A DNA stretch of 64,000 nt from an uncultured Bacteroidales bacterium (GTDB taxonomy: Bacteria > Bacteroidota > Bacteroidia > Bacteroidales > UBA932), in NCBI GenBank assembly GCA_900320545.1, contig ONSU01000014.1, positions 22,534 to 86,533 of the forward strand, written 5' to 3'. Positions 1 through 64,000 of the stretch are shown here, piece after piece. Every line of letters starts with the position of its first letter. The stretch's first letter is position 1. A model generated the notes under the pieces. It saw only the letters and a list, made by a program, of their open reading frames with translations, made no database searches and had not been told where the DNA came from. The translations under genes and the position numbers were made by a program.

Positions 1-2
1 TG

Positions 3-1889
3 GCCTATTCCACCGACCGCGCTACCGTAACCATCGCCCGCGCACTGGCCGGATATGCCACCGAGGGTAAACTTCCCGCGAGCGTCGAGACGGATTATCT
101 CTCCGCTTCCACTTCGCTCCAGGCCTTTGCCCAGCAGTTCGTAACCTACCTCGACGTCTGGGAGCAGAATGTCGCCGACATCCTCAGCGCCGACGGTGAC
201 GCCTGCGAAGACAACAACAACGCCTGGGAGCGGGTCCACTTCATTCCTATCCCGCAGGATACCCGCAACGACTGGGTCAAGCAGGGCTCGCAGTTCGATC
301 CCAAGTACCAGCCCTACCACACCATCAACATCGAAGGTACCGAATACACCGCCGCCCAGTGCTGGGAGATCGCCATCCGCGGTATGATGAACCTCTGTAC
401 GACCGAGGGCGAGGCCTTCCTCAACACGATGGCCCGCAACACCCCGATCCCTTACGGCAACGGCATGTCCCTGACCAAGGCTCCGATCAGCCGTCCTTCC
501 GCCGCCTGCATCTGGGGTAAATATCCCTGGTATGAGAAGAAGGGCGACGGCGGCCCCGTCACCTACAACGGACAGAAACTCGAGCAGGTCGGCATCGACT
601 TCATCCTCAAGTGCTGCTCCTGGCACGTCACCCGCAGCTTCATCAGCAACGACAACAACTCCCCGCTCGGAATGATCGGCAACTTCCAGCAGTTCGGCAC
701 CGGCAGCGGCACCCTCAACCTCGAGGGCTACGAAGGACTCATCTGCCCGATGAGAGAGTTCCTTATCCTCGCCCGTTTCTACAAATACATCCTCGACCAC
801 AACATTAACTCCAACGTCTATGACGCCCTCAAGGACGTGAAGGTCGATTTCGAACTCTACAACCAGGAGCTGCCCGTCTTCGTCAGCCCCGAGAGCCTGA
901 CCTTCGAGGCCACGCCGGACGGCGCAAAGACCATCACGCTCACGGCCAAAGAGGCATGGACAGCCACCACCGAAAACGAGTGGATCCATCTTGACAAATC
1001 TTCCGGCGCCGCCGGCGATGTCACCATCAGCGTCACCGTCGACAATTACACGGTAGAGGCAAGCCGTACGGGCATTGTCACGATCGCGGCCGGGGATTAT
1101 TCCAAGAACGTCTCCATCACCCAGAATGCCTGGGTCAAGCCCGCCGAGGCCACCATCAAGGATTTCGCCACCGCTTTCGTCGGCTGCCTCACGGTCTGGC
1201 AGAATACGGTCGGTATCGTCGATGCGGATGGTACGCATAATGGGAATACCGCTTGGCAGAACGTCCACCTCATCCCGATCGTCAACCCGAAGAACCCTTA
1301 TAACAACGAGGGTAACCAGTATGATCAGAAATATGCTCCGTTCTGGACGGCGAAAGTCCTCGACAACGAGTACACTTCCAACCAGTGCTGGGAGATTGCG
1401 CTCCGCGGCCTGATGGACCTCTGCACCGTCGAAGGCGACGAGCATCTGGTCAATATGGTCTCCAGGAACAACAATATGTACACGCTGGGCAACGGTGTCT
1501 CGATGAGCGCTCCGATGCCGAACTATTCCTCCAACAACTGCTGGGGTGAATATCCCTGGTACGAGTCCAACAATACCGTCAAGTACAACGGCGCCGACAT
1601 TACCGAGGTCGGCATCGAGTTCCTCCTCAAGTGCGCCTCCTGGCACTGTGTCCGCGGCCTGATCAAGAACAGCGGCAATACCAGCCCGCTCAACAAGATC
1701 GGCAACTACCAGGAATTCGGCACCAACACCTCCGGCACGCTTGTTCTGGAAGGCTACAGCGGCTATATCGCCGCCATGCGCGAGTTCCTCATCATGGCCC
1801 GTATTTACAAGTACATCCTCGACAACAACATCGAGAATAATGTCTATGATGCCATCAAGGATGTCAAGGTAGATTTCGCACTCTACTAG
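3..1889 (+). CDS. Secreted protein with two copies of a ~240-residue domain, a BACON domain and pseudomurein-binding-repeat-like segments (5' partial)
   Basis: The frame is open from base 3, so the start and signal peptide lie before the window; 628 residues are visible. Residues 1-35 contain a GYATEGKLPASV segment that resembles the pseudomurein-binding repeat (PMBR) of methanogen surface proteins. Two homologous domains follow (about 45-283 and 390-628). Both carry QCWEIA(I/L)RG(M/L)M(N/D)LC near the start, WGxYPWYE in the middle, a KC.SWH segment, and end in MREFLI(L/M)AR.YKYILD and DVKVDF.LY. Between them, about 292-385, lies a BACON-type beta domain (FVSPESLTFEA...WTATTENEWIHL), a fold usually linked to carbohydrate or mucin binding. 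The same ~240-residue domain ends the protein at 6059-7546. A perfect hairpin separates this gene from the operon that follows. Role inferred: a surface protein binding a cell-wall polymer. No catalytic motif was recognised. Confidence 0.8.
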   Translation, partial: AYSTDRATVTIARALAGYATEGKLPASVETDYLSASTSLQAFAQQFVTYLDVWEQNVADILSADGDACEDNNNAWERVHFIPIPQDTRNDWVKQGSQFDPKYQPYHTINIEGTEYTAAQCWEIAIRGMMNLCTTEGEAFLNTMARNTPIPYGNGMSLTKAPISRPSAACIWGKYPWYEKKGDGGPVTYNGQKLEQVGIDFILKCCSWHVTRSFISNDNNSPLGMIGNFQQFGTGSGTLNLEGYEGLICPMREFLILARFYKYILDHNINSNVYDALKDVKVDFELYNQELPVFVSPESLTFEATPDGAKTITLTAKEAWTATTENEWIHLDKSSGAAGDVTISVTVDNYTVEASRTGIVTIAAGDYSKNVSITQNAWVKPAEATIKDFATAFVGCLTVWQNTVGIVDADGTHNGNTAWQNVHLIPIVNPKNPYNNEGNQYDQKYAPFWTAKVLDNEYTSNQCWEIALRGLMDLCTVEGDEHLVNMVSRNNNMYTLGNGVSMSAPMPNYSSNNCWGEYPWYESNNTVKYNGADITEVGIEFLLKCASWHCVRGLIKNSGNTSPLNKIGNYQEFGTNTSGTLVLEGYSGYIAAMREFLIMARIYKYILDNNIENNVYDAIKDVKVDFALY

Positions 1890-1899
1890 TCTTTTTATT

Positions 1900-1927
1900 C
1901 CCGGAGGGCGGTGATACGCCCTCCGGG
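1900..1927 (+). other. Perfect 11-bp stem-loop between two lipoprotein genes
   Basis: CCCGGAGGGCG pairs with CGCCCTCCGGG around a six-base loop. No T-run follows on the plus strand, and the T-run present (1892-1896) lies upstream of the stem. It is therefore not a classic terminator. It may stabilise or process a transcript joining the gene at 3-1889 to the operon starting at 1949. Confidence 0.55.
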
Positions 1928-1948
1928 ATCCAATTAAACCAAACTGAC

Positions 1949-2953
1949 ATGAAGAAAATTCTCGTGCTCCTGAGCCTTGTTATTATAGCCCTTGGCTGTA
2001 ACAAAGAGCCGAACCCCGGCAAGCCGGACACCCCTGCCATACCCGCCTGGGAAGATACCAGCGCCGGCTGGCTCGTCCAGTCCCTCGCTGACGCGTATTC
2101 CCAGTGGGAGGAGAACAACAAGCTGCCATCTACCGTCAACTGGGAGGGCGTGAATATCTTTATAGGAGAATATGTCCGGGCCGGCATTTCGCTGGCGCTC
2201 AAGATGATCGACCACCCCCAGGACTGGATGGTCGGGAGTGTGGATTATCCTTCCGCCACCTTCGGCCTGACGACGGACGTCCCCTTCCTCCCGCAGGAAG
2301 TACCTTTCTCCGCCTTCGTGGAGCTGCTGCGCAAACAGTACAGGAATATGGAGGAAAACAAAGCCGTGGCGCTGAATATGGAGATCCCGGGCTATGAAGG
2401 CAGCAACCTGTCCACGACAGGCCTCGCCGTCATGCTCTGCCGCGGATTTGCCTGGTGGGTGGAGCACGGGGCTTTCCCGGAGAATATCAACACCTGGGAA
2501 GCCTCCTACACCCACGCGACCAGAAACTGCCAGGTTTCCTCGACCGTGGTGAAAGCCGCGCGGGATGCAGCCTGGACAAGAGCGGGTGTCACCGAAGCTT
2601 CCACCGACCGCGAGAAGGCCGTCGCCATCTTCAATTACGCCCGTGATGAATGGACCTGGCTCGATTACGCCAACACGTCCAGGGGCGCCGAAAAGACCAT
2701 CAACGACAAAAAGGGCAACTGCTGCGACCTTTCCCACGCGGTCATCGCGATGGCCCGCCTGAGCGGCATTCCCGCCCGCTATTTTCACGCCCAGTGCCAC
2801 TATTCCAGCGGATACATCGGCCACGTCGTATCCCAGATCTTCGTAGAAGGAAAGTGGTATATGGCCGACGCCTCCAACGACGGCAATACTTTCGGCAATG
2901 TGAAGTTTACAGATTATACCGGTTTGCATTATTATGAAGAGTTGCCTTTCTAA
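1949..2953 (+). CDS. Lipoprotein with PMBR-like segments and a transglutaminase-fold C-H-D peptidase domain; candidate pseudomurein endoisopeptidase
   Basis: 334 residues. A signal peptide with lipobox IIALGC places the lipid Cys at residue 17. Residues 40-190 hold helical repeats of PMBR type: YSQWEENNKLPSTV near 50-63 and a second GAFPENINTW near 174-183. The C-terminal domain has the full catalytic set of the transglutaminase-like superfamily: Cys258 in KGNCCDLSH, His292 in GHVVSQIFVEGKWY and Asp307 in MADAS. From memory, wording such as GIPARY.HA(Q/K)C..SSG, the Trp-Tyr after Gly-Lys, and AD(A)S..N.FG is typical of methanogen adhesin-like proteins and of the phage pseudomurein endoisopeptidases PeiW and PeiP, which cut the Ala-epsilon-Lys isopeptide bond. 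Family and triad are seen; pseudomurein as substrate is inferred from the repeats and neighbours. A protein crosslinking or ordinary peptidase role remains possible. The next gene overlaps its end by 20 bases. Confidence 0.82.
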   Translation: MKKILVLLSLVIIALGCNKEPNPGKPDTPAIPAWEDTSAGWLVQSLADAYSQWEENNKLPSTVNWEGVNIFIGEYVRAGISLALKMIDHPQDWMVGSVDYPSATFGLTTDVPFLPQEVPFSAFVELLRKQYRNMEENKAVALNMEIPGYEGSNLSTTGLAVMLCRGFAWWVEHGAFPENINTWEASYTHATRNCQVSSTVVKAARDAAWTRAGVTEASTDREKAVAIFNYARDEWTWLDYANTSRGAEKTINDKKGNCCDLSHAVIAMARLSGIPARYFHAQCHYSSGYIGHVVSQIFVEGKWYMADASNDGNTFGNVKFTDYTGLHYYEELPF

Positions 2954-5030
2954 ACTGATTCTTTGCATTTTTTCCGTCCTGATCATTCTTCCCGCCTGCG
3001 AAAGGCAGGGAAATGATGCCGCCGCCGACAAAATGGACGGCATCGTCATCAACGAAGTGTCTCCTTCCCCGGGAATCGGAAAGGAAGGATGGGTGGAACT
3101 CTACAACAAGAGCGAACACACGATCCGGCTCAAGGGCCTCCGTATCCTGCTCTCGACCAATGAGTTCATCGAAGAGAAAGTGGCGACCCTCAAGGAGGGC
3201 GAAATCAAGGCGGGCGGCTTCTACCTCGTCAGCACCGAAGCGGTCGATTTCTCGCTTCCCTTCCTTCGCGCCACCTTTACCGAACTCGGCATCGCCGATG
3301 CCGACGGCTACTCGCTGGACGTCTTCACCCCGTCCATCGACATCGGATCGACGGAGAAACCGGCGGACGGCGGAAGTTACGCCCGTCTCCCGGACGCAAC
3401 CGGCGACTGGACGCTGACCGCGACCGCAACCCCGGGCAGCCCCAATTTCAAACTGGTCCCCCATACGCTTACCAGCCTCGTCATCAACGAAGTCTGCCCC
3501 TCGGGCAAATGGATTGAAATCTACAACGCCGCCGCCTTCGAGCAGAACCTCGAATACGCAATGTTCACCAGCCCCGGAAACGTCCTGCTCTGCCAGGTTC
3601 CCGCCGGCGTGACCATCGAGGCCGGCGGCCATCTCGCGCTCGACTGTGAAGGAGAGGATGCCAACTTCAGCAATTTCACCTTCTACGACAACACGGGCTC
3701 CAAGAAGATCGTGGAGTTTTCCGCCTCGGGACTCGGGACGCTGTCCGAGGACGGTGCCTGGTGCCGCCTTCCCGACGGCACGGGAGCTTTCCGCACGACC
3801 ACAAGCCCCACAAAGGGGACCACGAACATCGTCGAAAGCAATTCGCTGACGGGCCTGGTCATCAACGAAGTGTCCCTCGCGGGCTGGGTCGAGGTGTGTA
3901 ATTCCTCCATCGAACAGATCAACGCCTCCGGCCTCGTGCTCAAATCCGGCTCCACCACCGTTGGGACCAAGGGGGCGACCTCCATCCCCGCAGGCGGCAA
4001 AGTCGTGTTCGACGTGGCCGTCACCGGCAACGAGACATTCAGGCTCTGCGGAAAGGACGGCACTGAGGTGAGTACTTTCTCCAATGGGGATGTGAAAAAA
4101 GATTCCCGCACGGCAAATGCAAGCACCTCCTGGAGCCGCCTCCCCGACGGCACCGGCAATTTTTACACCGTTCCGACCCCGACCAAGGGCGAGGCCAACT
4201 ACGGCATTGAGGAAGGCAACACCATCGCCATCTGGGTGCGCCGCTCCGACGCGATGACCTTCGACCTGGAAGGGCTCTGCAAGAACGGAATCGGCAACAT
4301 CATCCTCCACGAATGGGCTCTCAAGGACAACGGCACCGCAAAGGTCAACGCCATCTGCGCCAGGGCCCACCAGCTGGGCATGCGGGTCCACTTCTGGCTG
4401 CAGTGCTTCTGGTGGAACGACGACATCAAGTGGCGGCTGCCGGTGATCGACCGCAGCGGATCCACGCCCGCCCGCTACAACCAGGAACTCTTCGACGAAG
4501 TGATCGGCCGCGCACTCGGATATATGGACCTCGACATCGACGGCATCCACTTCGACTACATCCGCTTCGGCGGGACGGCCAGCAAGCACAACTGGCCCGA
4601 AGACGGCATCACGGGCATAGGAGCCATCACCGAATTCTGCCGTCAGGCCAACAGCCGGCTCAAGGGGAAGGATCCCGACATCATCCTCTCCGCCGCGTTG
4701 ATGGGAGAGCGGGGATCGCAGAACGCCTATGGCCAGGATCCCGCCCAGATGACCCAGTATATCGACGTGATCCTCCCGATGGCATACATCTCGTCCTACA
4801 ACTACTCCCAGAGCGTCAACGTGACCGTGGCCAACTGGTTCGCCGACCGTTGCAATGACAAACAGTGCTGGCACGGCATCTCGACATACAATTCCAACAC
4901 GCAGGGCCTCAGCAAGGCAGAACTCCTGCGCGACTGTTCCAATATCACTTCCTCCCGGGCCCACGGAATCGCGCTGTTCCGCTACGGACTCGGCGACATC
5001 CCCAACCTGACAGGAATGTTTGCCAGATGA
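2934..5030 (+). CDS. Lipoprotein with three lamin-tail-like domains and a C-terminal TIM-barrel glycoside-hydrolase-like domain
   Basis: 698 residues, beginning MKSCLSKLILCIFS and a lipobox ending IILPAC. Three lamin-tail (LTD) type beta domains follow, each opening with the signature (I/L)VINEV: around 36-175, 180-300 and 305-425. Each has a WVELYN-like strand and a SRLPDGTG-like end. Residues about 430-698 form a putative hydrolase barrel related to the next gene: WVRRSDAM, NIILHEWALKD, VHFWLQCF, DGIHFDYIRFGG (the Asp in a strand-end DYIR motif is a likely catalytic residue), LSAALM, YGQDPAQM and FRYG. The barrel resembles hydrolase-like domains I recall in Methanobrevibacter surface proteins. 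It lies in the operon, overlapping the preceding gene by 20 bases and the following by 4. Substrate unknown; a glycan chain of a cell wall is inferred. Confidence 0.8.
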   Translation: MKSCLSKLILCIFSVLIILPACERQGNDAAADKMDGIVINEVSPSPGIGKEGWVELYNKSEHTIRLKGLRILLSTNEFIEEKVATLKEGEIKAGGFYLVSTEAVDFSLPFLRATFTELGIADADGYSLDVFTPSIDIGSTEKPADGGSYARLPDATGDWTLTATATPGSPNFKLVPHTLTSLVINEVCPSGKWIEIYNAAAFEQNLEYAMFTSPGNVLLCQVPAGVTIEAGGHLALDCEGEDANFSNFTFYDNTGSKKIVEFSASGLGTLSEDGAWCRLPDGTGAFRTTTSPTKGTTNIVESNSLTGLVINEVSLAGWVEVCNSSIEQINASGLVLKSGSTTVGTKGATSIPAGGKVVFDVAVTGNETFRLCGKDGTEVSTFSNGDVKKDSRTANASTSWSRLPDGTGNFYTVPTPTKGEANYGIEEGNTIAIWVRRSDAMTFDLEGLCKNGIGNIILHEWALKDNGTAKVNAICARAHQLGMRVHFWLQCFWWNDDIKWRLPVIDRSGSTPARYNQELFDEVIGRALGYMDLDIDGIHFDYIRFGGTASKHNWPEDGITGIGAITEFCRQANSRLKGKDPDIILSAALMGERGSQNAYGQDPAQMTQYIDVILPMAYISSYNYSQSVNVTVANWFADRCNDKQCWHGISTYNSNTQGLSKAELLRDCSNITSSRAHGIALFRYGLGDIPNLTGMFAR

Positions 5031-5911
5031 TGAAAAGACTACTGTATCTGCTTGCCTTCCTCGCGGCGCTGGCCGCCTGTACCCGGACCTCCGTGAGCCC
5101 TCACGGGATCTGGCTATGGTCGAAGTATATGAACGAGGTGGATCTCGATTCCCTCGCCGCCAGGGATATCGATAATATCATCCTCCACGAGGTCTCTTTC
5201 GAGAAACACGGGGAGGACTCGACCCTGGCATTCATACGGGCCGCACAGAAAAAAGGGCTTAAGGTACACATCTGGTTCCAGTGCTTCTACAAAGACGGGA
5301 AATGGATCAATCCCGTGGATGATTCCCTCAACCGATATAAGCAGGAATACTTCGACGAGGTCATCGACCGGGCGGAAAAATATGCGAAGATGGGCGTAGA
5401 TGGCATCCACCTCGATTACATCCGCTTCGGCGGGACGGCCTACAGGCACAATCCGTCGGATTCCGTCACGGCGACCGGCTGCGTCACCGAATTCTGCCGG
5501 CAAATCCATCTGCGGCTCAAGGCCGTCCGGCCCGATATCGTCCTCTCCGCCGCCCTGATGCCCGAACCCGACAGCGAGTACTACTACGGTCAGGATCCCG
5601 CACAGATGGGGCAATACATCGACATCCTGATGCCGATGATCTATTATCACACCGGCAACTACCGCAAGAACGGTCTCGCATGGGCCCTTGAAGTGGCCGA
5701 TCATTTCGCCGAAAAGGGGGCTCCCGCCAGGGTTTGGGCCGGTCTCACGACCTATTATGATACCGACTCCACCCAGGTTGTCCCGATGACTGCGGACGAA
5801 ATCCTCGAGGACTGCCGCATCTTCGCCGACTCCACCCGCGCCGAGGGCATTGTCCTCTTCCGGTACGGTATCGGCGAATTGCCCGATTTAAATAGTTTAA
5901 ATTCCAAATAA
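5027..5911 (+). CDS. Lipoprotein, single-domain TIM-barrel glycoside-hydrolase-like protein
   Basis: 294 residues. The start is set at the ATGATG overlapping the previous stop; the longer upstream frame is an overlap shadow. A lipoprotein signal (MMKRLLYLLAFLAALAAC) is followed almost at once by the catalytic barrel: HGIWLWSKYM, NIILHEVSFEKHGED, VHIWFQCFYKDGKWINP, DGIHLDYIRFGGTAYRHNP, LSAALMPEPDSEYYYGQDP, ILMPMIYY, VWAGLTTY and VLFRYGIGE. It aligns over its length with the C-terminal barrel of the preceding gene, so the two are tandem paralogs, one with LTD modules and one minimal. The wording KVHIW.QCFYK.GKW.NP and the YYYGQD block are, from memory, the pattern of hydrolase-like domains in methanogen PMBR proteins. 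Transfer between archaea and bacteria in either direction is plausible. Its stop shares one base with the start of a short peptide gene. Confidence 0.82.
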   Translation: MMKRLLYLLAFLAALAACTRTSVSPHGIWLWSKYMNEVDLDSLAARDIDNIILHEVSFEKHGEDSTLAFIRAAQKKGLKVHIWFQCFYKDGKWINPVDDSLNRYKQEYFDEVIDRAEKYAKMGVDGIHLDYIRFGGTAYRHNPSDSVTATGCVTEFCRQIHLRLKAVRPDIVLSAALMPEPDSEYYYGQDPAQMGQYIDILMPMIYYHTGNYRKNGLAWALEVADHFAEKGAPARVWAGLTTYYDTDSTQVVPMTADEILEDCRIFADSTRAEGIVLFRYGIGELPDLNSLNSK

Positions 5912-6045
5912 TGATGAAAATCACGTACACATCCCCAACGCTACAAGTAATGCGGCTTGCAACACAAGCCGTGATCTGCCAGTCCGGGCAGCCTCAACCT
6001 TTCATCGACGACATGACGATTGAAGATGAATTACCTTTCGATTAA
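5911..6045 (+). CDS. Short 44-residue peptide of the 'MKxxYxxPxxxV' type
   Basis: Start at the ATGATG at 5911, sharing one base with the preceding stop (TAATG), and ending at TAA 6043-6045. The product begins MMKITYTSPTLQVMRLATQA and ends in an acidic tail IEDELPFD. Short peptides with a Lys-x-Tyr-x-x-Pro start, a hydrophobic middle and an acidic, Gly- or Asp-rich end are common in Bacteroidales next to fimbrillin-like genes, mostly unannotated. Position inside the operon with a tight overlap on one side and a 13-base gap on the other supports a real gene. Function unknown. Confidence 0.5.
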   Translation: MMKITYTSPTLQVMRLATQAVICQSGQPQPFIDDMTIEDELPFD

Positions 6046-6058
6046 AGCAGGAGCCGTT

Positions 6059-7546
6059 ATGAAAAAGATTCTTTTCACCTCGATTGCCGGTGCAATCCTT
6101 TGTATGGCCCTCTCTTGCCAGAAAGAGAATTTTATTCCCGCCGACGATATCAATAATTCCGATGTTCCCACAACGGGGTCAAGCGTCATCACGGCCGGAG
6201 TCGAAAAAACGAAAACCGCGCTCCAGGATGCCGGAAAGGTGTACTGGACCAACGGGGATGCCATTTGCGTAAATGGCATCACCTCGGCCGCGCTCGAATT
6301 GACCGAGCCCGTCGCCGCGGCTTCCTTTACCTTCGAGGGAATCCTTGCCGAGGAGAAGAAGGCCGTCTATCCCGCCACCGCCTGGACTTCAGACGGGACC
6401 GTCACGATTCCCGCCACGCAGGATGCGGGAACCAACGCTTCGTTCGCGGCCGGTGCCCTTCCGATGGTCGCCTATGCCGCCTCGGGCAACGACCTCACCT
6501 TCAAACATACGGCCGCCGTCATCAAACTCCAGCTCAAGAAGGGATTCACGTCCGACGAGATCGCCTATGCCGACTTCTTCGGCAACAACGACGAGCAGCT
6601 CAGCGGCGTGTTCTCGGTGGATTATGCGACCGGCGCCCTGACGCCCACCTCTACCGCCGCAGCCGATAAAAAAGTCCGCGTGACGATCGGAAAGACTCTC
6701 TCGAGCGAGGTCACTGCCGTCTATATCGCCGTCCCCGCCGCAACCTATTCCAACGGCTTCAAGATCAAGATCGTCGACATCAACGGCGTCACGATGACAA
6801 AGCGTGTAGGGACTTGTACATTGAAGAAAGGTTCCATTTATCCCACCCCGATCGACACTTTCGATGCAGACAATACCATCAAGGCGTTCGTGAAGTCCTA
6901 CGTAAATATCCTGAAAGTCTGGGAGAACACGACCGGTACTATTGATTTGATACAAGGGGAAAATTATTCCGGCGGTAGCTATAATGTAACGAATGCGCAT
7001 TATATTCCATCAACTACCACTATAATGGTTGGTGAGAATGTCTATAATACCGGCGATATGTATGAGCTGGCTCTTCGTTGCTATCTTCTCGTGCGGGGAT
7101 ACGATGGCCTTAATACGACTAAATATGGTAAAAACTCCATTCCTGCGCTGACCGGCGGGGCTGTCGGGATGAGTGAGACCATAATTCCCAATACGCATGA
7201 ATATTATTTTGGGACATCGCCCTATCTTGAAACACCTGGGAATGGTGGATATTTTTACACCCTGGACGGGAGCACTAAACTCTATCATACTGTAAAAGTA
7301 GCTGCTCTTGACAACTGGGCGATGCGTTCGCTGAATTTCCAGTCCGGCCATCCGACCACCAATATTTGTAGTTATAGTTCAGGACAACTTTCCGGTTTCG
7401 GCGGAAGTTTCTGTCCGATGAGAGCACTTGTTACTTACGCTTTCTTCTTCAAATATATGCTTGATAACGGCTATGACAAAGGTACAGAGGTCGGTAACAA
7501 CGTTTTACTCCGTTCCGAACTCTTTGGTAAAGAAGGTAATTATTGA
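6059..7546 (+). CDS. Fimbrillin-like lipoprotein ending in the repeated ~240-residue domain
   Basis: Start chosen at the ATG at 6059, preceded by AGGAG and giving a lipoprotein signal (MKKILFTSIAGAILCMALSC); upstream in-frame ATGs at 6020 and 6026 would bury it. 495 residues. Residues about 30-270 are fimbrillin-like: SVITAGVEKTKTAL, VYWTNGDAICVNG and FKHTAAVIKLQL are hallmark strands of Bacteroidales FimA/Mfa-type and related surface lipoproteins. From about 275 the protein switches to the domain found twice in the gene at 3-1889: FVKSYVNILKVWENTTG, YELALRCYLL, FCPMRALVTYAFFFKYMLDNG. DNA coding this second half (about 6940-7545) is visibly richer in A and T than its neighbours, as if joined by recombination. 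One base separates it from the kinase gene. Likely a surface-exposed binding protein. Confidence 0.78.
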   Translation: MKKILFTSIAGAILCMALSCQKENFIPADDINNSDVPTTGSSVITAGVEKTKTALQDAGKVYWTNGDAICVNGITSAALELTEPVAAASFTFEGILAEEKKAVYPATAWTSDGTVTIPATQDAGTNASFAAGALPMVAYAASGNDLTFKHTAAVIKLQLKKGFTSDEIAYADFFGNNDEQLSGVFSVDYATGALTPTSTAAADKKVRVTIGKTLSSEVTAVYIAVPAATYSNGFKIKIVDINGVTMTKRVGTCTLKKGSIYPTPIDTFDADNTIKAFVKSYVNILKVWENTTGTIDLIQGENYSGGSYNVTNAHYIPSTTTIMVGENVYNTGDMYELALRCYLLVRGYDGLNTTKYGKNSIPALTGGAVGMSETIIPNTHEYYFGTSPYLETPGNGGYFYTLDGSTKLYHTVKVAALDNWAMRSLNFQSGHPTTNICSYSSGQLSGFGGSFCPMRALVTYAFFFKYMLDNGYDKGTEVGNNVLLRSELFGKEGNY

Positions 7547-7547
7547 T

Positions 7548-8396
7548 ATGATTCTGATCGCTGACAGCGGCGCGACCAAGACCCAGTGGGCCTGCGTGAG
7601 TCCGGACGGGAAGAAGAAGACCGAGTTCTTCAGCCAGGGATATAACCCCAATTATATCTCCGGGCCGGAGATCGTGGCGGATATCCGGGCCACGATGCCC
7701 GCGGAGCTGGAGGCGGACGCCGTCCGGGAGATTTATTTCTACGGAGCGGGCGTGACGCCGATGCAATACGGGTTTATGGAGGAGACGCTGCGGAAAGTTT
7801 TCGGCAAGGCGGACAGGGTGTTCATCGCGATGGACACCCTCGCCTCCTGCCGGGCGCTGCTGCAGCGCGAGAGCGGTTTTGCCGCCATTCTGGGCACCGG
7901 ATCCAATTCCTGCCTGTACGACGGTGAGAATGAGGGGCTCAATGTGGATTCGTGCGGATTTATCCTCGGCGACGAAGGCAGCGGCGGCTATCTCGGCAAA
8001 CGGCTCATCACCGATTTCATCCGGGGCAACATGCCCGCGGCGGTGCACGAAATGGTGGGAAAGGTCATCGGGAAAAGCAATGAAGAACTCATTGACACCA
8101 TTTACACCAAGCCCTTTCCGAACCGCTTTTGCGCGCAATACGCCCGGCTCATCAGTGAGAATCTTGACTTCGACCCGTACTTCCCGGAACTGGTGAAGGA
8201 CGCCTTCCGGAAATTCTTCTCCCGGATTGTCACGCACTACCCCGACTATCAGCAGTACGCCTTCAACGCGGTAGGGTCCGTCGCATACTACTTCCGGCCC
8301 CTGCTGGAAGAAGTGGCGGCCGAATTCGGGATGAAGGTCGGCACCATCCTCCAGGCCCCGATGGAAGGGCTCATCCAATATCATCTGGCAAAGTAG
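7548..8396 (+). CDS. N-acetylglucosamine kinase-like protein (BadF/BadG/BcrA/BcrD ATPase family)
   Basis: 282 residues; start at the ATG one base after the previous stop, giving MILIADSGATKTQW, the phosphate-1 loop of the ASKHA fold. Further signatures: AMDTLASCRALLQ, an ILGTGSNS phosphate-2 loop, and GFILGDEGSGGYLGKRL, typical of N-acetylglucosamine/glucosamine kinases of Bacteroidetes. The predicted reaction is ATP-dependent 6-phosphorylation of an amino sugar in the cytoplasm. The gene is directly followed, after 3 bases, by a sugar permease, a pairing I know from amino-sugar or peptidoglycan-fragment salvage in this phylum. Placed after secreted hydrolases it would handle the GlcNAc set free. 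The exact sugar is inferred. Confidence 0.85.
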   Translation: MILIADSGATKTQWACVSPDGKKKTEFFSQGYNPNYISGPEIVADIRATMPAELEADAVREIYFYGAGVTPMQYGFMEETLRKVFGKADRVFIAMDTLASCRALLQRESGFAAILGTGSNSCLYDGENEGLNVDSCGFILGDEGSGGYLGKRLITDFIRGNMPAAVHEMVGKVIGKSNEELIDTIYTKPFPNRFCAQYARLISENLDFDPYFPELVKDAFRKFFSRIVTHYPDYQQYAFNAVGSVAYYFRPLLEEVAAEFGMKVGTILQAPMEGLIQYHLAK

Positions 8397-8399
8397 CGT

Positions 8400-9590
8400 A
8401 TGGCTAAAAACAAGTATCTGATCCCTTTGGCCTTCATCGGGTCAATGTTTTTCACGGTGGGATTCGCCGTGGGCATCAACGGCTACTTCGTCCCCTTCCT
8501 GGAGAACAACCTCAGCCTGACCTCCGCCCAGTCGTATCTGGTCATCGCGGCGACCTTCCTGGCCTTCCTGATCTTCAGCTTTCCGGCGGCGGGCATCATC
8601 GCGAAGGTCGGATACAAGCGGACGATGTCGCTGAGTTTCTTCCTGTTCGCGGTGGCCTTCGCCCTGTTTATCCCCGCGGCCCGGCTGGAGAGTTTCCCGC
8701 TGTACCTGGTGGCCTGTTTCCTCAGCGGAACGGCCAACACGATCCTGCAGGCGGCCATCAACCCGTACGTGACCATCCTCGGCCCCATCGACAGCGCTGC
8801 CCGGCGGATCAGCATCATGGGCATCTGCAACTCCTGCGCGCTGGCGCTCCCCTCAGTCTTTATCGCAGCCGTGACGCGGAAGCCGATCGAAGCCGTCGGC
8901 CTCACCGACCTGGACCTTCCGCTCTATATCATCATCGGAGTCGTCACCCTTCTTGGCGTCATCACCTTCTTCGCTCCGCTGGAGGAGATCAAGGCGGAAG
9001 GAGAGGAAAACGAAGAGGACTGTCCCTACGCCGCCGACAAGAAGAGCATCTGGCAGTTCCCGCACCTGGTACTGGGAGCCCTTGCCCTGTTTGTCTATGT
9101 GGGCGTGGAGAATCTGGCGCTCCTGACGGTGCTGGACTATGCCCAGGACCTGGGGCTTCCCAATCCGGAGAAATATACCGTCTGGCCGGGCATCGGGATG
9201 GCCGTCGGATATATCATCGGCATCATCTGTATTCCCCGGATCATCTCCCAGGTGAAGGCGCTCCGCATCTGCACGTGGGTGGCCGTGGTGGATTCGCTGC
9301 TAATCGTGCTCACCCCTCCCGCCGTATCCGTCTGGTGCGTGGCGCTCCTGAGTCTGGCCTGCTCGCTGATGTATCCCGCGATCTGGCCGCTCGCCATCAC
9401 CGAACTGGGGAAATTCACCAAGAAAGGCTCCTCGCTGCTGGTGGCGTCCATCGGCGGCGGAGCGCTGATCCCGCTGCTGTTCGGAGCCATCAAAGACTGG
9501 CTCGGCAGCCAGAACGCCTACTGGATCTGCCTGCCGTTCTATCTGTTGATCATGTTCTATGCGTATTACGGGTATAAGATACGCAAGTAG
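8400..9590 (+). CDS. Sugar MFS permease, FucP/GluP/NagP-like
   Basis: 396 residues with about twelve hydrophobic segments. Motifs of the FHS sugar:H+ symporter family: VGFAVGINGYFVPFL in helix 1, KVGYKRTMSLSFFLF after helix 2, ANTILQAAINPYVTILGP in helix 4 (family NPxxT-type signature), QFPHLVLGALALFVYVGVE and YPAIWPLAITELGKFTKKG. It is an inner-membrane importer of a neutral sugar such as glucose, galactose or GlcNAc. Immediate co-transcription with a GlcNAc-kinase-like gene favours GlcNAc. The 3' end overlaps the signal-peptide region of the next gene by 32 bases. Confidence 0.85.
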   Translation: MAKNKYLIPLAFIGSMFFTVGFAVGINGYFVPFLENNLSLTSAQSYLVIAATFLAFLIFSFPAAGIIAKVGYKRTMSLSFFLFAVAFALFIPAARLESFPLYLVACFLSGTANTILQAAINPYVTILGPIDSAARRISIMGICNSCALALPSVFIAAVTRKPIEAVGLTDLDLPLYIIIGVVTLLGVITFFAPLEEIKAEGEENEEDCPYAADKKSIWQFPHLVLGALALFVYVGVENLALLTVLDYAQDLGLPNPEKYTVWPGIGMAVGYIIGIICIPRIISQVKALRICTWVAVVDSLLIVLTPPAVSVWCVALLSLACSLMYPAIWPLAITELGKFTKKGSSLLVASIGGGALIPLLFGAIKDWLGSQNAYWICLPFYLLIMFYAYYGYKIRK

Positions 9591-10692
9591 CCTGCTGGCC
9601 GCGCTCCTGCTGGGAATCCGGGCCCTTGCCTGTACGACCGCGGTCGTATCGGCGGGGGCGTCTGCATCGGGACGTCCGATGCTCTGGAAGCAGCGGGATG
9701 CAGGGGATGCGTATAATACCATCGCATACGTCCGGGGGGGGAAGTATGGATTCACCGCCCTCTTCCCCACGGCGGATTCGCAGCATACCAAGGCCTATGC
9801 CGGCATCAACGAGGTCGGATTCGCCATCACCAACAACCTCTCCTACAACCTCCGCCCGGAAGGACAGGGCTACGGCGACACCCGGAACGGCCTGCTGATG
9901 GCGGAGGCCCTCGGTCGCTGCGCCACGGTGGAAGAGTTCCATGCCCTGCTGAAAAGCCGCCCGCACCCGATGCGGCTCTGCGCCAATTTCGGGGTGATCG
10001 ACGCGGAGGGCGGCGCCGCCTATTTCGAGGTGTCGGACGAGAAGATCGAGCGTTTCGACGTACCGGAAGGGGGCTGTCTCTTCCGGACCAATTTCTCGCT
10101 CTCGGGCGAATCCGGGCGCGGAAAAGGATACGAACGCTACGCCACGATGGAGACCTTGACGGCCCGGAAGGCATCTGCCGGTTTTGACGCCGCGTTTTTC
10201 CTTCACGCGGGCCGGAGTTATATCCGTGACGGAAAGGATATGCTCCGCCAAAGCAAGACCTCCCGGATAACAGAACATAACTTCATCCCGCGGACCACGA
10301 CCACCGCCAGCATCGTCATCGAAGGAGTTGGAAAGGGGGATGCGGCCGGCAGCGGAATGATGTGGTGCGCCGTCGGTTACACGCCCTGCTGCTATGCCGT
10401 GCCGGTCTGGGTGGCGGCAAAAGACGATCTTCCGGCCCTGCTTTCCGCCGACGCCCCCGCAAATCTCCTGGCCGTGAAATTATACTCGGTTCTCCACGAT
10501 GGCGACCAGGTGGACACGAAAGCCCTCCGGCGCATCATCCGCCGTGTGGAAAAGGCGGAGCGGCGGGAAATGAGCGCGGGACAGCGGCTCGACCGCAAAT
10601 GGCGATCCTCCGGGCTTGACCGCGAGGCGCTCCTTCAATATAACCGATCGGCCGAAGAACGCTTCCGCCGGTTCAAAACTGGCGTGCTATGA
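9559..10692 (+). CDS. Secreted Ntn-fold linear amide C-N hydrolase (C45/choloylglycine-hydrolase-like)
   Basis: 377 residues. An N-terminal signal segment (MRITGIRYASSLLAALLLGIR) runs directly into ALACTTAVVSAGASASGRPM. Removing the leader before Cys25 would expose it as the N-terminal nucleophile typical of this Ntn-hydrolase superfamily. Following signatures: LWKQRDAGD, INEVGFAITNNLSYN, LGRCATVEEFH and NFGVIDAEGGAAYFEV. Members cut amide bonds in acyl-amino acids, penicillins or bile salts; in Bacteroidetes the substrate is usually unknown. The start is kept although it overlaps the permease gene by 32 bases, because it alone gives the signal peptide. Within the operon it could cut amide-linked amino acids released from the wall polymer; this is inference. 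Confidence 0.78.
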   Translation: MRITGIRYASSLLAALLLGIRALACTTAVVSAGASASGRPMLWKQRDAGDAYNTIAYVRGGKYGFTALFPTADSQHTKAYAGINEVGFAITNNLSYNLRPEGQGYGDTRNGLLMAEALGRCATVEEFHALLKSRPHPMRLCANFGVIDAEGGAAYFEVSDEKIERFDVPEGGCLFRTNFSLSGESGRGKGYERYATMETLTARKASAGFDAAFFLHAGRSYIRDGKDMLRQSKTSRITEHNFIPRTTTTASIVIEGVGKGDAAGSGMMWCAVGYTPCCYAVPVWVAAKDDLPALLSADAPANLLAVKLYSVLHDGDQVDTKALRRIIRRVEKAERREMSAGQRLDRKWRSSGLDREALLQYNRSAEERFRRFKTGVL

Positions 10693-12029
10693 CCTTTTCT
10701 CCCTGGAGTCTGCTGGTGGATGCCGGCATCATTTCCCTGCTGCTCCTGCTGGGAAAACTGCTGCGCTCCAAGGTCCGGTTCATCCAACGGTTCTTCATCC
10801 CGCCGAGTCTGCTGGCCGGACTGTTCGGCCTCGTGCTGGGGCCGGAACTGCTGGGATGGCTGCCGCTGTCGAATCAGCTCGGCACATACGCCGGAATTCT
10901 CATCGCCCTGGTATTCAGTTGCATTCCCTTCACCTCCTCCCGGGCCGCGCAGGCGAAGGGTGAGGCCCGGATCGGCAGGATGTGGGCCTATTCCCAGGCC
11001 GGAATGCTGCTGCAGTGGGCACTCGGAGGCGGGCTCGGGCTCTGGTTCCTCTGCAAGTTCTGGCCCCTCGACGGCGCTTTCGGCCTGTCGATGCCGGCCG
11101 GCTTCTGCGGCGGGCACGGAACGGCGGCCGCCATCGGGGAATCCTTCGCCAACTACGGTTTCGAGGAGATGCAGTCCCTCGCAATGACCGCTGCGACGGT
11201 GGGCATCATCGCCTCCGTCGTGCTGGGGATGTGGCTGATCTCTCTGGGTGCCGCCCGGGGGAAAACCTCCTTCCTCTGCTCCTTCAACACCCTCGCCCCC
11301 GAACTCAAGACCGGTATTCTCCCCAAAGACAAACGGCTGAGTATGGGAGAGGCCTCTTTCTCCGCCATTTCGCTCGACTCGATGTCCTTCAATTTCGCCG
11401 TCATCGCCCTCACGGCCCTCGGCGGCTACGGACTCGCCAAGGGCATCGCCGCCCTGGTCCCCGCCCTCAAGCTGCCGGTTTTCAGCTGCGCCTTTATCGT
11501 GGGGCTGCTGGTCAGCCGGATCATCAGCCGGATCCGCGTCGAGGAACATCTCTCCAAACCCATCATCGGGCATTTCAACGGGGCCTTTACCGACTACCTC
11601 GTGGCATTCGGCGTCGCCTCCATCCGTCTCGAAGTCGTCGGACGCTACATCGTCCCGCTCTCGATTCTCCTCGCCGTCGGCCTGGTCCTCACACTGGTAT
11701 ATGTCTTCTGGATGGGCAGCCGCATCCATCGGAAATATCCGTTCGAGAAATCCATCTTTACCTGGGGATGGTTCACGGGCACGATGGCAATGGGCATCGC
11801 CCTGCTCCGCATCACCGATCCCGACGCCAAAAGCGGCACGCTGGACGACTATGCCTACGCCTACCTCTATATAGCCCCCGTGGAAATCGCCCTGGTGAGC
11901 CTCTCGCCACTTGCCTTCTACTACGGCTACGGATGGGCTTTCGTCACGGTCTGCGCCATTCTGGGCGCCGCCATCCTCGCCTTCGCCGCCCTTCGCGGCT
12001 GGCTGAAAAAACCTTCCGGAAATGAATAG
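10689..12029 (+). CDS. Sodium/glutamate symporter, GltS-like (ESS family)
   Basis: 446 residues, about ten to twelve membrane segments. It carries the ESS signature GFCGGHGTAAAIGESF near residues 137-152 and two inverted halves of five helices, which is the GltS layout. Predicted role: Na+-driven uptake of glutamate or a close relative through the inner membrane. It overlaps the hydrolase gene upstream by four bases and the fused peptidase gene downstream by eight, so it belongs to the same transcript. A glutamate importer beside an AbgB-like amidohydrolase is consistent with use of glutamate released from peptides. GltS assignment is strong; actual specificity may differ, as many Bacteroidetes ESS proteins are untested. 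Confidence 0.85.
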   Translation: MTFSPWSLLVDAGIISLLLLLGKLLRSKVRFIQRFFIPPSLLAGLFGLVLGPELLGWLPLSNQLGTYAGILIALVFSCIPFTSSRAAQAKGEARIGRMWAYSQAGMLLQWALGGGLGLWFLCKFWPLDGAFGLSMPAGFCGGHGTAAAIGESFANYGFEEMQSLAMTAATVGIIASVVLGMWLISLGAARGKTSFLCSFNTLAPELKTGILPKDKRLSMGEASFSAISLDSMSFNFAVIALTALGGYGLAKGIAALVPALKLPVFSCAFIVGLLVSRIISRIRVEEHLSKPIIGHFNGAFTDYLVAFGVASIRLEVVGRYIVPLSILLAVGLVLTLVYVFWMGSRIHRKYPFEKSIFTWGWFTGTMAMGIALLRITDPDAKSGTLDDYAYAYLYIAPVEIALVSLSPLAFYYGYGWAFVTVCAILGAAILAFAALRGWLKKPSGNE

Positions 12030-14655
12030 ACTATTTATCATCCTGAGCCTGCTGTGCCTCGCCGCGCTTCCCTCCGGGGGTGCCCGTCCGCCCAAAAAGG
12101 CGGCCGATCCGGGGATGCGGCATCTCGAGACCTCGTTCCACCTGTACGATTCCCTTCAGAAGAACATCTTCAATTATGCCGAAACGGCTTACAACGAGAC
12201 GCGGAGCGCGGCGCAGTGGATCGCCTTCCTGGAGGAGCACGGATTCAAGGTAGAGAAAGGCGTCGCTGGCATTCCCACCGCTTTTACGGCCAGTTTCGGG
12301 AGCGGCGCGCCGGTAATCGGAATGATGGCCGAATACGATGCCATCGCCGGGATGTCACAGGACACGGTGCCTTATCGGAAGGTGCTCGTCGAAGGGGCTC
12401 CGGGGCATGCCTGTGGGCACAATCTCCTCGGAACAGGATCCGTCGCCGGTGCCGTAGCCGTTTCCAAATGGCTTGCACAGGGACACAAGGGCACGGTAAA
12501 ACTGTTCGGATGCCCGGCCGAGGAAGGCGGTGGCGGCAAGGCCTATATGATGCGGGAAGGGGTGTTTGACGGGCTCGACGCGATGCTGGACTGGCATCCC
12601 GATACCCGGAATACGGTCAACAAGACATCCGGCCTTGCCAACGTGCAGGTCCGCTTTACCTTCTACGGCAAAAGTTCGCACGCCTCGGGGGCTCCCGAAG
12701 CCGGGCGCTCCGCCCTGGATGCCGTAGAGGCCTTCGACCATATGATGAACCTGATGAGGGAGCACGTCCCTCAGACTTCCCGCATCCATTATGTCATCAC
12801 GGAAGGCGGCAAAGCGCCGAATGTAGTCCCTGACAGGGCGTCGGTCCGGTACTTTTTCCGGAGTCCGTCCCGCGAGACGGTCCGGGATATCCTTTCCCGC
12901 GCCATCAAGGCCGCGGAAGGAGCGGCGATGGGCACGGGGACCACGATGGATTACGAACTGCTTTCCGGAAACTATGAGCGTCTGCCCAACGAGGCGATGG
13001 CCGGCATCGTCCAGCGGGCGCTCGACAAGGTGGGCGGCATCCATCTGGATGCACGGGAAATGGCCTTTGCGCGGGAAATGGCGTCTGTCTCCGGCATCGA
13101 CGCGGCGCTGATCGACAAACTCTCCGTCGTCGTCCCGCCCGCGGAGGAAGGCTATGAGGCCTATGTCTCCAGTGATGTCGGCAATGTGACCTGGGCCGTC
13201 CCGACGGGCAGTTTCCGCTATGCCTGCTTCGTTCCCGGCGGCGTCGGGCACAGCTGGCAGCAGGTCTCCGGCGGCGGAACCACGATCGGGACCAAAGGGG
13301 CGCTGGGCGCGGCAAAGGTGCTGTATCTCTCCGCCTTGGAATTGCTGAAAGATCCGGCCGCTCTCTCCGGGGTGCGGGAAGAATTCCTGGCCCGCAGGGG
13401 AAAGGACTTCCGGTTCGAGCCGATGATGGGCAACCGCCGTCCGCCGTTTCAGCCTGCGGCGACACTTTCAAGGACGATGCCCTCAGACATCACGGCAAAG
13501 GCGGAATTCCTCCCCGGCGGCATCACTTCCAAGGTCCCGGTGCAAACGCCCCGGGCCACGACTTCCGGGCTGACCGTCTTCTTACCATCCCCTTCCGTAA
13601 CCGACCAGGGCAACTCCGGCCGCTGCTGGTATTTCGCCACGGCGAATCTCCTGCGGGGTACGCGCACGTTCTCCGTCGTCTATCCCTATTTCTGGGATAT
13701 GATGGAAAAGGCCAACCTGTTTCTGGTCAACGTCTGGGAGCATCGAAAAGAGCCGGTCGACAGCCGCTATAACGAAGCGCTGATGCGCCGCCCGACCTGG
13801 GACGGCGGACATATGATGAATGCGCTGTACCTGATCCGCAAATACGGCATCGTCCCCGAAGAGGCGATGCCCGAGACCGCGACCTCGCAAAATACGGCCC
13901 CGCTCCTGCGCGAACTCCGGAAACTCCTGCGCGCCTACGGGCTCAGAATGCGGGAGACAACCGATCCGGAAGGACTTCGCAGAGAGGCCCTGACCGATGT
14001 CCGGCGCATCCTGGAAGCCACGCTGGGAACGCCGCCCGAAACCTTTACAGACAACGGCATTGTCTATACCCCGGATGGCTACCGGGACGCCATCCTGCCC
14101 GAAGGCGCTACGGAGCGTTACGTAATGCTGATGAACGATCCGCGACTCGACTTCCACAAGATGTACCGCGTAGAGGGGTCGCGCGCCGCCGCAGACGACG
14201 AGGAGTGGACCTTCCTCAACCTGCCCTGCGAGGAACTCGAAGCCCTCGGCGTCGCCTCCCTCAAGGGCGGTGATCGCTTCTATTTCACCTGCGACACCAA
14301 CGAAGACGGCCTCCCGGCAGAAGGCGTGTACGATCCGGCGCTCTTCCCGGTTGACTCCCTCCTGGGGGTAAGGGCGGGGATGAGCAAAGCGGAACGGTTC
14401 GAAAGCCGGGACCTCGTTTCCGCCCACGCGATGGCGATGGCGGGCGTCGGGATATCCGAGGGCCGCATCGAGAAATGGGTCAGCGAGAACAGTTTCGGCA
14501 CCGGACGCGGAGAGAACGGCTACATCGAAATGTCCGCCTCCTGGTGGCGCGCCTACCTGTTCCGGATGGCCGTCGACCGCAAATACCTCTCCCCGGAGCA
14601 GCTCCGCCTCACCGAAGGGGTCCCCGAGACCATCCCCTGGTGGAACTTGTATTAA
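12022..14655 (+). CDS. Fusion of an AbgB-like M20 amidohydrolase with a bleomycin-hydrolase-like (C1B) cysteine peptidase
   Basis: 877 residues in one frame, with a signal-like N terminus (MNRLFIILSLLCLAALPSGG). Residues about 35-480 are an M20 amidohydrolase of the aminobenzoyl-glutamate/indole-acetyl-amino-acid hydrolase type: GHACGHN (128-134), CPAEEGGGG (164-172), DWHPD (190-194) and GKSSHASGAPEAGRSALDAV. A short linker leads to a papain-fold C1B peptidase with Cys535 in QGNSGRCWYFA, His802 in SAHAMAMAG and Asn823 in ENSFG, which is the complete aminopeptidase C triad. Both active sites look intact. Standard families are separate proteins of about 450 residues each, so this is a true fusion. 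It would act in the periplasm if the leader is used, trimming peptides and removing an amide-linked residue such as glutamate. It overlaps the GltS-like gene by eight bases. Confidence 0.85.
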   Translation: MNRLFIILSLLCLAALPSGGARPPKKAADPGMRHLETSFHLYDSLQKNIFNYAETAYNETRSAAQWIAFLEEHGFKVEKGVAGIPTAFTASFGSGAPVIGMMAEYDAIAGMSQDTVPYRKVLVEGAPGHACGHNLLGTGSVAGAVAVSKWLAQGHKGTVKLFGCPAEEGGGGKAYMMREGVFDGLDAMLDWHPDTRNTVNKTSGLANVQVRFTFYGKSSHASGAPEAGRSALDAVEAFDHMMNLMREHVPQTSRIHYVITEGGKAPNVVPDRASVRYFFRSPSRETVRDILSRAIKAAEGAAMGTGTTMDYELLSGNYERLPNEAMAGIVQRALDKVGGIHLDAREMAFAREMASVSGIDAALIDKLSVVVPPAEEGYEAYVSSDVGNVTWAVPTGSFRYACFVPGGVGHSWQQVSGGGTTIGTKGALGAAKVLYLSALELLKDPAALSGVREEFLARRGKDFRFEPMMGNRRPPFQPAATLSRTMPSDITAKAEFLPGGITSKVPVQTPRATTSGLTVFLPSPSVTDQGNSGRCWYFATANLLRGTRTFSVVYPYFWDMMEKANLFLVNVWEHRKEPVDSRYNEALMRRPTWDGGHMMNALYLIRKYGIVPEEAMPETATSQNTAPLLRELRKLLRAYGLRMRETTDPEGLRREALTDVRRILEATLGTPPETFTDNGIVYTPDGYRDAILPEGATERYVMLMNDPRLDFHKMYRVEGSRAAADDEEWTFLNLPCEELEALGVASLKGGDRFYFTCDTNEDGLPAEGVYDPALFPVDSLLGVRAGMSKAERFESRDLVSAHAMAMAGVGISEGRIEKWVSENSFGTGRGENGYIEMSASWWRAYLFRMAVDRKYLSPEQLRLTEGVPETIPWWNLY

Positions 14656-14670
14656 TTTTGATTAATTTTG
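14653..14670 (+). promoter_or_regulatory. Two tandem TAnnTTTG boxes upstream of aspA
   Basis: TAATTTTG occurs at 14653-14660 and again at 14663-14670, within a doubled ATTAATTTTG. This is the -7 consensus of Bacteroidetes sigma-ABfr promoters. The aspartase start lies 23 bases after the second box. A clear -33 TTTG at the right distance was not found, so one weak promoter is likely. It marks the probable end of the preceding operon. Confidence 0.45.
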
Positions 14671-14692
14671 TAAAAAATATACTGCGTTGATT

Positions 14693-16105
14693 ATGTGTGA
14701 CCAAAAATTCCGTCTCGAGAGCGATCTGCTCGGCGAACTTCAGGTACCCTCCGACGCCTATTACGGCGTACAGACTCAGCGGGCCCTCAATAATTACAAG
14801 ATTTCCAATACCCGGATGTGCGACTATCCGGAATATGTCATTTCCATCGCCTATGTGAAGATGGCCGCGGCGGAAGCCAATGCGGAACTCGGGGTGCTGG
14901 ACCGTGAGATCGCGGACGCCATCGTGGCGGCCTGCAAGGAGATTGTCGCAGGCAAACTGCACGACCAGTTCCCGGTGGATATGATGCAGGGAGGTGCCGG
15001 CACGTCGGTCAACATGAACGCCAACGAGGTCATCGCCAACCGCGCCCTCGAGCTGCTCGGGCACAAGAAGGGCGAATACCAGTTCTGCTCGCCGAACGAC
15101 CACGTCAACTGCGCCCAGTCCACCAATGACGCCTATCCGACGGCCTTCCGCTACACATTCGTCCGGATGAACAAGAAACTCGTCGGCAACCTGACCCGTC
15201 TCATCGCGGCCTTCCGCGCCAAGGGAGAGGAATTCAAGGATATCATCAAGATGGGCCGCACCCAGCTGCAGGACGCCGTTCCGATGACTTCCGGCCAGGA
15301 ATTCAACGCCTTCGCCAACAACCTCGAAGAGGAGATCGCCAACCTGGAGCGAAACGTCGTCCTCCTCAAGGAGATCAATATGGGCGGCACCGCCATCGGC
15401 ACCGGCCTCAACGCCGTTCCCGGCTTCGCGGAACTTTGCACCAGGCGGCTCAGCGAATTCAGCGGCGACAAATTCATCAAAGCCCCCGACCTCGTGGAAG
15501 CCACGCCGGATACGGGCGCATATGTGAGCTACAGCGCCGCGCTCAAACGGCTCGCCATCAAACTCTCCAAGATCTGCAACGACCTCCGCCTGATGGCCTC
15601 CGGTCCGCGTTGCGGCCTGGGCGAAATCAACCTTCCGCCGATGGCGCCCGGCTCCTCGATCATGCCCGGCAAGGTCAACCCCGTCATTCCGGAAGTGACC
15701 AACCAGGTCTGCTTCAAGGTCATCGGCAACGACACCACCGTCGCCTTCGCGGCCGAAGCCGGCCAGCTCCAGCTCAACGTGATGGAGCCGGTCATCGCCG
15801 AATCCATCCTCGAGAGCGTCACCTGGCTCTGCAACGTGATCGACACCCTCCGCACCAAGTGCATCGAGGGCATCACCGTCAACGCCGACCACTGCTACGA
15901 GATGGTAAAGCATTCCATCGGCATCGTCACCGCCCTCAACCCCTATATCGGCTACAAGGCCTCCACGAAGGTGGCCAAAGAAGCCCTGGAAACCGGTCGC
16001 AGCGTGTACGACCTCGTGCTGGAGCACGGTCTGATGACCCAGGAGAAACTCGACGAAGCCCTCGACCCCAAGGCGATGACTTCTTCTCACGAATTCCTCA
16101 AATAA
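14693..16105 (+). CDS. aspA: Aspartate ammonia-lyase
   Basis: 470 residues from the ATG at 14693; a TTG six bases earlier is possible but unneeded. Aspartase converts L-aspartate to fumarate and ammonia in the cytoplasm. The fumarase/aspartase superfamily signature GSSIMPGKVNP is present near residue 320, along with GVQTQRALNNY, STNDAYPTA and MGRTQLQDAVPM (aspartase/fumarase substrate loops). Length matches the family. It feeds amino-acid nitrogen into fumarate respiration, common in Bacteroidales, and could use products of the peptide-degrading genes upstream, though it has its own promoter boxes. Confidence 0.95.
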   Translation: MCDQKFRLESDLLGELQVPSDAYYGVQTQRALNNYKISNTRMCDYPEYVISIAYVKMAAAEANAELGVLDREIADAIVAACKEIVAGKLHDQFPVDMMQGGAGTSVNMNANEVIANRALELLGHKKGEYQFCSPNDHVNCAQSTNDAYPTAFRYTFVRMNKKLVGNLTRLIAAFRAKGEEFKDIIKMGRTQLQDAVPMTSGQEFNAFANNLEEEIANLERNVVLLKEINMGGTAIGTGLNAVPGFAELCTRRLSEFSGDKFIKAPDLVEATPDTGAYVSYSAALKRLAIKLSKICNDLRLMASGPRCGLGEINLPPMAPGSSIMPGKVNPVIPEVTNQVCFKVIGNDTTVAFAAEAGQLQLNVMEPVIAESILESVTWLCNVIDTLRTKCIEGITVNADHCYEMVKHSIGIVTALNPYIGYKASTKVAKEALETGRSVYDLVLEHGLMTQEKLDEALDPKAMTSSHEFLK

Positions 16106-16114
16106 CTCCGCCCT

Positions 16115-17167
16115 ATGAAAAAACTGCTCTTTATCCTCGCATTCGCGGCTCTGGAAGTGATATCGTTCCCTTCCTCCGCGCAGGTCGGCAAGACCATCCC
16201 AAAACTCGAATTCTCCGTCGGCGGAGGCGCCGGCGTATTCGGATATGTCGCATCCATCGAAAAAGATTCGTGGTTCGACCGGATGAACATCGCCGGCAAA
16301 GAGCAACTCTTCGGCCCGCATGAAGACCTGCCGTGGGGATCCGCGCACGGCGGATTCTATATGGATTACCATTTCACAGACCACTGGGGGCTGTCCTCCG
16401 GGTTGGAATTCGCCTTCTATGAGTATGAATATACCTTCCCGGGGAATGTTTTCAGCGTGAGCAGTACGACCGTATGGTCAGGTCGGGGAGAGGTGGAAGT
16501 ATGGACTGCCAGCCAGAACAGCCTATATGAATCCCAGCGGGTCTTTTCCCTCCAGATTCCCATCATGGTGAAGTATATGGTGCCGGTTTCGCGGGCCAAA
16601 GGCCATCAGTATTATGTGGCGGCCGGCGTCAAACTCGGCTTCCACCTGCGCGGCCAGAACTATATCGAGATGGACGATGCGCGGTATCAGTTCCTGAACC
16701 ACATTACTTATCCCGATCAGGAAATCAATCCGGATAAACAATTCGCTCATATCGATGGCGTGTATACCAGCACGGAACGGGGCGAATATTATCAGGGGTG
16801 GGAAAAAACCAAGTACAACCCCGTCGACGTGCTGACCGGCATCGATACCGGATTCCGCTGGAATCTGGGCCGCGGCATGGGACTGTACACGGGCTTCTTC
16901 TGCGACTTCGGCCTCCTCCGTCCGATAGCGCTGCAACCCGGGAAGAAGATCATCAACTACGATACGTCGCAGATTTCCCTGCTCCCCGAGGCCATCAGCT
17001 TCGACGCCGCCGAAAAAATCTCCATCTTCGCGGCCGAGGCGCCCGACCTCTACGTCAAGGGAGATTCTAACACCCCGGAATACATCCACAACGACAAGCC
17101 CTACATCAAGAGCCTGCACAACCTCTCCGTCGGCATCAAGCTCCGCTTTGCCTTCGGGCTGAAATAG
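16115..17167 (+). CDS. Outer-membrane beta-barrel protein of unknown function
   Basis: 350 residues with a signal peptide ending in FPSSAQ. The mature part alternates polar and aromatic residues in strands (FSVGGGAGVFGYVA, GGFYMDYHFTDHWGLSSGLEFAFYEYEYTFPG, IPIMVKYMVPVS, YYVAAGVKLGFHL, GLYTGFFCDFG) and ends NLSVGIKLRFAFGLK. This matches small porin-like or PorT/OmpA-like barrels of Bacteroidetes. The gene follows aspA by nine bases and probably shares its transcript. No ligand can be inferred. Confidence 0.7.
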   Translation: MKKLLFILAFAALEVISFPSSAQVGKTIPKLEFSVGGGAGVFGYVASIEKDSWFDRMNIAGKEQLFGPHEDLPWGSAHGGFYMDYHFTDHWGLSSGLEFAFYEYEYTFPGNVFSVSSTTVWSGRGEVEVWTASQNSLYESQRVFSLQIPIMVKYMVPVSRAKGHQYYVAAGVKLGFHLRGQNYIEMDDARYQFLNHITYPDQEINPDKQFAHIDGVYTSTERGEYYQGWEKTKYNPVDVLTGIDTGFRWNLGRGMGLYTGFFCDFGLLRPIALQPGKKIINYDTSQISLLPEAISFDAAEKISIFAAEAPDLYVKGDSNTPEYIHNDKPYIKSLHNLSVGIKLRFAFGLK

Positions 17168-17219
17168 CAGGCAAAACCGGTCCGGCTCAAAATTTTGTCA
17201 ACTTCTCCGCCGCCGCGCG

Positions 17220-17249
17220 TTGCAAGTTCAAAAATTATAACTATCTTTG
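17220..17249 (+). promoter_or_regulatory. Promoter of the tRNA-Ser gene
   Basis: TTG at 17220-17222, then a 19-base spacer, then TATCTTTG at 17242-17249. This is a good fit to the Bacteroidetes -33 TTTG/-7 TAnnTTTG promoter. The tRNA begins 42 bases further on. Confidence 0.65.
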
Positions 17250-17291
17250 CAGTCCCGTCCTATTTTGACGGGAATTCAGGATTACGATCCC

Positions 17292-17378
17292 GGAGAGGTG
17301 GGAGAGTGGCTGAATCCACAGGTTTGCTAAACCTGCATACGGGAAACTGTATCACGAGTTCGAATCTCGTCCTCTCCG
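17292..17378 (+). tRNA. tRNA-Ser(GCT)
   Basis: Acceptor stem GGAGAGG (17292-17298) pairs with CCTCTCC (17371-17377), with discriminator base G at 17378. The anticodon stem CAGGT/ACCTG encloses loop TTGCTAA with anticodon GCT. A long variable arm (class II, as for serine) and a T-arm with TTCGAAT are present. CCA is not encoded. The 3' end doubles as one attachment site of an island. Confidence 0.95.
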
Positions 17379-17390
17379 CAGAGAAATCGC
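17365..17390 (+). other. Attachment site attL, 3' end of tRNA-Ser
   Basis: The 26 bases starting TCTCGTCCTCTCCGCA, covering the last 14 bases of the tRNA and 12 beyond, recur at 25398-25423 with one mismatch (G against A). Duplication of a tRNA 3' end about 8 kb away, with an integrase remnant between, is the classic mark of site-specific integration. Confidence 0.85.
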
Positions 17391-17428
17391 CGTATTTAAT
17401 TGATTTTCAATTATTTACGGCGATTTTT
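17384..17428 (+). terminator. Rho-independent terminator after tRNA-Ser
   Basis: AAATCGCCGTA (17384-17394) pairs with TACGGCGATTT near 17416-17426, with partly paired A/T bases inside, and is followed by T residues. It lies inside the island boundary, so it probably came with the element. Confidence 0.75.
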
Positions 17429-17438
17429 TATAAGTCCG

Positions 17439-17462
17439 TCTACTAAAAAATCTACCAAAAAA
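17439..17462 (+). repeat. Left-end TCTAC(T/C)AA repeats, putative integrase arm sites
   Basis: TCTACTAAAAAA is followed directly by TCTACCAAAAAA (17439-17450 and 17451-17462). The same motif with the same 12-base period is repeated at the right end (25151-25300). Position just inside both att sites suggests arm-type binding sites of the lost integrase; this is inference. Confidence 0.5.
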
Positions 17463-17473
17463 GTGCTGATAAT

Positions 17474-17873
17474 TTAACGTAGCGCGCCGAACTTCCCGAA
17501 GGCGTCTGCGCTGAAGAGAATCCCCTCCTCCGGGCAGAAGCTCACCAGCACCTCGGGCCGCCTTGGCCGAAAGGGCGATTTTGAGCACCGGAATCTCCGT
17601 GAGCATCCAGCCGACAAGGCCGCTGTGATCGGGCTCCAGATGATGGACGACGAGGTAGTCGGGCTTCCGGCCGGCAAGGGCCTCGGAGAGATTCGCCTTC
17701 CAGGCTTCTGCCTTCCTTTCGTCCACGGTATCGAGGACGGCCAGTTTCTCCCCTTCCAGGAGATAGGAATTGTAGGCCATTCCTTCTGGAATCACATACT
17801 GGCTTTCAAACAAGTCGAGATCAAGGTCGTCGACACCGATATAACGGACGGATTGTGCGATGTTCTGTATCAT
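17474..17873 (-). pseudogene. Fragment of an FprA-like A-type flavoprotein (metallo-beta-lactamase part)
   Basis: From the ATG at 17873 the frame reads MIQNIAQSVRYIGVDDLDLD, then VIPEGMAYNSYLLEGEKLAVLDTVDE and HLEPDHSG, the H-x-E-x-D-H di-iron motif of FprA/rubredoxin-oxygen oxidoreductases. After SAKAA the reading continues in another frame as PEVLVSFCPEEGILFSADAFGKFGAL and then stops. About 35 residues normally found between these blocks are missing, so an internal deletion with frame change occurred. The rest of the roughly 400-residue protein, including the flavodoxin domain, is absent. It is a dead remnant beside attL. Confidence 0.8.
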
Positions 17874-17950
17874 ATGCGCTAATTTTTTCACGCAAAGATG
17901 GCGATTTTGTCCGAAAATGCGTAAATTGGTCATCCGAAAAACTATCTCAC

Positions 17951-19180
17951 ATGGCAGACGGCACAAAACGATATACCCCCTTTTATTCCCGGGCACGGGA
18001 TGTCTATAACCTGGACGGCTTCCACCCCGAAATCATCGACGGAGCCTATCTCGAAAGGCTCGGCGTCAGGACCATTCCGGCGGAGGAGACCCTCGACGGC
18101 CTCAGGAAAGGGTCGGAGCTGCTGATCCGCGGCCTGCAGGACCATACGCTTATCCCGGAACCCGTTTACCGCAACGTCGAAATGGATCCGGATGACATCC
18201 GGACGGAAATCCACAACTATACCGGCCGCTGCCCGACGCTGACCTACGAGATCAATCCGGTCCTCGGATGCGGCGTCGGCTGCCAGTATTGCCTCGTCAC
18301 CGACGGCAAGCACCGCCAGGAGCTCACGGCTATCGACAATTATCATCTGTACGTCCGGAAACTGCTGGAAGAGAAGAACGGTACCGGCTCGGAGAACGCC
18401 CCGCATTATTACTATTTCTCCCCCAAGACAGAGGCCTTCCAGGAGGCTACGCTCCTGACCGGCATCGCACATCGGATCCTGCACGAATTCATCGGCCACT
18501 TCGCGCAGCATCCCTCATCGAAGGCCCGCCTTTTCATCGCGTCCAAGGCCGGCGCGAAGCATCTGGAATATACATTTAACGGGGATTCCGTCCTGGACCT
18601 TTTCGCGCAGCTCAAAGGGAAAATGCAGTTCAACACCAGCGTTTCGATCATGCCGGATGCCTTCCGGGACATCCTGGAGCCGTACGGAGCCCCGCTGGAG
18701 GAGCGCCTGCGCGCCGTAGGACTCTGCCGCGAACGGGGCATTCAGGCAAATTCCGCCCTCGTGCAGCCGATTTTTACGCCGTACCTGACCGACAGTCATA
18801 TCAAATCCTTCTTCGATGCGCTCCACGGTGCCGGGATCATCAATTACAAGCCCGAATTCCTGACGGCCTGCATGGAGAATCTCGCCCTGCTCGGACAGTA
18901 TCTGGGCCATTTCGACAGGTCGCTCGAACGGCAGCTCTACGAGGATTATATCCGGCCCGACAACGCCGACCACCGCAAGCAGCGCGGACGGACCGCCCCT
19001 TCCCGGGACCTGAGCATCGCTTCCGTCAAGCGGATGATGGCCTATACCGACACCCTCGGCATGAGTGTCAGCATCTGCTACTGGGTCCGGAAGCAGCTCG
19101 GCATCGCCGAAGACTTCATCCCCATCATCAACCGCAACGGCTTCCAATGCCTTGGGTATCAAAGCCAATTGTTTCAATAA
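17951..19180 (+). CDS. Radical SAM protein of the spore-photoproduct-lyase-like family
   Basis: 409 residues from the ATG at 17951 (MADGTKRY); the longer upstream frame runs over the start region of the FprA remnant. The 4Fe-4S/SAM motif CxxxCxxC is at Cys107, Cys111 and Cys114 (GCGVGCQYCLV). Later segments ASKAGAKHL, FNTSVSIMP, ERLRAVGLCRERGIQANSAL and LTACMENLALLGQYL fit the SplB-like DNA-repair-photolyase relatives (COG1533). Actual substrate is unknown; many relatives are not DNA repair enzymes. It is cargo of the tRNA-Ser island and the first intact gene after the left end. Confidence 0.72.
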   Translation: MADGTKRYTPFYSRARDVYNLDGFHPEIIDGAYLERLGVRTIPAEETLDGLRKGSELLIRGLQDHTLIPEPVYRNVEMDPDDIRTEIHNYTGRCPTLTYEINPVLGCGVGCQYCLVTDGKHRQELTAIDNYHLYVRKLLEEKNGTGSENAPHYYYFSPKTEAFQEATLLTGIAHRILHEFIGHFAQHPSSKARLFIASKAGAKHLEYTFNGDSVLDLFAQLKGKMQFNTSVSIMPDAFRDILEPYGAPLEERLRAVGLCRERGIQANSALVQPIFTPYLTDSHIKSFFDALHGAGIINYKPEFLTACMENLALLGQYLGHFDRSLERQLYEDYIRPDNADHRKQRGRTAPSRDLSIASVKRMMAYTDTLGMSVSICYWVRKQLGIAEDFIPIINRNGFQCLGYQSQLFQ

Positions 19181-19189
19181 ACGCTGTCG

Positions 19190-19324
19190 CCATGCAAAGG
19201 ATCAGGTCTGAGAAACCTCCGAACCTTCGGTTCTCCGTCCCTCCCACGGACATCCTGTCCGCGGGCCCCTCCCATTCATGCGGCCATGGGCGGCCACAGT
19301 TTTCAGACCTGACCCCTTGCATGG
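19190..19324. repeat. Palindromic structured repeat, family 1, copy 1
   Basis: Outer arms CATGCAAAGGATCAGGTCTG and its near complement CAGACCTGACCCCTTGCATG enclose about 85 bases with further hairpins: GAAC-CTTCG-GTTC and a GGACA/TGTCC stem. Fixed single-stranded blocks include CCCTCCCAC and GCGGGCCCCTCCC. It shares these blocks with 56147-56298, while the stems differ by paired changes. It lies between the radical SAM gene and the putative ATP-grasp gene. Confidence 0.75.
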
Positions 19325-19337
19325 CTCCTCCTTATTT

Positions 19338-20519
19338 ATGTACACGGATTTAGCCTCATATTACCATCGGTGGTATCATCCGAAGCCGGTACTGGTGACG
19401 CCGGAGCGGCGGGAAGAGCTCCGTACGCTGCACCGTGTACTTTACCGTGCCGTGGAACGGCTGGTGACGACGGATTGGCGCCCTGTGGCGGAGCGATGGG
19501 GCTTCAGCGAGAAGGAAAAAGCCATCCTGGAAGAACAGGCCCGCCACCCGTTCCGTGCCGGGACCTGGCGCCCCGACTACCTCATCGGAGCCGACGGTTC
19601 CCTGAAAATCTGCGAAATCACCTCCCGCTTCTTCGCCCACGGCATCTTCATGTCCTGGTTCGGCGACCGCTTCGCCCGCTCCTTCCTGGAGCGGGAATTC
19701 CCGGATCTCCCCCACCGCTCCCGCTTCGCCGAAATGATGGACTATATGCTCGGCCTCGTCGGAGACCGGGAGCGGATCTTTGTGCTGAAAAGCGCTGACA
19801 AGACCAACGAAATCCGCCTCTACAAGCGCTTTTACGAGGCACACGGCAAGACGGTAACCGTGCTGGAGGCAGACGAGATTGAGCCGCGGATGGCGGAATG
19901 GTCGGACGGCGCCTGCCTGCTGGGCGCACTCAATCAAAAGGACATCCTGTCGCTGAAGGACCGTACCCTGCAGGCGATGATCGAAGCCCGGATGATCAGC
20001 GATTTCCGCAACATCTTCCTCATTCACGACAAGCGCTTTATGACACGCTGGTTTGAGGACGGATTCCTCTCCGGACCGGATGCCGGATTCCTCCGGGCAC
20101 ACGCGATCCGGACCTGGGATACGGCAGACCCTTCCAGCGCAGCCGCCGTCGCCGACGCCATCCGTCACAAGGACGGCTATATCTTCAAACCCGCCCGGCT
20201 CGGCAAGAGCGAGGGCGTCATCGCAGGCCCGCTCACTTCCCCCGAGGCGTGGACAGCATTGTGGGAATCCTCTCCCAAAGGCATCCTGCAGCCGTTCCTA
20301 CGTCAGCGGCCCTTCCCGACCGTCTGGGAAGGGACCCCTTTTGACGATTACCTCTGCGGCATGATGCTCTGCGTCGACGACAAATTCTTCGACAGCGGTT
20401 ATTTCCGCGGATCCAGCCTCCCAGTGACCAATGTCGGCGATGACCGCAAAGCCGCGGTACTGCATGCATCCGATGCCGAAGAAACCGCCCTTCTGGCTCC
20501 TTATTGCGATATACTATGA
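19338..20519 (+). CDS. Predicted ATP-grasp-fold protein of unknown function
   Basis: 393 residues from the ATG at 19338 (MYTDLASYYHRWYHP); an earlier in-frame ATG lies within the structured repeat and is unlikely. PDYLIGADGSLKICEITSRF resembles the DG-x-LK-x-x-EIN block of circularly permuted ATP-grasp and glutathionylspermidine-synthase-like proteins. GYIFKPARLGKSEGV resembles their lysine-bearing ATP loop, and ILQPFLRQRP a later metal/ATP strand. The family was not recognised by name. ATGA overlap with the next gene points to joint translation with the WbqC-like and GT2 genes. Confidence 0.55.
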   Translation: MYTDLASYYHRWYHPKPVLVTPERREELRTLHRVLYRAVERLVTTDWRPVAERWGFSEKEKAILEEQARHPFRAGTWRPDYLIGADGSLKICEITSRFFAHGIFMSWFGDRFARSFLEREFPDLPHRSRFAEMMDYMLGLVGDRERIFVLKSADKTNEIRLYKRFYEAHGKTVTVLEADEIEPRMAEWSDGACLLGALNQKDILSLKDRTLQAMIEARMISDFRNIFLIHDKRFMTRWFEDGFLSGPDAGFLRAHAIRTWDTADPSSAAAVADAIRHKDGYIFKPARLGKSEGVIAGPLTSPEAWTALWESSPKGILQPFLRQRPFPTVWEGTPFDDYLCGMMLCVDDKFFDSGYFRGSSLPVTNVGDDRKAAVLHASDAEETALLAPYCDIL

Positions 20520-21178
20520 TCCTCAGCGCCAATCAGCCCTACTTCCTCCCCTATTTCCCGTGGTGGCAGCTCATCGCGCAGGCGGATCTTTTCCTCATCG
20601 GCGACGACTATGCGTTCAAGAGGCACGGCTGGATTTCCCGCAACCGGATCCTGATCAACGGACAGGTCGTGTATTTCCGGATTCCGATCCGGGACATGAG
20701 TTGCAACCGTACCATTGCCGAAACGGAGCGCAGGTCGGCAGACGTAGCCGATAACCTCCGGATGCTGGCGATGGCCTACCACAAGGCGCCTTTCTTCGCG
20801 TACGGATATGCGCTCGCAGAGCGCATATTTTCCTGTAAAGAACTGAATTTAAGCAGATTCCTCACGCATTCCATCCATGAAGTCTGCGACTACCTCGGCA
20901 TCAGGACGCCCTTGGGACTCACCTCCTCTCTGGAGGGCAACGCCAGGTTCAGGCGCGAGGAGCGGATCTACGACTTCTGCCGGCGGAACGGGGCCGATAT
21001 TTACGTAAACGCCATCGGCGGCCGGGAGCTCTACGACAAGGCCGAATTCGCCGCCCACGGGATCGAGCTCCGCTTCCTGCAGACGGAGGTATCTGAAAAT
21101 CTGTCGATTATCGACACGGTCATGCACCATTCCCGTGACGAATTGCACGAGATGCTCGGGAGGTTCCGCTATGTGTAA
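20516..21178 (+). CDS. WbqC-like protein
   Basis: 220 residues. The start ATG overlaps the previous stop. MILSANQPYFLPYFPWWQLI, LFLIGDDYAFKRHGWISRNRI and DIYVNAIGGRELYDK match the WbqC-like family (PF08889), found in O-antigen and exopolysaccharide clusters. Its biochemical role is not settled; links to amino-sugar acylation have been suggested. The neighbours (putative ATP-grasp ligase, GT2, DegT aminotransferase) support a surface-glycan role. It overlaps the GT2 gene by 8 bases. Confidence 0.8.
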   Translation: MILSANQPYFLPYFPWWQLIAQADLFLIGDDYAFKRHGWISRNRILINGQVVYFRIPIRDMSCNRTIAETERRSADVADNLRMLAMAYHKAPFFAYGYALAERIFSCKELNLSRFLTHSIHEVCDYLGIRTPLGLTSSLEGNARFRREERIYDFCRRNGADIYVNAIGGRELYDKAEFAAHGIELRFLQTEVSENLSIIDTVMHHSRDELHEMLGRFRYV

Positions 21179-22055
21179 AGTATCGGTCATCTGCCTGACA
21201 TACAGCCATGCGCCGTACATTGCGCAGGCGCTGGACAGTTTCGTGCGGCAGGAAACTTCCTTCCGGTACGAGGTCATCGTCCACGACGACGCCTCTACCG
21301 ACGGTACGACGGACATCCTCCGCGAATATGCGGCCCGCTATCCGGATATCATCCGTCCGGTCTTTGAATCGGAAAACCGCTACAGCCAGGGCATCGTGAT
21401 CTCCCGGGACATCCTCATGCCGCTTGCCCGCGGCGAATTCATTGCCTTCTGCGAAGGAGATGACTTCTGGACCGATTCCCGCAAACTCGAGAAACAGGTC
21501 AGGGCGCTCGAATCCCATCCCGAAGCGGATATCTGTACACATGCCGCCGCAGTCGTCAAAGACGGCCGTCTCTGGAAATACTACGCCCCTTCCATCTGTA
21601 ACCGGACCATCCCTGTGGAAGAGGTCATCTTCGGCGGCGGCAACTTCGTGGCCACGAATTCCATTCTCTGCCGCGCATCCGTCTGGAAAGCGCCGGCTCC
21701 CTTCAGGGACGTGCTGTTCAATGATTATTCCCTGCAAATCCAGGGCTCGCTCCGGGGCGGAATGGTCTATCTGTGCGACTGCATGAGCGTCTACCGGCCC
21801 TATCTTCCCGGATCCTGGACATCCCGTCATATAGACAAGGCGGACAGGATCCGCTTCCACCAGGCTGATAAGGCGATGCTGGAGGCTCTGGACCGGTACA
21901 CGCGCGGACAATATTCCGAAGCAATCCGCCGCCGGTGCACGCTCTATGACGCAGAAGACAAGCGCACAAAACGGATGGTCCGCCTTGCGCGCTCGGTAAA
22001 AAAACGGTTGATCGAACTCTACTACCGCCTGCGCGGCAGCAAGTTTACATCTTAG
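21171..22055 (+). CDS. Family 2 glycosyltransferase
   Basis: 294 residues from ATG 21171 (MCKVSVICLTYSHAPYI); the upstream part of the longer frame lies in the WbqC-like gene. GT-A fold features: YEVIVHDDASTDGTTDIL (nucleotide-binding HDD), LARGEFIAFCEGDDFW (DXD-like metal site) and LEKQVRALESHPEADIC. Likely adds a sugar to a surface polymer at the cytoplasmic face of the membrane. The 3' end overlaps the end of the convergent lipoprotein gene by 11 bases. Confidence 0.88.
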   Translation: MCKVSVICLTYSHAPYIAQALDSFVRQETSFRYEVIVHDDASTDGTTDILREYAARYPDIIRPVFESENRYSQGIVISRDILMPLARGEFIAFCEGDDFWTDSRKLEKQVRALESHPEADICTHAAAVVKDGRLWKYYAPSICNRTIPVEEVIFGGGNFVATNSILCRASVWKAPAPFRDVLFNDYSLQIQGSLRGGMVYLCDCMSVYRPYLPGSWTSRHIDKADRIRFHQADKAMLEALDRYTRGQYSEAIRRRCTLYDAEDKRTKRMVRLARSVKKRLIELYYRLRGSKFTS

Positions 22056-23027
22056 GATCCCAGACGGGCCGGATGTTGCATTTCTCGGACCGGGGAATCT
22101 CCAGGAAATCCGTTTCACTCATCATGTGGGAGTCATACATGAATCTGGCCACATATGCATTGGTATCGTCGTCGGTCTTGCTGGTCCAGTAAAAACCGTA
22201 TGTATCACTCTTATGGGTAGTTCCGCTGTAATAACCGTTCATGATAAACGTGATACCGTCCGCTTCAAAACCGGGCTTATTGCTCTGGCCGTAACTTTGC
22301 CCAAATTCAAAATTCTCATCCGGCGTCCAATACGCCCATGCCATGGAATTATACAACTCCTGATACTCCTCAAACGTAGGCATACGCCACTTGCCCCCGA
22401 ACCGCTCATGCACCGGATCGGAATCGCTCCAGGCATAGAAATCGCCGGGCGTGTAAACCCAGTCTTCCAGAATCTCGTCATAGTGATAATTCTCAAGACA
22501 ATCCACTTCCGGATCGAGATCATTGAAAAAAGGATCAAAATGCATGTCAAACCTGGCCCAGTATACACTGAGTCCAAGGTCGACGGCAGAAGCAGGGACA
22601 TAGTGATACCGCATCTTGATACGCTTCGGAACCGCACGAAGTACCTCCCAGACTTCAGAGTCGAGGTCGTACCAGGCCAACTTTGCCGAATTCTCCGTCA
22701 CATCATATAAGTAAAGATGGTCCTCTAATTCATTCTGGACGTCCCAGACCTCGCCTTTCGCCTCATCGTGTAACTTGACGACGGAGCGGATCTTGACGAT
22801 ATGGGAATCATCATACAGAATCTCGGGAGCCAGAAGCGATTCTGACGTAATGTACCTGTACACAAATTGTTTTTTTGAAAAATCCAGAAGGGCATACGTA
22901 TAATCGTCTTCCTGAGACATCACCTCCCATTGCCCGATGAGAGGAGCAGCATCCGTGAACTTATCCTTTTTACAGGCGGCGCACGCTGCCATGATGACAA
23001 GCAGTGCTACATTCAATATTTTTTCAT
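22045..23027 (-). CDS. Lipoprotein with a FISUMP-type domain; start region off-frame by one base
   Basis: The frame encodes a lipoprotein-like leader (ILNVALLVIMAACAAC, then KKDKF) and about 320 residues. The second half holds a FISUMP-type domain: AVDLGLSVYWARF, GDFYAWSDSD, FGGKWRMPTFEEYQELY and NIRPVW. The natural ATG (23025-23027) reads ATG then six A; a seventh A would give MKKILNVALLV in frame, but as written it hits a stop after three codons. The in-frame alternative is the TTG at 23014-23016. Either a one-base homopolymer indel (real or from sequencing), slippage, or TTG initiation is involved. It is divergent from the DegT gene. Function unknown; probably on the cell surface. Confidence 0.65.
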
Positions 23028-23093
23028 AGAATCCGTGATTTTCAACAAATATACTCTTTTTTCTTTGACCGGCGATTGCTAACTTTGGCAGAA

Positions 23094-24227
23094 ATGACAA
23101 AGAAGAAAGAAATATCCGTCACCCGGACGTCGCTTCCGCCCTTCGAGGAATACTGCGCGGCAATCCGGCCGCTCTGGGAGAGCCGGTTGATGACTAACAT
23201 GGGTGCGCTGCACGGGCAATTTTCCGATGCGCTCCGGAGCCGGTTCGGATGTGGCGTCACGCTCTTTTCGCACGGCCATCTCGCCCTCGAGGCGGCGCTG
23301 GAAATACTCGCGTGCAGAGGCTCCGAGGTCATCACGACGCCGTTCACCTTCGTCTCCACCGTTCACGCCATCGTCCGCCGCGGGCTGACGCCGGTCTTCT
23401 GTGATGTCCTGCCGTCCGACGGCACCCTGAACCCGGCCGGGCTGGAAGCCCTCATCACGCCCCGGACCGCCGCCATCCTGCCCGTCCACGTGTACGGGAA
23501 CCCATGTGATGTCGACGCGATCGAAGCCGTTGCCCGCCGGCACGGTCTTCCCGTGATCTACGATGCAGCCCACGCATTCGATGTCCGGTACCAGGACAGG
23601 CCGCTCGTCACCTTCGGCGATGCCTCCATCCTCAGTTTCCACGCCACAAAGGTTTTCTCGACCATCGAGGGCGGCGCCGTATGCTATGGCGAAGACGCCG
23701 CCGGCATGAGTGCGGCGGAATTCGCCGTACGGCTCGACGACTGCAAGAATTTCGGAATCCGCGATGAGGAAACGTGCGTATTTCCCGGGGGAAATGCCAA
23801 GATGAACGAACTCCAGGCCGCGATGGGGCTCTGCAACCTCCGGCATTTCGACGAGGCCGTCGCGGCCCGCGGCCGGGTCTTGACGCAATATCTCGACGCG
23901 CTGACGCCGCTCCTCGCTTCCGGGGCGGTTTCCCTGCTTCTCCCCCGCGAAGGGACCCGGCCCAATTACGCCTATTCCCCGGTTTTGTTCGCCTCTCCCG
24001 AAGCCCGTGACAAGGCGTACACGGCCCTCCGCGAAGCCGGCATCCATCCCCGCAAGTACTTCTGGCCGCCCGTCACCGACACGCAGTGCTATCGGTCTGC
24101 CCGCTATCCGGGCGCGGATGACACACCCGTCGCACACGATCTTTCCGCCCGGGTTCTCTGCCTCCCGCTGTATGATTCCCTGACCCCGGAAGACGTCCGG
24201 AGAATCGTCCGGACGGTTGCTGATTAA
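23094..24227 (+). CDS. DegT/DnrJ/EryC1/StrS-family sugar aminotransferase
   Basis: 377 residues from ATG 23094 (MTKKKEISVTRT), just after a TAACTTTG -7 box at 23080-23087. Fold-type I PLP enzyme: SHGHLALEAAL, TTPFTFVSTVHAIV, PVHVYGNPCDV, VIYDAAHAF and the Schiff-base Lys186 in SFHATKVFSTIEGG. Enzymes of this family transfer an amino group to a nucleotide keto-sugar, making amino-deoxy sugars for surface glycans. No dehydratase or nucleotidyltransferase partner is present in the island, so the sugar nucleotide must come from elsewhere. Confidence 0.9.
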   Translation: MTKKKEISVTRTSLPPFEEYCAAIRPLWESRLMTNMGALHGQFSDALRSRFGCGVTLFSHGHLALEAALEILACRGSEVITTPFTFVSTVHAIVRRGLTPVFCDVLPSDGTLNPAGLEALITPRTAAILPVHVYGNPCDVDAIEAVARRHGLPVIYDAAHAFDVRYQDRPLVTFGDASILSFHATKVFSTIEGGAVCYGEDAAGMSAAEFAVRLDDCKNFGIRDEETCVFPGGNAKMNELQAAMGLCNLRHFDEAVAARGRVLTQYLDALTPLLASGAVSLLLPREGTRPNYAYSPVLFASPEARDKAYTALREAGIHPRKYFWPPVTDTQCYRSARYPGADDTPVAHDLSARVLCLPLYDSLTPEDVRRIVRTVAD

Positions 24228-24247
24228 GGTTTTATTCGGTATCTTTG
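24217..24247 (+). promoter_or_regulatory. Promoter of the broken Y-family polymerase gene
   Basis: TTG at 24217-24219, a 20-base spacer and TATCTTTG at 24240-24247 match the Bacteroidetes promoter. The GTG start of the polymerase remnant is five bases after the box, giving a nearly leaderless transcript. Confidence 0.55.
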
Positions 24248-24252
24248 TGTTT

Positions 24253-24803
24253 GTGAAGACGTATCTGGCGATTGATCTGAAGTCCTTCTACGCATCTGTG
24301 GAATGCGTAGAACGCAAAAGGGATGCCCTCCGGACGCATCTCGTCGTGGCGGACCCCACACGGACCGAGAAGACCATCTGCCTCGCCGTCTCCCCTTCCC
24401 TCAAAGCTTACGGCATCTCCGGAAGGGCCCGGCTCTTCGAAGTCGTCCAGGCCGTCCGGCAGATCAACGCGCAGCGCCTGCAGCGGGCGCCCGGATTTAC
24501 AGCATTTACCTGAAATACATCGCGCCCGAGGACATCCACGTCTATTCCGTCGACGAAGTCTTCATCGATGCGACCGAATACCTCGGCATGTACGGACTCT
24601 CTGCGCATGACCTCGCGATGAAGCTTGTCCGCGAAGTGCTCTCGAAGACGGGCATCACCGCCACGGCCGGCATCGGGACTAACCTCTACCTCGCCAAGAT
24701 TGCCATGGACATCGAAGCCAAGCACTCACCGCCCGACCGCGACGGTGTCCGGATTGCCGCCCTGGATGAAATGACTTACCGTCAGAAGTACTGGATGCAC
24801 CCT
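24253..24803 (+). pseudogene. Truncated and internally deleted Y-family DNA polymerase (DinB/UmuC-like)
   Basis: Starts VKTYLAIDLKSFYASVECVE from the GTG at 24253, the first catalytic Asp block of Y-family polymerases. After RLQRAPG (about 24495) the frame changes and resumes at RIYSIYLKYIAPEDIHVYS, then DEVFIDATEYLG and TATAGIGTNLYLAKIAMDI. From memory, some 35-40 residues between the blocks are lost. At about 24800, after LDEMTYRQKYWMHPP, homology stops where the integrase stump begins on the other strand. It cannot give an active translesion polymerase. Confidence 0.85.
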
Positions 24804-25092
24804 CCGAAAGAGACGGTTCTTCGTCAAGCATGGCCTTCTTGGTAAAATAGCTGTCAATGAAGGTTATCTGGTTGTTAATCACATCATTAAGAATGCTGTA
24901 GGACGTCCCATCAATGACGCACCCCTGCTTGACACGCATGGCTTTTGGGTTCCACTGATCCTTTTTTACATTGACCCCCGTATAAAGGTCTGTCCTTTTA
25001 CATCGGCAAGAGACGCGCAGCATGACTGAACGTGCGCCATCCTTTCTAAGATTACTCAGTCCAACGGTAGTGGTATGTTTGATATATTTCAT
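24804..25092 (-). pseudogene. N-terminal stump of a tyrosine recombinase (integrase)
   Basis: From ATG 25092: MKYIKHTTTVGLSNLRKDG, then SVMLRVSCRCKRTDLYTGVNVKKDQWNP and LNDVINNQITFIDSYF. This is the N-terminal arm-binding domain of Bacteroidetes tyrosine recombinases. The reading fails near 24804, where polymerase sequence starts on the other strand. The core-binding rest and the whole catalytic domain (Arg-His-Arg-Tyr) are missing, so the stump is non-functional. It reads inwards from the right end, as usual for island integrases. Confidence 0.8.
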
Positions 25093-25150
25093 AATTATCC
25101 TGTTTGGACTGCAAATTTACAATCAATTTCAGAAGATGCCCTATAGTAAT

Positions 25151-25300
25151 AATCTACCAATAAATCTACCAATAAATCTACCAATAAATCTACCAATAAA
25201 TCTACCAATAAATCTACCAATAAATCTACCAATAAATCTACCAATAAATCTACCAAATTATGCGAAATAAATCTACCAATAAATCTACCAAATTATGCGA
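25151..25300 (+). repeat. Tandem 12-bp repeats (AATAAATCTACC), nine plus two units
   Basis: CTACC recurs every 12 bases from 25154 to 25250 (nine units). A TTATGCGAAA-type spacer follows, then two more units and a second copy of the spacer. The stretch is very A/T-rich, without a gene, and sits upstream of the integrase stump. Together with attR, the terminator and the twin-hairpin repeat it accounts for most of the 610 bases between 25093 and 25702; I see nothing else there. Likely integrase arm sites expanded by slippage. Confidence 0.75.
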
Positions 25301-25397
25301 AAATAAATAGAAATTAGTAGAATTTTCTTCTTGTTAAAACATTGATTATCAAATTAAAAATTAAATAATTAGGCACTGTCGGAAAATTAGGTTAAGG

Positions 25398-25423
25398 TCT
25401 CGTCCTCTCCGCAAAGAAATCGC
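25398..25423 (+). other. Attachment site attR
   Basis: Second copy of the tRNA-Ser 3'-end sequence (TCTCGTCCTCTCCGCA, then AAGAAATCGC), one mismatch to 17365-17390. No tRNA body precedes it, as expected for the distal att site of an integrated element. Confidence 0.85.
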
Positions 25424-25447
25424 AGCGCAGCTGCGGTGCTTTTTTTG
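25422..25447 (+). terminator. Rho-independent terminator beyond attR, probably the original tRNA-Ser terminator
   Basis: GCAGCGCAG pairs with CTGCGGTGC (one mismatch) at 25422-25439, followed by a run of seven T. It directly follows the att core, so before integration it would have stood behind the tRNA. Confidence 0.65.
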
Positions 25448-25478
25448 TTTTCCGGACGGCGAAAACTCCGCATTTACC

Positions 25479-25588
25479 GGGGAAGGTCTGATTATATGCC
25501 CGGGACCTTCCCCTGCAATCTAGTAACTGACAAGCATATAGTAATGTTTGTACGGGGAAGGTCTGGCACCTGAAATCAGACCTTCCCC
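25479..25588. repeat. 110-bp twin-hairpin repeat, copy A
   Basis: Two 35-base hairpins, GGGGAAGGTC.../GACCTTCCCC at 25479-25513 and GGGGAAGGTCTG/CAGACCTTCCCC at 25554-25588, are separated by 40 bases. The whole unit is also bounded by inverted ends GGGGAAGGTCTGATT and AATCAGACCTTCCCC (with one extra A). The 14 bases before it (ACTCCGCATTTACC) also precede copy B. Confidence 0.85.
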
Positions 25589-25702
25589 AACTTTAGGGGG
25601 TCACATTAATTTGATAAAGTAAATGGAAAACACCATATTTGTGTTGGAAAGGATATCAAAGAATATAAGTGAAACGTGTTTAACAGCTGCAAACCATAAA
25701 CC

Positions 25703-28690
25703 ATGAAAAAAGGTCTTGTTTTATTTGTCGTAATGCTGGTGACCTTCACGAGGTTGCAAGCACAGGATATATACACCGACCATACTTGTGTGGATATGGG
25801 CCTCAGTGTGAAGTGGGCATCCTATAATCTGGGAGCGACGGCTCCGGAACAGACGGGAGACTCTTTCGCATGGGGAGAGACGGAACCGAAAAGCACCTTT
25901 ACCGAATCCGATTATCGGTTCTTTGTCACTGAAAAATATGAAGGGTACCTCAGCACGTATGACCGGTGGGTCGCCGTGAAGTATTGCGTGGAGAAGGATC
26001 GGGCCTACAAGGGTTTTGTGGACAACAGAAGGTTTCTGGAACCGATCGACGATGCGGCCACGGTTCAGTGGGGCGAGAACTGGCGGATGCCCACCACGGC
26101 CGAATGGAAAGAACTGCAGGACTATTGCAGCTGGTTCTGGACGACAAGCAATGGCCAGACCGGGTATCAGGTCACCAGCCTGGTAAACGGCAACTCGATT
26201 TTCCTCCCGTCATCGGGTAAAACGGGAGACGATGTGACGGGCTACTGGACGTGCTGCCTGAATTATAATACGGGCGCGGAGGCCGCCGTGTTGGCTCCTG
26301 ATAAAGCCTCCTTTCATCGCGTATACAGGATTCGTGGGTTTCATGTCCGGGCGGTCATGGACGGGGAGCGGCACGAAATAACCCTTCCTCCCGGTTTCGT
26401 AAATTACAGGGATTACGCCCATGCCAAGGGGGCGCGGTTCAGCACCCGGCCACAGAACCTGATTGAGCGGAAGGCACCGGAGAAGAAGCCCGCCCTCCGG
26501 CTGGAAACGGACATCGACGGAAAGATCGGAGCGCATGGCTATGTGGACCTGGGTCTGAGCGTCAAATGGGCGACCACAAACCTGGGCGCGGACAAGGCCG
26601 TCGATCCCGGCAAGTACTTTGCCTGGGGCGAGACGGCACCGAAGGATAATAGTAAGGTGGAAAACTATAAGTTTGCCACCAGGGTTACCGTGAAGGAAGT
26701 TTCCCGTACGACGGGGGAAGAATACACCTGGACCAAATATGTGGTCAACAAATACAACGACGACTCCATTCGCGAAAAGTCGGGCAACTATTTGGAAAGA
26801 ACGGAGTCCCCTCACGTCCCCATTAAGGTCGGGAGGTTCCTGGAACCGATCGACGACGCGGCCACGGTTCAGTGGGGCAAAGACTGGCGAATGCCCTCGA
26901 CCGAAGAATTCGTGGAACTGACGGAGAAATGTATGTGGATCCCTGTCCGGCAGGAAGGGATGAGCGGCTACCTGATCCAAAGTAAAGTCAACGGCAACAG
27001 CATCTTCCTGCCTTTCTCCAGCAGTGAGGACGTCTTTACCCTCCCCAGTCCGTCCATTATCAGGAAACGGGAAGTCGGCCGGTATTGGTCCCGTTCTCTG
27101 GCCAGGGATGTCAAAATGGCAAAAGCCTTGTATATGACTCCCGAAGCGATTAAATGCAAGGGAGATACGGAAGATACGGATGTCTATTATCGCTGGTCGT
27201 TGTTGAATGTCCGCCCTGTGACCTCTGTGGCCGTCAAGTCCACCCGGAAGCAGACGGTGACAACGACCATATCCGTGCACAGCAAGGTCTCCCCGGTCTT
27301 GAAAGGCGAACTGAAAGCGGCGCCGGCAGCCGTCGATCTCGGGCTGAGCGTCAAATGGGCGAGTTTCAATGTCGGAGCGACCCTTCCCGAAGAACCCGGT
27401 TCGTTCTTCGCTTGGGGAGAGACGTTCCCGAAAACCGAATTTGAATGGAAGAACTATGCTTTCGTCCCGGCCGACAACCCCCTTAATCGCTCCACGCACG
27501 GACCGCAGAACATTCTCAAATACAATGGTCCCAAGTCGTCCTTGAAACTGGGCGGCACAAACAGGTATGACTTGCTCCAAACGCTGGAAGCGGAAGATGA
27601 TGCTGCGACTGCGAACTGGGGCAACGGGTGGCGGACGCCGACCGTTGACGAATTCCGCGAACTGATGGAGAAATGCGACTGGAGTTTTTCGTCGCGAAAT
27701 GGCGTGAAAGGCTGGGAGGTAAAGAGTCGGGTGAATGGCAACTCCATATTCTTGCCCTCTGTAAAAATAGAATCCATGGTTTCGGCTTACAGAAAGGATG
27801 GTGCCTATATGACATCATCATTGAGTGAAGAGGATATTATCATGGCATACAGGTTTGAATGGATCAATTCCAGTCATGAAGGCAGCAAATGGATGAAAGC
27901 GTATGAACGGTTCCGTCAAACCAGCCTCCGCCCCGTCCAGGGCGCCCCGGTACTTGGCAAGAAGAAAGAGGTCCCCGGACAGCAGCAGGCGTCACCCGCA
28001 CCCGGAGACATAGCAGGTCATGAATATGTCGATATGGGGGTGAGTGTTCTTTGGGCCACTTGCAATATCGGTGCGGACGATCCGTACGACTATGGCGACA
28101 TCTTTGCCTGGGGAGAAACGGAGCAGAAAGTGGACATGTCCACTGCGGACAAAAGCAAGAAGTATAGTCAATATGTATTGAAGAAGACGAAGTACTATAA
28201 GTCTTCCGCCTATACGAAATATGTACGCAAGTCGTCCAAGGCTCGTCATTACGACGATATCGAGGTGCTGGAGCCGGTCGATGATGCGGCCGTGCATAAC
28301 TGGGGGAACGGCTGGCGTATGCCAACTTGGCTGGAGGCGCGCGAATTGCTTCGCAACTGTACCGGAGAGCTGTTGGAAAAGGACGGAACGTTTTATGTGA
28401 AACTTACGAGCCGAATAAACGGAAACGAACTGATCTTCCCTTTTTGGAAATACAGCTGGGCATTTCTAGAGGAGGGCAAGGTCGAAAAAGGAGTAACGGA
28501 AAGATATTGGACCAGCAGCCTGTATGATAACAGATCCGCTTATGGTACATGTATTTATTTTGCCAACAAACTGGGCGATCGTGATATGAATACCGGGAAA
28601 TGGACCAGGATCTATGAAGATCCCTACTTGACTTATGCCCCGCGTTACTATGGCTTCGCGATACGGCCTGTCGCCCCTAGAAAGGATTAA
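25703..28690 (+). CDS. Large secreted protein with four FISUMP domains
   Basis: 995 residues with a Sec signal peptide (MKKGLVLFVVMLVTFTRLQAQ). Four successive FISUMP-type domains begin near residues 28, 280, 545 and 780. Each opens with VD(L/M)G(L/V)SV(K/L)WA, then N(L/V/I)GA, FAWGET, DDAA..(Q/N)WG..WR(M/T)PT, a NGN.(I/L)(F/I)(L/F)P strand and a closing RPV. These domains are frequent in Fibrobacter and rumen Bacteroidales surface proteins, usually uncharacterised. There is no lipobox and no obvious sorting domain. The gene lies between two twin-hairpin repeats and 15 bases before a glycoside hydrolase gene, which suggests a secreted pair acting on a polysaccharide; this is inference. Confidence 0.85.
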   Translation: MKKGLVLFVVMLVTFTRLQAQDIYTDHTCVDMGLSVKWASYNLGATAPEQTGDSFAWGETEPKSTFTESDYRFFVTEKYEGYLSTYDRWVAVKYCVEKDRAYKGFVDNRRFLEPIDDAATVQWGENWRMPTTAEWKELQDYCSWFWTTSNGQTGYQVTSLVNGNSIFLPSSGKTGDDVTGYWTCCLNYNTGAEAAVLAPDKASFHRVYRIRGFHVRAVMDGERHEITLPPGFVNYRDYAHAKGARFSTRPQNLIERKAPEKKPALRLETDIDGKIGAHGYVDLGLSVKWATTNLGADKAVDPGKYFAWGETAPKDNSKVENYKFATRVTVKEVSRTTGEEYTWTKYVVNKYNDDSIREKSGNYLERTESPHVPIKVGRFLEPIDDAATVQWGKDWRMPSTEEFVELTEKCMWIPVRQEGMSGYLIQSKVNGNSIFLPFSSSEDVFTLPSPSIIRKREVGRYWSRSLARDVKMAKALYMTPEAIKCKGDTEDTDVYYRWSLLNVRPVTSVAVKSTRKQTVTTTISVHSKVSPVLKGELKAAPAAVDLGLSVKWASFNVGATLPEEPGSFFAWGETFPKTEFEWKNYAFVPADNPLNRSTHGPQNILKYNGPKSSLKLGGTNRYDLLQTLEAEDDAATANWGNGWRTPTVDEFRELMEKCDWSFSSRNGVKGWEVKSRVNGNSIFLPSVKIESMVSAYRKDGAYMTSSLSEEDIIMAYRFEWINSSHEGSKWMKAYERFRQTSLRPVQGAPVLGKKKEVPGQQQASPAPGDIAGHEYVDMGVSVLWATCNIGADDPYDYGDIFAWGETEQKVDMSTADKSKKYSQYVLKKTKYYKSSAYTKYVRKSSKARHYDDIEVLEPVDDAAVHNWGNGWRMPTWLEARELLRNCTGELLEKDGTFYVKLTSRINGNELIFPFWKYSWAFLEEGKVEKGVTERYWTSSLYDNRSAYGTCIYFANKLGDRDMNTGKWTRIYEDPYLTYAPRYYGFAIRPVAPRKD

Positions 28691-28705
28691 AGGGGAAGTG
28701 AAGAA

Positions 28706-30049
28706 ATGATACACACCTTCCTCATATCTCTCTTTATTGCCGCCCAGGCGGTGGTGGGGCTCAGCCCTGCCAACGCCCTCGGGCCGATAAAACCCATGAA
28801 TGCAGGAAACAACGGTCCCATCGACCGCACGATGGAATCCTATACTGCCCTCCGCATTCCATACGCCAGGACGCATGACACGGCCCTGGGAACCGAATAC
28901 GGCGGCCACTGCATTGACATCGACCAGATTTTCCCGGATTTCGATGCGAATGTCAATAATCCCCGGTCTTACGATTTCACCAACAGCGACGTGGTGCTCC
29001 GAGATATGTTGAAAGCTGGCACAAAACCATTCTTCCGACTTGGGCAGAGCATTGAGCATCAGACCAAAAAGTACGGCATCTATCCTCCCAGGAACTATAA
29101 GAAGTGGGCCCGCATCTGCGAGCATATCATCCGCCACTACAACGAAGGCTGGGCGAACGGATACCACATGGGCATCGAATATTGGGAAATCTGGAACGAA
29201 CCGGATCTGGACGATCCCGATGACCGCTGGAAAACGGATCCGCGCACGTGGGGAGGTACCCAGCAGCAGTTCTACGATTTGTACGTCACTGCTGCAAAAC
29301 ACCTCAAAAAGTGTTTCCCCCATTTGAAAATCGGCGGGCCGGCATTTGCCAATCCACGCAAATACGGTCCTCCTTTCCTGGACTATATAAAGGAGAAAAA
29401 TGCTCCCCTGGACTTCTTCTCCCACCACATGTACCACCGCAAACCGGCGCGCATTACGGAGGATGTGCGCATCGTCCGTGAAATGCTGGACTCCAAAGGC
29501 TTTACTTCCACGGAGTCTATCCTCAACGAATGGAACTATAACCGCAGCTGGGAAGAGGCGCCTCACTTCTACAGCCGGAAAGCCCGTTCGACCGTGAAGG
29601 CGGCGGCATTCGTCGCTGCCGTAATGTGCGAGTGCCAAAGCGCGCCGCTGGACATGCTCATGTACTACGACCTGCGCCCCAACACTTCCTGGTGCGGCCC
29701 GTGGGCGCCTGTCGTATATGACATCCGTCCTCCCTACTGGGCCCTGTATTACTGGGCCGAACTTGCCGACTACGGCACCTGGATAGAATCCACCTGCGAC
29801 ACCGGAAACATCTATACCTGCGCCGCGAAATCGGAAGACGGGAAAATCCGCCTTCTGATTTCCCGATACCACGAAGACGACAGTATCAGCACATCCTGTG
29901 ATATAACGATACAACTTCCCGATGGGTATGTAGTATCCGCCATACGGCTCACGGACAGCCTGGGGATGGACCGGAGGCCGGCCGCTTCCAACGTCATCAT
30001 GCTGGAATCCAACGCTGTTGCATTGATCGAAATTGAGCAGAATCAGTAA
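28706..30049 (+). CDS. Secreted clan-A glycoside hydrolase, GH39-like
   Basis: 447 residues; signal-type N terminus (MIHTFLISLFIAAQAVVGL). The acid/base Glu165 lies in YWEIWNEPD and the nucleophile candidate Glu275 in SILNEWNYN. These are the Asn-Glu pairs at strands 4 and 7 of (beta/alpha)8 clan-A hydrolases. Further family-like features: IPYARTHDT, KPFFRLGQSIEHQ, FFSHHMYH and a C-terminal beta domain after residue 360. GH39 (xylosidase/iduronidase) and related GH5/GH51 families are the candidates. Likely in one transcript with the FISUMP gene. Confidence 0.8.
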   Translation: MIHTFLISLFIAAQAVVGLSPANALGPIKPMNAGNNGPIDRTMESYTALRIPYARTHDTALGTEYGGHCIDIDQIFPDFDANVNNPRSYDFTNSDVVLRDMLKAGTKPFFRLGQSIEHQTKKYGIYPPRNYKKWARICEHIIRHYNEGWANGYHMGIEYWEIWNEPDLDDPDDRWKTDPRTWGGTQQQFYDLYVTAAKHLKKCFPHLKIGGPAFANPRKYGPPFLDYIKEKNAPLDFFSHHMYHRKPARITEDVRIVREMLDSKGFTSTESILNEWNYNRSWEEAPHFYSRKARSTVKAAAFVAAVMCECQSAPLDMLMYYDLRPNTSWCGPWAPVVYDIRPPYWALYYWAELADYGTWIESTCDTGNIYTCAAKSEDGKIRLLISRYHEDDSISTSCDITIQLPDGYVVSAIRLTDSLGMDRRPAASNVIMLESNAVALIEIEQNQ

Positions 30050-30092
30050 GACCCGCTCTCGTCACGTGGCCATTATTAACTCCGCATTTACC

Positions 30093-30202
30093 GGGGAAGG
30101 TCTGATTATATGCCCGGGACCTTCCCCAGCGATAAAGGCACTGATGGGCCTGTAATTATGTATGAATGGGGAAGGCCTGGCACCTGAAATCAGACCTTCC
30201 CC
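30093..30202. repeat. 110-bp twin-hairpin repeat, copy B
   Basis: Hairpins at 30093-30127 and 30168-30202. Nearly identical to copy C in the 40-base centre (AGCGAT.AAGGCA.TG.TGGGCC) and same length as copies A and C. It lies between the ends of a plus-strand hydrolase gene and a minus-strand lipoprotein gene. Confidence 0.85.
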
Positions 30203-30257
30203 AAATAATAACAGCCGGCACCATCAGGGTGCACACATATTTTATCGTGACCGAAGA

Positions 30258-31007
30258 CTATTCCATCACATACACCGGGCGGATGGGGAAGCCGAAACAG
30301 CGGCTGTTGCTCCAGATACCGGCGCCTTCGTCATTGATGTCGATGCCGAGGTTGAAGGCCCCGTCGGGGCCGTCCGTCGCGCCCTTGGACGCGGTCATTG
30401 TCCAAAAAAATCCGCGAATCGCGCTGAACTCGAGTTTGTTTCCGTCCATACGGCCGGTGTAGGGCAGGAAAATGCTGTTACCCGTAGACCTTCTTGTGAT
30501 TTTGACGCCGGAAACCCCGCCGGACTGCGCGTGGAAATCCCACGTGTATTGCGTCGGCTTGTAAAGTGTGGAAATGAGCGCGGAGGCTTCTTTTTCCGTC
30601 GGCATGCGCCATTTGCCTCCCAGTCTCTTGGCCGCCACGTCGTCGCCGGGCTGAAGGGCCTGAAGGCCGTCGGGCGTACCTTCCCCTCCCCACCAGCCAT
30701 CCTGCTCCGGAAGGCAGTATTTCATGAATTTCGTTCCGTCCGAATTGCTGTACGGATAACTCTTCCACAGATATTCGGTCTTCCGGGCAGTGCTCCCCCA
30801 GGCATAGAAATATCCGGTCTCATATTCCTCGGCGGCTCCCAGATTGCAGGAAGCCCATTTGATCGTCTTGCCATCGACCGTGATTCCGAGATCAATGGCG
30901 ACCGGCATTGTGATATCACCGTCCGGAAGGTCGTAATTCACCTTCTTGCAGGAAGCGGACGCCAGCATCATCAGCGCCGCCATCGAGAGATAAATCAAAC
31001 GTTTCAT
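30258..31007 (-). CDS. Lipoprotein with a single FISUMP domain
   Basis: 249 residues. Lipoprotein signal MKRLIYLSMAALMMLASASC with the lipid Cys at residue 20. The rest is one FISUMP domain: IDLGITVDGKTIKWASCNLGA, YFYAWGSTARK, RLGGKWRMPTEKEASALI, NSIFLPYTGRMDG, FFWTMTASKG and FGFPIRPV. The gene is bracketed by twin-hairpin repeat copies B and C in the same orientation, about 56 bases beyond its end and 135 bases upstream of its start. It could have moved as a unit. Role unknown. Confidence 0.8.
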   Translation of the reverse strand: MKRLIYLSMAALMMLASASCKKVNYDLPDGDITMPVAIDLGITVDGKTIKWASCNLGAAEEYETGYFYAWGSTARKTEYLWKSYPYSNSDGTKFMKYCLPEQDGWWGGEGTPDGLQALQPGDDVAAKRLGGKWRMPTEKEASALISTLYKPTQYTWDFHAQSGGVSGVKITRRSTGNSIFLPYTGRMDGNKLEFSAIRGFFWTMTASKGATDGPDGAFNLGIDINDEGAGIWSNSRCFGFPIRPVYVME

Positions 31008-31142
31008 AGGCAGAGAATTTTGGGTTTACGTTGCAAGTTAATGATTTTCCGCGAATTCCACAAACCGCCCCTGCCCGGCCGATTTTCTCCCGGCGGCATC
31101 GCAGCCGGAATCGCCACCAAAGGCGACGGAATCAGTCGCAGC

Positions 31143-31252
31143 GGGGAAAGTCTGATTATATGCCCGGGACCTTCACCAGCGATCAAGGCAGTGGTGGGCC
31201 TGTAGTAATGTATGAATGGGGAAGGCCTGGCACCTGAAATCAGACCTTCCCC
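31143..31252. repeat. 110-bp twin-hairpin repeat, copy C
   Basis: Hairpins at 31143-31177 (two mismatches against copies A and B) and 31218-31252. Same orientation as copies A and B. It sits between two minus-strand lipoprotein genes; apart from it the 283 bases from 31008 to 31290 hold no gene. Confidence 0.85.
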
Positions 31253-31290
31253 AAGAATTTGTGTCCCCTGGCCGGGCAGAGGAGAAGAAC

Positions 31291-32085
31291 CTACTGCATC
31301 AGAGCCTGACGGGCGGGCACGATCTCGTCCTTGACGGACTCGAGCTGCGAGCGGAACTCGTCGAGGTTGATCGCGTTGATCTTGTAGAGGGGCTTGAGGC
31401 TCTCGTTGAGCTGCTTGTACTCCTCGTTGATCGACGCGAGCTTGTCGATGGCGTCGGTGAGGAGGATCACATTGTAGGAGAAGTCGGAAGCGCTCTTGTC
31501 GTTGAAGGCGACGATGAACTTGTCGATGTTCCGGGAAGCGATGTAGGCCTGCTCGACGAGGGCGGCGGTAGCGGCCTCCCAGAAGAAGTACTCGCGGCCG
31601 TTCTCCTTGGCGGTGTCATAGCATCTCTCGATGGCGACCTGAAGGGTCGGGCAGTCGTTGAACGCCTTGATGGCGGGATCGTTGATGTCGGCGTAGAGTT
31701 TCTTGAGCGCGGCGTCATAGTCGGCGGTCGGCATGTCATAGAGTTTGGCGACCTCGGCGTCGACACCGAGGATGGCGACGGCGCGATACTTCTGCGCGAG
31801 GGTCTGGAGATCCTTCGCATAGGCGGGATCGGCGAGATAGTCGGGCTTGACGGCCTTCTCGCTGTCGGTGAGGATGACCTCGCCGTTCTTGATGCACTCG
31901 ACAAGACCCACGGGCTGGAGCTTGCCGATCTCGGTCGCGATGGAATCGAGCTGGATCTTCACCACGGCCTCGGCCATCAGTTCGGCCTCCGTCTTGACGG
32001 GCTCCTCGGTCTTCTTGGTTTTCTGCCGGTTGAAGCAGGACGTGACTGCAAGGCAGATTGCAAAGGCGATTACTAACTTTTTCAT
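31291..32085 (-). CDS. Helical lipoprotein of unknown function
   Basis: 264 residues from the ATG at 32085, which overlaps the stop of the ABC transporter gene by four bases (ATGA). Lipoprotein signal MKKLVIAFAICLAVTSC with the lipid Cys at residue 17. The mature part is charged and helical (KTKKTEEPVKTEAELMAEAV, DYDAALKKLYADIND, IDKLASINEEYKQLNESLK), with coiled-coil character at the end. No family recognised. Tight coupling suggests an envelope partner of the transporter. Confidence 0.75.
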   Translation of the reverse strand: MKKLVIAFAICLAVTSCFNRQKTKKTEEPVKTEAELMAEAVVKIQLDSIATEIGKLQPVGLVECIKNGEVILTDSEKAVKPDYLADPAYAKDLQTLAQKYRAVAILGVDAEVAKLYDMPTADYDAALKKLYADINDPAIKAFNDCPTLQVAIERCYDTAKENGREYFFWEAATAALVEQAYIASRNIDKFIVAFNDKSASDFSYNVILLTDAIDKLASINEEYKQLNESLKPLYKINAINLDEFRSQLESVKDEIVPARQALMQ

Positions 32086-34892
32086 TTGACTTTGAATTTG
32101 ATTGATTTTATGTTTATAAGTAATATGATCGTGAGAACCATCCCCATCAGCAGGAGGATGCAAAGGTTGTAGAGCAAGGTCGGCACCCGGGCGCCGCCGA
32201 GGACCTTGACGCTGCTGTAGAACGGCGCGCGGCCGTTTTTCGAAGCCGGCGTCAGGAAGACGGCGCCGGTCTTCGGGACCAGGCAGCCGCCCGCGACGAC
32301 ATACGGAGCCGGCTCTGAAACGCCCGTGAGAAGTTCTTCGAGGCGGATATTGTAATTGTTCCGCTTGCGTTCCACCATCTCCTCCATCCCGCGCTCCGCG
32401 ACGGCCTCGCGGACCAGCCGATCCTTCTCGAGGGTCGCATCGTTGCAGACGGTGGCGAACGCCGCTCCGGCGGCTTCGATCATTTCCCCGGAACTCCCCC
32501 CGAAGGGAACCCCGGCGACTTCGCAGATGTGGGGAAGCGTTCTCTCGACGAGCGCCGGGTCCGCCCCGCCCTTGAAGTCCTCGAGAACGATGTCCTTCCA
32601 GTAAAGGGCCTCATAGCGCTCCCTGTCGAGGTCGAACCACGCCCTTTCATAGCGGTTGTACTGGAATGTCCCCACGGCGAGGGCCTCGAAAGCCCAGCGC
32701 GAAGGGATCACGTCGCCGATTACCGGCACGTTGCCGGTCTTGCTGCCGCTGTCGAGATCGGAGAAATCGACCACCAGTCCGCACAGGAGGATCTGGGGCA
32801 CCAGCAGCAGCGGTATGCTGATGTAGATGGCGACGACCGAACCGAGGTTCTGCGAGAGCAGCAGGCCGATCAGGTTGGAAACCAGCGCGATGGCGAACAG
32901 CACGGCCCACCAGACGAAGAACAGTCCGTGGAGTCCGATGACCGCGTTGCCGACGAGGATGAAGAGGACGGTCTGGACGAAGGAAATCATCGCCGTGTAG
33001 GCAATCTTGCTCCAGATATAACTGTGGTAGCTCAGACTGAGGAATTTCTCCCGTTTGAGGAAAGTCCTGTCGCGGATGATCTCCTCCGCGCTGGTGCTCA
33101 TCCCGAGGAAGACCGCCACGATGACGGCCATAAAGATATACTGGACAAGGTTCTTGTTGTCCATCAGGGTGTAGCCGGACGGAGGGGCGTAGCGGGTCAA
33201 CCAGGCGCAGATAAGCGCGAGGACGGGCGCCTCGAGAAGCGTGATCGCGACGTACTGGACGTTGGTAAGTTTGGACTTGATATTGCGGCGCAGGTAGATA
33301 CAGAACTGCCTGAACGCGCCGGGCTTCTTCCGGTCGGACTCCGGAAGGGGCGCCTTTTCCGAGGCGGACGGGATGTCATCGACGGCGTCGAGATACATCT
33401 CGTGCCACTGCTGCGGCGTGACCTTGCGGGAAGAACCCACGCGGCCCGTCGCGTCGACGGTCTTCTCGTCGATGATGTTGAGCACGATCTCCGGATTGAC
33501 GTTGCCGCAGAGGGGGCAGGTGCTGGTCTCGGGATCGGCGTAATTGGCGGCCCGCTTGAACCGGGTGATGGCGTCGATGGGATTGCCGTCATAGACCGGA
33601 TATCCGCCGGCGTCGAGCACCCAGAGGCGGTCGAACATCTTGTAGATGTCGCTCGAGGGCTGGTGGATGTTGGCGATGACAAGGCATCCGGCGTCGGCCT
33701 GCGCCCGGAGAAGGCCCATCACGCGCTCCGAGTCGGCCGATGAGAGGCCGGAGGTGGGCTCGTCGAGGAGCAGGACGGAGGGCTGGCGGATGAGCTCCAG
33801 GGCGATGTTGAGGCGCTTGCGCTGGCCGCCGGAGATCGTCTTGTTGAGCGGGGAACCGACCTTGAGGTCCCGCGCGAAATCGAGTTCGAGGTTGTGCAGG
33901 ACGGCCATCACCTTTTCCCGCAGTTCCTCTTCCGAAAGGCCGTCGAAGCAGAATTTCGCCGTAAAATAAAGGTTTTCATAGACGGTCAGATCCTCGAGAA
34001 GCAGGTCGTCCTGCGGGACGAAGCCGAGCAGGGATTTCGCCTCCGGGCTGTCGAGGGGCCATCCGTTGATGTCGAGCGAACCGCTGTCGGGACGGACGGA
34101 GCCGTCGAGAATTGACAGGAGGGTGGATTTGCCCACGCCGCTGCCGCCCATGATGGCGACCAGTTCGCCGCCCCGGACGGAGAAAGTCATGTTGTGGAGG
34201 CCGTTGTCGCTGCCGGGATAGCGGTATTCCAGATTTCGTCCGCTGAAAACCACGCGGGTGGCGGAAACATCCTCATACGGCTTGTAGACGGTGGAGAAAT
34301 GAAGCGGAATGCCGTGGTGGCTCTTCATCACCCCGCTTTTCGCCCAGACCTGGAAAGAATCCCCGAGAAGGGGAACGTCGTTGAAAAGGACCTCGTCCCG
34401 GCCCATGTAGGAGAATACCAGCGTGCCTCTTTCCGCAATCCAGAGCGTCTTGACGGCACCCTCGTATCCCGGGAAATGCTGGAGGAGCACCCGCTCCGTC
34501 ACCGTCCCGTCCACGAAATCGCGGAAATCCTGCAGCGTGGTCTCCGGGATGCCGAAATCGGCCGCCATCTGGGGGAAAATATCCCTGTCGTCCACCCTTG
34601 CGAATTCCATCAGACGCAGAAGGAGCAGCGACAGTTCGCCGGCGGGGAGCTGGCTGCGGATATTGTCGCAGATGCCGGCGACGATTCCGGTCTTGTCGAG
34701 ACTGTCGTCGAGACTGTAGACGCCGCGGAGGTCGAGATAGAGCGAAACGAATTCTTCCGTTCCCCGGATACCGGCCTGACGGGACAGATAATTCCGCAGG
34801 AACTTTACGGAACGCTGCTCGTCGACACCGTTCCTCGCGCCAACCAGCGCAAACAGGTTGACGAGGCCGGATATGATGGTGTCATTGAGCAT
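32082..34892 (-). CDS. ABCG-type ABC transporter with a TerB-like N-terminal domain
   Basis: 936 residues, reverse order compared with most exporters: nucleotide-binding domain first, membrane part after. Residues 1-130 form a helical domain resembling TerB (VDDRDIFPQMAADFGI...LQDFRDFV). Walker A is GGSGVGKST near 250, the ABC signature ISGGQRKRLNIALELIRQP and Walker B VLLLDEPTSGLSS, followed by the H-loop NIHQPSSDIYKMFD characteristic of the White/ABCG group. A CPLCGNVNPE cysteine pair follows, then membrane helices from about 560 to 930 around a large hydrophilic stretch. Bacteroidetes genomes often carry one such protein; substrate unknown. A TATCTTTG box on the minus strand at 34922-34929 may drive it. 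Confidence 0.85.
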   Translation of the reverse strand: MLNDTIISGLVNLFALVGARNGVDEQRSVKFLRNYLSRQAGIRGTEEFVSLYLDLRGVYSLDDSLDKTGIVAGICDNIRSQLPAGELSLLLLRLMEFARVDDRDIFPQMAADFGIPETTLQDFRDFVDGTVTERVLLQHFPGYEGAVKTLWIAERGTLVFSYMGRDEVLFNDVPLLGDSFQVWAKSGVMKSHHGIPLHFSTVYKPYEDVSATRVVFSGRNLEYRYPGSDNGLHNMTFSVRGGELVAIMGGSGVGKSTLLSILDGSVRPDSGSLDINGWPLDSPEAKSLLGFVPQDDLLLEDLTVYENLYFTAKFCFDGLSEEELREKVMAVLHNLELDFARDLKVGSPLNKTISGGQRKRLNIALELIRQPSVLLLDEPTSGLSSADSERVMGLLRAQADAGCLVIANIHQPSSDIYKMFDRLWVLDAGGYPVYDGNPIDAITRFKRAANYADPETSTCPLCGNVNPEIVLNIIDEKTVDATGRVGSSRKVTPQQWHEMYLDAVDDIPSASEKAPLPESDRKKPGAFRQFCIYLRRNIKSKLTNVQYVAITLLEAPVLALICAWLTRYAPPSGYTLMDNKNLVQYIFMAVIVAVFLGMSTSAEEIIRDRTFLKREKFLSLSYHSYIWSKIAYTAMISFVQTVLFILVGNAVIGLHGLFFVWWAVLFAIALVSNLIGLLLSQNLGSVVAIYISIPLLLVPQILLCGLVVDFSDLDSGSKTGNVPVIGDVIPSRWAFEALAVGTFQYNRYERAWFDLDRERYEALYWKDIVLEDFKGGADPALVERTLPHICEVAGVPFGGSSGEMIEAAGAAFATVCNDATLEKDRLVREAVAERGMEEMVERKRNNYNIRLEELLTGVSEPAPYVVAGGCLVPKTGAVFLTPASKNGRAPFYSSVKVLGGARVPTLLYNLCILLLMGMVLTIILLINIKSIKFKVK

Positions 34893-34974
34893 TCTTCCGC
34901 TTTATAATTCAGCATATCGTACAAAGATAACAATTCTTTTTGAAGATTTATTATCTTTGCGTATGAAGCACTTC

Positions 34975-37353
34975 CTACTCCGGCGAGACGAGGCAGTGAC
35001 GGGAGAAGGGGCGGCCGTCGCGGCTGAGGCCCTCGATCCGGATGATGTAGGGGTAGTCCGACTGATCGCTGGTGTAGAAAGAAATCGGGGCGCGGCCGGC
35101 CGTGAGGGATACGTCCGGAGACCACCAGATGGTGTTGCGGGCATCGTGGGGAGGATCGTCGCCCCGGTCATAGCGGGGAGAGGAGAAGTAGCGGGGAACC
35201 TGGTAGCCCAGCGGCACGAAGTAGAGCAGCGAGGGGTTGCGGGACGCCCCGGAGCGCATTCCGCCGGGCTTCACGGAGATGTGGACCACGCCGCCGTCGC
35301 CGCCGTAAACGGGATCCGGCTGCATCGAGATGCTCAGCGAGCGGAGATCTTCCAGGCGCAGCATATCGTAACTCCACCACGCCTCCTCCGTATCGTCTAC
35401 GATGAGCTTGACCTTCCCCGTATCGTTTTCGTCGTCGAAAACGTCCGGTTCCTCTTCGGATTCGGAGGAAGCGCCGGCCCGTCTCCGGCTGCGGTTGTAC
35501 ATATTCTCGCCGTCATATTCGAACATCGCCTTTTTCATGCTGAGATATTCCACGAGGGACATCTCCTTGTAAAGGGCGAGGTCTTCCCGGTAACTGGTTC
35601 CGAACGCCAGCACATCCTCGTTCGCGTAGGAGGCCGTGACTACCGCGGCCTGCAGGGTGTCATCCGTAGCGGGCCCGTCCAGCGGCGGCGCCTCCACCCG
35701 GAGGTCTCTGGCAAATCCGGGCGCCCAGCTGTAAAGATATGGCTTCGCCACGGGATCGCCGTCCCACTTCGGAAGATAGGTCGCCCCCAGGCGCGAGGTG
35801 CCGATGTTGATGATAAACTCGGTCCCTTCCTCGAAATCCAGACTGTCGACGAGGAATTCCCGGCCCTGTTCGACATCCACGGAATACAGTTTTTTCTGCC
35901 GGGGAATCATAAAGACAAAGTTGAACTTCCGGGGGATCTTGGACGACAGCCGGCGCACGATGCGGCCGCGGATTTCCTGAGCCCGTTCCCGCACCTGCCG
36001 GATCTGGAATTTGCCGCCTTTCAGGTCGGTGATTTTCTCCAGGTCGTAATAGCGCCAGCCGTGGATCATCATCAGCAGGTCCATCGCGGCGTCCCGTTCC
36101 GGAGCGGGGATATCCGGATCGAAGTAAAAATAGGGATCGTTGATCTTTCCCTTGAGTTCGCTGCTGAGCCCCATGTATGAGGTAATGCCGTCGGATGGCT
36201 GCCAGTTCTTGAGGGCGCCCCGCACGACCGATACCGAGCAGCCGCCGTCCAGGGGCTTCCCGTCCGGGCCGGTCAGGGAAATGACGCCCGTGACGAGCGA
36301 ACGCGGCGTCTCCTCGAAGTGCGTCATCTCAAGGCGGCACAACGGCGCCTCCGGGTCGCGGATGAAGAAGAGCCGCTCCGAAAGGATCCTGCCGTGTGCG
36401 TCCACCAGCAGGAGATGGTTGATGCCCGGGCAGAAATCTTCCCTTTTCAGCATCAGGATGCTCATATTGCCGTCCAGGGGAATCGTGGCGAGCGGGTAGA
36501 GATCGGAATCGTCGCGGAGCAGCAGCGAAGCGGACTCTCCGCCGAATCCCAGCGCGCTGATGTAGTAGCGGTCGGAACGGTTTTGCAGATGAAGGGTCGC
36601 CCCTTCTGCCGAAGGTGCCGGGAGAGGATATGTCCTGCCGGAAGCGTCCTTGACGCGGTAACTGCGGCCGGGGATGGGCGTGAAGGCGAAGGCCCCCATT
36701 CCGTCGTGCAGAGTGAATACCGGTTTCAGCGAGTCTTCCGTGTCGCTTTCCAGGAACCCCCGGAAATCGACGCTCCTCCCCCGGGCGTCCACCGCCTTGA
36801 ACCCCAGTACGGAACTGTGGCCGGCGAAATACCGTCCGCCTTCGGGCCAGAAAGTGAGTTCCACGTCCTCGGCGGGGGTCGGGGGCTGCCGCTTCTTCTT
36901 CCCGGTGCCGCCGACGATGCGGATCCGGTCGTGGAAAAGATATTCTTCGCCGTTGTTGAGCTGCCAGAGGGTATAGGCCCGGAGGGTGTAATCGCCGGTT
37001 TCCAGGTTGTCCGGCAGTTCTATGCAGCCCGGAAACGCGCCTCCGGTGCGCCTGACCTTTACCCGGACCACCGCTTCCCCGGCGGCGTCCAGCACTTCGG
37101 CGTAGAGGAAATTGCTCGGCGGCTGAAGGGAAAGCCGGGAGGCCTCCTGCGTCCAGCCCTTGAACCAGACGGTCTCTCCGGCCGTATAGCAGGTGCGGTC
37201 GTAGTGGAGATAGACTTTTTCGGGAGAGCACCACGACGAGTAGGAGTGGAAGCGGGCCCGGAGGGAATCCGTCAGCGTGTACACTTCCGCATTCACCGAA
37301 AGCGGCGCCGCGAAGACGGCCGCCCACAGCACAAGCAAGCGCAGGCCTTTCAT
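34975..37353 (-). CDS. Secreted MG2/plug-domain surface protein
   Basis: 792 residues with a signal peptide ending in PLSVNA. Residues about 45-140 contain an alpha-macroglobulin MG2-type module (EKVYLHYDRTCYTAGETVWFKGW, GDYTLRAYTLW), then several beta domains. Near 590-720 lies a TonB-receptor plug-like region (EDVLAFGTSYREDLALYKEMSLVEYLSMK, a short RRAGASSES loop, DPVYGGDGGVVHISVK). There is no beta-barrel afterwards. Such proteins are widespread in Bacteroidetes and probably act in envelope transport or assembly. It abuts the PD40 gene with no spacing, indicating one operon. Confidence 0.75.
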   Translation of the reverse strand: MKGLRLLVLWAAVFAAPLSVNAEVYTLTDSLRARFHSYSSWCSPEKVYLHYDRTCYTAGETVWFKGWTQEASRLSLQPPSNFLYAEVLDAAGEAVVRVKVRRTGGAFPGCIELPDNLETGDYTLRAYTLWQLNNGEEYLFHDRIRIVGGTGKKKRQPPTPAEDVELTFWPEGGRYFAGHSSVLGFKAVDARGRSVDFRGFLESDTEDSLKPVFTLHDGMGAFAFTPIPGRSYRVKDASGRTYPLPAPSAEGATLHLQNRSDRYYISALGFGGESASLLLRDDSDLYPLATIPLDGNMSILMLKREDFCPGINHLLLVDAHGRILSERLFFIRDPEAPLCRLEMTHFEETPRSLVTGVISLTGPDGKPLDGGCSVSVVRGALKNWQPSDGITSYMGLSSELKGKINDPYFYFDPDIPAPERDAAMDLLMMIHGWRYYDLEKITDLKGGKFQIRQVRERAQEIRGRIVRRLSSKIPRKFNFVFMIPRQKKLYSVDVEQGREFLVDSLDFEEGTEFIINIGTSRLGATYLPKWDGDPVAKPYLYSWAPGFARDLRVEAPPLDGPATDDTLQAAVVTASYANEDVLAFGTSYREDLALYKEMSLVEYLSMKKAMFEYDGENMYNRSRRRAGASSESEEEPDVFDDENDTGKVKLIVDDTEEAWWSYDMLRLEDLRSLSISMQPDPVYGGDGGVVHISVKPGGMRSGASRNPSLLYFVPLGYQVPRYFSSPRYDRGDDPPHDARNTIWWSPDVSLTAGRAPISFYTSDQSDYPYIIRIEGLSRDGRPFSRHCLVSPE

Positions 37354-38928
37354 TTAGAATTCGATCTCGCGCCCGCCCTGCACCTTGACGATGCGGGCTT
37401 CGGGGAAGCCGAGGACGCGGACACGGTTGAGGGCCGAAAGGGCGGCCTGGAGGGTCGGGAAGACGCCGACCGAATAGGAGTAGCGGAGATCCGGTGTCAG
37501 CCGCTCGTAGACGGGATTGAGGCCCTTGATATCGTCCAGGGAGGCATGATAGAGCCTCTCCATGAAGCGGATCTGATAGCAGGTGCCCTGGGGCTGTGTC
37601 CGGGCGAATCGCCCGACGGGATCGACGGAGAAGACATTGCCGGAAGGGTCCGGAGCGGCGAATGTGATCTTCAGTTTCGGCCCGTAAGTATGTTTGGTGA
37701 AGGTATAGGCGGAGCCGGCGCCCACGACCTCCCGGTCGGAAGACTGCTCCCCGTGGGAGGAGACGACCCCGCTGCGGAGGAATTCGGACTCGATGGCGTG
37801 TACCTTTTCATTTTCGCGCGCGAGCGTGTCCCTGAGCGCGGGAAGGAGTTTTTCCAGGGCCGCGAGCGAATCCGCATCTTCGGAGGATCCGCCCATCTTG
37901 ATATCGTCGATGGCCTTTTCGACCCGGTAAATCCGGTCCTTGAGTCCCCGGACGACGTTCATCTGCTCCCGGTAGGCTAAAGTGCCGTCCGTGGAGGACC
38001 GGGCGCGGTCGGAGATGGAATCGTTGTCGAGCCGCTTCAGGTCGCGGGAGGGCTGCAGGAGAGCGAGCGCGGCGAGTTCCGCTTCCGAGGTGATTTTAAC
38101 CTCTTTGTCGAGCGTGCCGTAATCCAGCACATAGAGGCAGACGCTGTCACGGGCGCATTCGCGGTTGGAGGCGAAAATCGCATATTTCCCGTCTTCCGTC
38201 CCCATCATCAGGAAGTCGTCGGCGGGAGAATTGTAGGGGAATCCCATGTTCTCCGGCGCCCCCCAGGTGCCCGCGGCCTCGTCATAGACCGATCTGTAAA
38301 GATCGTATCCGCCCATTCCGTAGAGACCGTCCGAGGCGAAATAGAGCGTCTTCCCGTCGGGCGAAAGGATCGGATACATCTCGTTCCCGGCCGACACGAG
38401 CGCCTCTCCCAGCAGGGCAGGCGCACTCCAGAGCGAATCCCGGTCCCGGGTCAGGTAGATATTCCTGCATCCCGCCGCATCCCGGGCGGTGAAAAATACA
38501 TCCTTCTGTCCCTTGGGAGCATAGACCGCCTGGACGAAAGCGTCCGGGGCGGAGGCGTCGAAGGGATTGGGAAGCTGCCGCCAGCTGCCGTTTTTGAACG
38601 GATAGAACAGCAGGAAGTCCTTCAGGGGCAGGCGGCGCTTGGCGACCGGCTCGGGGCCGTGGCAGTAATCCATCATGATCACGCCCCGGCGCGTCTCGGT
38701 GAGTTTCCGCCGGATGGCGTCCACCCGGATGGGATCGGTCTGCAGCTCGAGGAGCGCCTCGTATTCCGAAATGGCCTCGCCGAAGCGGAAGGAATGCCGG
38801 AGCACGTCCGCGCCGGCCTCGCGGTCGGAGAGTACCGTCTCGAACGCGGACAGCGTATCGCACCGGGCCGCCGCGAAACCGGGCAGTCCGAGGATAATTC
38901 CCACGATGACAAGCAGTACTCTTTTCAA
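37354..38928 (-). CDS. Periplasmic PD40 beta-propeller protein with a SPOR-like C terminus
   Basis: 524 residues; signal peptide ending near GFAAA. Residues about 110-270 contain WD40-like/PD40 blades (LSPDGKTLYFASDGLYGMGGYDLY is the clearest), as in TolB and Bacteroidetes OmpA-associated proteins. A coiled-coil stretch follows (NVVRGLKDRIYRVEKAIDD, EKLLPALRDTLARENEKVH). The last 90 residues (CYQIRFMERLYHASLD...FPTLQAALSALNRVRVLGFPEARIVKV) look like a SPOR-type repeat that binds denuded glycan in peptidoglycan. First gene of the cluster, with a TAATTTTG -7 box on the minus strand at 38951-38958. Confidence 0.7.
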   Translation of the reverse strand: MKRVLLVIVGIILGLPGFAAARCDTLSAFETVLSDREAGADVLRHSFRFGEAISEYEALLELQTDPIRVDAIRRKLTETRRGVIMMDYCHGPEPVAKRRLPLKDFLLFYPFKNGSWRQLPNPFDASAPDAFVQAVYAPKGQKDVFFTARDAAGCRNIYLTRDRDSLWSAPALLGEALVSAGNEMYPILSPDGKTLYFASDGLYGMGGYDLYRSVYDEAAGTWGAPENMGFPYNSPADDFLMMGTEDGKYAIFASNRECARDSVCLYVLDYGTLDKEVKITSEAELAALALLQPSRDLKRLDNDSISDRARSSTDGTLAYREQMNVVRGLKDRIYRVEKAIDDIKMGGSSEDADSLAALEKLLPALRDTLARENEKVHAIESEFLRSGVVSSHGEQSSDREVVGAGSAYTFTKHTYGPKLKITFAAPDPSGNVFSVDPVGRFARTQPQGTCYQIRFMERLYHASLDDIKGLNPVYERLTPDLRYSYSVGVFPTLQAALSALNRVRVLGFPEARIVKVQGGREIEF

Positions 38929-38979
38929 GGCAAACGTAAATTTGTGACTGCAAAATTAAGAATAATTGGAAAAAAATTG

Positions 38980-38987
38980 TAAATTTG
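38980..38987 (+). promoter_or_regulatory. -7 box upstream of secDF
   Basis: TAAATTTG fits TAnnTTTG and is 88 bases upstream of the secDF start. No well-spaced TTTG -33 element was found. The 147 bases between 38929 and 39075 are A/T-rich and carry divergent candidate boxes only. Confidence 0.35.
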
Positions 38988-39075
38988 TACCCTATTTTAT
39001 AGGGGTTATTCTGAATTTTTAGCATAACTCCTTGATAGTTAACGCATAACGATAAAATTAAATAATTAAAACTCT

Positions 39076-41988
39076 ATGCAAAGCAAAGGTGCAATCAGAT
39101 TGGTAGCGATTCTTATCGCCATCGCCTGCATTTGGCAGCTTTCCTTTACCGCGATCACCCGGATCCAGGAGAAGAAAGCCGCCGAGAATGCCCGCGTCGA
39201 AGCGGAAAAATTCGTTGCCGCGGCCGGTACGCCCGCCGAATTCCGTGAATTCGTCATCGACTCCGTATCAGCCATCAAGAACAGAGCCTACGTGGACTCC
39301 ATCAGCAACGAGGACGTCTACTTCAAGTACACCTTCCAGGATGTGAAGGAGAAGGAGATCAACCTCGGTCTGGACCTCAAGGGCGGTATGAACGTCATGC
39401 TGCAGGTGCAGCTCGAAGACCTTGTGAAGGCCCTCGCCGGCAGCAACGCCTCCGATCCCGACTTCCAGAAAGCCGTCGCCACGGCCCGCGCCAACAACGT
39501 CAACACGGCGACCGACTTCATCACGCTGTTCGCGAACGCGTGGAAGACCGACGGCAACGGCCGCCGGCTCGCCGAGATCTTCGGCAACTACGAGCTCAAG
39601 GAGAAGGTCTCCCCCGAGTCCACCGACGACGAGGTCGTCTCCGTCCTCAAGAAAGAGGCCGAGAGCGCCATCTCCAACTCCTTCAACGTGCTCCGCAACC
39701 GTATCGACCGCTTCGGCGTCACCCAGCCGAACATCCAGCAGGTCGGCAACTCCGGCAAGATCCTCATCGAGCTTCCGGGCGTCAAGGATCCGGAGCGTGT
39801 GCGTAAACTCCTCCAGGGCACGGCTTCCCTCGAGTTCTGGCCCACCTTCACCGCCAACGAAATCGACCTCTACGCGGCCGACAGGGCCCTCGCGGAAAAA
39901 CTCGCCAAGGGTGACAGCACCGACGTCGCCAACCCGCTTCTGTCGGTCCTCCACCTGAGCGGCTACAACAACGCCTGCCTCGGTTTCGCGGCCGCCGTGG
40001 ATACCGCCGCCATCAGCCACTACCTGACGATGGTCGCCGACGAACTCCCGGTCGGATTCCGCGGAATGTGGACCGTCAAGCCGTCCGAGTACATCAAGGA
40101 AGGCAGCTTCTATGAGCTCGTCGCCATCAAGGCCAACACCTCCGACGGCAAAGCCCCGCTCGACGGCGGCAGCGTCACCAACGCCGAGGTCGAATATGGC
40201 GGCGCCCGCCAGGGCAGCGGCAACCCTTCGGTCTCGATGCGCATGAACGCGGAAGGCGCCGGCATCTGGGCCCGCATGACCAAAGAGAACATCGGCAAGC
40301 AGATCGCCATCGTCCTCGACGGCCTCGTCTATTCCTATCCGAACGTCCAGAACGAGATCACCGGAGGCAACTCCTCGATCACCGGCAACTTCGACGTCCA
40401 GGAGGCCCAGGACCTTGCGAACGTCCTCCAGTCGGGTAAACTGCCCGCCCCTGCGACCATCATCCAGGAGCAGGTCGTCGGCCCGTCCCTCGGTAGCGCC
40501 TCCATCCGCGCCGGTCTCCTCTCGTTCATCATCGCCTTCATCGTGGTGCTGATCTACATGGTGCTCTTCTACAAGGGCGCAGGTCTCATCGCGGATGTCG
40601 CGCTGCTCTGCAACGTGCTGTTCCTCTTCGGAGCCCTCGTGTCGTTCGGCGCCGTCCTTACCCTTCCGGGTATCGCCGGTCTCGTCCTGACCCTCGGTAT
40701 GGCCGTGGACGCCAACGTGATCATCTATGAGCGCATCAAGGAAGAGCTTGCCGCCGGCAAGGGCTTCGGAAAAGCCGTCGAGGACGGTTATTCCAACGCC
40801 TACTCCGCCATCATCGACGGTCAGGTGACGACCCTCCTCACCGGTCTCATCCTCTTCTTCTTCGGCTCCGGCCCCGTCAAGGGCTTCGCCACCACGCTCA
40901 TCATCGGTATCATCACCTCCGTGCTGACCTCTATCTTCATCACGAGGATGATCTTCGACGACCGCGCCAAGAAGGGCAAGACCGTGTCGCTCTCCACGAA
41001 CTTCACCAGGAACTTCCTGAAGAACACCCACATCAACTTCATCGCAGGCCGCAAGTGGTCCTACATCATCTCCGGCGCCCTCATCGTGATCTCGATCCTC
41101 TCGATCGGCATCAAGGGCTTCACCTACGGCGTCGACTTCACCGGCGGCCGCACCTATGTGGTCCGCTTCGACCAGGCCGTCACCGCGGAGGAAATCCGCA
41201 AGGCCGCCGAGGCCGAATTTGACGGTGCCGTCGAGGTCAAGCAGTTCGGCGGCGAGAGCCAGATGAAGATCACCACCCAGTACAAGGTCAAGGACGAAAG
41301 CTCCGCCGTGGACGCCGAGATCGAAGGCAAGCTCTTCAACGCCCTCAAGCCGTTCTACAGCGAAGACCTGGCCCTGGAAGACTTCACCAACACCCTCAAC
41401 AACCCCAACGGTATCATCTCCTCCGACAAGGTGGGTCCGACCATCGCAAAGGACATTCAGCGGAGCGCCATCATTTCCGTGCTCCTCGCCCTCCTCGTGA
41501 TCTTCGGCTACATCGCCTTCCGGTTCAAGGGCTGGACGTGGGGTCTCGGCGGCGTTGTCTCCCTGGCCCATACCGCCATCATCGTCATCGGCTTCTTCTC
41601 GCTGTTCACCGGCATCCTGCCGTTCAACCTCGACGTTGACCAGACGTTCATCGCGGCTATCCTGACCATCATCGGTTACGCCATCAACGACAACGTGGTT
41701 ATCTTCGACCGTATCCGTGAATACAAGACCCTGCATCCCAATGCAGACTTCGGCGAGAACGTCAACACCGCTCTGAACGCCACCCTCACCCGTACGGTCA
41801 ACACCTCCGTGTCCACCCTCCTCCCGATGGTCGCCATCGCGATCTGGGGCGGTGAGAGCATCCGCGGTCTGGCCGTCGCCCTCTGCCTCGGTGTCATCAT
41901 CGGAACCTACGCGTCCATCATGATCGGTACCCCGATCATGTACGACGCCACCATCGGTGCCGCCAAGCGCAAAGCCGCGAAGAAGTAG
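39076..41988 (+). CDS. secDF: Protein translocase subunit SecDF (fusion)
   Basis: 970 residues. SecD half: N-terminal membrane helix, GLDLKGGMNVMLQV (the conserved D1 block), a periplasmic P1 domain, then helices with TLGMAVDANVIIYERIKEEL. SecF half: YGVDFTGGRTYVVRF and TIIGYAINDNVVIFDRIREYK. The twelve-helix RND-like machine uses the proton gradient to pull secreted proteins across the inner membrane. A fused SecDF is normal in Bacteroidetes. Monocistronic, followed by hairpins shared with the convergent dnaE gene. Confidence 0.97.
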   Translation: MQSKGAIRLVAILIAIACIWQLSFTAITRIQEKKAAENARVEAEKFVAAAGTPAEFREFVIDSVSAIKNRAYVDSISNEDVYFKYTFQDVKEKEINLGLDLKGGMNVMLQVQLEDLVKALAGSNASDPDFQKAVATARANNVNTATDFITLFANAWKTDGNGRRLAEIFGNYELKEKVSPESTDDEVVSVLKKEAESAISNSFNVLRNRIDRFGVTQPNIQQVGNSGKILIELPGVKDPERVRKLLQGTASLEFWPTFTANEIDLYAADRALAEKLAKGDSTDVANPLLSVLHLSGYNNACLGFAAAVDTAAISHYLTMVADELPVGFRGMWTVKPSEYIKEGSFYELVAIKANTSDGKAPLDGGSVTNAEVEYGGARQGSGNPSVSMRMNAEGAGIWARMTKENIGKQIAIVLDGLVYSYPNVQNEITGGNSSITGNFDVQEAQDLANVLQSGKLPAPATIIQEQVVGPSLGSASIRAGLLSFIIAFIVVLIYMVLFYKGAGLIADVALLCNVLFLFGALVSFGAVLTLPGIAGLVLTLGMAVDANVIIYERIKEELAAGKGFGKAVEDGYSNAYSAIIDGQVTTLLTGLILFFFGSGPVKGFATTLIIGIITSVLTSIFITRMIFDDRAKKGKTVSLSTNFTRNFLKNTHINFIAGRKWSYIISGALIVISILSIGIKGFTYGVDFTGGRTYVVRFDQAVTAEEIRKAAEAEFDGAVEVKQFGGESQMKITTQYKVKDESSAVDAEIEGKLFNALKPFYSEDLALEDFTNTLNNPNGIISSDKVGPTIAKDIQRSAIISVLLALLVIFGYIAFRFKGWTWGLGGVVSLAHTAIIVIGFFSLFTGILPFNLDVDQTFIAAILTIIGYAINDNVVIFDRIREYKTLHPNADFGENVNTALNATLTRTVNTSVSTLLPMVAIAIWGGESIRGLAVALCLGVIIGTYASIMIGTPIMYDATIGAAKRKAAKK

Positions 41989-42000
41989 GCAAAATAAGAT

Positions 42001-42058
42001 TCCGGGGCTATCCCCGGAATGACAAAAAAACGGACGATCCCTACGGACCGTCCGTTTT
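42001..42058. terminator. Bidirectional terminator between secDF and dnaE
   Basis: A first hairpin TCCGGGG-CTAT-CCCCGGA (42001-42018) is followed by a second, AAAAAAACGGACG pairing with CGTCCGTTTT (about 42024-42057). The A-run and T-run on either side let the second work for both converging genes. Confidence 0.8.
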
Positions 42059-42069
42059 ACTTTGCCTCC

Positions 42070-45000
42070 CTACTTCAGGATCGCCTTATACCCGTCGACC
42101 CCGATCCCGGCGAGATCCCGGATGAGGCCCTGCGAGACGGAGACCTGGAACTTCTTGGAATAGAACTGGATGCGGTAATGGGTGACCGGATCGAAGAGGA
42201 AGATGATGAGCGGAGTCGTGCCCTTGTGCGCCTTGACCACCCGGACAAGCGAGTCGTTGAAATTCTTGCCGAGCATCGGGGTCTTGAGGTCGATCTGGAA
42301 ACTCTCCACCCGTTCGGCGGCCACATTCCCCAGAAGGGACATCTTCTTGATATAGATGTCGTAATTAACCTTCTCCGGCTGGTTTTTCTCATCCTTCTTT
42401 CCGAAAAAACGGCCCTTGATCTCACACTCGATGAGCACCTTTTCCAATTCCTTGCAGTAAGGGAGGAAACTCTCGTAATCCTTCCCGAAGAGGGAGAATT
42501 CGTAATTGCCGCTGAGGTCCTCCACTTTTACCTTCGCGTATGGCTTTCCATACTTGGAGGTCTGGGCGGCGACGTGGGTCACGATACCCGCGACACTGAC
42601 CCTGAGCGGCTTGTCCTGCCTGTCTTCCCGGGCGGCGATGAGCGACTGGATGTCCGCCAGCTTCGTATTTGTAAACGTTTCGATCTCGAAAGCATACGGA
42701 TCGAGCGGATGCGAGGACAGATAGATGCCCACGAGCTCCTTCTCGTCCTGGAGCAGCTTCATCTGGTCCTCCTCGCCGGCGAAGAACGGGAGTTCCGGCC
42801 GGTCGGGCGTCAGTTCCTCCATATCCCCGAACAGCGAGGTCGCCGCGTCAAGGGTATCCTTGCGGAAACTGTCCCCGTAAAAATACAGATCGTCGATGAA
42901 GGGCTTGCCGCTCTTGGCGTTCAGGAAGAACTGCGTCCGCCTGATCTTGAAACTGTCGAAAGCGCCGGCCTTGACGAGCGTCTCCAGACTCTTGCGGTTG
43001 ACCACGTCGCCCGTGCGCTCCACGAAATCCCAGACATCCTTGAAGGGCCCGTTCTTATCGCGGTCGGCGATGATCGCCTCCACGATATTGTTGCCGAGAC
43101 TCTTGATGCGGCCGAGACCGAAGCGGACATTGCCGTCGGGGTTGACCGTGAACTGGGAGGAACTCTCGTTGATGTCCGGGCTCAGCACCTCGATGCCGTG
43201 CGCCCGGCAGTCGTCCATCATCACCTTGATCTCGTCCATATCCTTGGCGGCGTTCAGACTGGAGGCGAAGAATTCCGAAGGATAGTGGCACTTGAGCCAG
43301 CCGGTCTGGTAACTGACCCAGGCGTAGCAGGTCGCGTGGGACTTGTTGAAGGCGTACTGAGCGAACTTGACCCAGTCCTTCCAGACCTTGTCGAGGACCT
43401 TCTCGGGGTGGCCGTTCTTAATACCGCCCGCCATGAACTCGTCCTTGAGTTTCATCAGGGTTGAGAGTTGCTTCTTGCCCATCGCCTTGCGGAGCGTGTC
43501 CGCCTGGCCCTTGGTAAATCCGGCCAGCGCCTGTGAAAGCTGCATCACCTGCTCCTGATAGACGGTAATGCCGTAGGTATCTTTCAAGTAGGGCTCCATC
43601 GCCGGCAGGTCGTACTCGATGGCCTTCACGCCCATCTTACGGTCGATGAAGTCGGGAATGTAATCCATCGGACCCGGCCTGTAGAGGGCGTTCATAGCGA
43701 TCAGGTCCTCAAAGCGCTCCGGATGGAGCTGCTGGAGGTACTTCCTCATACCCGGGGATTCAAACTGGAACAGGCCCGTCGTGTCGCCGCGGCCATAGAC
43801 CTCGTAGGTCGCCTTGTCATCGATCGGTATCGCCTCGATGTCGATATCCTTCCCGTAACGCGCCTTGATCAGCCGCAGGCAGTCGTGGATGATGCGGAGG
43901 TTGATCAGCCCGAGGAAGTCCATCTTGAGCATTCCCGCCGTCTCGATGAAATGTCCGTCGAACTGGGACGTGGGTACATTCTCCTCCCCGGTCTCCTTGT
44001 CCTTGCTGAGACAGATCGGCAGATAGTCCGTCAGGTCGCCACGGCCGATGATGGTGGCGCAGGCGTGCATTCCCACCTGGCGGATGCATCCTTCCAGGGC
44101 CCGGGCGTATTGCAGGACCTCCTTGTTGAGATCGGATCCGTTCTCGAGTTCGTTCACGAGTTCCGGCACGAGCCGGTAGCAGTTGGCGAGCGTCACCTTG
44201 ACATCCGTATCCTCCAAACCCGTCTGGAAGGTCTTCATCTCCCCATTCACCTCCTTCTCGACGACCTTGAAGCCGGGCTTCTTCTCGTCGAGTTTGGGAT
44301 TGAAGGGATATTCCTTCATCTTCTTCTCGCTGAGACGGTCGGGAATCATCTTCGTGAGCCGGTTGGACTCCTCGATGGAGACGTGGCTGATGCGGGCGAC
44401 GTCCTTGATGGCGCTCTTGGCGGCCATCGTGCCGAAGGTGATGACGCGGGAGACGTGGCTGGCGCCGTATTTATGCTCCACATAGGCGTGCGCGGCGGGC
44501 AGGTCCTCGAAGTCGACGTCGATATCCGGCATCGAGATACGGTCGGGATTGAGGAAACGCTCGAACAGGAGATTGTATTTGATGGGATCGAGATTGGTGA
44601 TCTTAAGGCAATAGGCGACCACGGAGCCCGCGGCGGATCCGCGCCCCGGGCCCACCATCGAGCCCATCGCCCGGCACGCCGCGATGTAGTCCTGCACGAT
44701 GAGGAAGTAGTCCGGGAAGCCCATCCGGCTGATGGTCTTGAGTTCGAAATCGATGCGTTCGGACTGCTCGGGGGTCAGGGTCTCCCCGTACCGGACGTGC
44801 GCGCCCTGATAGGTCAGGTGGCACAGGTAGGCCACCGAATGGCAGAAACCGTCGCCGCGGTAAGTCCCGTTCTTGTCGCAGCGGCCGGCGTCGATCACCT
44901 CCTTGTACTGCTCCTGATACTTGTCGATCTCCTTCATAAAGGCGGGATCGATCTCGTACACCGGGAGGATCGGATCCTTCTGGATGTTGTACTTCTCAAC

Positions 45001-45849
45001 CTTGTTGCAGATCTCCATCGTATTTTCCAGCACCTCGGGATGGTCCGGGAACAGGGCGGCCATCTCCTCTTCGGTCTTGAGGTATTCCTGCTGGGTATAG
45101 CGGAGGCGGTTCTCGTCGTCGACGAATTCGTTGGTCGTGAGGCAGATCAGCCGGTCGTGCACCGGACCGTCCTCCTTCTTGACGAAGTGGACGTCGTTGG
45201 TCGCGATGACTTTCACGCCGTGCTTCTCCGCGAGTTCGAAGATGCACTTGTTGACGACCAGCTGGGTATGGTAGACGCTGATGACCTTCTCGTAGGCGGC
45301 TGGCGGCAGACCCGCCACCTCCGTCTTGTGGAGCATCACTTCCAGATAATAGTCGTCTCCGAACACCCGCTTGTGCCACTCGATGACCTCGTCGGCCTTC
45401 GCCATGTCCCCGGCCGTGATGGCGCGGGGAAGTTCTCCGGCGATGCACGCCGAAGAGCAAATCAGTCCTTCGTGATACTTCTCGATGACCTCGTGGCTTA
45501 CCCTCGGGCGGTAATACATTCCCTCGAGATGCGCCGTCGAGACGATCTTGACAAGGTTCTTGTAGCCCTGGTAGTTCTTGGCCAGGAGAATGAGGTGGTA
45601 ATACCCCTTTTCCCTTACGCGGTGATCCCCTTTGGATACATAGATCTCGCAGCCGATGATCGGCTTGACGGTCGTATTCTTTTCCTGGGAACGCAGGAAA
45701 AACTCCATCGCCCCGTACATGTTGCCGTGGTCGGTAATGGCAAGGGCGGGCATTCCCAGTTCCTGGGCGCGGGAGAAAAGATTCTCGATGGAGGAAAGAC
45801 CATCGAGAATGGAATACTGTGTATGTACGTGAAGGTGTACGAAGGACAT
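42070..45849 (-). CDS. dnaE: DNA polymerase III subunit alpha
   Basis: 1259 residues. N-terminal PHP domain (FVHLHVHTQYSILDG, ITDHGNMYGAMEF), then the C-family polymerase core with GPGRGSAAGSVVAYCL and the metal-binding MPDIDVDFED, the YQEQVMQLSQ helix and KSHATCYAWVSYQTGWLK. An OB-fold tRNA_anti-type domain lies near the end (RVSVAGIVTHVAAQTSKYGKPYAKVKVED). This is the replicative polymerase subunit of the DnaE1 type. It starts nine bases after the DUF4923 gene, so it is probably co-transcribed with it. Confidence 0.97.
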   Translation of the reverse strand: MSFVHLHVHTQYSILDGLSSIENLFSRAQELGMPALAITDHGNMYGAMEFFLRSQEKNTTVKPIIGCEIYVSKGDHRVREKGYYHLILLAKNYQGYKNLVKIVSTAHLEGMYYRPRVSHEVIEKYHEGLICSSACIAGELPRAITAGDMAKADEVIEWHKRVFGDDYYLEVMLHKTEVAGLPPAAYEKVISVYHTQLVVNKCIFELAEKHGVKVIATNDVHFVKKEDGPVHDRLICLTTNEFVDDENRLRYTQQEYLKTEEEMAALFPDHPEVLENTMEICNKVEKYNIQKDPILPVYEIDPAFMKEIDKYQEQYKEVIDAGRCDKNGTYRGDGFCHSVAYLCHLTYQGAHVRYGETLTPEQSERIDFELKTISRMGFPDYFLIVQDYIAACRAMGSMVGPGRGSAAGSVVAYCLKITNLDPIKYNLLFERFLNPDRISMPDIDVDFEDLPAAHAYVEHKYGASHVSRVITFGTMAAKSAIKDVARISHVSIEESNRLTKMIPDRLSEKKMKEYPFNPKLDEKKPGFKVVEKEVNGEMKTFQTGLEDTDVKVTLANCYRLVPELVNELENGSDLNKEVLQYARALEGCIRQVGMHACATIIGRGDLTDYLPICLSKDKETGEENVPTSQFDGHFIETAGMLKMDFLGLINLRIIHDCLRLIKARYGKDIDIEAIPIDDKATYEVYGRGDTTGLFQFESPGMRKYLQQLHPERFEDLIAMNALYRPGPMDYIPDFIDRKMGVKAIEYDLPAMEPYLKDTYGITVYQEQVMQLSQALAGFTKGQADTLRKAMGKKQLSTLMKLKDEFMAGGIKNGHPEKVLDKVWKDWVKFAQYAFNKSHATCYAWVSYQTGWLKCHYPSEFFASSLNAAKDMDEIKVMMDDCRAHGIEVLSPDINESSSQFTVNPDGNVRFGLGRIKSLGNNIVEAIIADRDKNGPFKDVWDFVERTGDVVNRKSLETLVKAGAFDSFKIRRTQFFLNAKSGKPFIDDLYFYGDSFRKDTLDAATSLFGDMEELTPDRPELPFFAGEEDQMKLLQDEKELVGIYLSSHPLDPYAFEIETFTNTKLADIQSLIAAREDRQDKPLRVSVAGIVTHVAAQTSKYGKPYAKVKVEDLSGNYEFSLFGKDYESFLPYCKELEKVLIECEIKGRFFGKKDEKNQPEKVNYDIYIKKMSLLGNVAAERVESFQIDLKTPMLGKNFNDSLVRVVKAHKGTTPLIIFLFDPVTHYRIQFYSKKFQVSVSQGLIRDLAGIGVDGYKAILK

Positions 45850-45858
45850 ACGGAAATG

Positions 45859-46521
45859 CTACTGTTTTGCGAGTTTGAAGCCGATTTTCATATTGTCATA
45901 GCCCTCGCCGAGACTGGTGATGGTGCCGAGCGTCGAGGAAGATTTGCCCAGGACGGAAACGACTTTCTTGAAGAAGGTCAGCAGTTTGTTGGCGGGGAAT
46001 ACCATGTTGGCGCCGGTCAGGGTGGAATCGAGGTTGCCGGTCATCGAGAGGAACTGCATCACCTTGCCGAACTGGAGGGTGACGGTCTTCTCCTCCTGGC
46101 CGACGGTGTAGGTGCCGCTGAGGGGGAAACTCTTGATGTAGCAGACGAAGGTGCCCTGCGCATTGTTCTCGCCCGGGGTGAAGACGAAGGTGAAAGCGCC
46201 CGGGGTGAGGCCGAACTGCTGGAGACGCTCGTCGATCTTGGCCTCGATGCCGGAGGTGACGGCCGTGCCCGCGAGGTTCTGGAGGGCGCCGCCCTCCGAA
46301 TTGGAGACGCTGATGGCGACACCGTTATAAACGTATGTGCCATTGAGACTGATGGGCGCGGAATAGACGGTCCCGGCAAGCGAGTTGACGAGGTTGCCGA
46401 TGGTGGCGCCGGCGGCGGTATTTCCCGATCCGCCGAGGAGGCTCTGAAGGAGTTGCGCGTTCGCATTGGTGCCCGCAAGCAGCATCGCGGCGCTGACAAG
46501 GATAACGGTAATCTTTTTCAT
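45859..46521 (-). CDS. DUF4923-like lipocalin-type secreted protein
   Basis: 220 residues from ATG 46521, giving a signal peptide (MKKITVILVSAAMLLAGTNANAQ); the longer upstream frame only extends over the ThiL-like gene's tail. LLQSLLGGSGNTAAGATIGNL, LNGTYVYNGVAISVSNSEGGALQNLAG and TLTGANMVFPANKLLTFF are typical of this Bacteroidales-specific family with a lipocalin-like barrel. Function unknown. Lies between the ThiL-like gene and dnaE on one strand. Confidence 0.75.
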   Translation of the reverse strand: MKKITVILVSAAMLLAGTNANAQLLQSLLGGSGNTAAGATIGNLVNSLAGTVYSAPISLNGTYVYNGVAISVSNSEGGALQNLAGTAVTSGIEAKIDERLQQFGLTPGAFTFVFTPGENNAQGTFVCYIKSFPLSGTYTVGQEEKTVTLQFGKVMQFLSMTGNLDSTLTGANMVFPANKLLTFFKKVVSVLGKSSSTLGTITSLGEGYDNMKIGFKLAKQ

Positions 46522-46572
46522 TTTTATTTGTCTTAATTTGTGTAAAATTACAAAAAAATCCCCAATTCCCAA

Positions 46573-47547
46573 CTATTCTTCCTCTTTCCATCCCTGCGCG
46601 CGGATGGGGAGTTCCACCCCCTCCGGCGTAACGCACACGGCGCCAACCTCTTCTTGCGCAAGGTGACCGATGATATCGAAAGTCTGGAACTCGCGGCGGA
46701 ATTTTTCCGCGGCGAGGATGGGCACGGTGAAAAGTAGCCGGCAGTCGTCGCCGCCGCCGAAAGCCGCCGATACCGGGTCGATGTCGAGCCGCTTGCCGAG
46801 TTCGAAGGAATTGCCCTCGAAGGGAATCTTATCCGCGTAAATCTTGACGCCGAGGCCGGTGTCACGGGCGAGCCGCTTCGCCGCATCCGCCAGCCCGCGT
46901 CCCACGAAATACCCCGCCGAGGGATATATATCCTCCTTTTCCAGATGAGAAACGATGTCGGGCGAAAGGTCGGGCTTGAGGTAGTCGCCGATGATCATCC
47001 GGTATTTTTCCAGGTCCTGGAAATGCCGCTCCAGCGCCTGCATCCCGAGATAGGCGGCACCAAGGTTGCCCGAGATGCAAATCAGGTCCTTGCTCCTGGG
47101 CTTCGGCCGGCGGACGACCGTGAGTTTGGGCGTCTCTCCGACCGCGGACAGGCCGACGGCAAGGCCGTTGAGCGACGGCGCCAGGTCGAGGGCGACATCC
47201 GCATAGCCGTGCTCCGAGGCCGCCGTGACGATGCCGGTCCAGAGGTCCCTGATGTGGGTGAAATCCAGCTTGGAGGAGATGCCGAGACGAACCGACAGCG
47301 TCTTAGGCCGTGCGAGAGCGGCATAGAGCTGCCCCGTCACGACGGTCGCGCATTTGTAACCGAGGTGCTTCAGGGGAAAATATTCGAGATTGAAATCCAT
47401 CCCCTCCAGAAACATCGCGGACGCGTTGAAAACGCTCCCGCCGCTCCCCTCGAATCCCAAATCTTCCTTCCTCCGATACTTCGACACCGCATACAGCGCC
47501 TCCACCGCCTCTACCCTTCCCAGATCAGCAAATCTTTTTTCTTCCAT
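46573..47547 (-). CDS. AIR-synthase-related/ThiL-like protein with degenerate motifs
   Basis: 324 residues from the ATG at 47547 (MEEKRFADLGRVEAVE). The overall pattern is that of thiamine-monophosphate kinase relatives: FLEGMDFNLEYFPLKHLGYK, LGISSKLDFTHI, LICISGNLGAAYLGMQ and FGGGDDCRLLFTVP. The usual DDAAV block appears as FNASA, and the GGDT(S/T) block of ThiL as ALDLAPS. Both normally bind Mg-ATP, so activity may be altered. True ThiL makes thiamine diphosphate from thiamine monophosphate. The assignment is to the superfamily only. It reads away from the EEP gene across a 91-base divergent region. Confidence 0.65.
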   Translation of the reverse strand: MEEKRFADLGRVEAVEALYAVSKYRRKEDLGFEGSGGSVFNASAMFLEGMDFNLEYFPLKHLGYKCATVVTGQLYAALARPKTLSVRLGISSKLDFTHIRDLWTGIVTAASEHGYADVALDLAPSLNGLAVGLSAVGETPKLTVVRRPKPRSKDLICISGNLGAAYLGMQALERHFQDLEKYRMIIGDYLKPDLSPDIVSHLEKEDIYPSAGYFVGRGLADAAKRLARDTGLGVKIYADKIPFEGNSFELGKRLDIDPVSAAFGGGDDCRLLFTVPILAAEKFRREFQTFDIIGHLAQEEVGAVCVTPEGVELPIRAQGWKEEE

Positions 47548-47609
47548 ATTCTGATACGTCATTCCCGAACCTGTTCCGGGAATCTCTTTTCAATTTTCTA
47601 CAAATTTAC

Positions 47610-47617
47610 TAATTTTG
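47610..47617 (+). promoter_or_regulatory. -7 box upstream of the EEP-family gene
   Basis: TAATTTTG fits TAnnTTTG and lies 21 bases before the start codon at 47639. No certain -33 element. Confidence 0.4.
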
Positions 47618-47638
47618 TCTCTTGTAATTATTGACACT

Positions 47639-48490
47639 ATGAAAAAAATTCTGATTTCCATCCTGGCGGTTCTCACAGCCGCCCCCGCGTTCAACCTTTC
47701 CGCCCAGAAGCAGAAAGATCCCGCCTCCATCACCGTCATTTCCTATAACATCCGGCACGGCAAGGCCAAGGACGGCACCAACTCCTGGCAGTTCCGCGCG
47801 ATGACTTCCCCGATGATGATCGAGGACCAGAAGCCCGACGTCCTCGGATTCCAGGAGGCCCTGGGGGATCAGATCAAATTCATCAAAGAATACACGAAGG
47901 GCTACGCCTACATCGGCGTCGGACGCGACGACGGCAAGGACAAGGGCGAGCAGATGGGCATCCTTTATAATAAAAAGAAGATCGCCCTCGTCAAATGGGG
48001 CACCTACTGGCTCTCCGAAACCCCCGACAAGCCGTCCTTCGGCTGGGACGCCAAGTGCCGCCGCACCGCCACCTGGGCCCTTTTCAAAGACAAGAAGAGC
48101 GGGAAGAAATTCTTCTATGTCAACACCCATCTCGACCATGTCGGGGTCGAAGCCCGTTCCAAAGGTCTCAGGCTGGTCCAGGACAAGATCGCCGCGATGA
48201 ATCCGAAAGGCTGGCCGCTCATCCTGACCGGCGACTTCAACATCACGCCCGACAATCCGGCCATCGCCGAACTGGACAAGACGATGAAGAGCGCCCGCGA
48301 CGTCGCCGCAAAGACCGACCGTCACGGCTCCTTCAACGGCTGGGGCAAGAGCAATCCCGAGCCGATCATCGACTACATCTACTTCTCGGGATTCAGCCGC
48401 TGCGCCTCCTTCGAGACCATCACCAAGGAGTACGGCGAGCGCAAATTCATCTCCGACCACTACCCCATCAGGGCCACGCTGGAGTTCTAG
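47639..48490 (+). CDS. Secreted endonuclease/exonuclease/phosphatase (EEP) family protein
   Basis: 283 residues; start at ATG 47639 giving a signal peptide (MKKILISILAVLTAAPAFNLSAQ). EEP fold motifs in order: ISYNIRHG (Asn), DVLGFQEAL (metal Glu), NTHLDHVG, LTGDFNITPDNPAI (Asp and Asn), IDYIYFSG and the final SDHYPIRATLEF (Asp-His). All catalytic residues are present. Relatives hydrolyse phosphodiesters in nucleic acids, lipids or sugar phosphates; in Bacteroidetes the secreted forms are mostly untested. Monocistronic, ending at a strong terminator. Confidence 0.88.
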   Translation: MKKILISILAVLTAAPAFNLSAQKQKDPASITVISYNIRHGKAKDGTNSWQFRAMTSPMMIEDQKPDVLGFQEALGDQIKFIKEYTKGYAYIGVGRDDGKDKGEQMGILYNKKKIALVKWGTYWLSETPDKPSFGWDAKCRRTATWALFKDKKSGKKFFYVNTHLDHVGVEARSKGLRLVQDKIAAMNPKGWPLILTGDFNITPDNPAIAELDKTMKSARDVAAKTDRHGSFNGWGKSNPEPIIDYIYFSGFSRCASFETITKEYGERKFISDHYPIRATLEF

Positions 48491-48509
48491 CGGACCCCGC
48501 TGCAAAAAA

Positions 48510-48545
48510 GAGGCTTCCGTACATCGCTGTACGGAAGCCTTCTTG
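48510..48545. terminator. Terminator between the EEP gene and the EF-G paralog
   Basis: GAGGCTTCCGTAC pairs with GTACGGAAGCCTT around a six-base loop, followed by a T-rich stretch on the plus strand and preceded by six A (T on the minus strand). It can serve both converging genes. Confidence 0.85.
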
Positions 48546-48564
48546 TTTCCGGAAAGGGTAGGAC

Positions 48565-50703
48565 TTAGTCCTCTTCCTCCTCCTGTGCGGCGTACTCGGC
48601 GAGGAGCTTGGTCTGCACGTCGGCGGGTACCTGGACATACTCGGCGAACTTCATCTGGAAGGTCGCGGAACCACCGGTGAGCGAGCTCAGGATGGTGGAG
48701 TAGCGGTACAGCTCGGCGAGCGGAACGCGGGCGTGAAGCACCGTGAAGCCCTTGTCGGTATCCTGGTTCATGATCATGCCGCGACGGGTGTTGAGGTCGC
48801 TCATGCAAGGACCGACATAGTCGTTCGGCGTGATGATGTCCACGTTGTAGATGGGCTCGAGGATCTTCGGACCGGCGTTGCGGAAGGCCTCCTTGAAGGC
48901 GTTGCGGCCGGCGATGATGAAGGCGATTTCCTTGGAGTCCACGGGGTGCATCTTACCGTCGTAGACGTAGACGCGGATGTCGCGGGCGTAGGAACCGGTG
49001 AGCGGGCCTTCCTCCATCTTGGACTTGATACCCTTGAGGATGGCGGGCATGAAGCTCAGGTCGATCGAGCCGCCGACGACGCAGTTGTAGAACTCCAGCT
49101 TGCCGCCCCACTCGAGGTCGGTGATGTCCTGGCTCTTGAAGTTGAAGACGGTGTCCTTGCCGTCGATCTTGAAGTTGCGCGGGGCTTCCTCACCCTCGAC
49201 GTACGGGCAGACCAGGAGGTGAACCTCACCGAACTGGCCGGCGCCGCCGGACTGCTTCTTGTGACGGTACTGGGCCGTGGCGATCTTGGTGATGGTCTCA
49301 CGGTAAGGAACCTTCGGAGCGTAGAGCTCGATGTTCTGCTTGAACTCGTTGGTCACTCTCCACTTCACATAGTTGATGTGCTGCTCGCCCATACCGCTGA
49401 GGATGGTCTGGCGGAGTTCCTTGGAGTACTCGACCGTGATGGTGGGATCCTGGGCCGCGATCTTGTTGAGGGCGTCGCCGACCTTGGCCTCGTCGTTCTT
49501 GTCGACGGCCTTGACGGCGCAACGGTACTTGGCATCGGGGAAGACCATGTGCTTGATGGCGTCCACGCCGCTCTGGGCGAGGGTGACGTCGGTCTTGCCG
49601 GCCTTGAGCTTCATCGCGCAGCCGATATCACCGGCGCTGAGCGAGGAAACCTTCTCCTTCTTGGCGCCCGCGACGGCGTAGATGGCGCTGAGGCGCTCGC
49701 CGTTGCCGGTCTCGGGATTGACGAGGTCGGCGCCCTCGTTGAGGGTACCGGACATCACCTTGAAGTAGGAAACCTCACCGAGGTGCTGCTCGACGGCGGT
49801 CTTGAAGATGAAGATCGAAGTGGGAGCGGCCGGGTTGCAGACGACTTCGCCGCCCTCGACGGTCTCGGCTTTGGTGCCGAGCGGGGAAGGGACGACATTG
49901 ACGATGAACTGCATCAGGCGGCGGACGCCGATGTTCTCCTTGGCGGCCACGCAGAAGACGGGAATCGTCTCGCCCTTCACCAGGCCGGCGCGGAGACCTT
50001 CGCGGATCTCGTCGGTGGTGAGCTCCATCGTGTCGAAGAATTTCTCCATCAGTTCGTCGGAACCTTCGGCGGCCTTCTCCATCAGTTCGGCGCGGAGTTC
50101 CTCGGCCTCGTCGGCGTAGGCGGCGGGGATGTCGAGCTCCTCGTTCTTGCTGTTGTAATACTTCATCGTGATCACATCCACGAAGCCCTCGAGGTTGAGG
50201 CCCGGGTTGACGGGGAACTGGCACAGGACGGCCTTCTTGCCGAACTCCTCGTTGATGGCGGCGCGGACGCCTTCCCAGTTGGACTTGTCGTGGTCGAGCT
50301 GGTTGACCGCGATGATCATCGGCACGCCGTACTGGTCGGCATAGCGGGCGAACAGGGTCGTACCGACCTCGATGCCGGCCGAGCCGTTCATCACCATCAC
50401 GGCCGCGTCGACGACCTTGAAGGCGGAAAGGGCGCCGCCGGAGAAATCGTCGGAACCCGGAGCGTCGATGAAGTTGATCTTGGTGTCGCCGATCTCGGCA
50501 TAAAGGGGCGTCGCATTGATGGACTTCTGGTTCGTCTGCTCGAACTCGGTGTTGTCGGAGACAGTGTTCTTGTCCTCAACCGAGCCCCTGCGGTCAATAA
50601 CCTTGCCTTCGAAGAGCATCGCTTCGCTGAGCGTAGTCTTGCCGGAATGGGAACTTCCCAGAAGGACCACGTTGCGGATGTTTTGGGTTTGGTAATTCTT
50701 CAT
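48565..50703 (-). CDS. EF-G paralog, EF-G2-like, with altered GTPase motifs
   Basis: 712 residues with the five-domain layout of elongation factor G. The P-loop is GSSHSGKTT. G3, normally DTPGH, reads DAPGSDDF, so the catalytic His is Ser. G4, normally NKxD, reads NQLD. Domains III-V are conserved (QSGGAGQFGEVHL, ILKGIKSKMEEGPL, NTRRGMIMNQD). The C terminus is acidic (AQEEEED). Bacteroides thetaiotaomicron has an EF-G2 reported to promote translocation without GTP hydrolysis during carbon starvation and gut colonisation; this protein has the same kind of changes. It is probably not the main FusA, which normally lies in the str operon. Transcribed alone. Confidence 0.85.
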   Translation of the reverse strand: MKNYQTQNIRNVVLLGSSHSGKTTLSEAMLFEGKVIDRRGSVEDKNTVSDNTEFEQTNQKSINATPLYAEIGDTKINFIDAPGSDDFSGGALSAFKVVDAAVMVMNGSAGIEVGTTLFARYADQYGVPMIIAVNQLDHDKSNWEGVRAAINEEFGKKAVLCQFPVNPGLNLEGFVDVITMKYYNSKNEELDIPAAYADEAEELRAELMEKAAEGSDELMEKFFDTMELTTDEIREGLRAGLVKGETIPVFCVAAKENIGVRRLMQFIVNVVPSPLGTKAETVEGGEVVCNPAAPTSIFIFKTAVEQHLGEVSYFKVMSGTLNEGADLVNPETGNGERLSAIYAVAGAKKEKVSSLSAGDIGCAMKLKAGKTDVTLAQSGVDAIKHMVFPDAKYRCAVKAVDKNDEAKVGDALNKIAAQDPTITVEYSKELRQTILSGMGEQHINYVKWRVTNEFKQNIELYAPKVPYRETITKIATAQYRHKKQSGGAGQFGEVHLLVCPYVEGEEAPRNFKIDGKDTVFNFKSQDITDLEWGGKLEFYNCVVGGSIDLSFMPAILKGIKSKMEEGPLTGSYARDIRVYVYDGKMHPVDSKEIAFIIAGRNAFKEAFRNAGPKILEPIYNVDIITPNDYVGPCMSDLNTRRGMIMNQDTDKGFTVLHARVPLAELYRYSTILSSLTGGSATFQMKFAEYVQVPADVQTKLLAEYAAQEEEED

Positions 50704-50777
50704 TGCTTTTATAGAGTTAATTTTAATTTCAACAGCCTACAAAAATAACCATAAAAGCGATAATTTGCAAGCGTCCC

Positions 50778-51011
50778 TCATAGTTTGACATCAAAATTGT
50801 TCAAAAGGAAGACTTTGTAACTCTCGCGGAAACTCTCGATCATTTCGTCGCCGGTAAATCCGGTTTCCCGTTCGACGAGTTTTCCGAGCGCGGCTTCGTC
50901 CGCCCCGAGCAGGAGGCAGGCGACGTGGAAGGAAACGGCGGGGTTCACATAGAGCATTCCGTCGGTCATCAGCGCAATGAAGCGGTCGTAATCTTTTTGT
51001 GTCTTTGTCAT
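50778..51011 (-). CDS. Small conserved-looking protein, 77 residues
   Basis: MTKTQKDYDRFIALMTDGML opens an all-helical, acidic protein ending in FLLNNFDVKL. It has a normal start and lies between the EF-G paralog and an XRE regulator, divergent from the latter. No family recognised. Base use matches neighbours, which supports coding. Confidence 0.55.
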   Translation of the reverse strand: MTKTQKDYDRFIALMTDGMLYVNPAVSFHVACLLLGADEAALGKLVERETGFTGDEMIESFRESYKVFLLNNFDVKL

Positions 51012-51209
51012 TTTCGTCGTGTTTTTCTCTCCGGCAAAGTTGAGACGGAAAATTCACAATTCCGACAGTCGGGGCGCAGATTTTTATGTTTTTTGAATAA
51101 ATTCGCTGTTTTTTGAATAATTGTAACGATTTTCGTGACATTGTAAAGATTTCTTTAACACTTTTCATTCACTTTTCCGTTTACTTTTGTCCGTTAGAAT
51201 TCGGTAATT

Positions 51210-51644
51210 ATGATGGACGAAAGCGAGATCAGGCAGAATATCAAGACGATTCGGGAGCGAAGAGGATTTACCCAGGAGCAGATGGCCGACGCCCTTCACA
51301 TCGCCCGCGGAACGTATAGCAACCTGGAGAAGGGAAAGGTGAGGATCATCAGCGACAATGTCCGCGCGCTGGCTCCCCTGCTCGGGGTTACGCTGGAAGA
51401 ACTGCTGCTCGGATTCGAGCCCGACCGGGAAGCCTCCGTCCATCTCAGGGAAGCCGCCGAGGATTATGACGCCAGATACCGTGCGATGCAGAAAGAATAT
51501 GAGGGGAAACTCGCGGACCGGTCCGCGGAAGCGGCGGATCTGCGGGAATTGATCGGGTCCCTGAAAGCGACCATCCGGTCGCAGGACGAAATCATCGCGA
51601 TGCTCAAGCGCCGGATTTCCGAGAAGGACGCTTCGGAAAACTGA
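51210..51644 (+). CDS. XRE-family helix-turn-helix regulator with a C-terminal coiled coil
   Basis: 144 residues. Residues 5-65 form a Cro/C1-type [41 protein letters not shown] and [10 protein letters not shown]. Residues 78-140 are a heptad-like coiled coil, probably for dimerisation. A TACTTTTG box (51182-51189) lies 20 bases upstream. It is followed 26 bases later by rnhB, so both may share a transcript. Target genes unknown; the 77-residue divergent gene is one candidate. Confidence 0.85.
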
Positions 51645-51670
51645 TTTTTCTTCGTACCTTCGCAGATACT

Positions 51671-52291
51671 ATGGCGAAGGAAATCCATCTTGCACCCTTT
51701 TTCAATCCCGACCTTCTGGAAGCCGGGCTCGACGAGGCGGGCCGCGGCCCGCTCGCCGGCCCCGTCTATGCCGCCGCCGTCATCCTTCCGAAGGATTTCC
51801 ACCATCCGCTCCTGAACGACTCGAAGCAGATGACCGAGAAGCACCGCGATATCCTCCGGGAAGTCATTGAGAAAGAAGCGGTCGCCTGGGCCGTCGAGGC
51901 CGTGTCGCCCGAGGAGATCGACCAACTCAACATCCTCAGGGCGTCCATCACCGGGATGCAGCGTGCCGTCCTCCGGCTCGCCCCCCGCCCGGAATTCCTT
52001 CTGGTGGACGGCAACAAATTCTACCCCTTCGAGGGCTACGGTTTCAAGGATTTCCGCACCGTGGTGCACGGCGACGCCACCTACGCCTCCATCGCCGCGG
52101 CCTCCGTCCTCGCCAAAACCTGGCGGGACGAAAAGATGCGCCAACTCGCCGCCGAATACCCTCAGTACGGCTGGGACCGCAATATGGGCTATCCCACCCC
52201 GGAACACATAGAAGCCATCCGGCAGTACGGGCTCACCCCGCACCACCGCCGGTCATTCCACGTCAAGGAACTGGAACCTACGCTGTTCTGA
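51671..52291 (+). CDS. rnhB: Ribonuclease HII
   Basis: 206 residues. Catalytic Asp-Glu in [31 protein letters not shown], a third Asp in LLVDGN, and the [13 protein letters not shown] and [14 protein letters not shown] blocks identify RNase HII. It removes ribonucleotides from DNA and RNA primers in the cytoplasm. Length is typical. It converges on rsmA with a single base between stop codons and no visible terminator. Confidence 0.96.
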
Positions 52292-52292
52292 T

Positions 52293-53099
52293 TCAAGAGA
52301 GTTTCCGCGTCAGATCCGCGAAATCCTCCACGCCGAGGCGCTCGGGGCGGAGGTCGAATACCGGGTCCGCGGCAAAAGCGGCCGCCCGCTCCTCGTCCCA
52401 TCCTTCCCGCTCCGCCTTTGCCTTCAGCAGCGGCTTCAGCGAATTCCGAAGCGTCTTGCGGCGCTGTCCGAACGAAGTCTTGACGACGGCCTTGAACAGG
52501 GCCTCGTCACAGCCGAGATCCGTGCGGGCGTTGCGGCGGAGACGGATCACCGCGCTCTGCACCTTCGGCGGCGGCGCAAAGGCGCCGGAACCGACGGTAA
52601 ACAGGTATTCAATGTCATACCACGCCTGAAGCAGCACCGACAGGATGCCGTAGGTCTTGCTGCCGGGCCCTTCCGCGAGCCGCTCGGCAACCTCCTTCTG
52701 GACCATTCCCACCACCTCCGGAATCCGGTCGCGATAATCCAGCACTTTGAAAAAGATCTGCGAAGAGATGTTGTAGGGGAAATTGCCGATGATCCGGAAC
52801 GGCCCCGGAAAGTATTTCTCCAGCGGCAGCCGCAGGAAATCCGCCTGCAGGAGCCGTCCCTGCACGTCCGGGAAATGGGTCAGCAGGTATTCGACCGACT
52901 CCCCGTCGATCTCCACGAGCCTGAGGTCGATATCTTCCCGTTGCAGCAGATACTGCGTCAGCACCCCCATTCCGGGCCCGACTTCCAGCACGTCGACGGC
53001 AGGGTCATTCCCGAGCGCATCGACGATGGAGCGTGCAATCCCCTGGTCGGTCAGGAAATGCTGGCCGAGGGCTTTTTTGGCGCGAACCTTAGAATCCAT
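52293..53099 (-). CDS. rsmA: 16S rRNA dimethyladenosine transferase
   Basis: 268 residues from ATG 53099 (MDSKVRAKKALGQHFL); an ATG nine bases upstream also exists. SAM-binding GPGMGVLTQYLL, the catalytic NFPYNIS (standard N-[LF]-PY) and FAPPPKVQSAVIRL are present. The enzyme dimethylates the two adjacent adenines in helix 45 of 16S rRNA during 30S assembly. Its start overlaps the end of the DUF456 gene by 11 bases, placing it third in a yfhO-DUF456-rsmA operon. Confidence 0.96.
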   Translation of the reverse strand: MDSKVRAKKALGQHFLTDQGIARSIVDALGNDPAVDVLEVGPGMGVLTQYLLQREDIDLRLVEIDGESVEYLLTHFPDVQGRLLQADFLRLPLEKYFPGPFRIIGNFPYNISSQIFFKVLDYRDRIPEVVGMVQKEVAERLAEGPGSKTYGILSVLLQAWYDIEYLFTVGSGAFAPPPKVQSAVIRLRRNARTDLGCDEALFKAVVKTSFGQRRKTLRNSLKPLLKAKAEREGWDEERAAAFAADPVFDLRPERLGVEDFADLTRKLS

Positions 53100-53583
53100 A
53101 GGCGACAATATAATACATCATTACTCCGCACGCCGCCAGCTTGATGCCCGTACTGGAAAGGAAACCGAGGAACGCGCCCCAGGCGGCCTCGAAGGACGCC
53201 TCCGTCTCTTTGCCGGAAAAGATCATTTCGGCGGCGAACGCCCCGATCACGGTTCCGAAGATCATTCCCCAGGGAGGGAAGAAAATCATTCCCACCAGCA
53301 GGCCGATGATCGACCCCCAGGAGCCGTACTTGCTGCCGCCTGTCTTCTTGGTCAGCATCGCCGGGATGAAATAATCCAGCACGGTCACGATGATGGTCAC
53401 ACCGAGCATAATCAGCAGAAGCAGCAACGACATCGGCTCCCCGTTCCGGGTGCCTCCGCCCCAGAAATACAGCAGCAGCATTCCCACCCAGCTGATGGGC
53501 GGACCGGGCAGTCCGGGCAGGATGCTCCCGACGATACCGGTAATACCGAGCAGAATAGCGACTATCGCAATAAAAATATCCAT
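53089..53583 (-). CDS. DUF456 membrane protein
   Basis: 164 residues from ATG 53583 (MDIFIAIVAILLGITG); a longer upstream frame is a shadow of yfhO. Four to five membrane segments with GSILPGLPGPPISWVGMLLLYF, a conserved opening of DUF456, and internally repeated glycine-rich helices (GSIIGLLVGMIFFPPWGMIFGTVIGAFAAEM is split by FPP). Function unknown. It starts four bases after the yfhO stop. Confidence 0.88.
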   Translation of the reverse strand: MDIFIAIVAILLGITGIVGSILPGLPGPPISWVGMLLLYFWGGGTRNGEPMSLLLLLIMLGVTIIVTVLDYFIPAMLTKKTGGSKYGSWGSIIGLLVGMIFFPPWGMIFGTVIGAFAAEMIFSGKETEASFEAAWGAFLGFLSSTGIKLAACGVMMYYIVAYGF

Positions 53584-53587
53584 ATCT

Positions 53588-56116
53588 CTAATTACTATCC
53601 TCGTTTTCGGTCTTTTTCGCGGACGGCCGGCGGGCGGCGATGGCAAGGGCGGCGCCGGAGCCGAGCAGCAGGAGAATGAGCAGGGCCGAAGAGGCGCGCG
53701 AAACCCGTTCGCCGATCTTGTACGAAGTGGGCTCGAAGCGCATCGTGAGGGTGTGCTCCCCGGCGGGGAGAACGGCGGCGCGGAGCGTCCAGTCGGCCCG
53801 CAGAACCTCGACGGACTGCGTCCTGTCACCGTCCAGCCAGGCGTTCCAGCCCGGGTAGTAGATCTCGCTGAACACCGCCAGGGCCTCCTCGGGAACCGAG
53901 TAGGTATAGGTCAGTTCGTTGGGGGTGTAGGACGTGAGGGAGATGACGGAGGACTCGGGCCCAGAAATGACGGAAAGCCCGGGGCTGACCACCGCTGTCG
54001 TGCGAAGGTCGGTCGTTCCGGAAAGGATGATCTCCTCATCCGGCGTGGCGGCCTCGACGACATCCTTGACGAACCAGGCGGGACCGAATGCCGCATCGTT
54101 CACCACGGGGGCATTGTCGGGTCCCACGATGATGTACCGGGTATTCAGCGCATCGAGCCAGGGCGTTTCGGGCAGCGCGTCCTCGATGTCCTGCACCGTG
54201 ACGGCACCCCGCATCGCCCCGTAGACCGCGTTGATTTCCCGGGTCAGGTAGTGGTCGATCAGGTCCTGGTACCGCTGCAGTTTGGCCGGGGAATAGCCGC
54301 CGACATTCTTGTGACGGTAACTCGGATGCGAGTCGTTGAACACGTTCACCGTCAGGTCCAGCACCCGGTAGGAAGGATCCGGATCCTCCAGAATGATCTG
54401 ATCCACGGGCCGTTCCTTGAACTGGGCCGTGAAATTCTTCGGCGTCGTGAAATGGTCGCCGTTCAGGTAACGCTTCCCGACAGAGAACATATTCACCAGC
54501 ACCAGCAGGCCTACAGCCCCGACGAGCCAGCCCTTGTATCGCGACAGGCGGGGATGCTGCGTCCCGGCCAGCGCGAGGAAGGTAAGGGTTATCAGCAGGA
54601 AGGAGATGAAGGCGTCGTGGCGGAACAGCATCCGGCGGTCGGCCCGGAAGGCCTCCGCGAGGATATCCTGCTGCTGGGCGTCGGAGGGCGCGGAGAACGA
54701 GCCGAAGAGGCCCGGAGCCAGCCATCCGAGGAAGCAGAATCCGCCGATGATGATATAGGTGACGAGAGCGCAACGCAGCAGTTCCTTCTTCTCGTAAGAC
54801 CCCTTCAGCACCTTGTCCAGCACCAGGAATCCCAGCAGCGGCAGGGTGTATTGCAGGGTGATCAGCGCCATCGACACCGTCCGGAATTTGCTGTAAAGCG
54901 GAAGCACCTTGAAGCAGAGCCGCGTAAAGCCCATGAAATGATTGCCGAGCGCCATCAGGACGGCGAAGAGCGTCGCGATCAGCAGCCACCATTTCTCCTT
55001 TCCCTTATAGAGGTAAAGACCGAGGATGAACAGGAATACCGTGATGGCGCCCATATACATCGGACCGGCCGTGAAGGGCTGCGGTCCCCAGTACATCGGC
55101 AGTCCCTTGGCGATTTCCCGCATATTGCCGCTCTGGCCGTAACGCTTGAGGGTCTGAATGGTCGCGCTCTTGTCGGGATTGACCGCCCCGACCGAGGACC
55201 CGCCGTTGAAGTTGGGAATCATCATATTGGGCAGTTCCTGCCAGCCGTACGACCACGCCGTCGCATATTCCAGGTCGAGGCCGCCCTTTGCTCCGCCTTT
55301 CGTGCCTCCTTCGCCGGAGAGTTCCGAGCCGCCCCGCATCGTATGGGCCTGATACTTATACAGCGGCAGCAACTTGCCGGTATTGGTCGCGATGCCGACG
55401 CTGCCGATGACCAGCAGCAGGGCGGAGGCGAGGAAGAATCGCCCGATGCGGTCACGGTGCTTCCACAGCACGTCCACCAGCCGGACGATGGCATAGAACA
55501 GGATGGTGAGGGCCAGGTAGTAGGTGATCTGCTGGTGGTTGGCCTTGATCTGCATGCTCAGCGCGAGGGCGAAGAGGACGGAGCCGAGAAGGATGCGGGG
55601 AAATTTTTCGGACCGATAGGTGAAGACCAGCGCGGCGAGGACCCAGGGGAAGAAAGCGATCGCCTGCATCTTGGTATTGTGCCCGACCTCGATGATCTGG
55701 AAATTGTACGAGCAGAAGGCCATCGCCACCGCGCCGATGACGGCGACATACCACTCCACCCCGAAGGAGAGCAGCAGGAGGAATCCGCCCAGCATCGCAA
55801 TGAACAGCCAGTTGGCAGGCCGTTTCCCGAGCAGCAGGAAGTCATAGATCTTCTGCGTCCAGTCGCCTTTGTCCATCCTGGAGATGGAGGTCGTGGGCAT
55901 TCCGCCGAACATCGAATCCGTCCAGTAGGCCGGATCGTCGGGATGCGCCTTGTTCCACTGCGCCATCTCGTTGGACATTCCCACATACCCCGAAATATCG
56001 CTCTGGTTGACGATCTTCCCTTCCAGCACCTGCGGCACGAAACCGTACGCCAGCACCAAGAAAAACGCCACGATCCCCGCCCAGAGGCCGATTTTCTTTA
56101 TCAAATCTTTGTTCAT
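53588..56116 (-). CDS. YfhO-family membrane glycosyltransferase-like protein
   Basis: 842 residues. About twelve membrane helices with a GT-C-like N-terminal loop (MFGGMPTTSISRMDKGDW with the family's Asp), and a C-terminal extracytoplasmic beta domain (YPGWNAWLDGD, LPAGEHTLTMRFEP) and final helix. YfhO relatives are linked to glycosylation of lipoteichoic acid in Firmicutes; in Bacteroidetes the acceptor is unknown. First gene of an operon with DUF456 and rsmA. A structured repeat lies just upstream. Confidence 0.88.
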   Translation of the reverse strand: MNKDLIKKIGLWAGIVAFFLVLAYGFVPQVLEGKIVNQSDISGYVGMSNEMAQWNKAHPDDPAYWTDSMFGGMPTTSISRMDKGDWTQKIYDFLLLGKRPANWLFIAMLGGFLLLLSFGVEWYVAVIGAVAMAFCSYNFQIIEVGHNTKMQAIAFFPWVLAALVFTYRSEKFPRILLGSVLFALALSMQIKANHQQITYYLALTILFYAIVRLVDVLWKHRDRIGRFFLASALLLVIGSVGIATNTGKLLPLYKYQAHTMRGGSELSGEGGTKGGAKGGLDLEYATAWSYGWQELPNMMIPNFNGGSSVGAVNPDKSATIQTLKRYGQSGNMREIAKGLPMYWGPQPFTAGPMYMGAITVFLFILGLYLYKGKEKWWLLIATLFAVLMALGNHFMGFTRLCFKVLPLYSKFRTVSMALITLQYTLPLLGFLVLDKVLKGSYEKKELLRCALVTYIIIGGFCFLGWLAPGLFGSFSAPSDAQQQDILAEAFRADRRMLFRHDAFISFLLITLTFLALAGTQHPRLSRYKGWLVGAVGLLVLVNMFSVGKRYLNGDHFTTPKNFTAQFKERPVDQIILEDPDPSYRVLDLTVNVFNDSHPSYRHKNVGGYSPAKLQRYQDLIDHYLTREINAVYGAMRGAVTVQDIEDALPETPWLDALNTRYIIVGPDNAPVVNDAAFGPAWFVKDVVEAATPDEEIILSGTTDLRTTAVVSPGLSVISGPESSVISLTSYTPNELTYTYSVPEEALAVFSEIYYPGWNAWLDGDRTQSVEVLRADWTLRAAVLPAGEHTLTMRFEPTSYKIGERVSRASSALLILLLLGSGAALAIAARRPSAKKTENEDSN

Positions 56117-56146
56117 TACGAATGCGCTGTTTTTAAAAATTCCGTC

Positions 56147-56298
56147 ACATCAGTTTCTGAAACTTCCGGAGCTTCGCTCCTCCATCCCTCCCACAAGTCT
56201 GCGACTTGCGGGCCCCTCCCGTTCACGAGGCCACGGGGGCCCCAGCCATCTGCCGATGGCTGGGGTAAAGGGGCGGCCACGGTTTCTGAAACTGATGT
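56147..56298. repeat. Palindromic structured repeat, family 1, copy 2
   Basis: Outer arms ACATCAGTTTCTGAAAC and GTTTCTGAAACTGATGT enclose hairpins GGAG-CTTCG-CTCC and AAGTC/GACTT. The CCCTCCCAC and GCGGGCCCCTCCC blocks are as in 19190-19324, with an extra hairpin (CCCCAGCCATC/GATGGCTGGGG). It fills most of the 192-base gap between the GT4 and yfhO genes. Confidence 0.75.
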
Positions 56299-56308
56299 AA
56301 CTCCATTT

Positions 56309-57610
56309 TTAATATGTTGTTATTGAATTCAATAGCTCCGCCAATGCTTTGGCTGTATTTTTCCTTGTATAGACAGAGATATCGCCCGTGACCGGAGGGA
56401 CGCCGCCGGCGAGATGCTCCTGCCAGGCCTTGTCGATGAAAGCGCGCATGCCGGCCTCGTTATCCCATCCGCAGGTCACGCCCGCCTGCGTATCGGAAAG
56501 CACCCGCGCCATCGCGCCGTCCTCCTGGCCGATGCCGAGAACGGGACGCCGGGCGCCGAGGTATTCGAACAGCTTGCCGGGAAGGATCAGCGTATAGTCG
56601 GGATCGTTCCGGAGCGGCAGCACCAGCACCGAAGCCGACCGCTGCTCCGCAACGGCCTCCGGATGGGCCTTATATCCCAACAGAACCAGATTCTCCGCCA
56701 GGCCGGCGGAACGGATCGCATCCAGCACCGCCGCGTCGACTTTCCCCACCAGGCGCAGCCGCAAAGCCGCCCTGAAGGCGGGATCCGCGGCGGCTTTCTC
56801 CCCCAGAACCTTCCAGAGCGTAAAAGGATTGCCGTCCTGTGCGAACAGACCCGTATGCGTGATGTTGAAGTTCCCGTCCCCCGCAGGAGCCGCTCCGGCG
56901 AAATCCTCCTCGTCGAAGCCGTTCGGGATCATCGCCACCGGCGTATCCGTCATCGACGCGTACAGTTCCTGCACCAACGGTGTCACCGTCAGCACCGTCG
57001 TCGCATCGTCGATAACCCCCTTTTCCAGACGGAGATGCTTCCGCCAGGCGCGCGGGGAAATCGGAAGATGCTTCAGGTAATACATCTTCGACCACGGGTC
57101 GCGGAAATCCACGATCCAGGGCGTCCCGAGCGCCTTATGGAGGCGCTGCCCGATGAGATGCAGACTCTGCGGCGGACCGGTCGTCACGATCGCCTCGACC
57201 GGGTGCTCCCGGAGATACTTCTTCAGGAAACGGACCGAGGGCCGGATCCACCAGATGCGCGGGTCGGGGATGAACCAATTCCCCCGGAAATAGAGCGATA
57301 TCCTGTCCTTGAGGGGCTTCCGGCCGCTGGAGATCGGCGTCACTTCGTTGGTGATGGCGTCCCCCTTCTTCCCGACAAGCCGGCGATAGAAGCCGTACGG
57401 CTCCAGAATCGGCCGCCGGATGACCTCCGTATCGGCGGGAACCTCCGCCGCAAGCGTCTTGTCGATCGCCGTAAGCGTCGGATTCTCAGGAGTATAGATC
57501 ACCGCCTCCCAGCCGTTCTCCCGAAGGTATTTGGCAAACTTCACCCATCGCTGCACCCCGCTTCCGCCGGATGGAGGCCAATAATAGGTGATGACAAGAA
57601 CGCGCTTCAT
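56309..57610 (-). CDS. Family 4 glycosyltransferase
   Basis: 433 residues. The GT-B N terminus MKRVLVITYYWPPSGGSGVQRWVKFAKYL is the usual opening of Bacteroidetes GT4 enzymes, followed by TGPPQSLHLIG, DFRDPWS, MIPNGFDEEDF and a C-terminal donor site with GYKAHPEAVAEQRSASVLVLPL and KLFEYLGARRPVL. It likely transfers a sugar from a nucleotide donor to a surface polysaccharide. The start overlaps the NSS transporter stop by four bases; it is last in the mutS operon. Confidence 0.9.
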   Translation of the reverse strand: MKRVLVITYYWPPSGGSGVQRWVKFAKYLRENGWEAVIYTPENPTLTAIDKTLAAEVPADTEVIRRPILEPYGFYRRLVGKKGDAITNEVTPISSGRKPLKDRISLYFRGNWFIPDPRIWWIRPSVRFLKKYLREHPVEAIVTTGPPQSLHLIGQRLHKALGTPWIVDFRDPWSKMYYLKHLPISPRAWRKHLRLEKGVIDDATTVLTVTPLVQELYASMTDTPVAMIPNGFDEEDFAGAAPAGDGNFNITHTGLFAQDGNPFTLWKVLGEKAAADPAFRAALRLRLVGKVDAAVLDAIRSAGLAENLVLLGYKAHPEAVAEQRSASVLVLPLRNDPDYTLILPGKLFEYLGARRPVLGIGQEDGAMARVLSDTQAGVTCGWDNEAGMRAFIDKAWQEHLAGGVPPVTGDISVYTRKNTAKALAELLNSITTY

Positions 57611-58929
57611 AGGAACAGATTGGTCAGGAAAATCGCCAGAACGCCGACGGGAGCGACATAGCGGATCAGGAAGCGGACGAACGGATAGACGCGGCCGTTG
57701 CCGCGGAGCGTACCGCCGTTGGTGAATTCATCCCGGAGATCGCTGCCGGTCATCCGCCACCCCACGAACAACGTGAAGACAAACGCGCCGAACGGCATCA
57801 GATAGTTCGAGCACATCTGGTCGAAGAAATTGAAAATCCCGCCGCTCCAGGCGCAGCAGGCGCCGAGCACCCAGGCGACCAGGAAGATGATGCCCGTCGC
57901 CCAGCGTCGGCTGAGCGAAGTTTCATCCACCAGGAACGCCACCGCCCCCTCCATCATCGAAATGGAGGAAGTGAGCGCCGCGATCAGGATCGTCAGGAAG
58001 AATACCCCGCCGATCAGCGGTCCCAGCCAGGGAATTCCGCCGCCCATCTTGCAGAACACGAACGGAAGCGACTGGAACACCAGCCCCGGTCCGCCCGACG
58101 GCTCGATCCCGCAGGCGAACACCGCCGGCATCACGGCGAATCCCGCCATCACGGCAAACATCACGTCCGCCACCGCGGTACCGACACCGGAAGTCAACAG
58201 ATTCTCCTCTTCCTTCACGTAGGAGGCGTATGTCAGAAGGACGCCGCATCCCAGCGAAAGGGAATAGAACGACTGCCCCATCGCCGCCGCCACCGCTTCC
58301 GCCGTCAGTTTGGACCAGTCGGGATGCACCAGATACCGCACCCCCGCACCGGCTCCCGGAAGAAACAGGGAATACACGATGATCGCGATGACCAGCAGGA
58401 AAAGGATCGGCATCGTGATCTTGGAGAATTTCTCGATACCCCGCTTGACCCCCATCAGGACAATGCCCGCGGTCAGGGCCAGGAACACCGTATGGGCGAG
58501 CAGCGGCTTCCACGGGGAGGCCACGAACGCCTCGAACATTCCGGGAACGGCCGAGGGATCCGCGGAGAAATCCGTAGAAAAGGCCTTGAGGAAATATCCG
58601 ATTCCCCATCCGCCGACGACGCTGTAATAGGAGACCACCAGCAGCGGAGCGATGACAATCGGTATCGCGACCCACCGCCAGGCGCTCCCGGGGGCCAGGG
58701 CCGACAGCGCGCCGAAGGTGTTGGACCTGCTCCGGCGGCCGAGGATCGTCTCGCTCAGGAGCATCGGCAGCGCCAGGATCGCCGTCGCGACTACATAGAC
58801 GATGATGAAGGCCGCGCCGCCGTATTTCCCCACCATGTAGGGAAAACGCCAGATATTCCCGAGCCCGATGGCGGACCCGGCAAAAGCCATTATGACTGCG
58901 AATCGGGATCCGAATTTTTCTCTTTCCAT
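57607..58929 (-). CDS. Sodium-dependent transporter of the NSS (SNF) family
   Basis: 440 residues. EKFGSRFAVIMAFAGSAIGLGNIWRFPYMV is the helix-1 signature of LeuT-like neurotransmitter:sodium symporters, with GGAAFIIVYVV in helix 2 and SFYSLSLGCGVLLTYASYV in helix 6. It probably imports an amino acid with Na+. The gene overlaps the end of folA by 40 bases, but the helix-1 motif requires this start. Confidence 0.9.
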   Translation of the reverse strand: MEREKFGSRFAVIMAFAGSAIGLGNIWRFPYMVGKYGGAAFIIVYVVATAILALPMLLSETILGRRSRSNTFGALSALAPGSAWRWVAIPIVIAPLLVVSYYSVVGGWGIGYFLKAFSTDFSADPSAVPGMFEAFVASPWKPLLAHTVFLALTAGIVLMGVKRGIEKFSKITMPILFLLVIAIIVYSLFLPGAGAGVRYLVHPDWSKLTAEAVAAAMGQSFYSLSLGCGVLLTYASYVKEEENLLTSGVGTAVADVMFAVMAGFAVMPAVFACGIEPSGGPGLVFQSLPFVFCKMGGGIPWLGPLIGGVFFLTILIAALTSSISMMEGAVAFLVDETSLSRRWATGIIFLVAWVLGACCAWSGGIFNFFDQMCSNYLMPFGAFVFTLFVGWRMTGSDLRDEFTNGGTLRGNGRVYPFVRFLIRYVAPVGVLAIFLTNLFL

Positions 58930-59450
58930 AGGTGGGTTCGCTTATATACGGTGAATTCGTAGGTAAGGCCCGACTCGGGGTCGGTTGCGGCCGGGGTAGC
59001 GGAAACCTTCTCCCAGATCAGGGGATCGATCACGGGGAAGAAAGTGTCGGCATCCTCCACGGTGGTGTGCACGTGGGTGATGTACAGCAGGTCCGCCTGG
59101 GGAAGGGCGTTGCGGTAGGTCTCTCCGCCGCCGATCACGAAGACGGTGCGCTCCTCCTCCGGGGTCCGCATCAGTTCAAAGTGCTTTTCGGCCACGTCGA
59201 AGGCCTCTTTCAGTCCGTACACCACGGACACCCCGTCCGGCGCGTCGAACGGATACCACGTCGAGACGATGTTGAGGCGGCCGGGGAGGGGCCGTCCGAT
59301 CGACTTGAAGGTCATGTATCCCATGATCACGGGATGGCCGGAGGTCACCCGCCTGAAATACTTCAGGTCCTCACTGAGATGCCACAGGAGGGCATTCCCC
59401 TTGCCGATCGCATAATTGTCCGCGATCGCCACGATGATGGCTTTTGTCAT
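58890..59450 (-). CDS. folA: Dihydrofolate reductase
   Basis: 186 residues. AIIVAIADNYAIGKGNALLWHLSEDLKYFRRVT (substrate Asp/Glu region split by WHL), IGRPLPGR and VFVIGGGETYRNALPQADLLYITHVH define DHFR. One oddity: the NADPH-loop block usually MGRxT reads MGYMTFKSIG, with Tyr at the Arg position. It makes tetrahydrofolate with NADPH. Its start overlaps the mutS stop by four bases. Confidence 0.93.
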   Translation of the reverse strand: MTKAIIVAIADNYAIGKGNALLWHLSEDLKYFRRVTSGHPVIMGYMTFKSIGRPLPGRLNIVSTWYPFDAPDGVSVVYGLKEAFDVAEKHFELMRTPEEERTVFVIGGGETYRNALPQADLLYITHVHTTVEDADTFFPVIDPLIWEKVSATPAATDPESGLTYEFTVYKRTHLWKEKNSDPDSQS

Positions 59451-62077
59451 ACGCCTAATTCCTCTTTCATCTGCCGCAGGAGGTCGAAAGCCTGGAGCGG
59501 CGTCATGTTATTGATATCGGTTTCTTTCAGCCGGTCCCGGAGGGATCCGAGCAGCGGATCGTCGAGCTGGAAGAGCGACAGCTGGAGACTGCCGTCCCCT
59601 TCGATGCGGCCCGCCTTGGTATTGTGGGCGCGGACGGGCTTTTTCACGTCCGCGTTCTCGAGACTTCTGAGGGTCCGCTCCGCGCTCTCCAGCACGGGCC
59701 GGGGCATACCGGCCATCCGGGCCACGTGCACGCCGAAGCTCTTGTCGGTGCCGCCCTCGCGGAGTTTCCGCAGGAAGATGACATCCTTCCCGGACTCCTT
59801 GACGGCGATGTGGAAGTTCTTCACGCGGGGATACATCCCCTCCAGGTCGTTCAGTTCGTGATAATGCGTCGCGAACAGGGTCTTGGCCCCCCTGCCGGAT
59901 TCGTGGATGAATTCGACGATGGCGCGGGCGATGGCCATGCCGTCGTAGGTGGACGTGCCGCGGCCGATCTCGTCGAGCAGCACCAGCGACCGCTCCGACA
60001 GGTTGTGCAGGATCATCGAGGTCTCCAGCATTTCCACCATGAAGGTGGACTCCCCGCGGGATATGTTGTCGGACGCCCCCACGCGGGTGAATATCTTGTC
60101 GAAATAGCCGATCTTCGCGGCCTTTGCGGGAACGAAGGAACCCGTCTGCGCCATCAGCACGATGAGGGCTGTCTGGCGGAGGAGGGCCGACTTACCCGCC
60201 ATATTGGGACCGGTCAGGATGATGATCTGCTGATCGGCCGCATCGAGGCGGATGTCGTTGGGAATATACTGCTCGCCCGGCGCCATCAGGGTCTCGATGA
60301 CGGGGTGACGGCCGGCGGTGATTTCGAGGGAGAGCGAATCGTTGACCTCGGGCCGGCAATACTTATGGTCCGCCGCCTGCGTGGCGAATCCGGCCAGGAC
60401 GTCCGTGCGGGCCACGATGCGGCCGTTGGTCTGGATATCGGCGATGCGGCGCTGCACCGAGGCGACGAGCGCGGCGAAAAGGCCGCTTTCCAGGGCGGCG
60501 ATCCGCTCCTCGGCCGTCATGATCTTCTCCTCGTACTCCTTCAATTCCTCGGTAATATAGCGCTCGGCGTTTACCAGCGTCTGCTTCCGGATCCACTCCG
60601 GCGGGACCTTGTCCTTAAAGGTGTTGCGAACTTCGATATAGTAACCGAAAACGTTGTTAAACCCGATCTTGAGCGAGGTGATGCCGGTGCGGTCCGCCTC
60701 CCGCTGCTGCATCTGGAGGAGATAATCCTTGCCACCGGTGTGAATGTCGCGGAGCTCGTCCAATTCGGCGTTGACGCCCCGGGCGATGACGGGCCCCTTG
60801 CCCAGCTGCGAAGCGGGTTCGGGATCCATCGTCCGGCGAATTTCGTCCAGCAGGTCCTCGCAGGGAACGATACCGCCCAGCAAGGTGTCTATTTCGCTGC
60901 ATCCCTTGCCGGTGCAGATTTGCTGCAGCGGCCCCATCTGCGCGAGGCCGCGGGCGAGCTGCATCAGCTCGCGGGGCAGCGTCTTGCCGGAAGCCACCCG
61001 GCCGAGGATCCGTTCAAGGTCGCCCATCTTCGACAGCGCGTCGACGACTTCGCCGTGGATGTCGGGATGGTCGAGGAAGAACTGCACGATTTCCTGCCGC
61101 CGGCGGATCTCTTCGCAGTCCATTTCCGGCATGGAAAGCCACTGGCGCAGCAATCGGGCGCCCATCGGGCTCACGCAGCGGTCGATCGTTTCCACGAGCG
61201 AGACGCCCTCGCCGCCGACCGTGCTCTGGAAAATTTCCAGATTGCGGAAAGTGAAACGGTCCATCCATACGAAGCGGCCCGAATCGATGCGGGAGAGGCT
61301 GCAGATATTCTTGAGACCGCTGTGCTGCGTCTGGTCGAGATAGACCATCATCGCCCCGGCGGCACAGAGCCCGAGCGGCATCCCGTCCACGCCGAATCCT
61401 TTGAGGGAATCCGTCCCGAGCTGCTTGCAGAGCCGCTCGACGGAAGAATCATACACGAACGCCCATTCGTCCAAGGACGTGATGTAATAGTCCCCGAACC
61501 GCTCCCGGACACCCTTTTCGCAGCCCCGCTCCAACAGGATCTCCTTCGGGCGCATCGAGCCGACGAGGGTCACGATATAGTCGATCTTACCCTGGGCGAT
61601 CTTGAACTCGCCCGTGGAGACGTCGAGGAACGCGGCACCGCACTGGTCCCGCTCGAAAGTGAGGGCGGCGAGGAAATTATTCTCCTTGACAGAGAGCATC
61701 TGCTCCCCGAAGGCAATGCCGGGCGTGACCAACTCGGTCACACCCCGCTTGACAAGCTTCTTGGTGAGCTTGGGATCCTCTAACTGGTCGCAGACGGCCA
61801 CCTTGTAGCCCGCCCGGACCAGTTTGGGAACGTAATTGTCGATGGCGTGGTGCGGAAAACCGGCCATTTCGATACGGCCTTTCTCCCCGTTGGACTTGCC
61901 CGTCAGTACGAGGCCCAGCACCTTCGAGGCCTCCACGGCATCCGAGCCGTAGGTCTCATAGAAGTCGCCCACCCGGTACAGCAGCATCGCTTCCGGGTAC
62001 TGGGCCTTCACCTCGAAGAACTGCCGGATCAGCGGGGTATCTTCGGGGACCTTGACCTTTTTGGCTTTCTCGCTCAT
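59447..62077 (-). CDS. mutS: DNA mismatch repair protein MutS
   Basis: 876 residues. The mismatch-binding N-terminal domain has the Phe-x-Glu-type motif in RVGDFYETYG, with IEMAGFPHHAIDNYVPKLVRAGYKVAV. The ATPase domain carries Walker A GPNMAGKSALLRQ, GASDNISRGESTFMVEM and Walker B LVLLDEIGRGTSTYDGMAIA, and ends with a helix-turn-helix. It scans DNA for mismatches and recruits MutL. First gene of an operon with folA, the NSS transporter and GT4. Confidence 0.97.
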   Translation of the reverse strand: MSEKAKKVKVPEDTPLIRQFFEVKAQYPEAMLLYRVGDFYETYGSDAVEASKVLGLVLTGKSNGEKGRIEMAGFPHHAIDNYVPKLVRAGYKVAVCDQLEDPKLTKKLVKRGVTELVTPGIAFGEQMLSVKENNFLAALTFERDQCGAAFLDVSTGEFKIAQGKIDYIVTLVGSMRPKEILLERGCEKGVRERFGDYYITSLDEWAFVYDSSVERLCKQLGTDSLKGFGVDGMPLGLCAAGAMMVYLDQTQHSGLKNICSLSRIDSGRFVWMDRFTFRNLEIFQSTVGGEGVSLVETIDRCVSPMGARLLRQWLSMPEMDCEEIRRRQEIVQFFLDHPDIHGEVVDALSKMGDLERILGRVASGKTLPRELMQLARGLAQMGPLQQICTGKGCSEIDTLLGGIVPCEDLLDEIRRTMDPEPASQLGKGPVIARGVNAELDELRDIHTGGKDYLLQMQQREADRTGITSLKIGFNNVFGYYIEVRNTFKDKVPPEWIRKQTLVNAERYITEELKEYEEKIMTAEERIAALESGLFAALVASVQRRIADIQTNGRIVARTDVLAGFATQAADHKYCRPEVNDSLSLEITAGRHPVIETLMAPGEQYIPNDIRLDAADQQIIILTGPNMAGKSALLRQTALIVLMAQTGSFVPAKAAKIGYFDKIFTRVGASDNISRGESTFMVEMLETSMILHNLSERSLVLLDEIGRGTSTYDGMAIARAIVEFIHESGRGAKTLFATHYHELNDLEGMYPRVKNFHIAVKESGKDVIFLRKLREGGTDKSFGVHVARMAGMPRPVLESAERTLRSLENADVKKPVRAHNTKAGRIEGDGSLQLSLFQLDDPLLGSLRDRLKETDINNMTPLQAFDLLRQMKEELGV

Positions 62078-62083
62078 AACTTA

Positions 62084-62114
62084 CAAAGTTACAAAAAGTC
62101 TCTGAAAGGACAAA
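62084..62114 (-). promoter_or_regulatory. Promoter of the mutS operon
   Basis: Read on the minus strand: TTTG (62114-62111), a 19-base spacer and TAACTTTG (62091-62084), six bases before the mutS start codon. This is a near-perfect Bacteroidetes promoter giving a nearly leaderless mRNA. Confidence 0.7.
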
Positions 62115-62148
62115 TTGTAATGTGCGAAGCCAGTGGTCAGAGAATCTG

Positions 62149-64000
62149 CTAATTTTCCTGTCGATTTCTAATAATTTCCAGCGAAGTCCAGCTGCGGGGA
62201 AGTTTTTGTTCCCTGCAAACAAGGCCCTCGTCAGTTAAATCATACCCGCCAAAACCAAAGATAATGGCCTGCAGGGCACCGCCGGCACCCGTCAGAAAAT
62301 AGGGATTGGTTCCACCCTCAAACTCTGCCATCACTCCGAAAGGTGGCCTGAGATTGGGCCGGTACGAATCCGTAAACCAGCGAAGCGCTTCCTCTGTCCG
62401 GCCCTCTCGGGAACAGATGATGGAATTGATACATTTGGTCATTGCCGGTGTTCCTTTTTTCGGGACTTTCTGTTGGTAGTATGCAAGATCCCGCAATGCC
62501 TGGGGGCCATCCGTCAGGCCCAGCGGCCAATAAAGCAGTACGACATCTCCCTGCTTGATTTCTGCCCCGTCATAGGTCGCATGTTCCCGGGTTACTCCCC
62601 CCTCAAATGATTCCTGTACAAGAGCCCCGGCTATTGTATTCCACTCCGCCGGAGCCGGGATCCCCAACACTTTTGCAGCGGCTGCCGCATACTCCAGATT
62701 GCGTCGGGCCGCGCCGTTGGTGTAAGCATCATCATCCACATTGAGCGCCCACTCGTCGGCGGCCATTACATTACGGATATGATACTTCCCGTCCTGCTCC
62801 TCCACCCTGGACGCCCAGAACTTAGCGGTTTCCCGCAGTATCGGCCAGCCGGTTTCCCGGAGCCAGTCACGATCCTGCGTTGCTCGGAAGTAATTCCAGG
62901 CGGCAATGGCGACATCGGCCGTCACATGATGTTGGAAGGTGCCGGAGAGCGAAGTTACCGGACATTCTTCCGCTCCTGAATCTGCGCTTTCCCAGGGGAA
63001 CATCGCGCCAAGATAACCCCACGAAGCCGCATTCCGACGTGCTTCCGACAGTCGGTCAAAGCGGTATTGGATATTACTCCGGGCCATCATCGGGTTCAAC
63101 ACCTGAAGGGTAGGTGTCATGAAGATTTCGGTATCCCAAAATACGTGTCCGTTATAACCCAGGCCACTGAGCCCCATCGGAGAGGGCGAAAAACTGCCTG
63201 AAGTTCGGTTAAAGGCATAGAGATGGTAGAGCATCGTACGGACCTCACGTTGGATGGTTTCATCGCCACCAATCCGGATGTCTCCCTTCCACAATTGCCT
63301 CCAAGCCTCTTTGTGACGGCGGACAAGCTCATCGGGGTCCTGCAAGGCAGTATAGGTTACAATGCGTTCCGCCTGATTGAGCGGATCCGACACCTGTGCA
63401 GTCGAAATCAGGGCGCCGACGACCCGGAAACTCAACGTCTCTCCCGCTTCCATCGTGCGCTCTATCCGGTAGAGATGCTTATCCATATCAGGCTGTAAGT
63501 GAACAGGGACAGTATCCGTCAGGATGGCCGAAGAGGTGACGCAACGGACCTTACCGGTCGGAGAAAGCGAAGACGTTGTGAGAAGGTCAATCCGCGTACC
63601 CGGTTTGTGGTGGAATGTCAGCGTTCGGGCCGTCATCGATGCGTCATGGAGCGAGGCCGGGAGCGAGTGAATGTTGTCTATTCTGAGTGCACACTTGCCC
63701 GACGCCGTAATCTGAACCTCCATCATCACGGCGTTCGGGAGTTGACGGAGCGCCCGATAAGTATAGGACACCTGATGCCCGCGGAAATCCATTTTTCCGG
63801 TAAACGAGCCATCAGAGAGATCCATCTGCTGAACATAATCCTTCACTTTAGAAGCTGTGATCCGGCTGCCGTCGAGGGTAATTTCCAGATGGACCGGATT
63901 AACCTGCGGAAGGAAGTTGGACACCCGGCCCCTGCCGAAGACGTCATACACATCGGCCAGGATGACGTTTTCACACTGGAACGGCTCCCGGGACGAGACC
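62149..64000 (-). CDS. Glycoside hydrolase family 65-like protein (5' part beyond the window)
   Basis: The frame stays open to base 64000, so the true start lies outside; 616 residues are visible. A GTG at 63951 is only an internal codon. GH65 features: a beta-sandwich N-terminal part, then an (alpha/alpha)6 barrel with NGHVFWDTEIFMTPTL, HHVTADVAIAAWNYF and the catalytic Glu in MAADEWALNVDDDAYTNGAA. GH65 enzymes are inverting phosphorylases or hydrolases of alpha-glucosides (trehalose, kojibiose, maltose). The phosphate-binding loop was not identified, so hydrolase and phosphorylase cannot be told apart. Convergence of function with neighbours is not evident. Confidence 0.85.
   Translation of the reverse strand, partial: VSSREPFQCENVILADVYDVFGRGRVSNFLPQVNPVHLEITLDGSRITASKVKDYVQQMDLSDGSFTGKMDFRGHQVSYTYRALRQLPNAVMMEVQITASGKCALRIDNIHSLPASLHDASMTARTLTFHHKPGTRIDLLTTSSLSPTGKVRCVTSSAILTDTVPVHLQPDMDKHLYRIERTMEAGETLSFRVVGALISTAQVSDPLNQAERIVTYTALQDPDELVRRHKEAWRQLWKGDIRIGGDETIQREVRTMLYHLYAFNRTSGSFSPSPMGLSGLGYNGHVFWDTEIFMTPTLQVLNPMMARSNIQYRFDRLSEARRNAASWGYLGAMFPWESADSGAEECPVTSLSGTFQHHVTADVAIAAWNYFRATQDRDWLRETGWPILRETAKFWASRVEEQDGKYHIRNVMAADEWALNVDDDAYTNGAARRNLEYAAAAAKVLGIPAPAEWNTIAGALVQESFEGGVTREHATYDGAEIKQGDVVLLYWPLGLTDGPQALRDLAYYQQKVPKKGTPAMTKCINSIICSREGRTEEALRWFTDSYRPNLRPPFGVMAEFEGGTNPYFLTGAGGALQAIIFGFGGYDLTDEGLVCREQKLPRSWTSLEIIRNRQEN

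Follow-up and report, generated by a model that had tools for sequence, protein, structure and literature searches.

A probable Bacteroidales utilisation locus for methanogen pseudomurein

Pseudomurein is the cell wall of methane-producing archaea, and no bacterial gene system for feeding on it was found described in the literature. A run of plus-strand genes at the start of a 64,000-nucleotide stretch of DNA from an uncultured Bacteroidales bacterium (the window) raises the question whether such a system exists, a first-pass annotation having proposed that its products capture, cut and consume pseudomurein. Sequence comparisons and structure models support this reading: with a probability of about 0.73, the cluster is a Bacteroidales polysaccharide-utilisation locus (PUL) targeting the pseudomurein of Methanobacteriales, while a MurQ-like gene keeps murein as a live alternative substrate.

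All plus-strand genes named in the first-pass annotation are present as long uninterrupted frames in an ORF check of the window (Table 1). The run itself stood, but the claim that no gap from 1949 exceeds 13 bases did not, as 147 bases separate 5911 from the next ATG at 6059; the remaining junctions up to 14655 measure -32 to +3 bases. The domain assignments were upheld, namely a Cys-His-Asp isopeptidase domain, two TIM-barrel hydrolases, a GlcNAc-type kinase (BadF-type, weak in Pfam), a sugar permease, an Ntn amide hydrolase, a glutamate symporter and a fused amidohydrolase/peptidase. Signal and Cys motifs, judged by eye, make the operon enzymes look lipid-anchored rather than freely secreted.

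Table 1 Features of the locus, in window positions.
Feature	Position	Strand	Basis and remarks
First lipoprotein, 787 aa, 3' part	1..1889	+	ORF; whole gene C57:22059-24422, start 475 bases before window
Pei-like lipoprotein, 334 aa	1949..2953	+	Three PMBR-like repeats, then C-terminal transglutaminase/isopeptidase-fold domain
C258 codon, predicted nucleophile of Cys-His-Asp triad	2720..2722	+	Residue conservation
H292 codon, triad histidine	2822..2824	+	Residue conservation
D307 codon, triad aspartate	2867..2869	+	Residue conservation
Lipoprotein, three lamin-tail domains and C-terminal DUF4015-type TIM-barrel glycosidase domain	2934..5030	+	LTD 2.4e-19 (3 stretches), DUF4015 2.1e-11
Lipoprotein TIM-barrel glycosidase (DUF4015/GHL10/GH18-like)	5030..5911	+	DUF4015 4.3e-10, scored on slightly longer frame
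Lipoprotein with unnamed module of first lipoprotein	6059..7546	+	Start taken to be this ATG; TTG at 6020 an alternative
BadF-family sugar kinase (N-acetylglucosamine-kinase-like)	7548..8396	+	PF01869 0.0079 and NF046058 NagK 1.8e-8, each under cut-off (NagK: equivalog)
MFS sugar permease, NagP/GluP-like	8400..9590	+	NF046060 NagP 1.1e-81 (275 bits, cut-off 625); TIGR01272 gluP over cut-off
Ntn-type C45/AAT-family amide hydrolase, signal sequence	9559..10692	+	PF03417 7.7e-7; NF040521 3.5e-16, under cut-off
Sodium/glutamate symporter (GltS family)	10689..12029	+	PF03616 (Glt_symporter) 2.9e-15
M20 amidohydrolase fused to C1B (bleomycin-hydrolase-like) peptidase	12022..14655	+	PF03051 3.4e-71, M20 9.8e-11; TIGR01891 over cut-off

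The start of the window falls mid-operon, inside the gene of the first lipoprotein, and six further same-strand genes lie upstream of that gene on the contig. They encode SusC, SusD, a ceramidase-like hydrolase, two GH20 enzymes and a divergent MurQ-like protein; a profile scan gave the Plug and CarbopepD domains of SusC, SusD at 5.7e-47 and the GH20 pair. Gaps from SusC down to the Pei-like gene are 13, 3, -4, -4, 17, 33 and 59 bases. The cluster thus has the composition of a PUL, with SusC and SusD adjacent and glycan enzymes on the same strand, and the presence of SusC/SusD, the GH20 pair and the MurQ-like gene strengthens the proposal that the wall material is consumed. As in other Bacteroidota SusC/SusD PULs, lipoproteins, glycosidases, kinase and permease accompany SusC and SusD in one run; unlike in those, the target here would be an archaeal cell wall, and an isopeptidase and PMBR binding modules are included.

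The Pei-like lipoprotein matched Transglut_core in Pfam at 1.4e-17 (64.3 bits vs a cut-off of 23). Its best match among 50,697 phage records (tblastn) was a 'pseudomurein-binding repeat protein' of Methanobacterium virus Drs3, with 32.5% identity over 210 residues (8e-25), and its C-terminus, ELPF, is as in the methanogen virus protein; a PHROGs search with five proteins gave nothing better than 0.06. Profile A1, composed of 13 rows (12 Bacteroidales and Drs3), matched 115 of 120 genomes of Methanobacteriales, the order of a Methanosphaera (at most 17 candidates scored per genome), and the best match among the matches listed spanned nearly the whole profile, with E down to 1.7e-72. Across 391 genomes from the class to which the Clostridia MAG G300 belongs (at most five candidates scored per genome), 19 matched; G300 covers nearly the whole profile, and the other 18 match in the transglutaminase core only, at 1.8e-16 or worse. 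When the profile was restricted to 45 Bacteroidales rows, the Pei proteins of methanogens, viruses and G300 scored 129-239 bits vs 32-92 bits for the 18 generic Clostridia transglutaminases (at most 57 without one two-domain protein). A chance likeness of transglutaminase cores was ruled out by this score gap and the long matches. In a tree of 89 rows the Bacteroidales Pei rows form one clade (100/98) and ten generic rows branch apart (100/95); this tree, which left out eight generic transglutaminases and four near-identical Bacteroidales rows (an earlier tree took 101 rows), has some long branches flagged and gives no direction of transfer. Judged by these comparisons, the Pei-like protein belongs to the PMBR-transglutaminase family of Methanobacteriales and methanogen viruses. 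The best hits were therefore not confined to unrelated bacterial proteins.

Similarity to the two proven C71 enzymes is weak: the Bacteroidales profile matched PeiW at 8.5e-6 and PeiP at 0.0067 in a three-sequence search, and hhalign gave 41%. Pfam C71 (PF12386) did not hit the window protein at E 1 and matched only one of the 13 A1 rows, Drs3 (0.00039, 20.7 bits vs a cut-off of 22); PeiP itself matches C71 at 6.3e-96. PeiP and PeiW, the pseudomurein endoisopeptidases (peptidase C71) of phages psiM2 and psiM100, share with the Pei-like protein N-terminal PMBR repeats and a C-terminal Cys-His-Asp papain/transglutaminase-like domain, but they are phage lysis genes, whereas the Pei-like protein lies outside Pfam C71 and is a bacterial lipoprotein in a utilisation locus. 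No activity assay was found described for its closer methanogen relatives, the PMBR plus Transglut_core proteins, and we know of no catabolic neighbours of their genes in Methanobacteriales or Drs3. These proteins, among them the 'Group III' adhesin-like type (excerpts of PMC11532034), have the same domain order, signature residues and long homology and differ in being archaeal or viral. PeiR of a Methanobrevibacter ruminantium provirus is also a PMBR-plus-cysteine-peptidase lysin, yet it is a phage gene whose catalytic domain, as excerpts of PMC6189367 describe it, is Pfam C39 and not transglutaminase-type; it was set apart by this description, not by sequence, and its own two PMBR are barely visible to Pfam (E 0.11, same source). 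Temperature optima of 71 °C for PeiW and 63 °C for PeiP are given in excerpts of PMC2989375, and both enzymes have been assayed on synthetic peptides (PMC4592898).

A structure model of the Pei-like protein (pLDDT 88.2) was compared with PeiW and PeiP, as the first-pass annotation had suggested. PeiP (8z4f) ranked first of 350,542 PDB chains over 310 columns (E 2.8e-10), an alignment with a TM of only 0.33/0.36 and an rmsd of 15.7 Å; PeiW (8jx4) stood at rank 9, and the top viral structure was PeiP of psiM2. A generic Cytophaga transglutaminase-like protein, 3isr, came after PeiP among the PDB matches (9.5e-8 over 160 columns). Both Pei structures are present in the PDB library used for the fold search. 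Sequence searches of solved structures returned 3isr alone with the window protein and 3isr and 9crn with the Methanosphaera protein, and no Pei structure with either.

The predicted triad C258, H292 and D307 is invariant in 83 rows: 45/45 Bacteroidales, 31/31 methanogen (30 loci listed from the Methanobacteriales profile search plus L083), 2/2 virus and 5/5 from G300. It is not discriminating, since the generic transglutaminases (the 18 Clostridia loci from the profile search of G300's class) carry C258 in 14, H292 in 18 and D307 in 11 of 18 rows. The Pei-type positions C194, N257 and G291 are each found in all 45 Bacteroidales rows and in 30, 31 and 31 of the 31 methanogen rows, vs 0, 4 and 1 of the 18 generic ones. 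As PMBR is a binding module and the fold is common to cross-linking transglutaminases, the PMBR lipoproteins could instead serve to attach the bacterium to methanogens so that hydrogen can be transferred, with the enzyme remodelling or cross-linking the wall rather than digesting it. Adhesin-like proteins of this transglutaminase and PMBR build exist in methanogens (PMC11532034, in excerpts), but the top structural match, PeiP, is a hydrolase, and exo-hexosaminidases, kinase, permease and peptidases adjoin in most of the 44 loci described below, so that attachment as the function seems very improbable.

The first-pass annotation had assigned PMBR-like repeats to the lipoproteins, which proved right for the Pei-like family and the first lipoprotein but not for lipoprotein 6059-7546. 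Plain Pfam alone would have been negative here: PF09373 (PMBR) was found in none of ten window proteins at E 1 and nowhere in the genome at E 10, and matched relatives of the Pei-like protein just under cut-off (3.2e-5, 1.4e-4 and 2.7e-4). Profile-profile comparison by hhalign aligned the triple-PMBR block of the Pei-like family with the methanogen PMBR region at 98.7% over 179 columns. An HMM built on 81 repeats of methanogen and virus proteins matched 33 of the 45 Bacteroidales rows in the repeat region (E <= 0.1), the window's own row at 0.0013 over 10 residues; one extra match (L079) lay inside the catalytic part.

The first lipoprotein has an N-terminal triple PMBR block, a BACON domain (7.5e-9) and an unnamed module that occurs twice. 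The N-terminus of its family reached 98.8% with the methanogen PMBR region (hhalign; six control families at most 1.2%), and its C-terminal module had no match there (12%). Repeats 2-3 of its profile gave weak matches within the C-terminal module in relatives. Lipoprotein 6059-7546 had no Pfam match and, taken alone, 0.1% with the methanogen PMBR region, so no PMBR was detected. It resembles the first lipoprotein (blastp 1.4e-10) and matches the unnamed C-terminal module of that protein at 100%; its family alignment reaches 99.9% with the N-terminus of the first lipoprotein, a signal contributed by longer relatives such as L065.

A pattern scan of 84,980 species, with two patterns (one GNCCDL[TS]H) that both favour this Pei subfamily and a record set from which relatives near the window's genome may be absent, confirmed 46 of 78 matches: 44 in Bacteroidales/Bacteroidia, one in Methanosphaera and one in Clostridia. 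Ruminants, horse and chicken are the hosts where record titles show one. Most of the 44 Bacteroidales loci carry the same neighbours, their presence being judged by blastp against the operon proteins of the window in stretches with flanks of up to 10 kb. Relatives of the first lipoprotein occur in 37, of the 5030-5911 glycosidase type in 38, the BadF kinase in 38, the NagP-like permease in 36, the C45 hydrolase in 28, the GltS symporter in 24 and the M20-C1B fusion in 23. Its recurrence in other genomes shows that the grouping of these genes is no accident. Contamination of the metagenome assemblies by methanogen DNA was ruled out, as Bacteroidales utilisation genes flank Pei in the loci. Methanogens live in the same gut habitats, so that the locus might serve to lyse competing methanogens, with nutrition secondary. 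Pei enzymes do lyse methanogens (excerpts of PMC2989375), but uptake and catabolism make up much of the operon and a weapon would hardly be lipid-anchored, as these enzymes appear to be; of the alternatives we hold this the least likely.

The usual substrate of MurQ is muramic acid, and a gene of this type would be expected for murein, not pseudomurein. Because of this, and because a GH20-MurQ-BadF module occurs without Pei in nine of 299 family genomes among the matches listed, the main rival is murein scavenging, in which lysed bacteria would be the source of the GlcNAc and MurNAc salvaged by GH20, BadF kinase and MurQ, while the Pei-like enzyme and the PMBR block would have been borrowed and turned to murein cross-links. 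The operon MurQ-like protein exceeds the cut-off of the MurNAc-6-P etherase subfamily NF003915 (287.8 vs 168), and a model of glycosidase 5030-5911 (pLDDT 91.5) has as top PDB matches Cwp19, which we take to be a peptidoglycan hydrolase, and then PgaB, at 13-15% identity. PMB domains also bind wall fragments of lysozyme-treated Lactococcus lactis (excerpts of PMC3124540). On the other side, the MurQ-like protein falls under the TIGR00274 equivalog cut-off (241 vs 302 bits), and at positions that do not vary among nine canonical copies the operon-type rows carry other residues (for example S87G, P100N and A119N in 22/22 each, R121V in 21/22; row L146 numbering). Elsewhere the genome encodes a second MurQ with a better score; its gene lies on contig C22, close to genes for a BadF kinase and an MFS-like transporter. 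Pfam found neither lysozyme nor muramoyl-amidase in the operon proteins scanned, and the Pei/PMBR family is otherwise methanogen or viral in the sets searched. Murein scavenging is therefore judged unlikely, although less so than attachment or lysis of competitors.

The MurQ-like gene is present at 69% identity or more in 13/13 Pei genomes among the 299 family genomes, a sample from a larger group in which 12 of the 13 Pei carriers are apparently the same as loci of the 84,980-species scan. It is not unique to Pei carriers, as nine further Pei-less genomes have one at 60-70% among the matches listed. Bacteroidota murein recovery clusters, such as Tannerella murTKQ, likewise combine a MurQ-family etherase, a BadF kinase and a transporter; here the MurQ variant has diverged and the canonical copy is elsewhere. 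No N-acetyltalosaminuronic acid enzyme was recognised among the operon genes.

Utilisation of pseudomurein is thus preferred, and the best reading of the locus is that an archaeal/viral-type binding-and-cutting pair was joined to a GH20-MurQ-kinase module. We infer its surface location, substrate and enzymatic steps as follows. The first lipoprotein and the Pei-like protein would hold the wall at the cell surface by their triple PMBR blocks, the latter cutting Ala-epsilon-Lys cross-links via the C258-H292-D307 triad, and the two TIM-barrel lipoproteins would cut the glycan. SusC/SusD would import the pieces into the periplasm, where N-acetylhexosamines may be removed by the GH20 enzymes, and bonds between sugar and peptide or within peptides may be cleaved by three hydrolases (ceramidase-like, C45 and M20-C1B). 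Sugars would enter metabolism through the NagP-like permease, BadF kinase and divergent MurQ, and glutamate would be taken up by the GltS-type symporter.

The Clostridia genome possibly carries a second, dockerin-based version. The wider proposal, to which we give even odds, is that methanogens are eaten by gut bacteria from two or more unrelated groups. Bacteroidales would do so by a dedicated pseudomurein locus whose isopeptidase and binding repeats came from methanogens or their viruses; a Clostridia lineage would use PMBR and Pei proteins with dockerins, in the manner of a cellulosome directed at archaeal walls. On this wider view, methanogen turnover in rumen and gut would have a bacterial consumer, and talosaminuronic acid a catabolic route that may run through the divergent MurQ.

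If the main reading is true, these genes enable bacteria to digest the cell wall of an archaeon and live on it, forming a trophic link from methanogens back to bacteria in rumen and gut. The catabolism of N-acetyltalosaminuronic acid would become testable. The locus would also be a gut-bacterial source of pseudomurein enzymes, which would be of interest for lowering methane emissions and for breaking open methanogen cells.

The interpretation of the operon at the start of the window as a SusC/SusD-type utilisation locus for the pseudomurein of Methanobacteriales is supported. What the analysis shows is a locus, conserved in Bacteroidales, in which a Pei-like enzyme and wall-binding repeats, both of methanogen type, occur together with genes for uptake and catabolism; the substrate and every enzymatic step are inferred. 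Listings from searches of the open-licence, non-preprint literature contained no bacterial pseudomurein-utilisation system.

All genes named in the first-pass annotation are present in the window. The operon is truncated by the window edge, and further same-strand genes lie upstream on contig C57, of which the window covers 22534-86533, in this 2.55 Mb genome of 58 contigs, with intergenic gaps from SusC to the Pei gene of, in order, 13, 3, -4, -4, 17, 33 and 59 bases. A DeoR-type regulator, an SDF symporter and a GH88-like gene are on the opposite strand ahead of SusC. Gaps of 13 bases or less had been claimed throughout from 1949, but 147 bases separate 5911 and 6059, and the lipoprotein at 6059-7546, to which PMBR repeats had been ascribed, contains none detectable by Pfam or by profile comparison of the protein alone. 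This second lipoprotein and the first (1-1889) have in common a module, roughly 200-240 aa long and without a name, that matched no Pfam family in the proteins scanned; the first has two copies. More large frames occur within 25703-64000, e.g. 25703-28690, 39076-41988 and 43723-46536.

Upstream genes of the operon and the Pei-like gene (C57, contig coordinates; window, window coordinates)
Feature	Position	Strand	Remark
SusC	C57:11168-14245	same as window operon	
SusD	C57:14259-16175	same as window operon	
Ceramidase-like hydrolase	C57:16179-17528	same	slightly below Pfam cut-off
GH20, two genes	C57:17525-19333, 19330-21180	same	
MurQ-family protein	C57:21198-22025	same	
First lipoprotein, 787 aa	C57:22059-24422	same	3' part is the start of the window
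Pei-like lipoprotein, 334 aa	window 1949-2953	+	

The Pei-like protein is the sole match to Transglut_core in the genome at E 0.001. A search of phage records ranked the PMBR protein from Methanobacterium virus Drs3 first (8e-25), and the two proteins align collinearly from the repeats through the terminal ELPF. A profile of 12 Bacteroidales rows and Drs3 matched 115 of 120 genomes in the order of a Methanosphaera; in the class of the Clostridia MAG RGIG2228 it matched 19 of 391, near full-length in RGIG2228 only (at most five candidates per genome scored). Since Drs3 was included, the profile was rebuilt from 45 Bacteroidales rows alone, and gave 129-239 bits for the Pei proteins of methanogens, virus and RGIG2228 against 32-92 bits for 18 generic Clostridia transglutaminases (92 being a two-domain sum of one protein and the next 57), in which its repeat region had no match worth a bit. 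The Bacteroidales rows form a single clade (SH-aLRT 98 in a 101-row tree; bootstrap/SH-aLRT 100/98 in an 89-row tree). None of the 83 rows from Bacteroidales, methanogens, virus and RGIG2228 departs from C258, H292 or D307, residues that are frequent in generic transglutaminases too, so that the triad is not specific; C194, N257 and G291, found in 0, 4 and 1 of the 18 generic rows, separate the two groups. The sole archaeal locus of the species scan encodes a Methanosphaera protein (L083:822-2720) in which a Pei-type domain is combined with two PMBR and Ig-like domains.

In the structural comparison with PeiW and PeiP proposed earlier, the predicted structure (pLDDT 88.2, pTM 0.70) ranked PeiP (8z4f, 310 aligned columns) first among 350,542 PDB chains, the generic protein 3isr third and PeiW (8jx4) ninth, and PeiP of psiM2 was the top match in the viral structure library. 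TM-scores to PeiP were low (0.33/0.36, rmsd 15.7), so that the likeness lies in the domains and their order and not in a rigid overall shape. PMC2989375 describes proven activity for PeiW and PeiP, and PMC9800368 reports PeiW genes from gut archaeal viruses. The Pei-like protein fell outside C71, the Pfam family of these enzymes, in a Pfam search, and the Bacteroidales Pei profile detected them weakly (PeiW 8.5e-6, PeiP 0.0067, three-sequence search); in hhalign it gave 41% with PeiW/PeiP, 88% with methanogen rows and 20% with generic transglutaminases. The protein belongs to the PMBR-transglutaminase branch, whose members in two gut methanogens PMC11532034 catalogues as one group of adhesin-like proteins.

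PMBR in the Pei-like family was examined by Pfam, a repeat HMM and profile-profile comparison. The suggested PF09373 search missed the window protein itself and matched its relatives just below the cut-off; PMC6189367 offers a precedent for Pfam missing a real PMBR in PeiR, active on methanogens, where the repeat was detected only at E 0.11. An HMM built from 81 methanogen and virus repeats matched 33 of 45 Bacteroidales Pei rows within the repeat region, and profile-profile comparison with the methanogen PMBR region gave 98.7%. The N-terminus of the first lipoprotein reached 98.8% against the methanogen PMBR block, six unrelated families giving at most 1.2% (hhalign). PMB motifs in a few bacteria are mentioned in PMC3124540 and PMC2989375; the former describes PMB domains with three motifs as binding pseudomurein cells and not intact murein particles, but also finds binding to lysozyme-treated Lactococcus.

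RGIG2228 (G300; L084, L086, L089-L097), a Clostridia genome from goat colon and about 1.7 Mb in size, gave 36 Pei/PMBR-profile matches, of which five extend to the Pei catalytic end and 13 are repeat matches in long frames of 1038-2266 aa. It has 27 PMBR matches, 13 above cut-off, and 42 dockerin domains; protein L086 combines a dockerin, Transglut_core and a PMBR match below cut-off. A cellulosome-like complex for archaeal walls is possible in this genome, a MAG and hence open to binning errors.

The proposed gene-order survey, covering 44 Bacteroidales/Bacteroidia loci from 43 MAGs, many truncated at contig ends, revealed a shared neighbourhood, with distant genes under-counted because flanks were at most 10 kb: BadF kinase and 5030-5911-type glycosidase (38 each), first lipoprotein (37), permease (36), MurQ (32), two GH20 (32 and 31), C45 enzyme (28), GltS (24), M20-C1B fusion (23), SusD (11), LTD glycosidase (9), second lipoprotein (8), ceramidase-like gene (7) and SusC (4). 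Pei carriers are rare (13 of 299 family genomes, 2 of 25 genera), and the window's own genome is the sole one among 393 across the order (at most five candidates per genome scored). Seventeen of the 44 loci have record titles that name an animal or imply one via a species name (eight goat, two each for water buffalo, yak and horse, one each for water deer, reindeer and chicken), the remainder bearing project codes; Methanobacteriales inhabit the guts of such animals. A goat-omasum MAG (contig JAFRSW010000022.1) has two Pei genes (L057, L078) about 17.6 kb apart, one flanked on both sides by SusC/SusD-like genes.

The strongest point against pseudomurein, which lacks muramic acid, is the MurQ-like protein of the operon, and it would fit bacterial murein as the real substrate, an alternative that we regard as unlikely. 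A second MurQ (G000:C22:70801-71601), with a BadF kinase and an MFS-like transporter nearby, scores better, and the operon protein represents a type of its own: a match at 60% identity or more occurs in 22 of 299 genomes, all 13 Pei carriers included, and the remaining matches, among those listed for these family genomes, do not exceed 51%. Compared with nine canonical copies, the operon protein is changed at 29 positions, of which two are gaps, with R121V in 21 of 22 rows of its type, and by eye it retains the two catalytic glutamates. The second MurQ locus (L037) also has a SusC-like gene, a beta-lactamase/histidine-phosphatase fusion and a SusD-like gene, the last and the transporter recognised by eye. 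The model of the 5030-5911 glycosidase (pLDDT 91.5) is nearest to Cwp19, a peptidoglycan hydrolase, and PgaB, followed by chitinases, GH191 enzymes and spore-cortex SleL.

Nine further carriers of the MurQ variant (L176-L184) have GH20, MurQ and BadF, with the permease in five and the C45 enzyme in seven, and no Pei or first-lipoprotein match was found in the fetched stretches. The sugar module is therefore not tied to Pei, and may have a general role on GlcNAc-containing polymers. The proposed pseudomurein locus is read as this GH20-MurQ-BadF sugar module joined by a captured binding-and-cutting pair.
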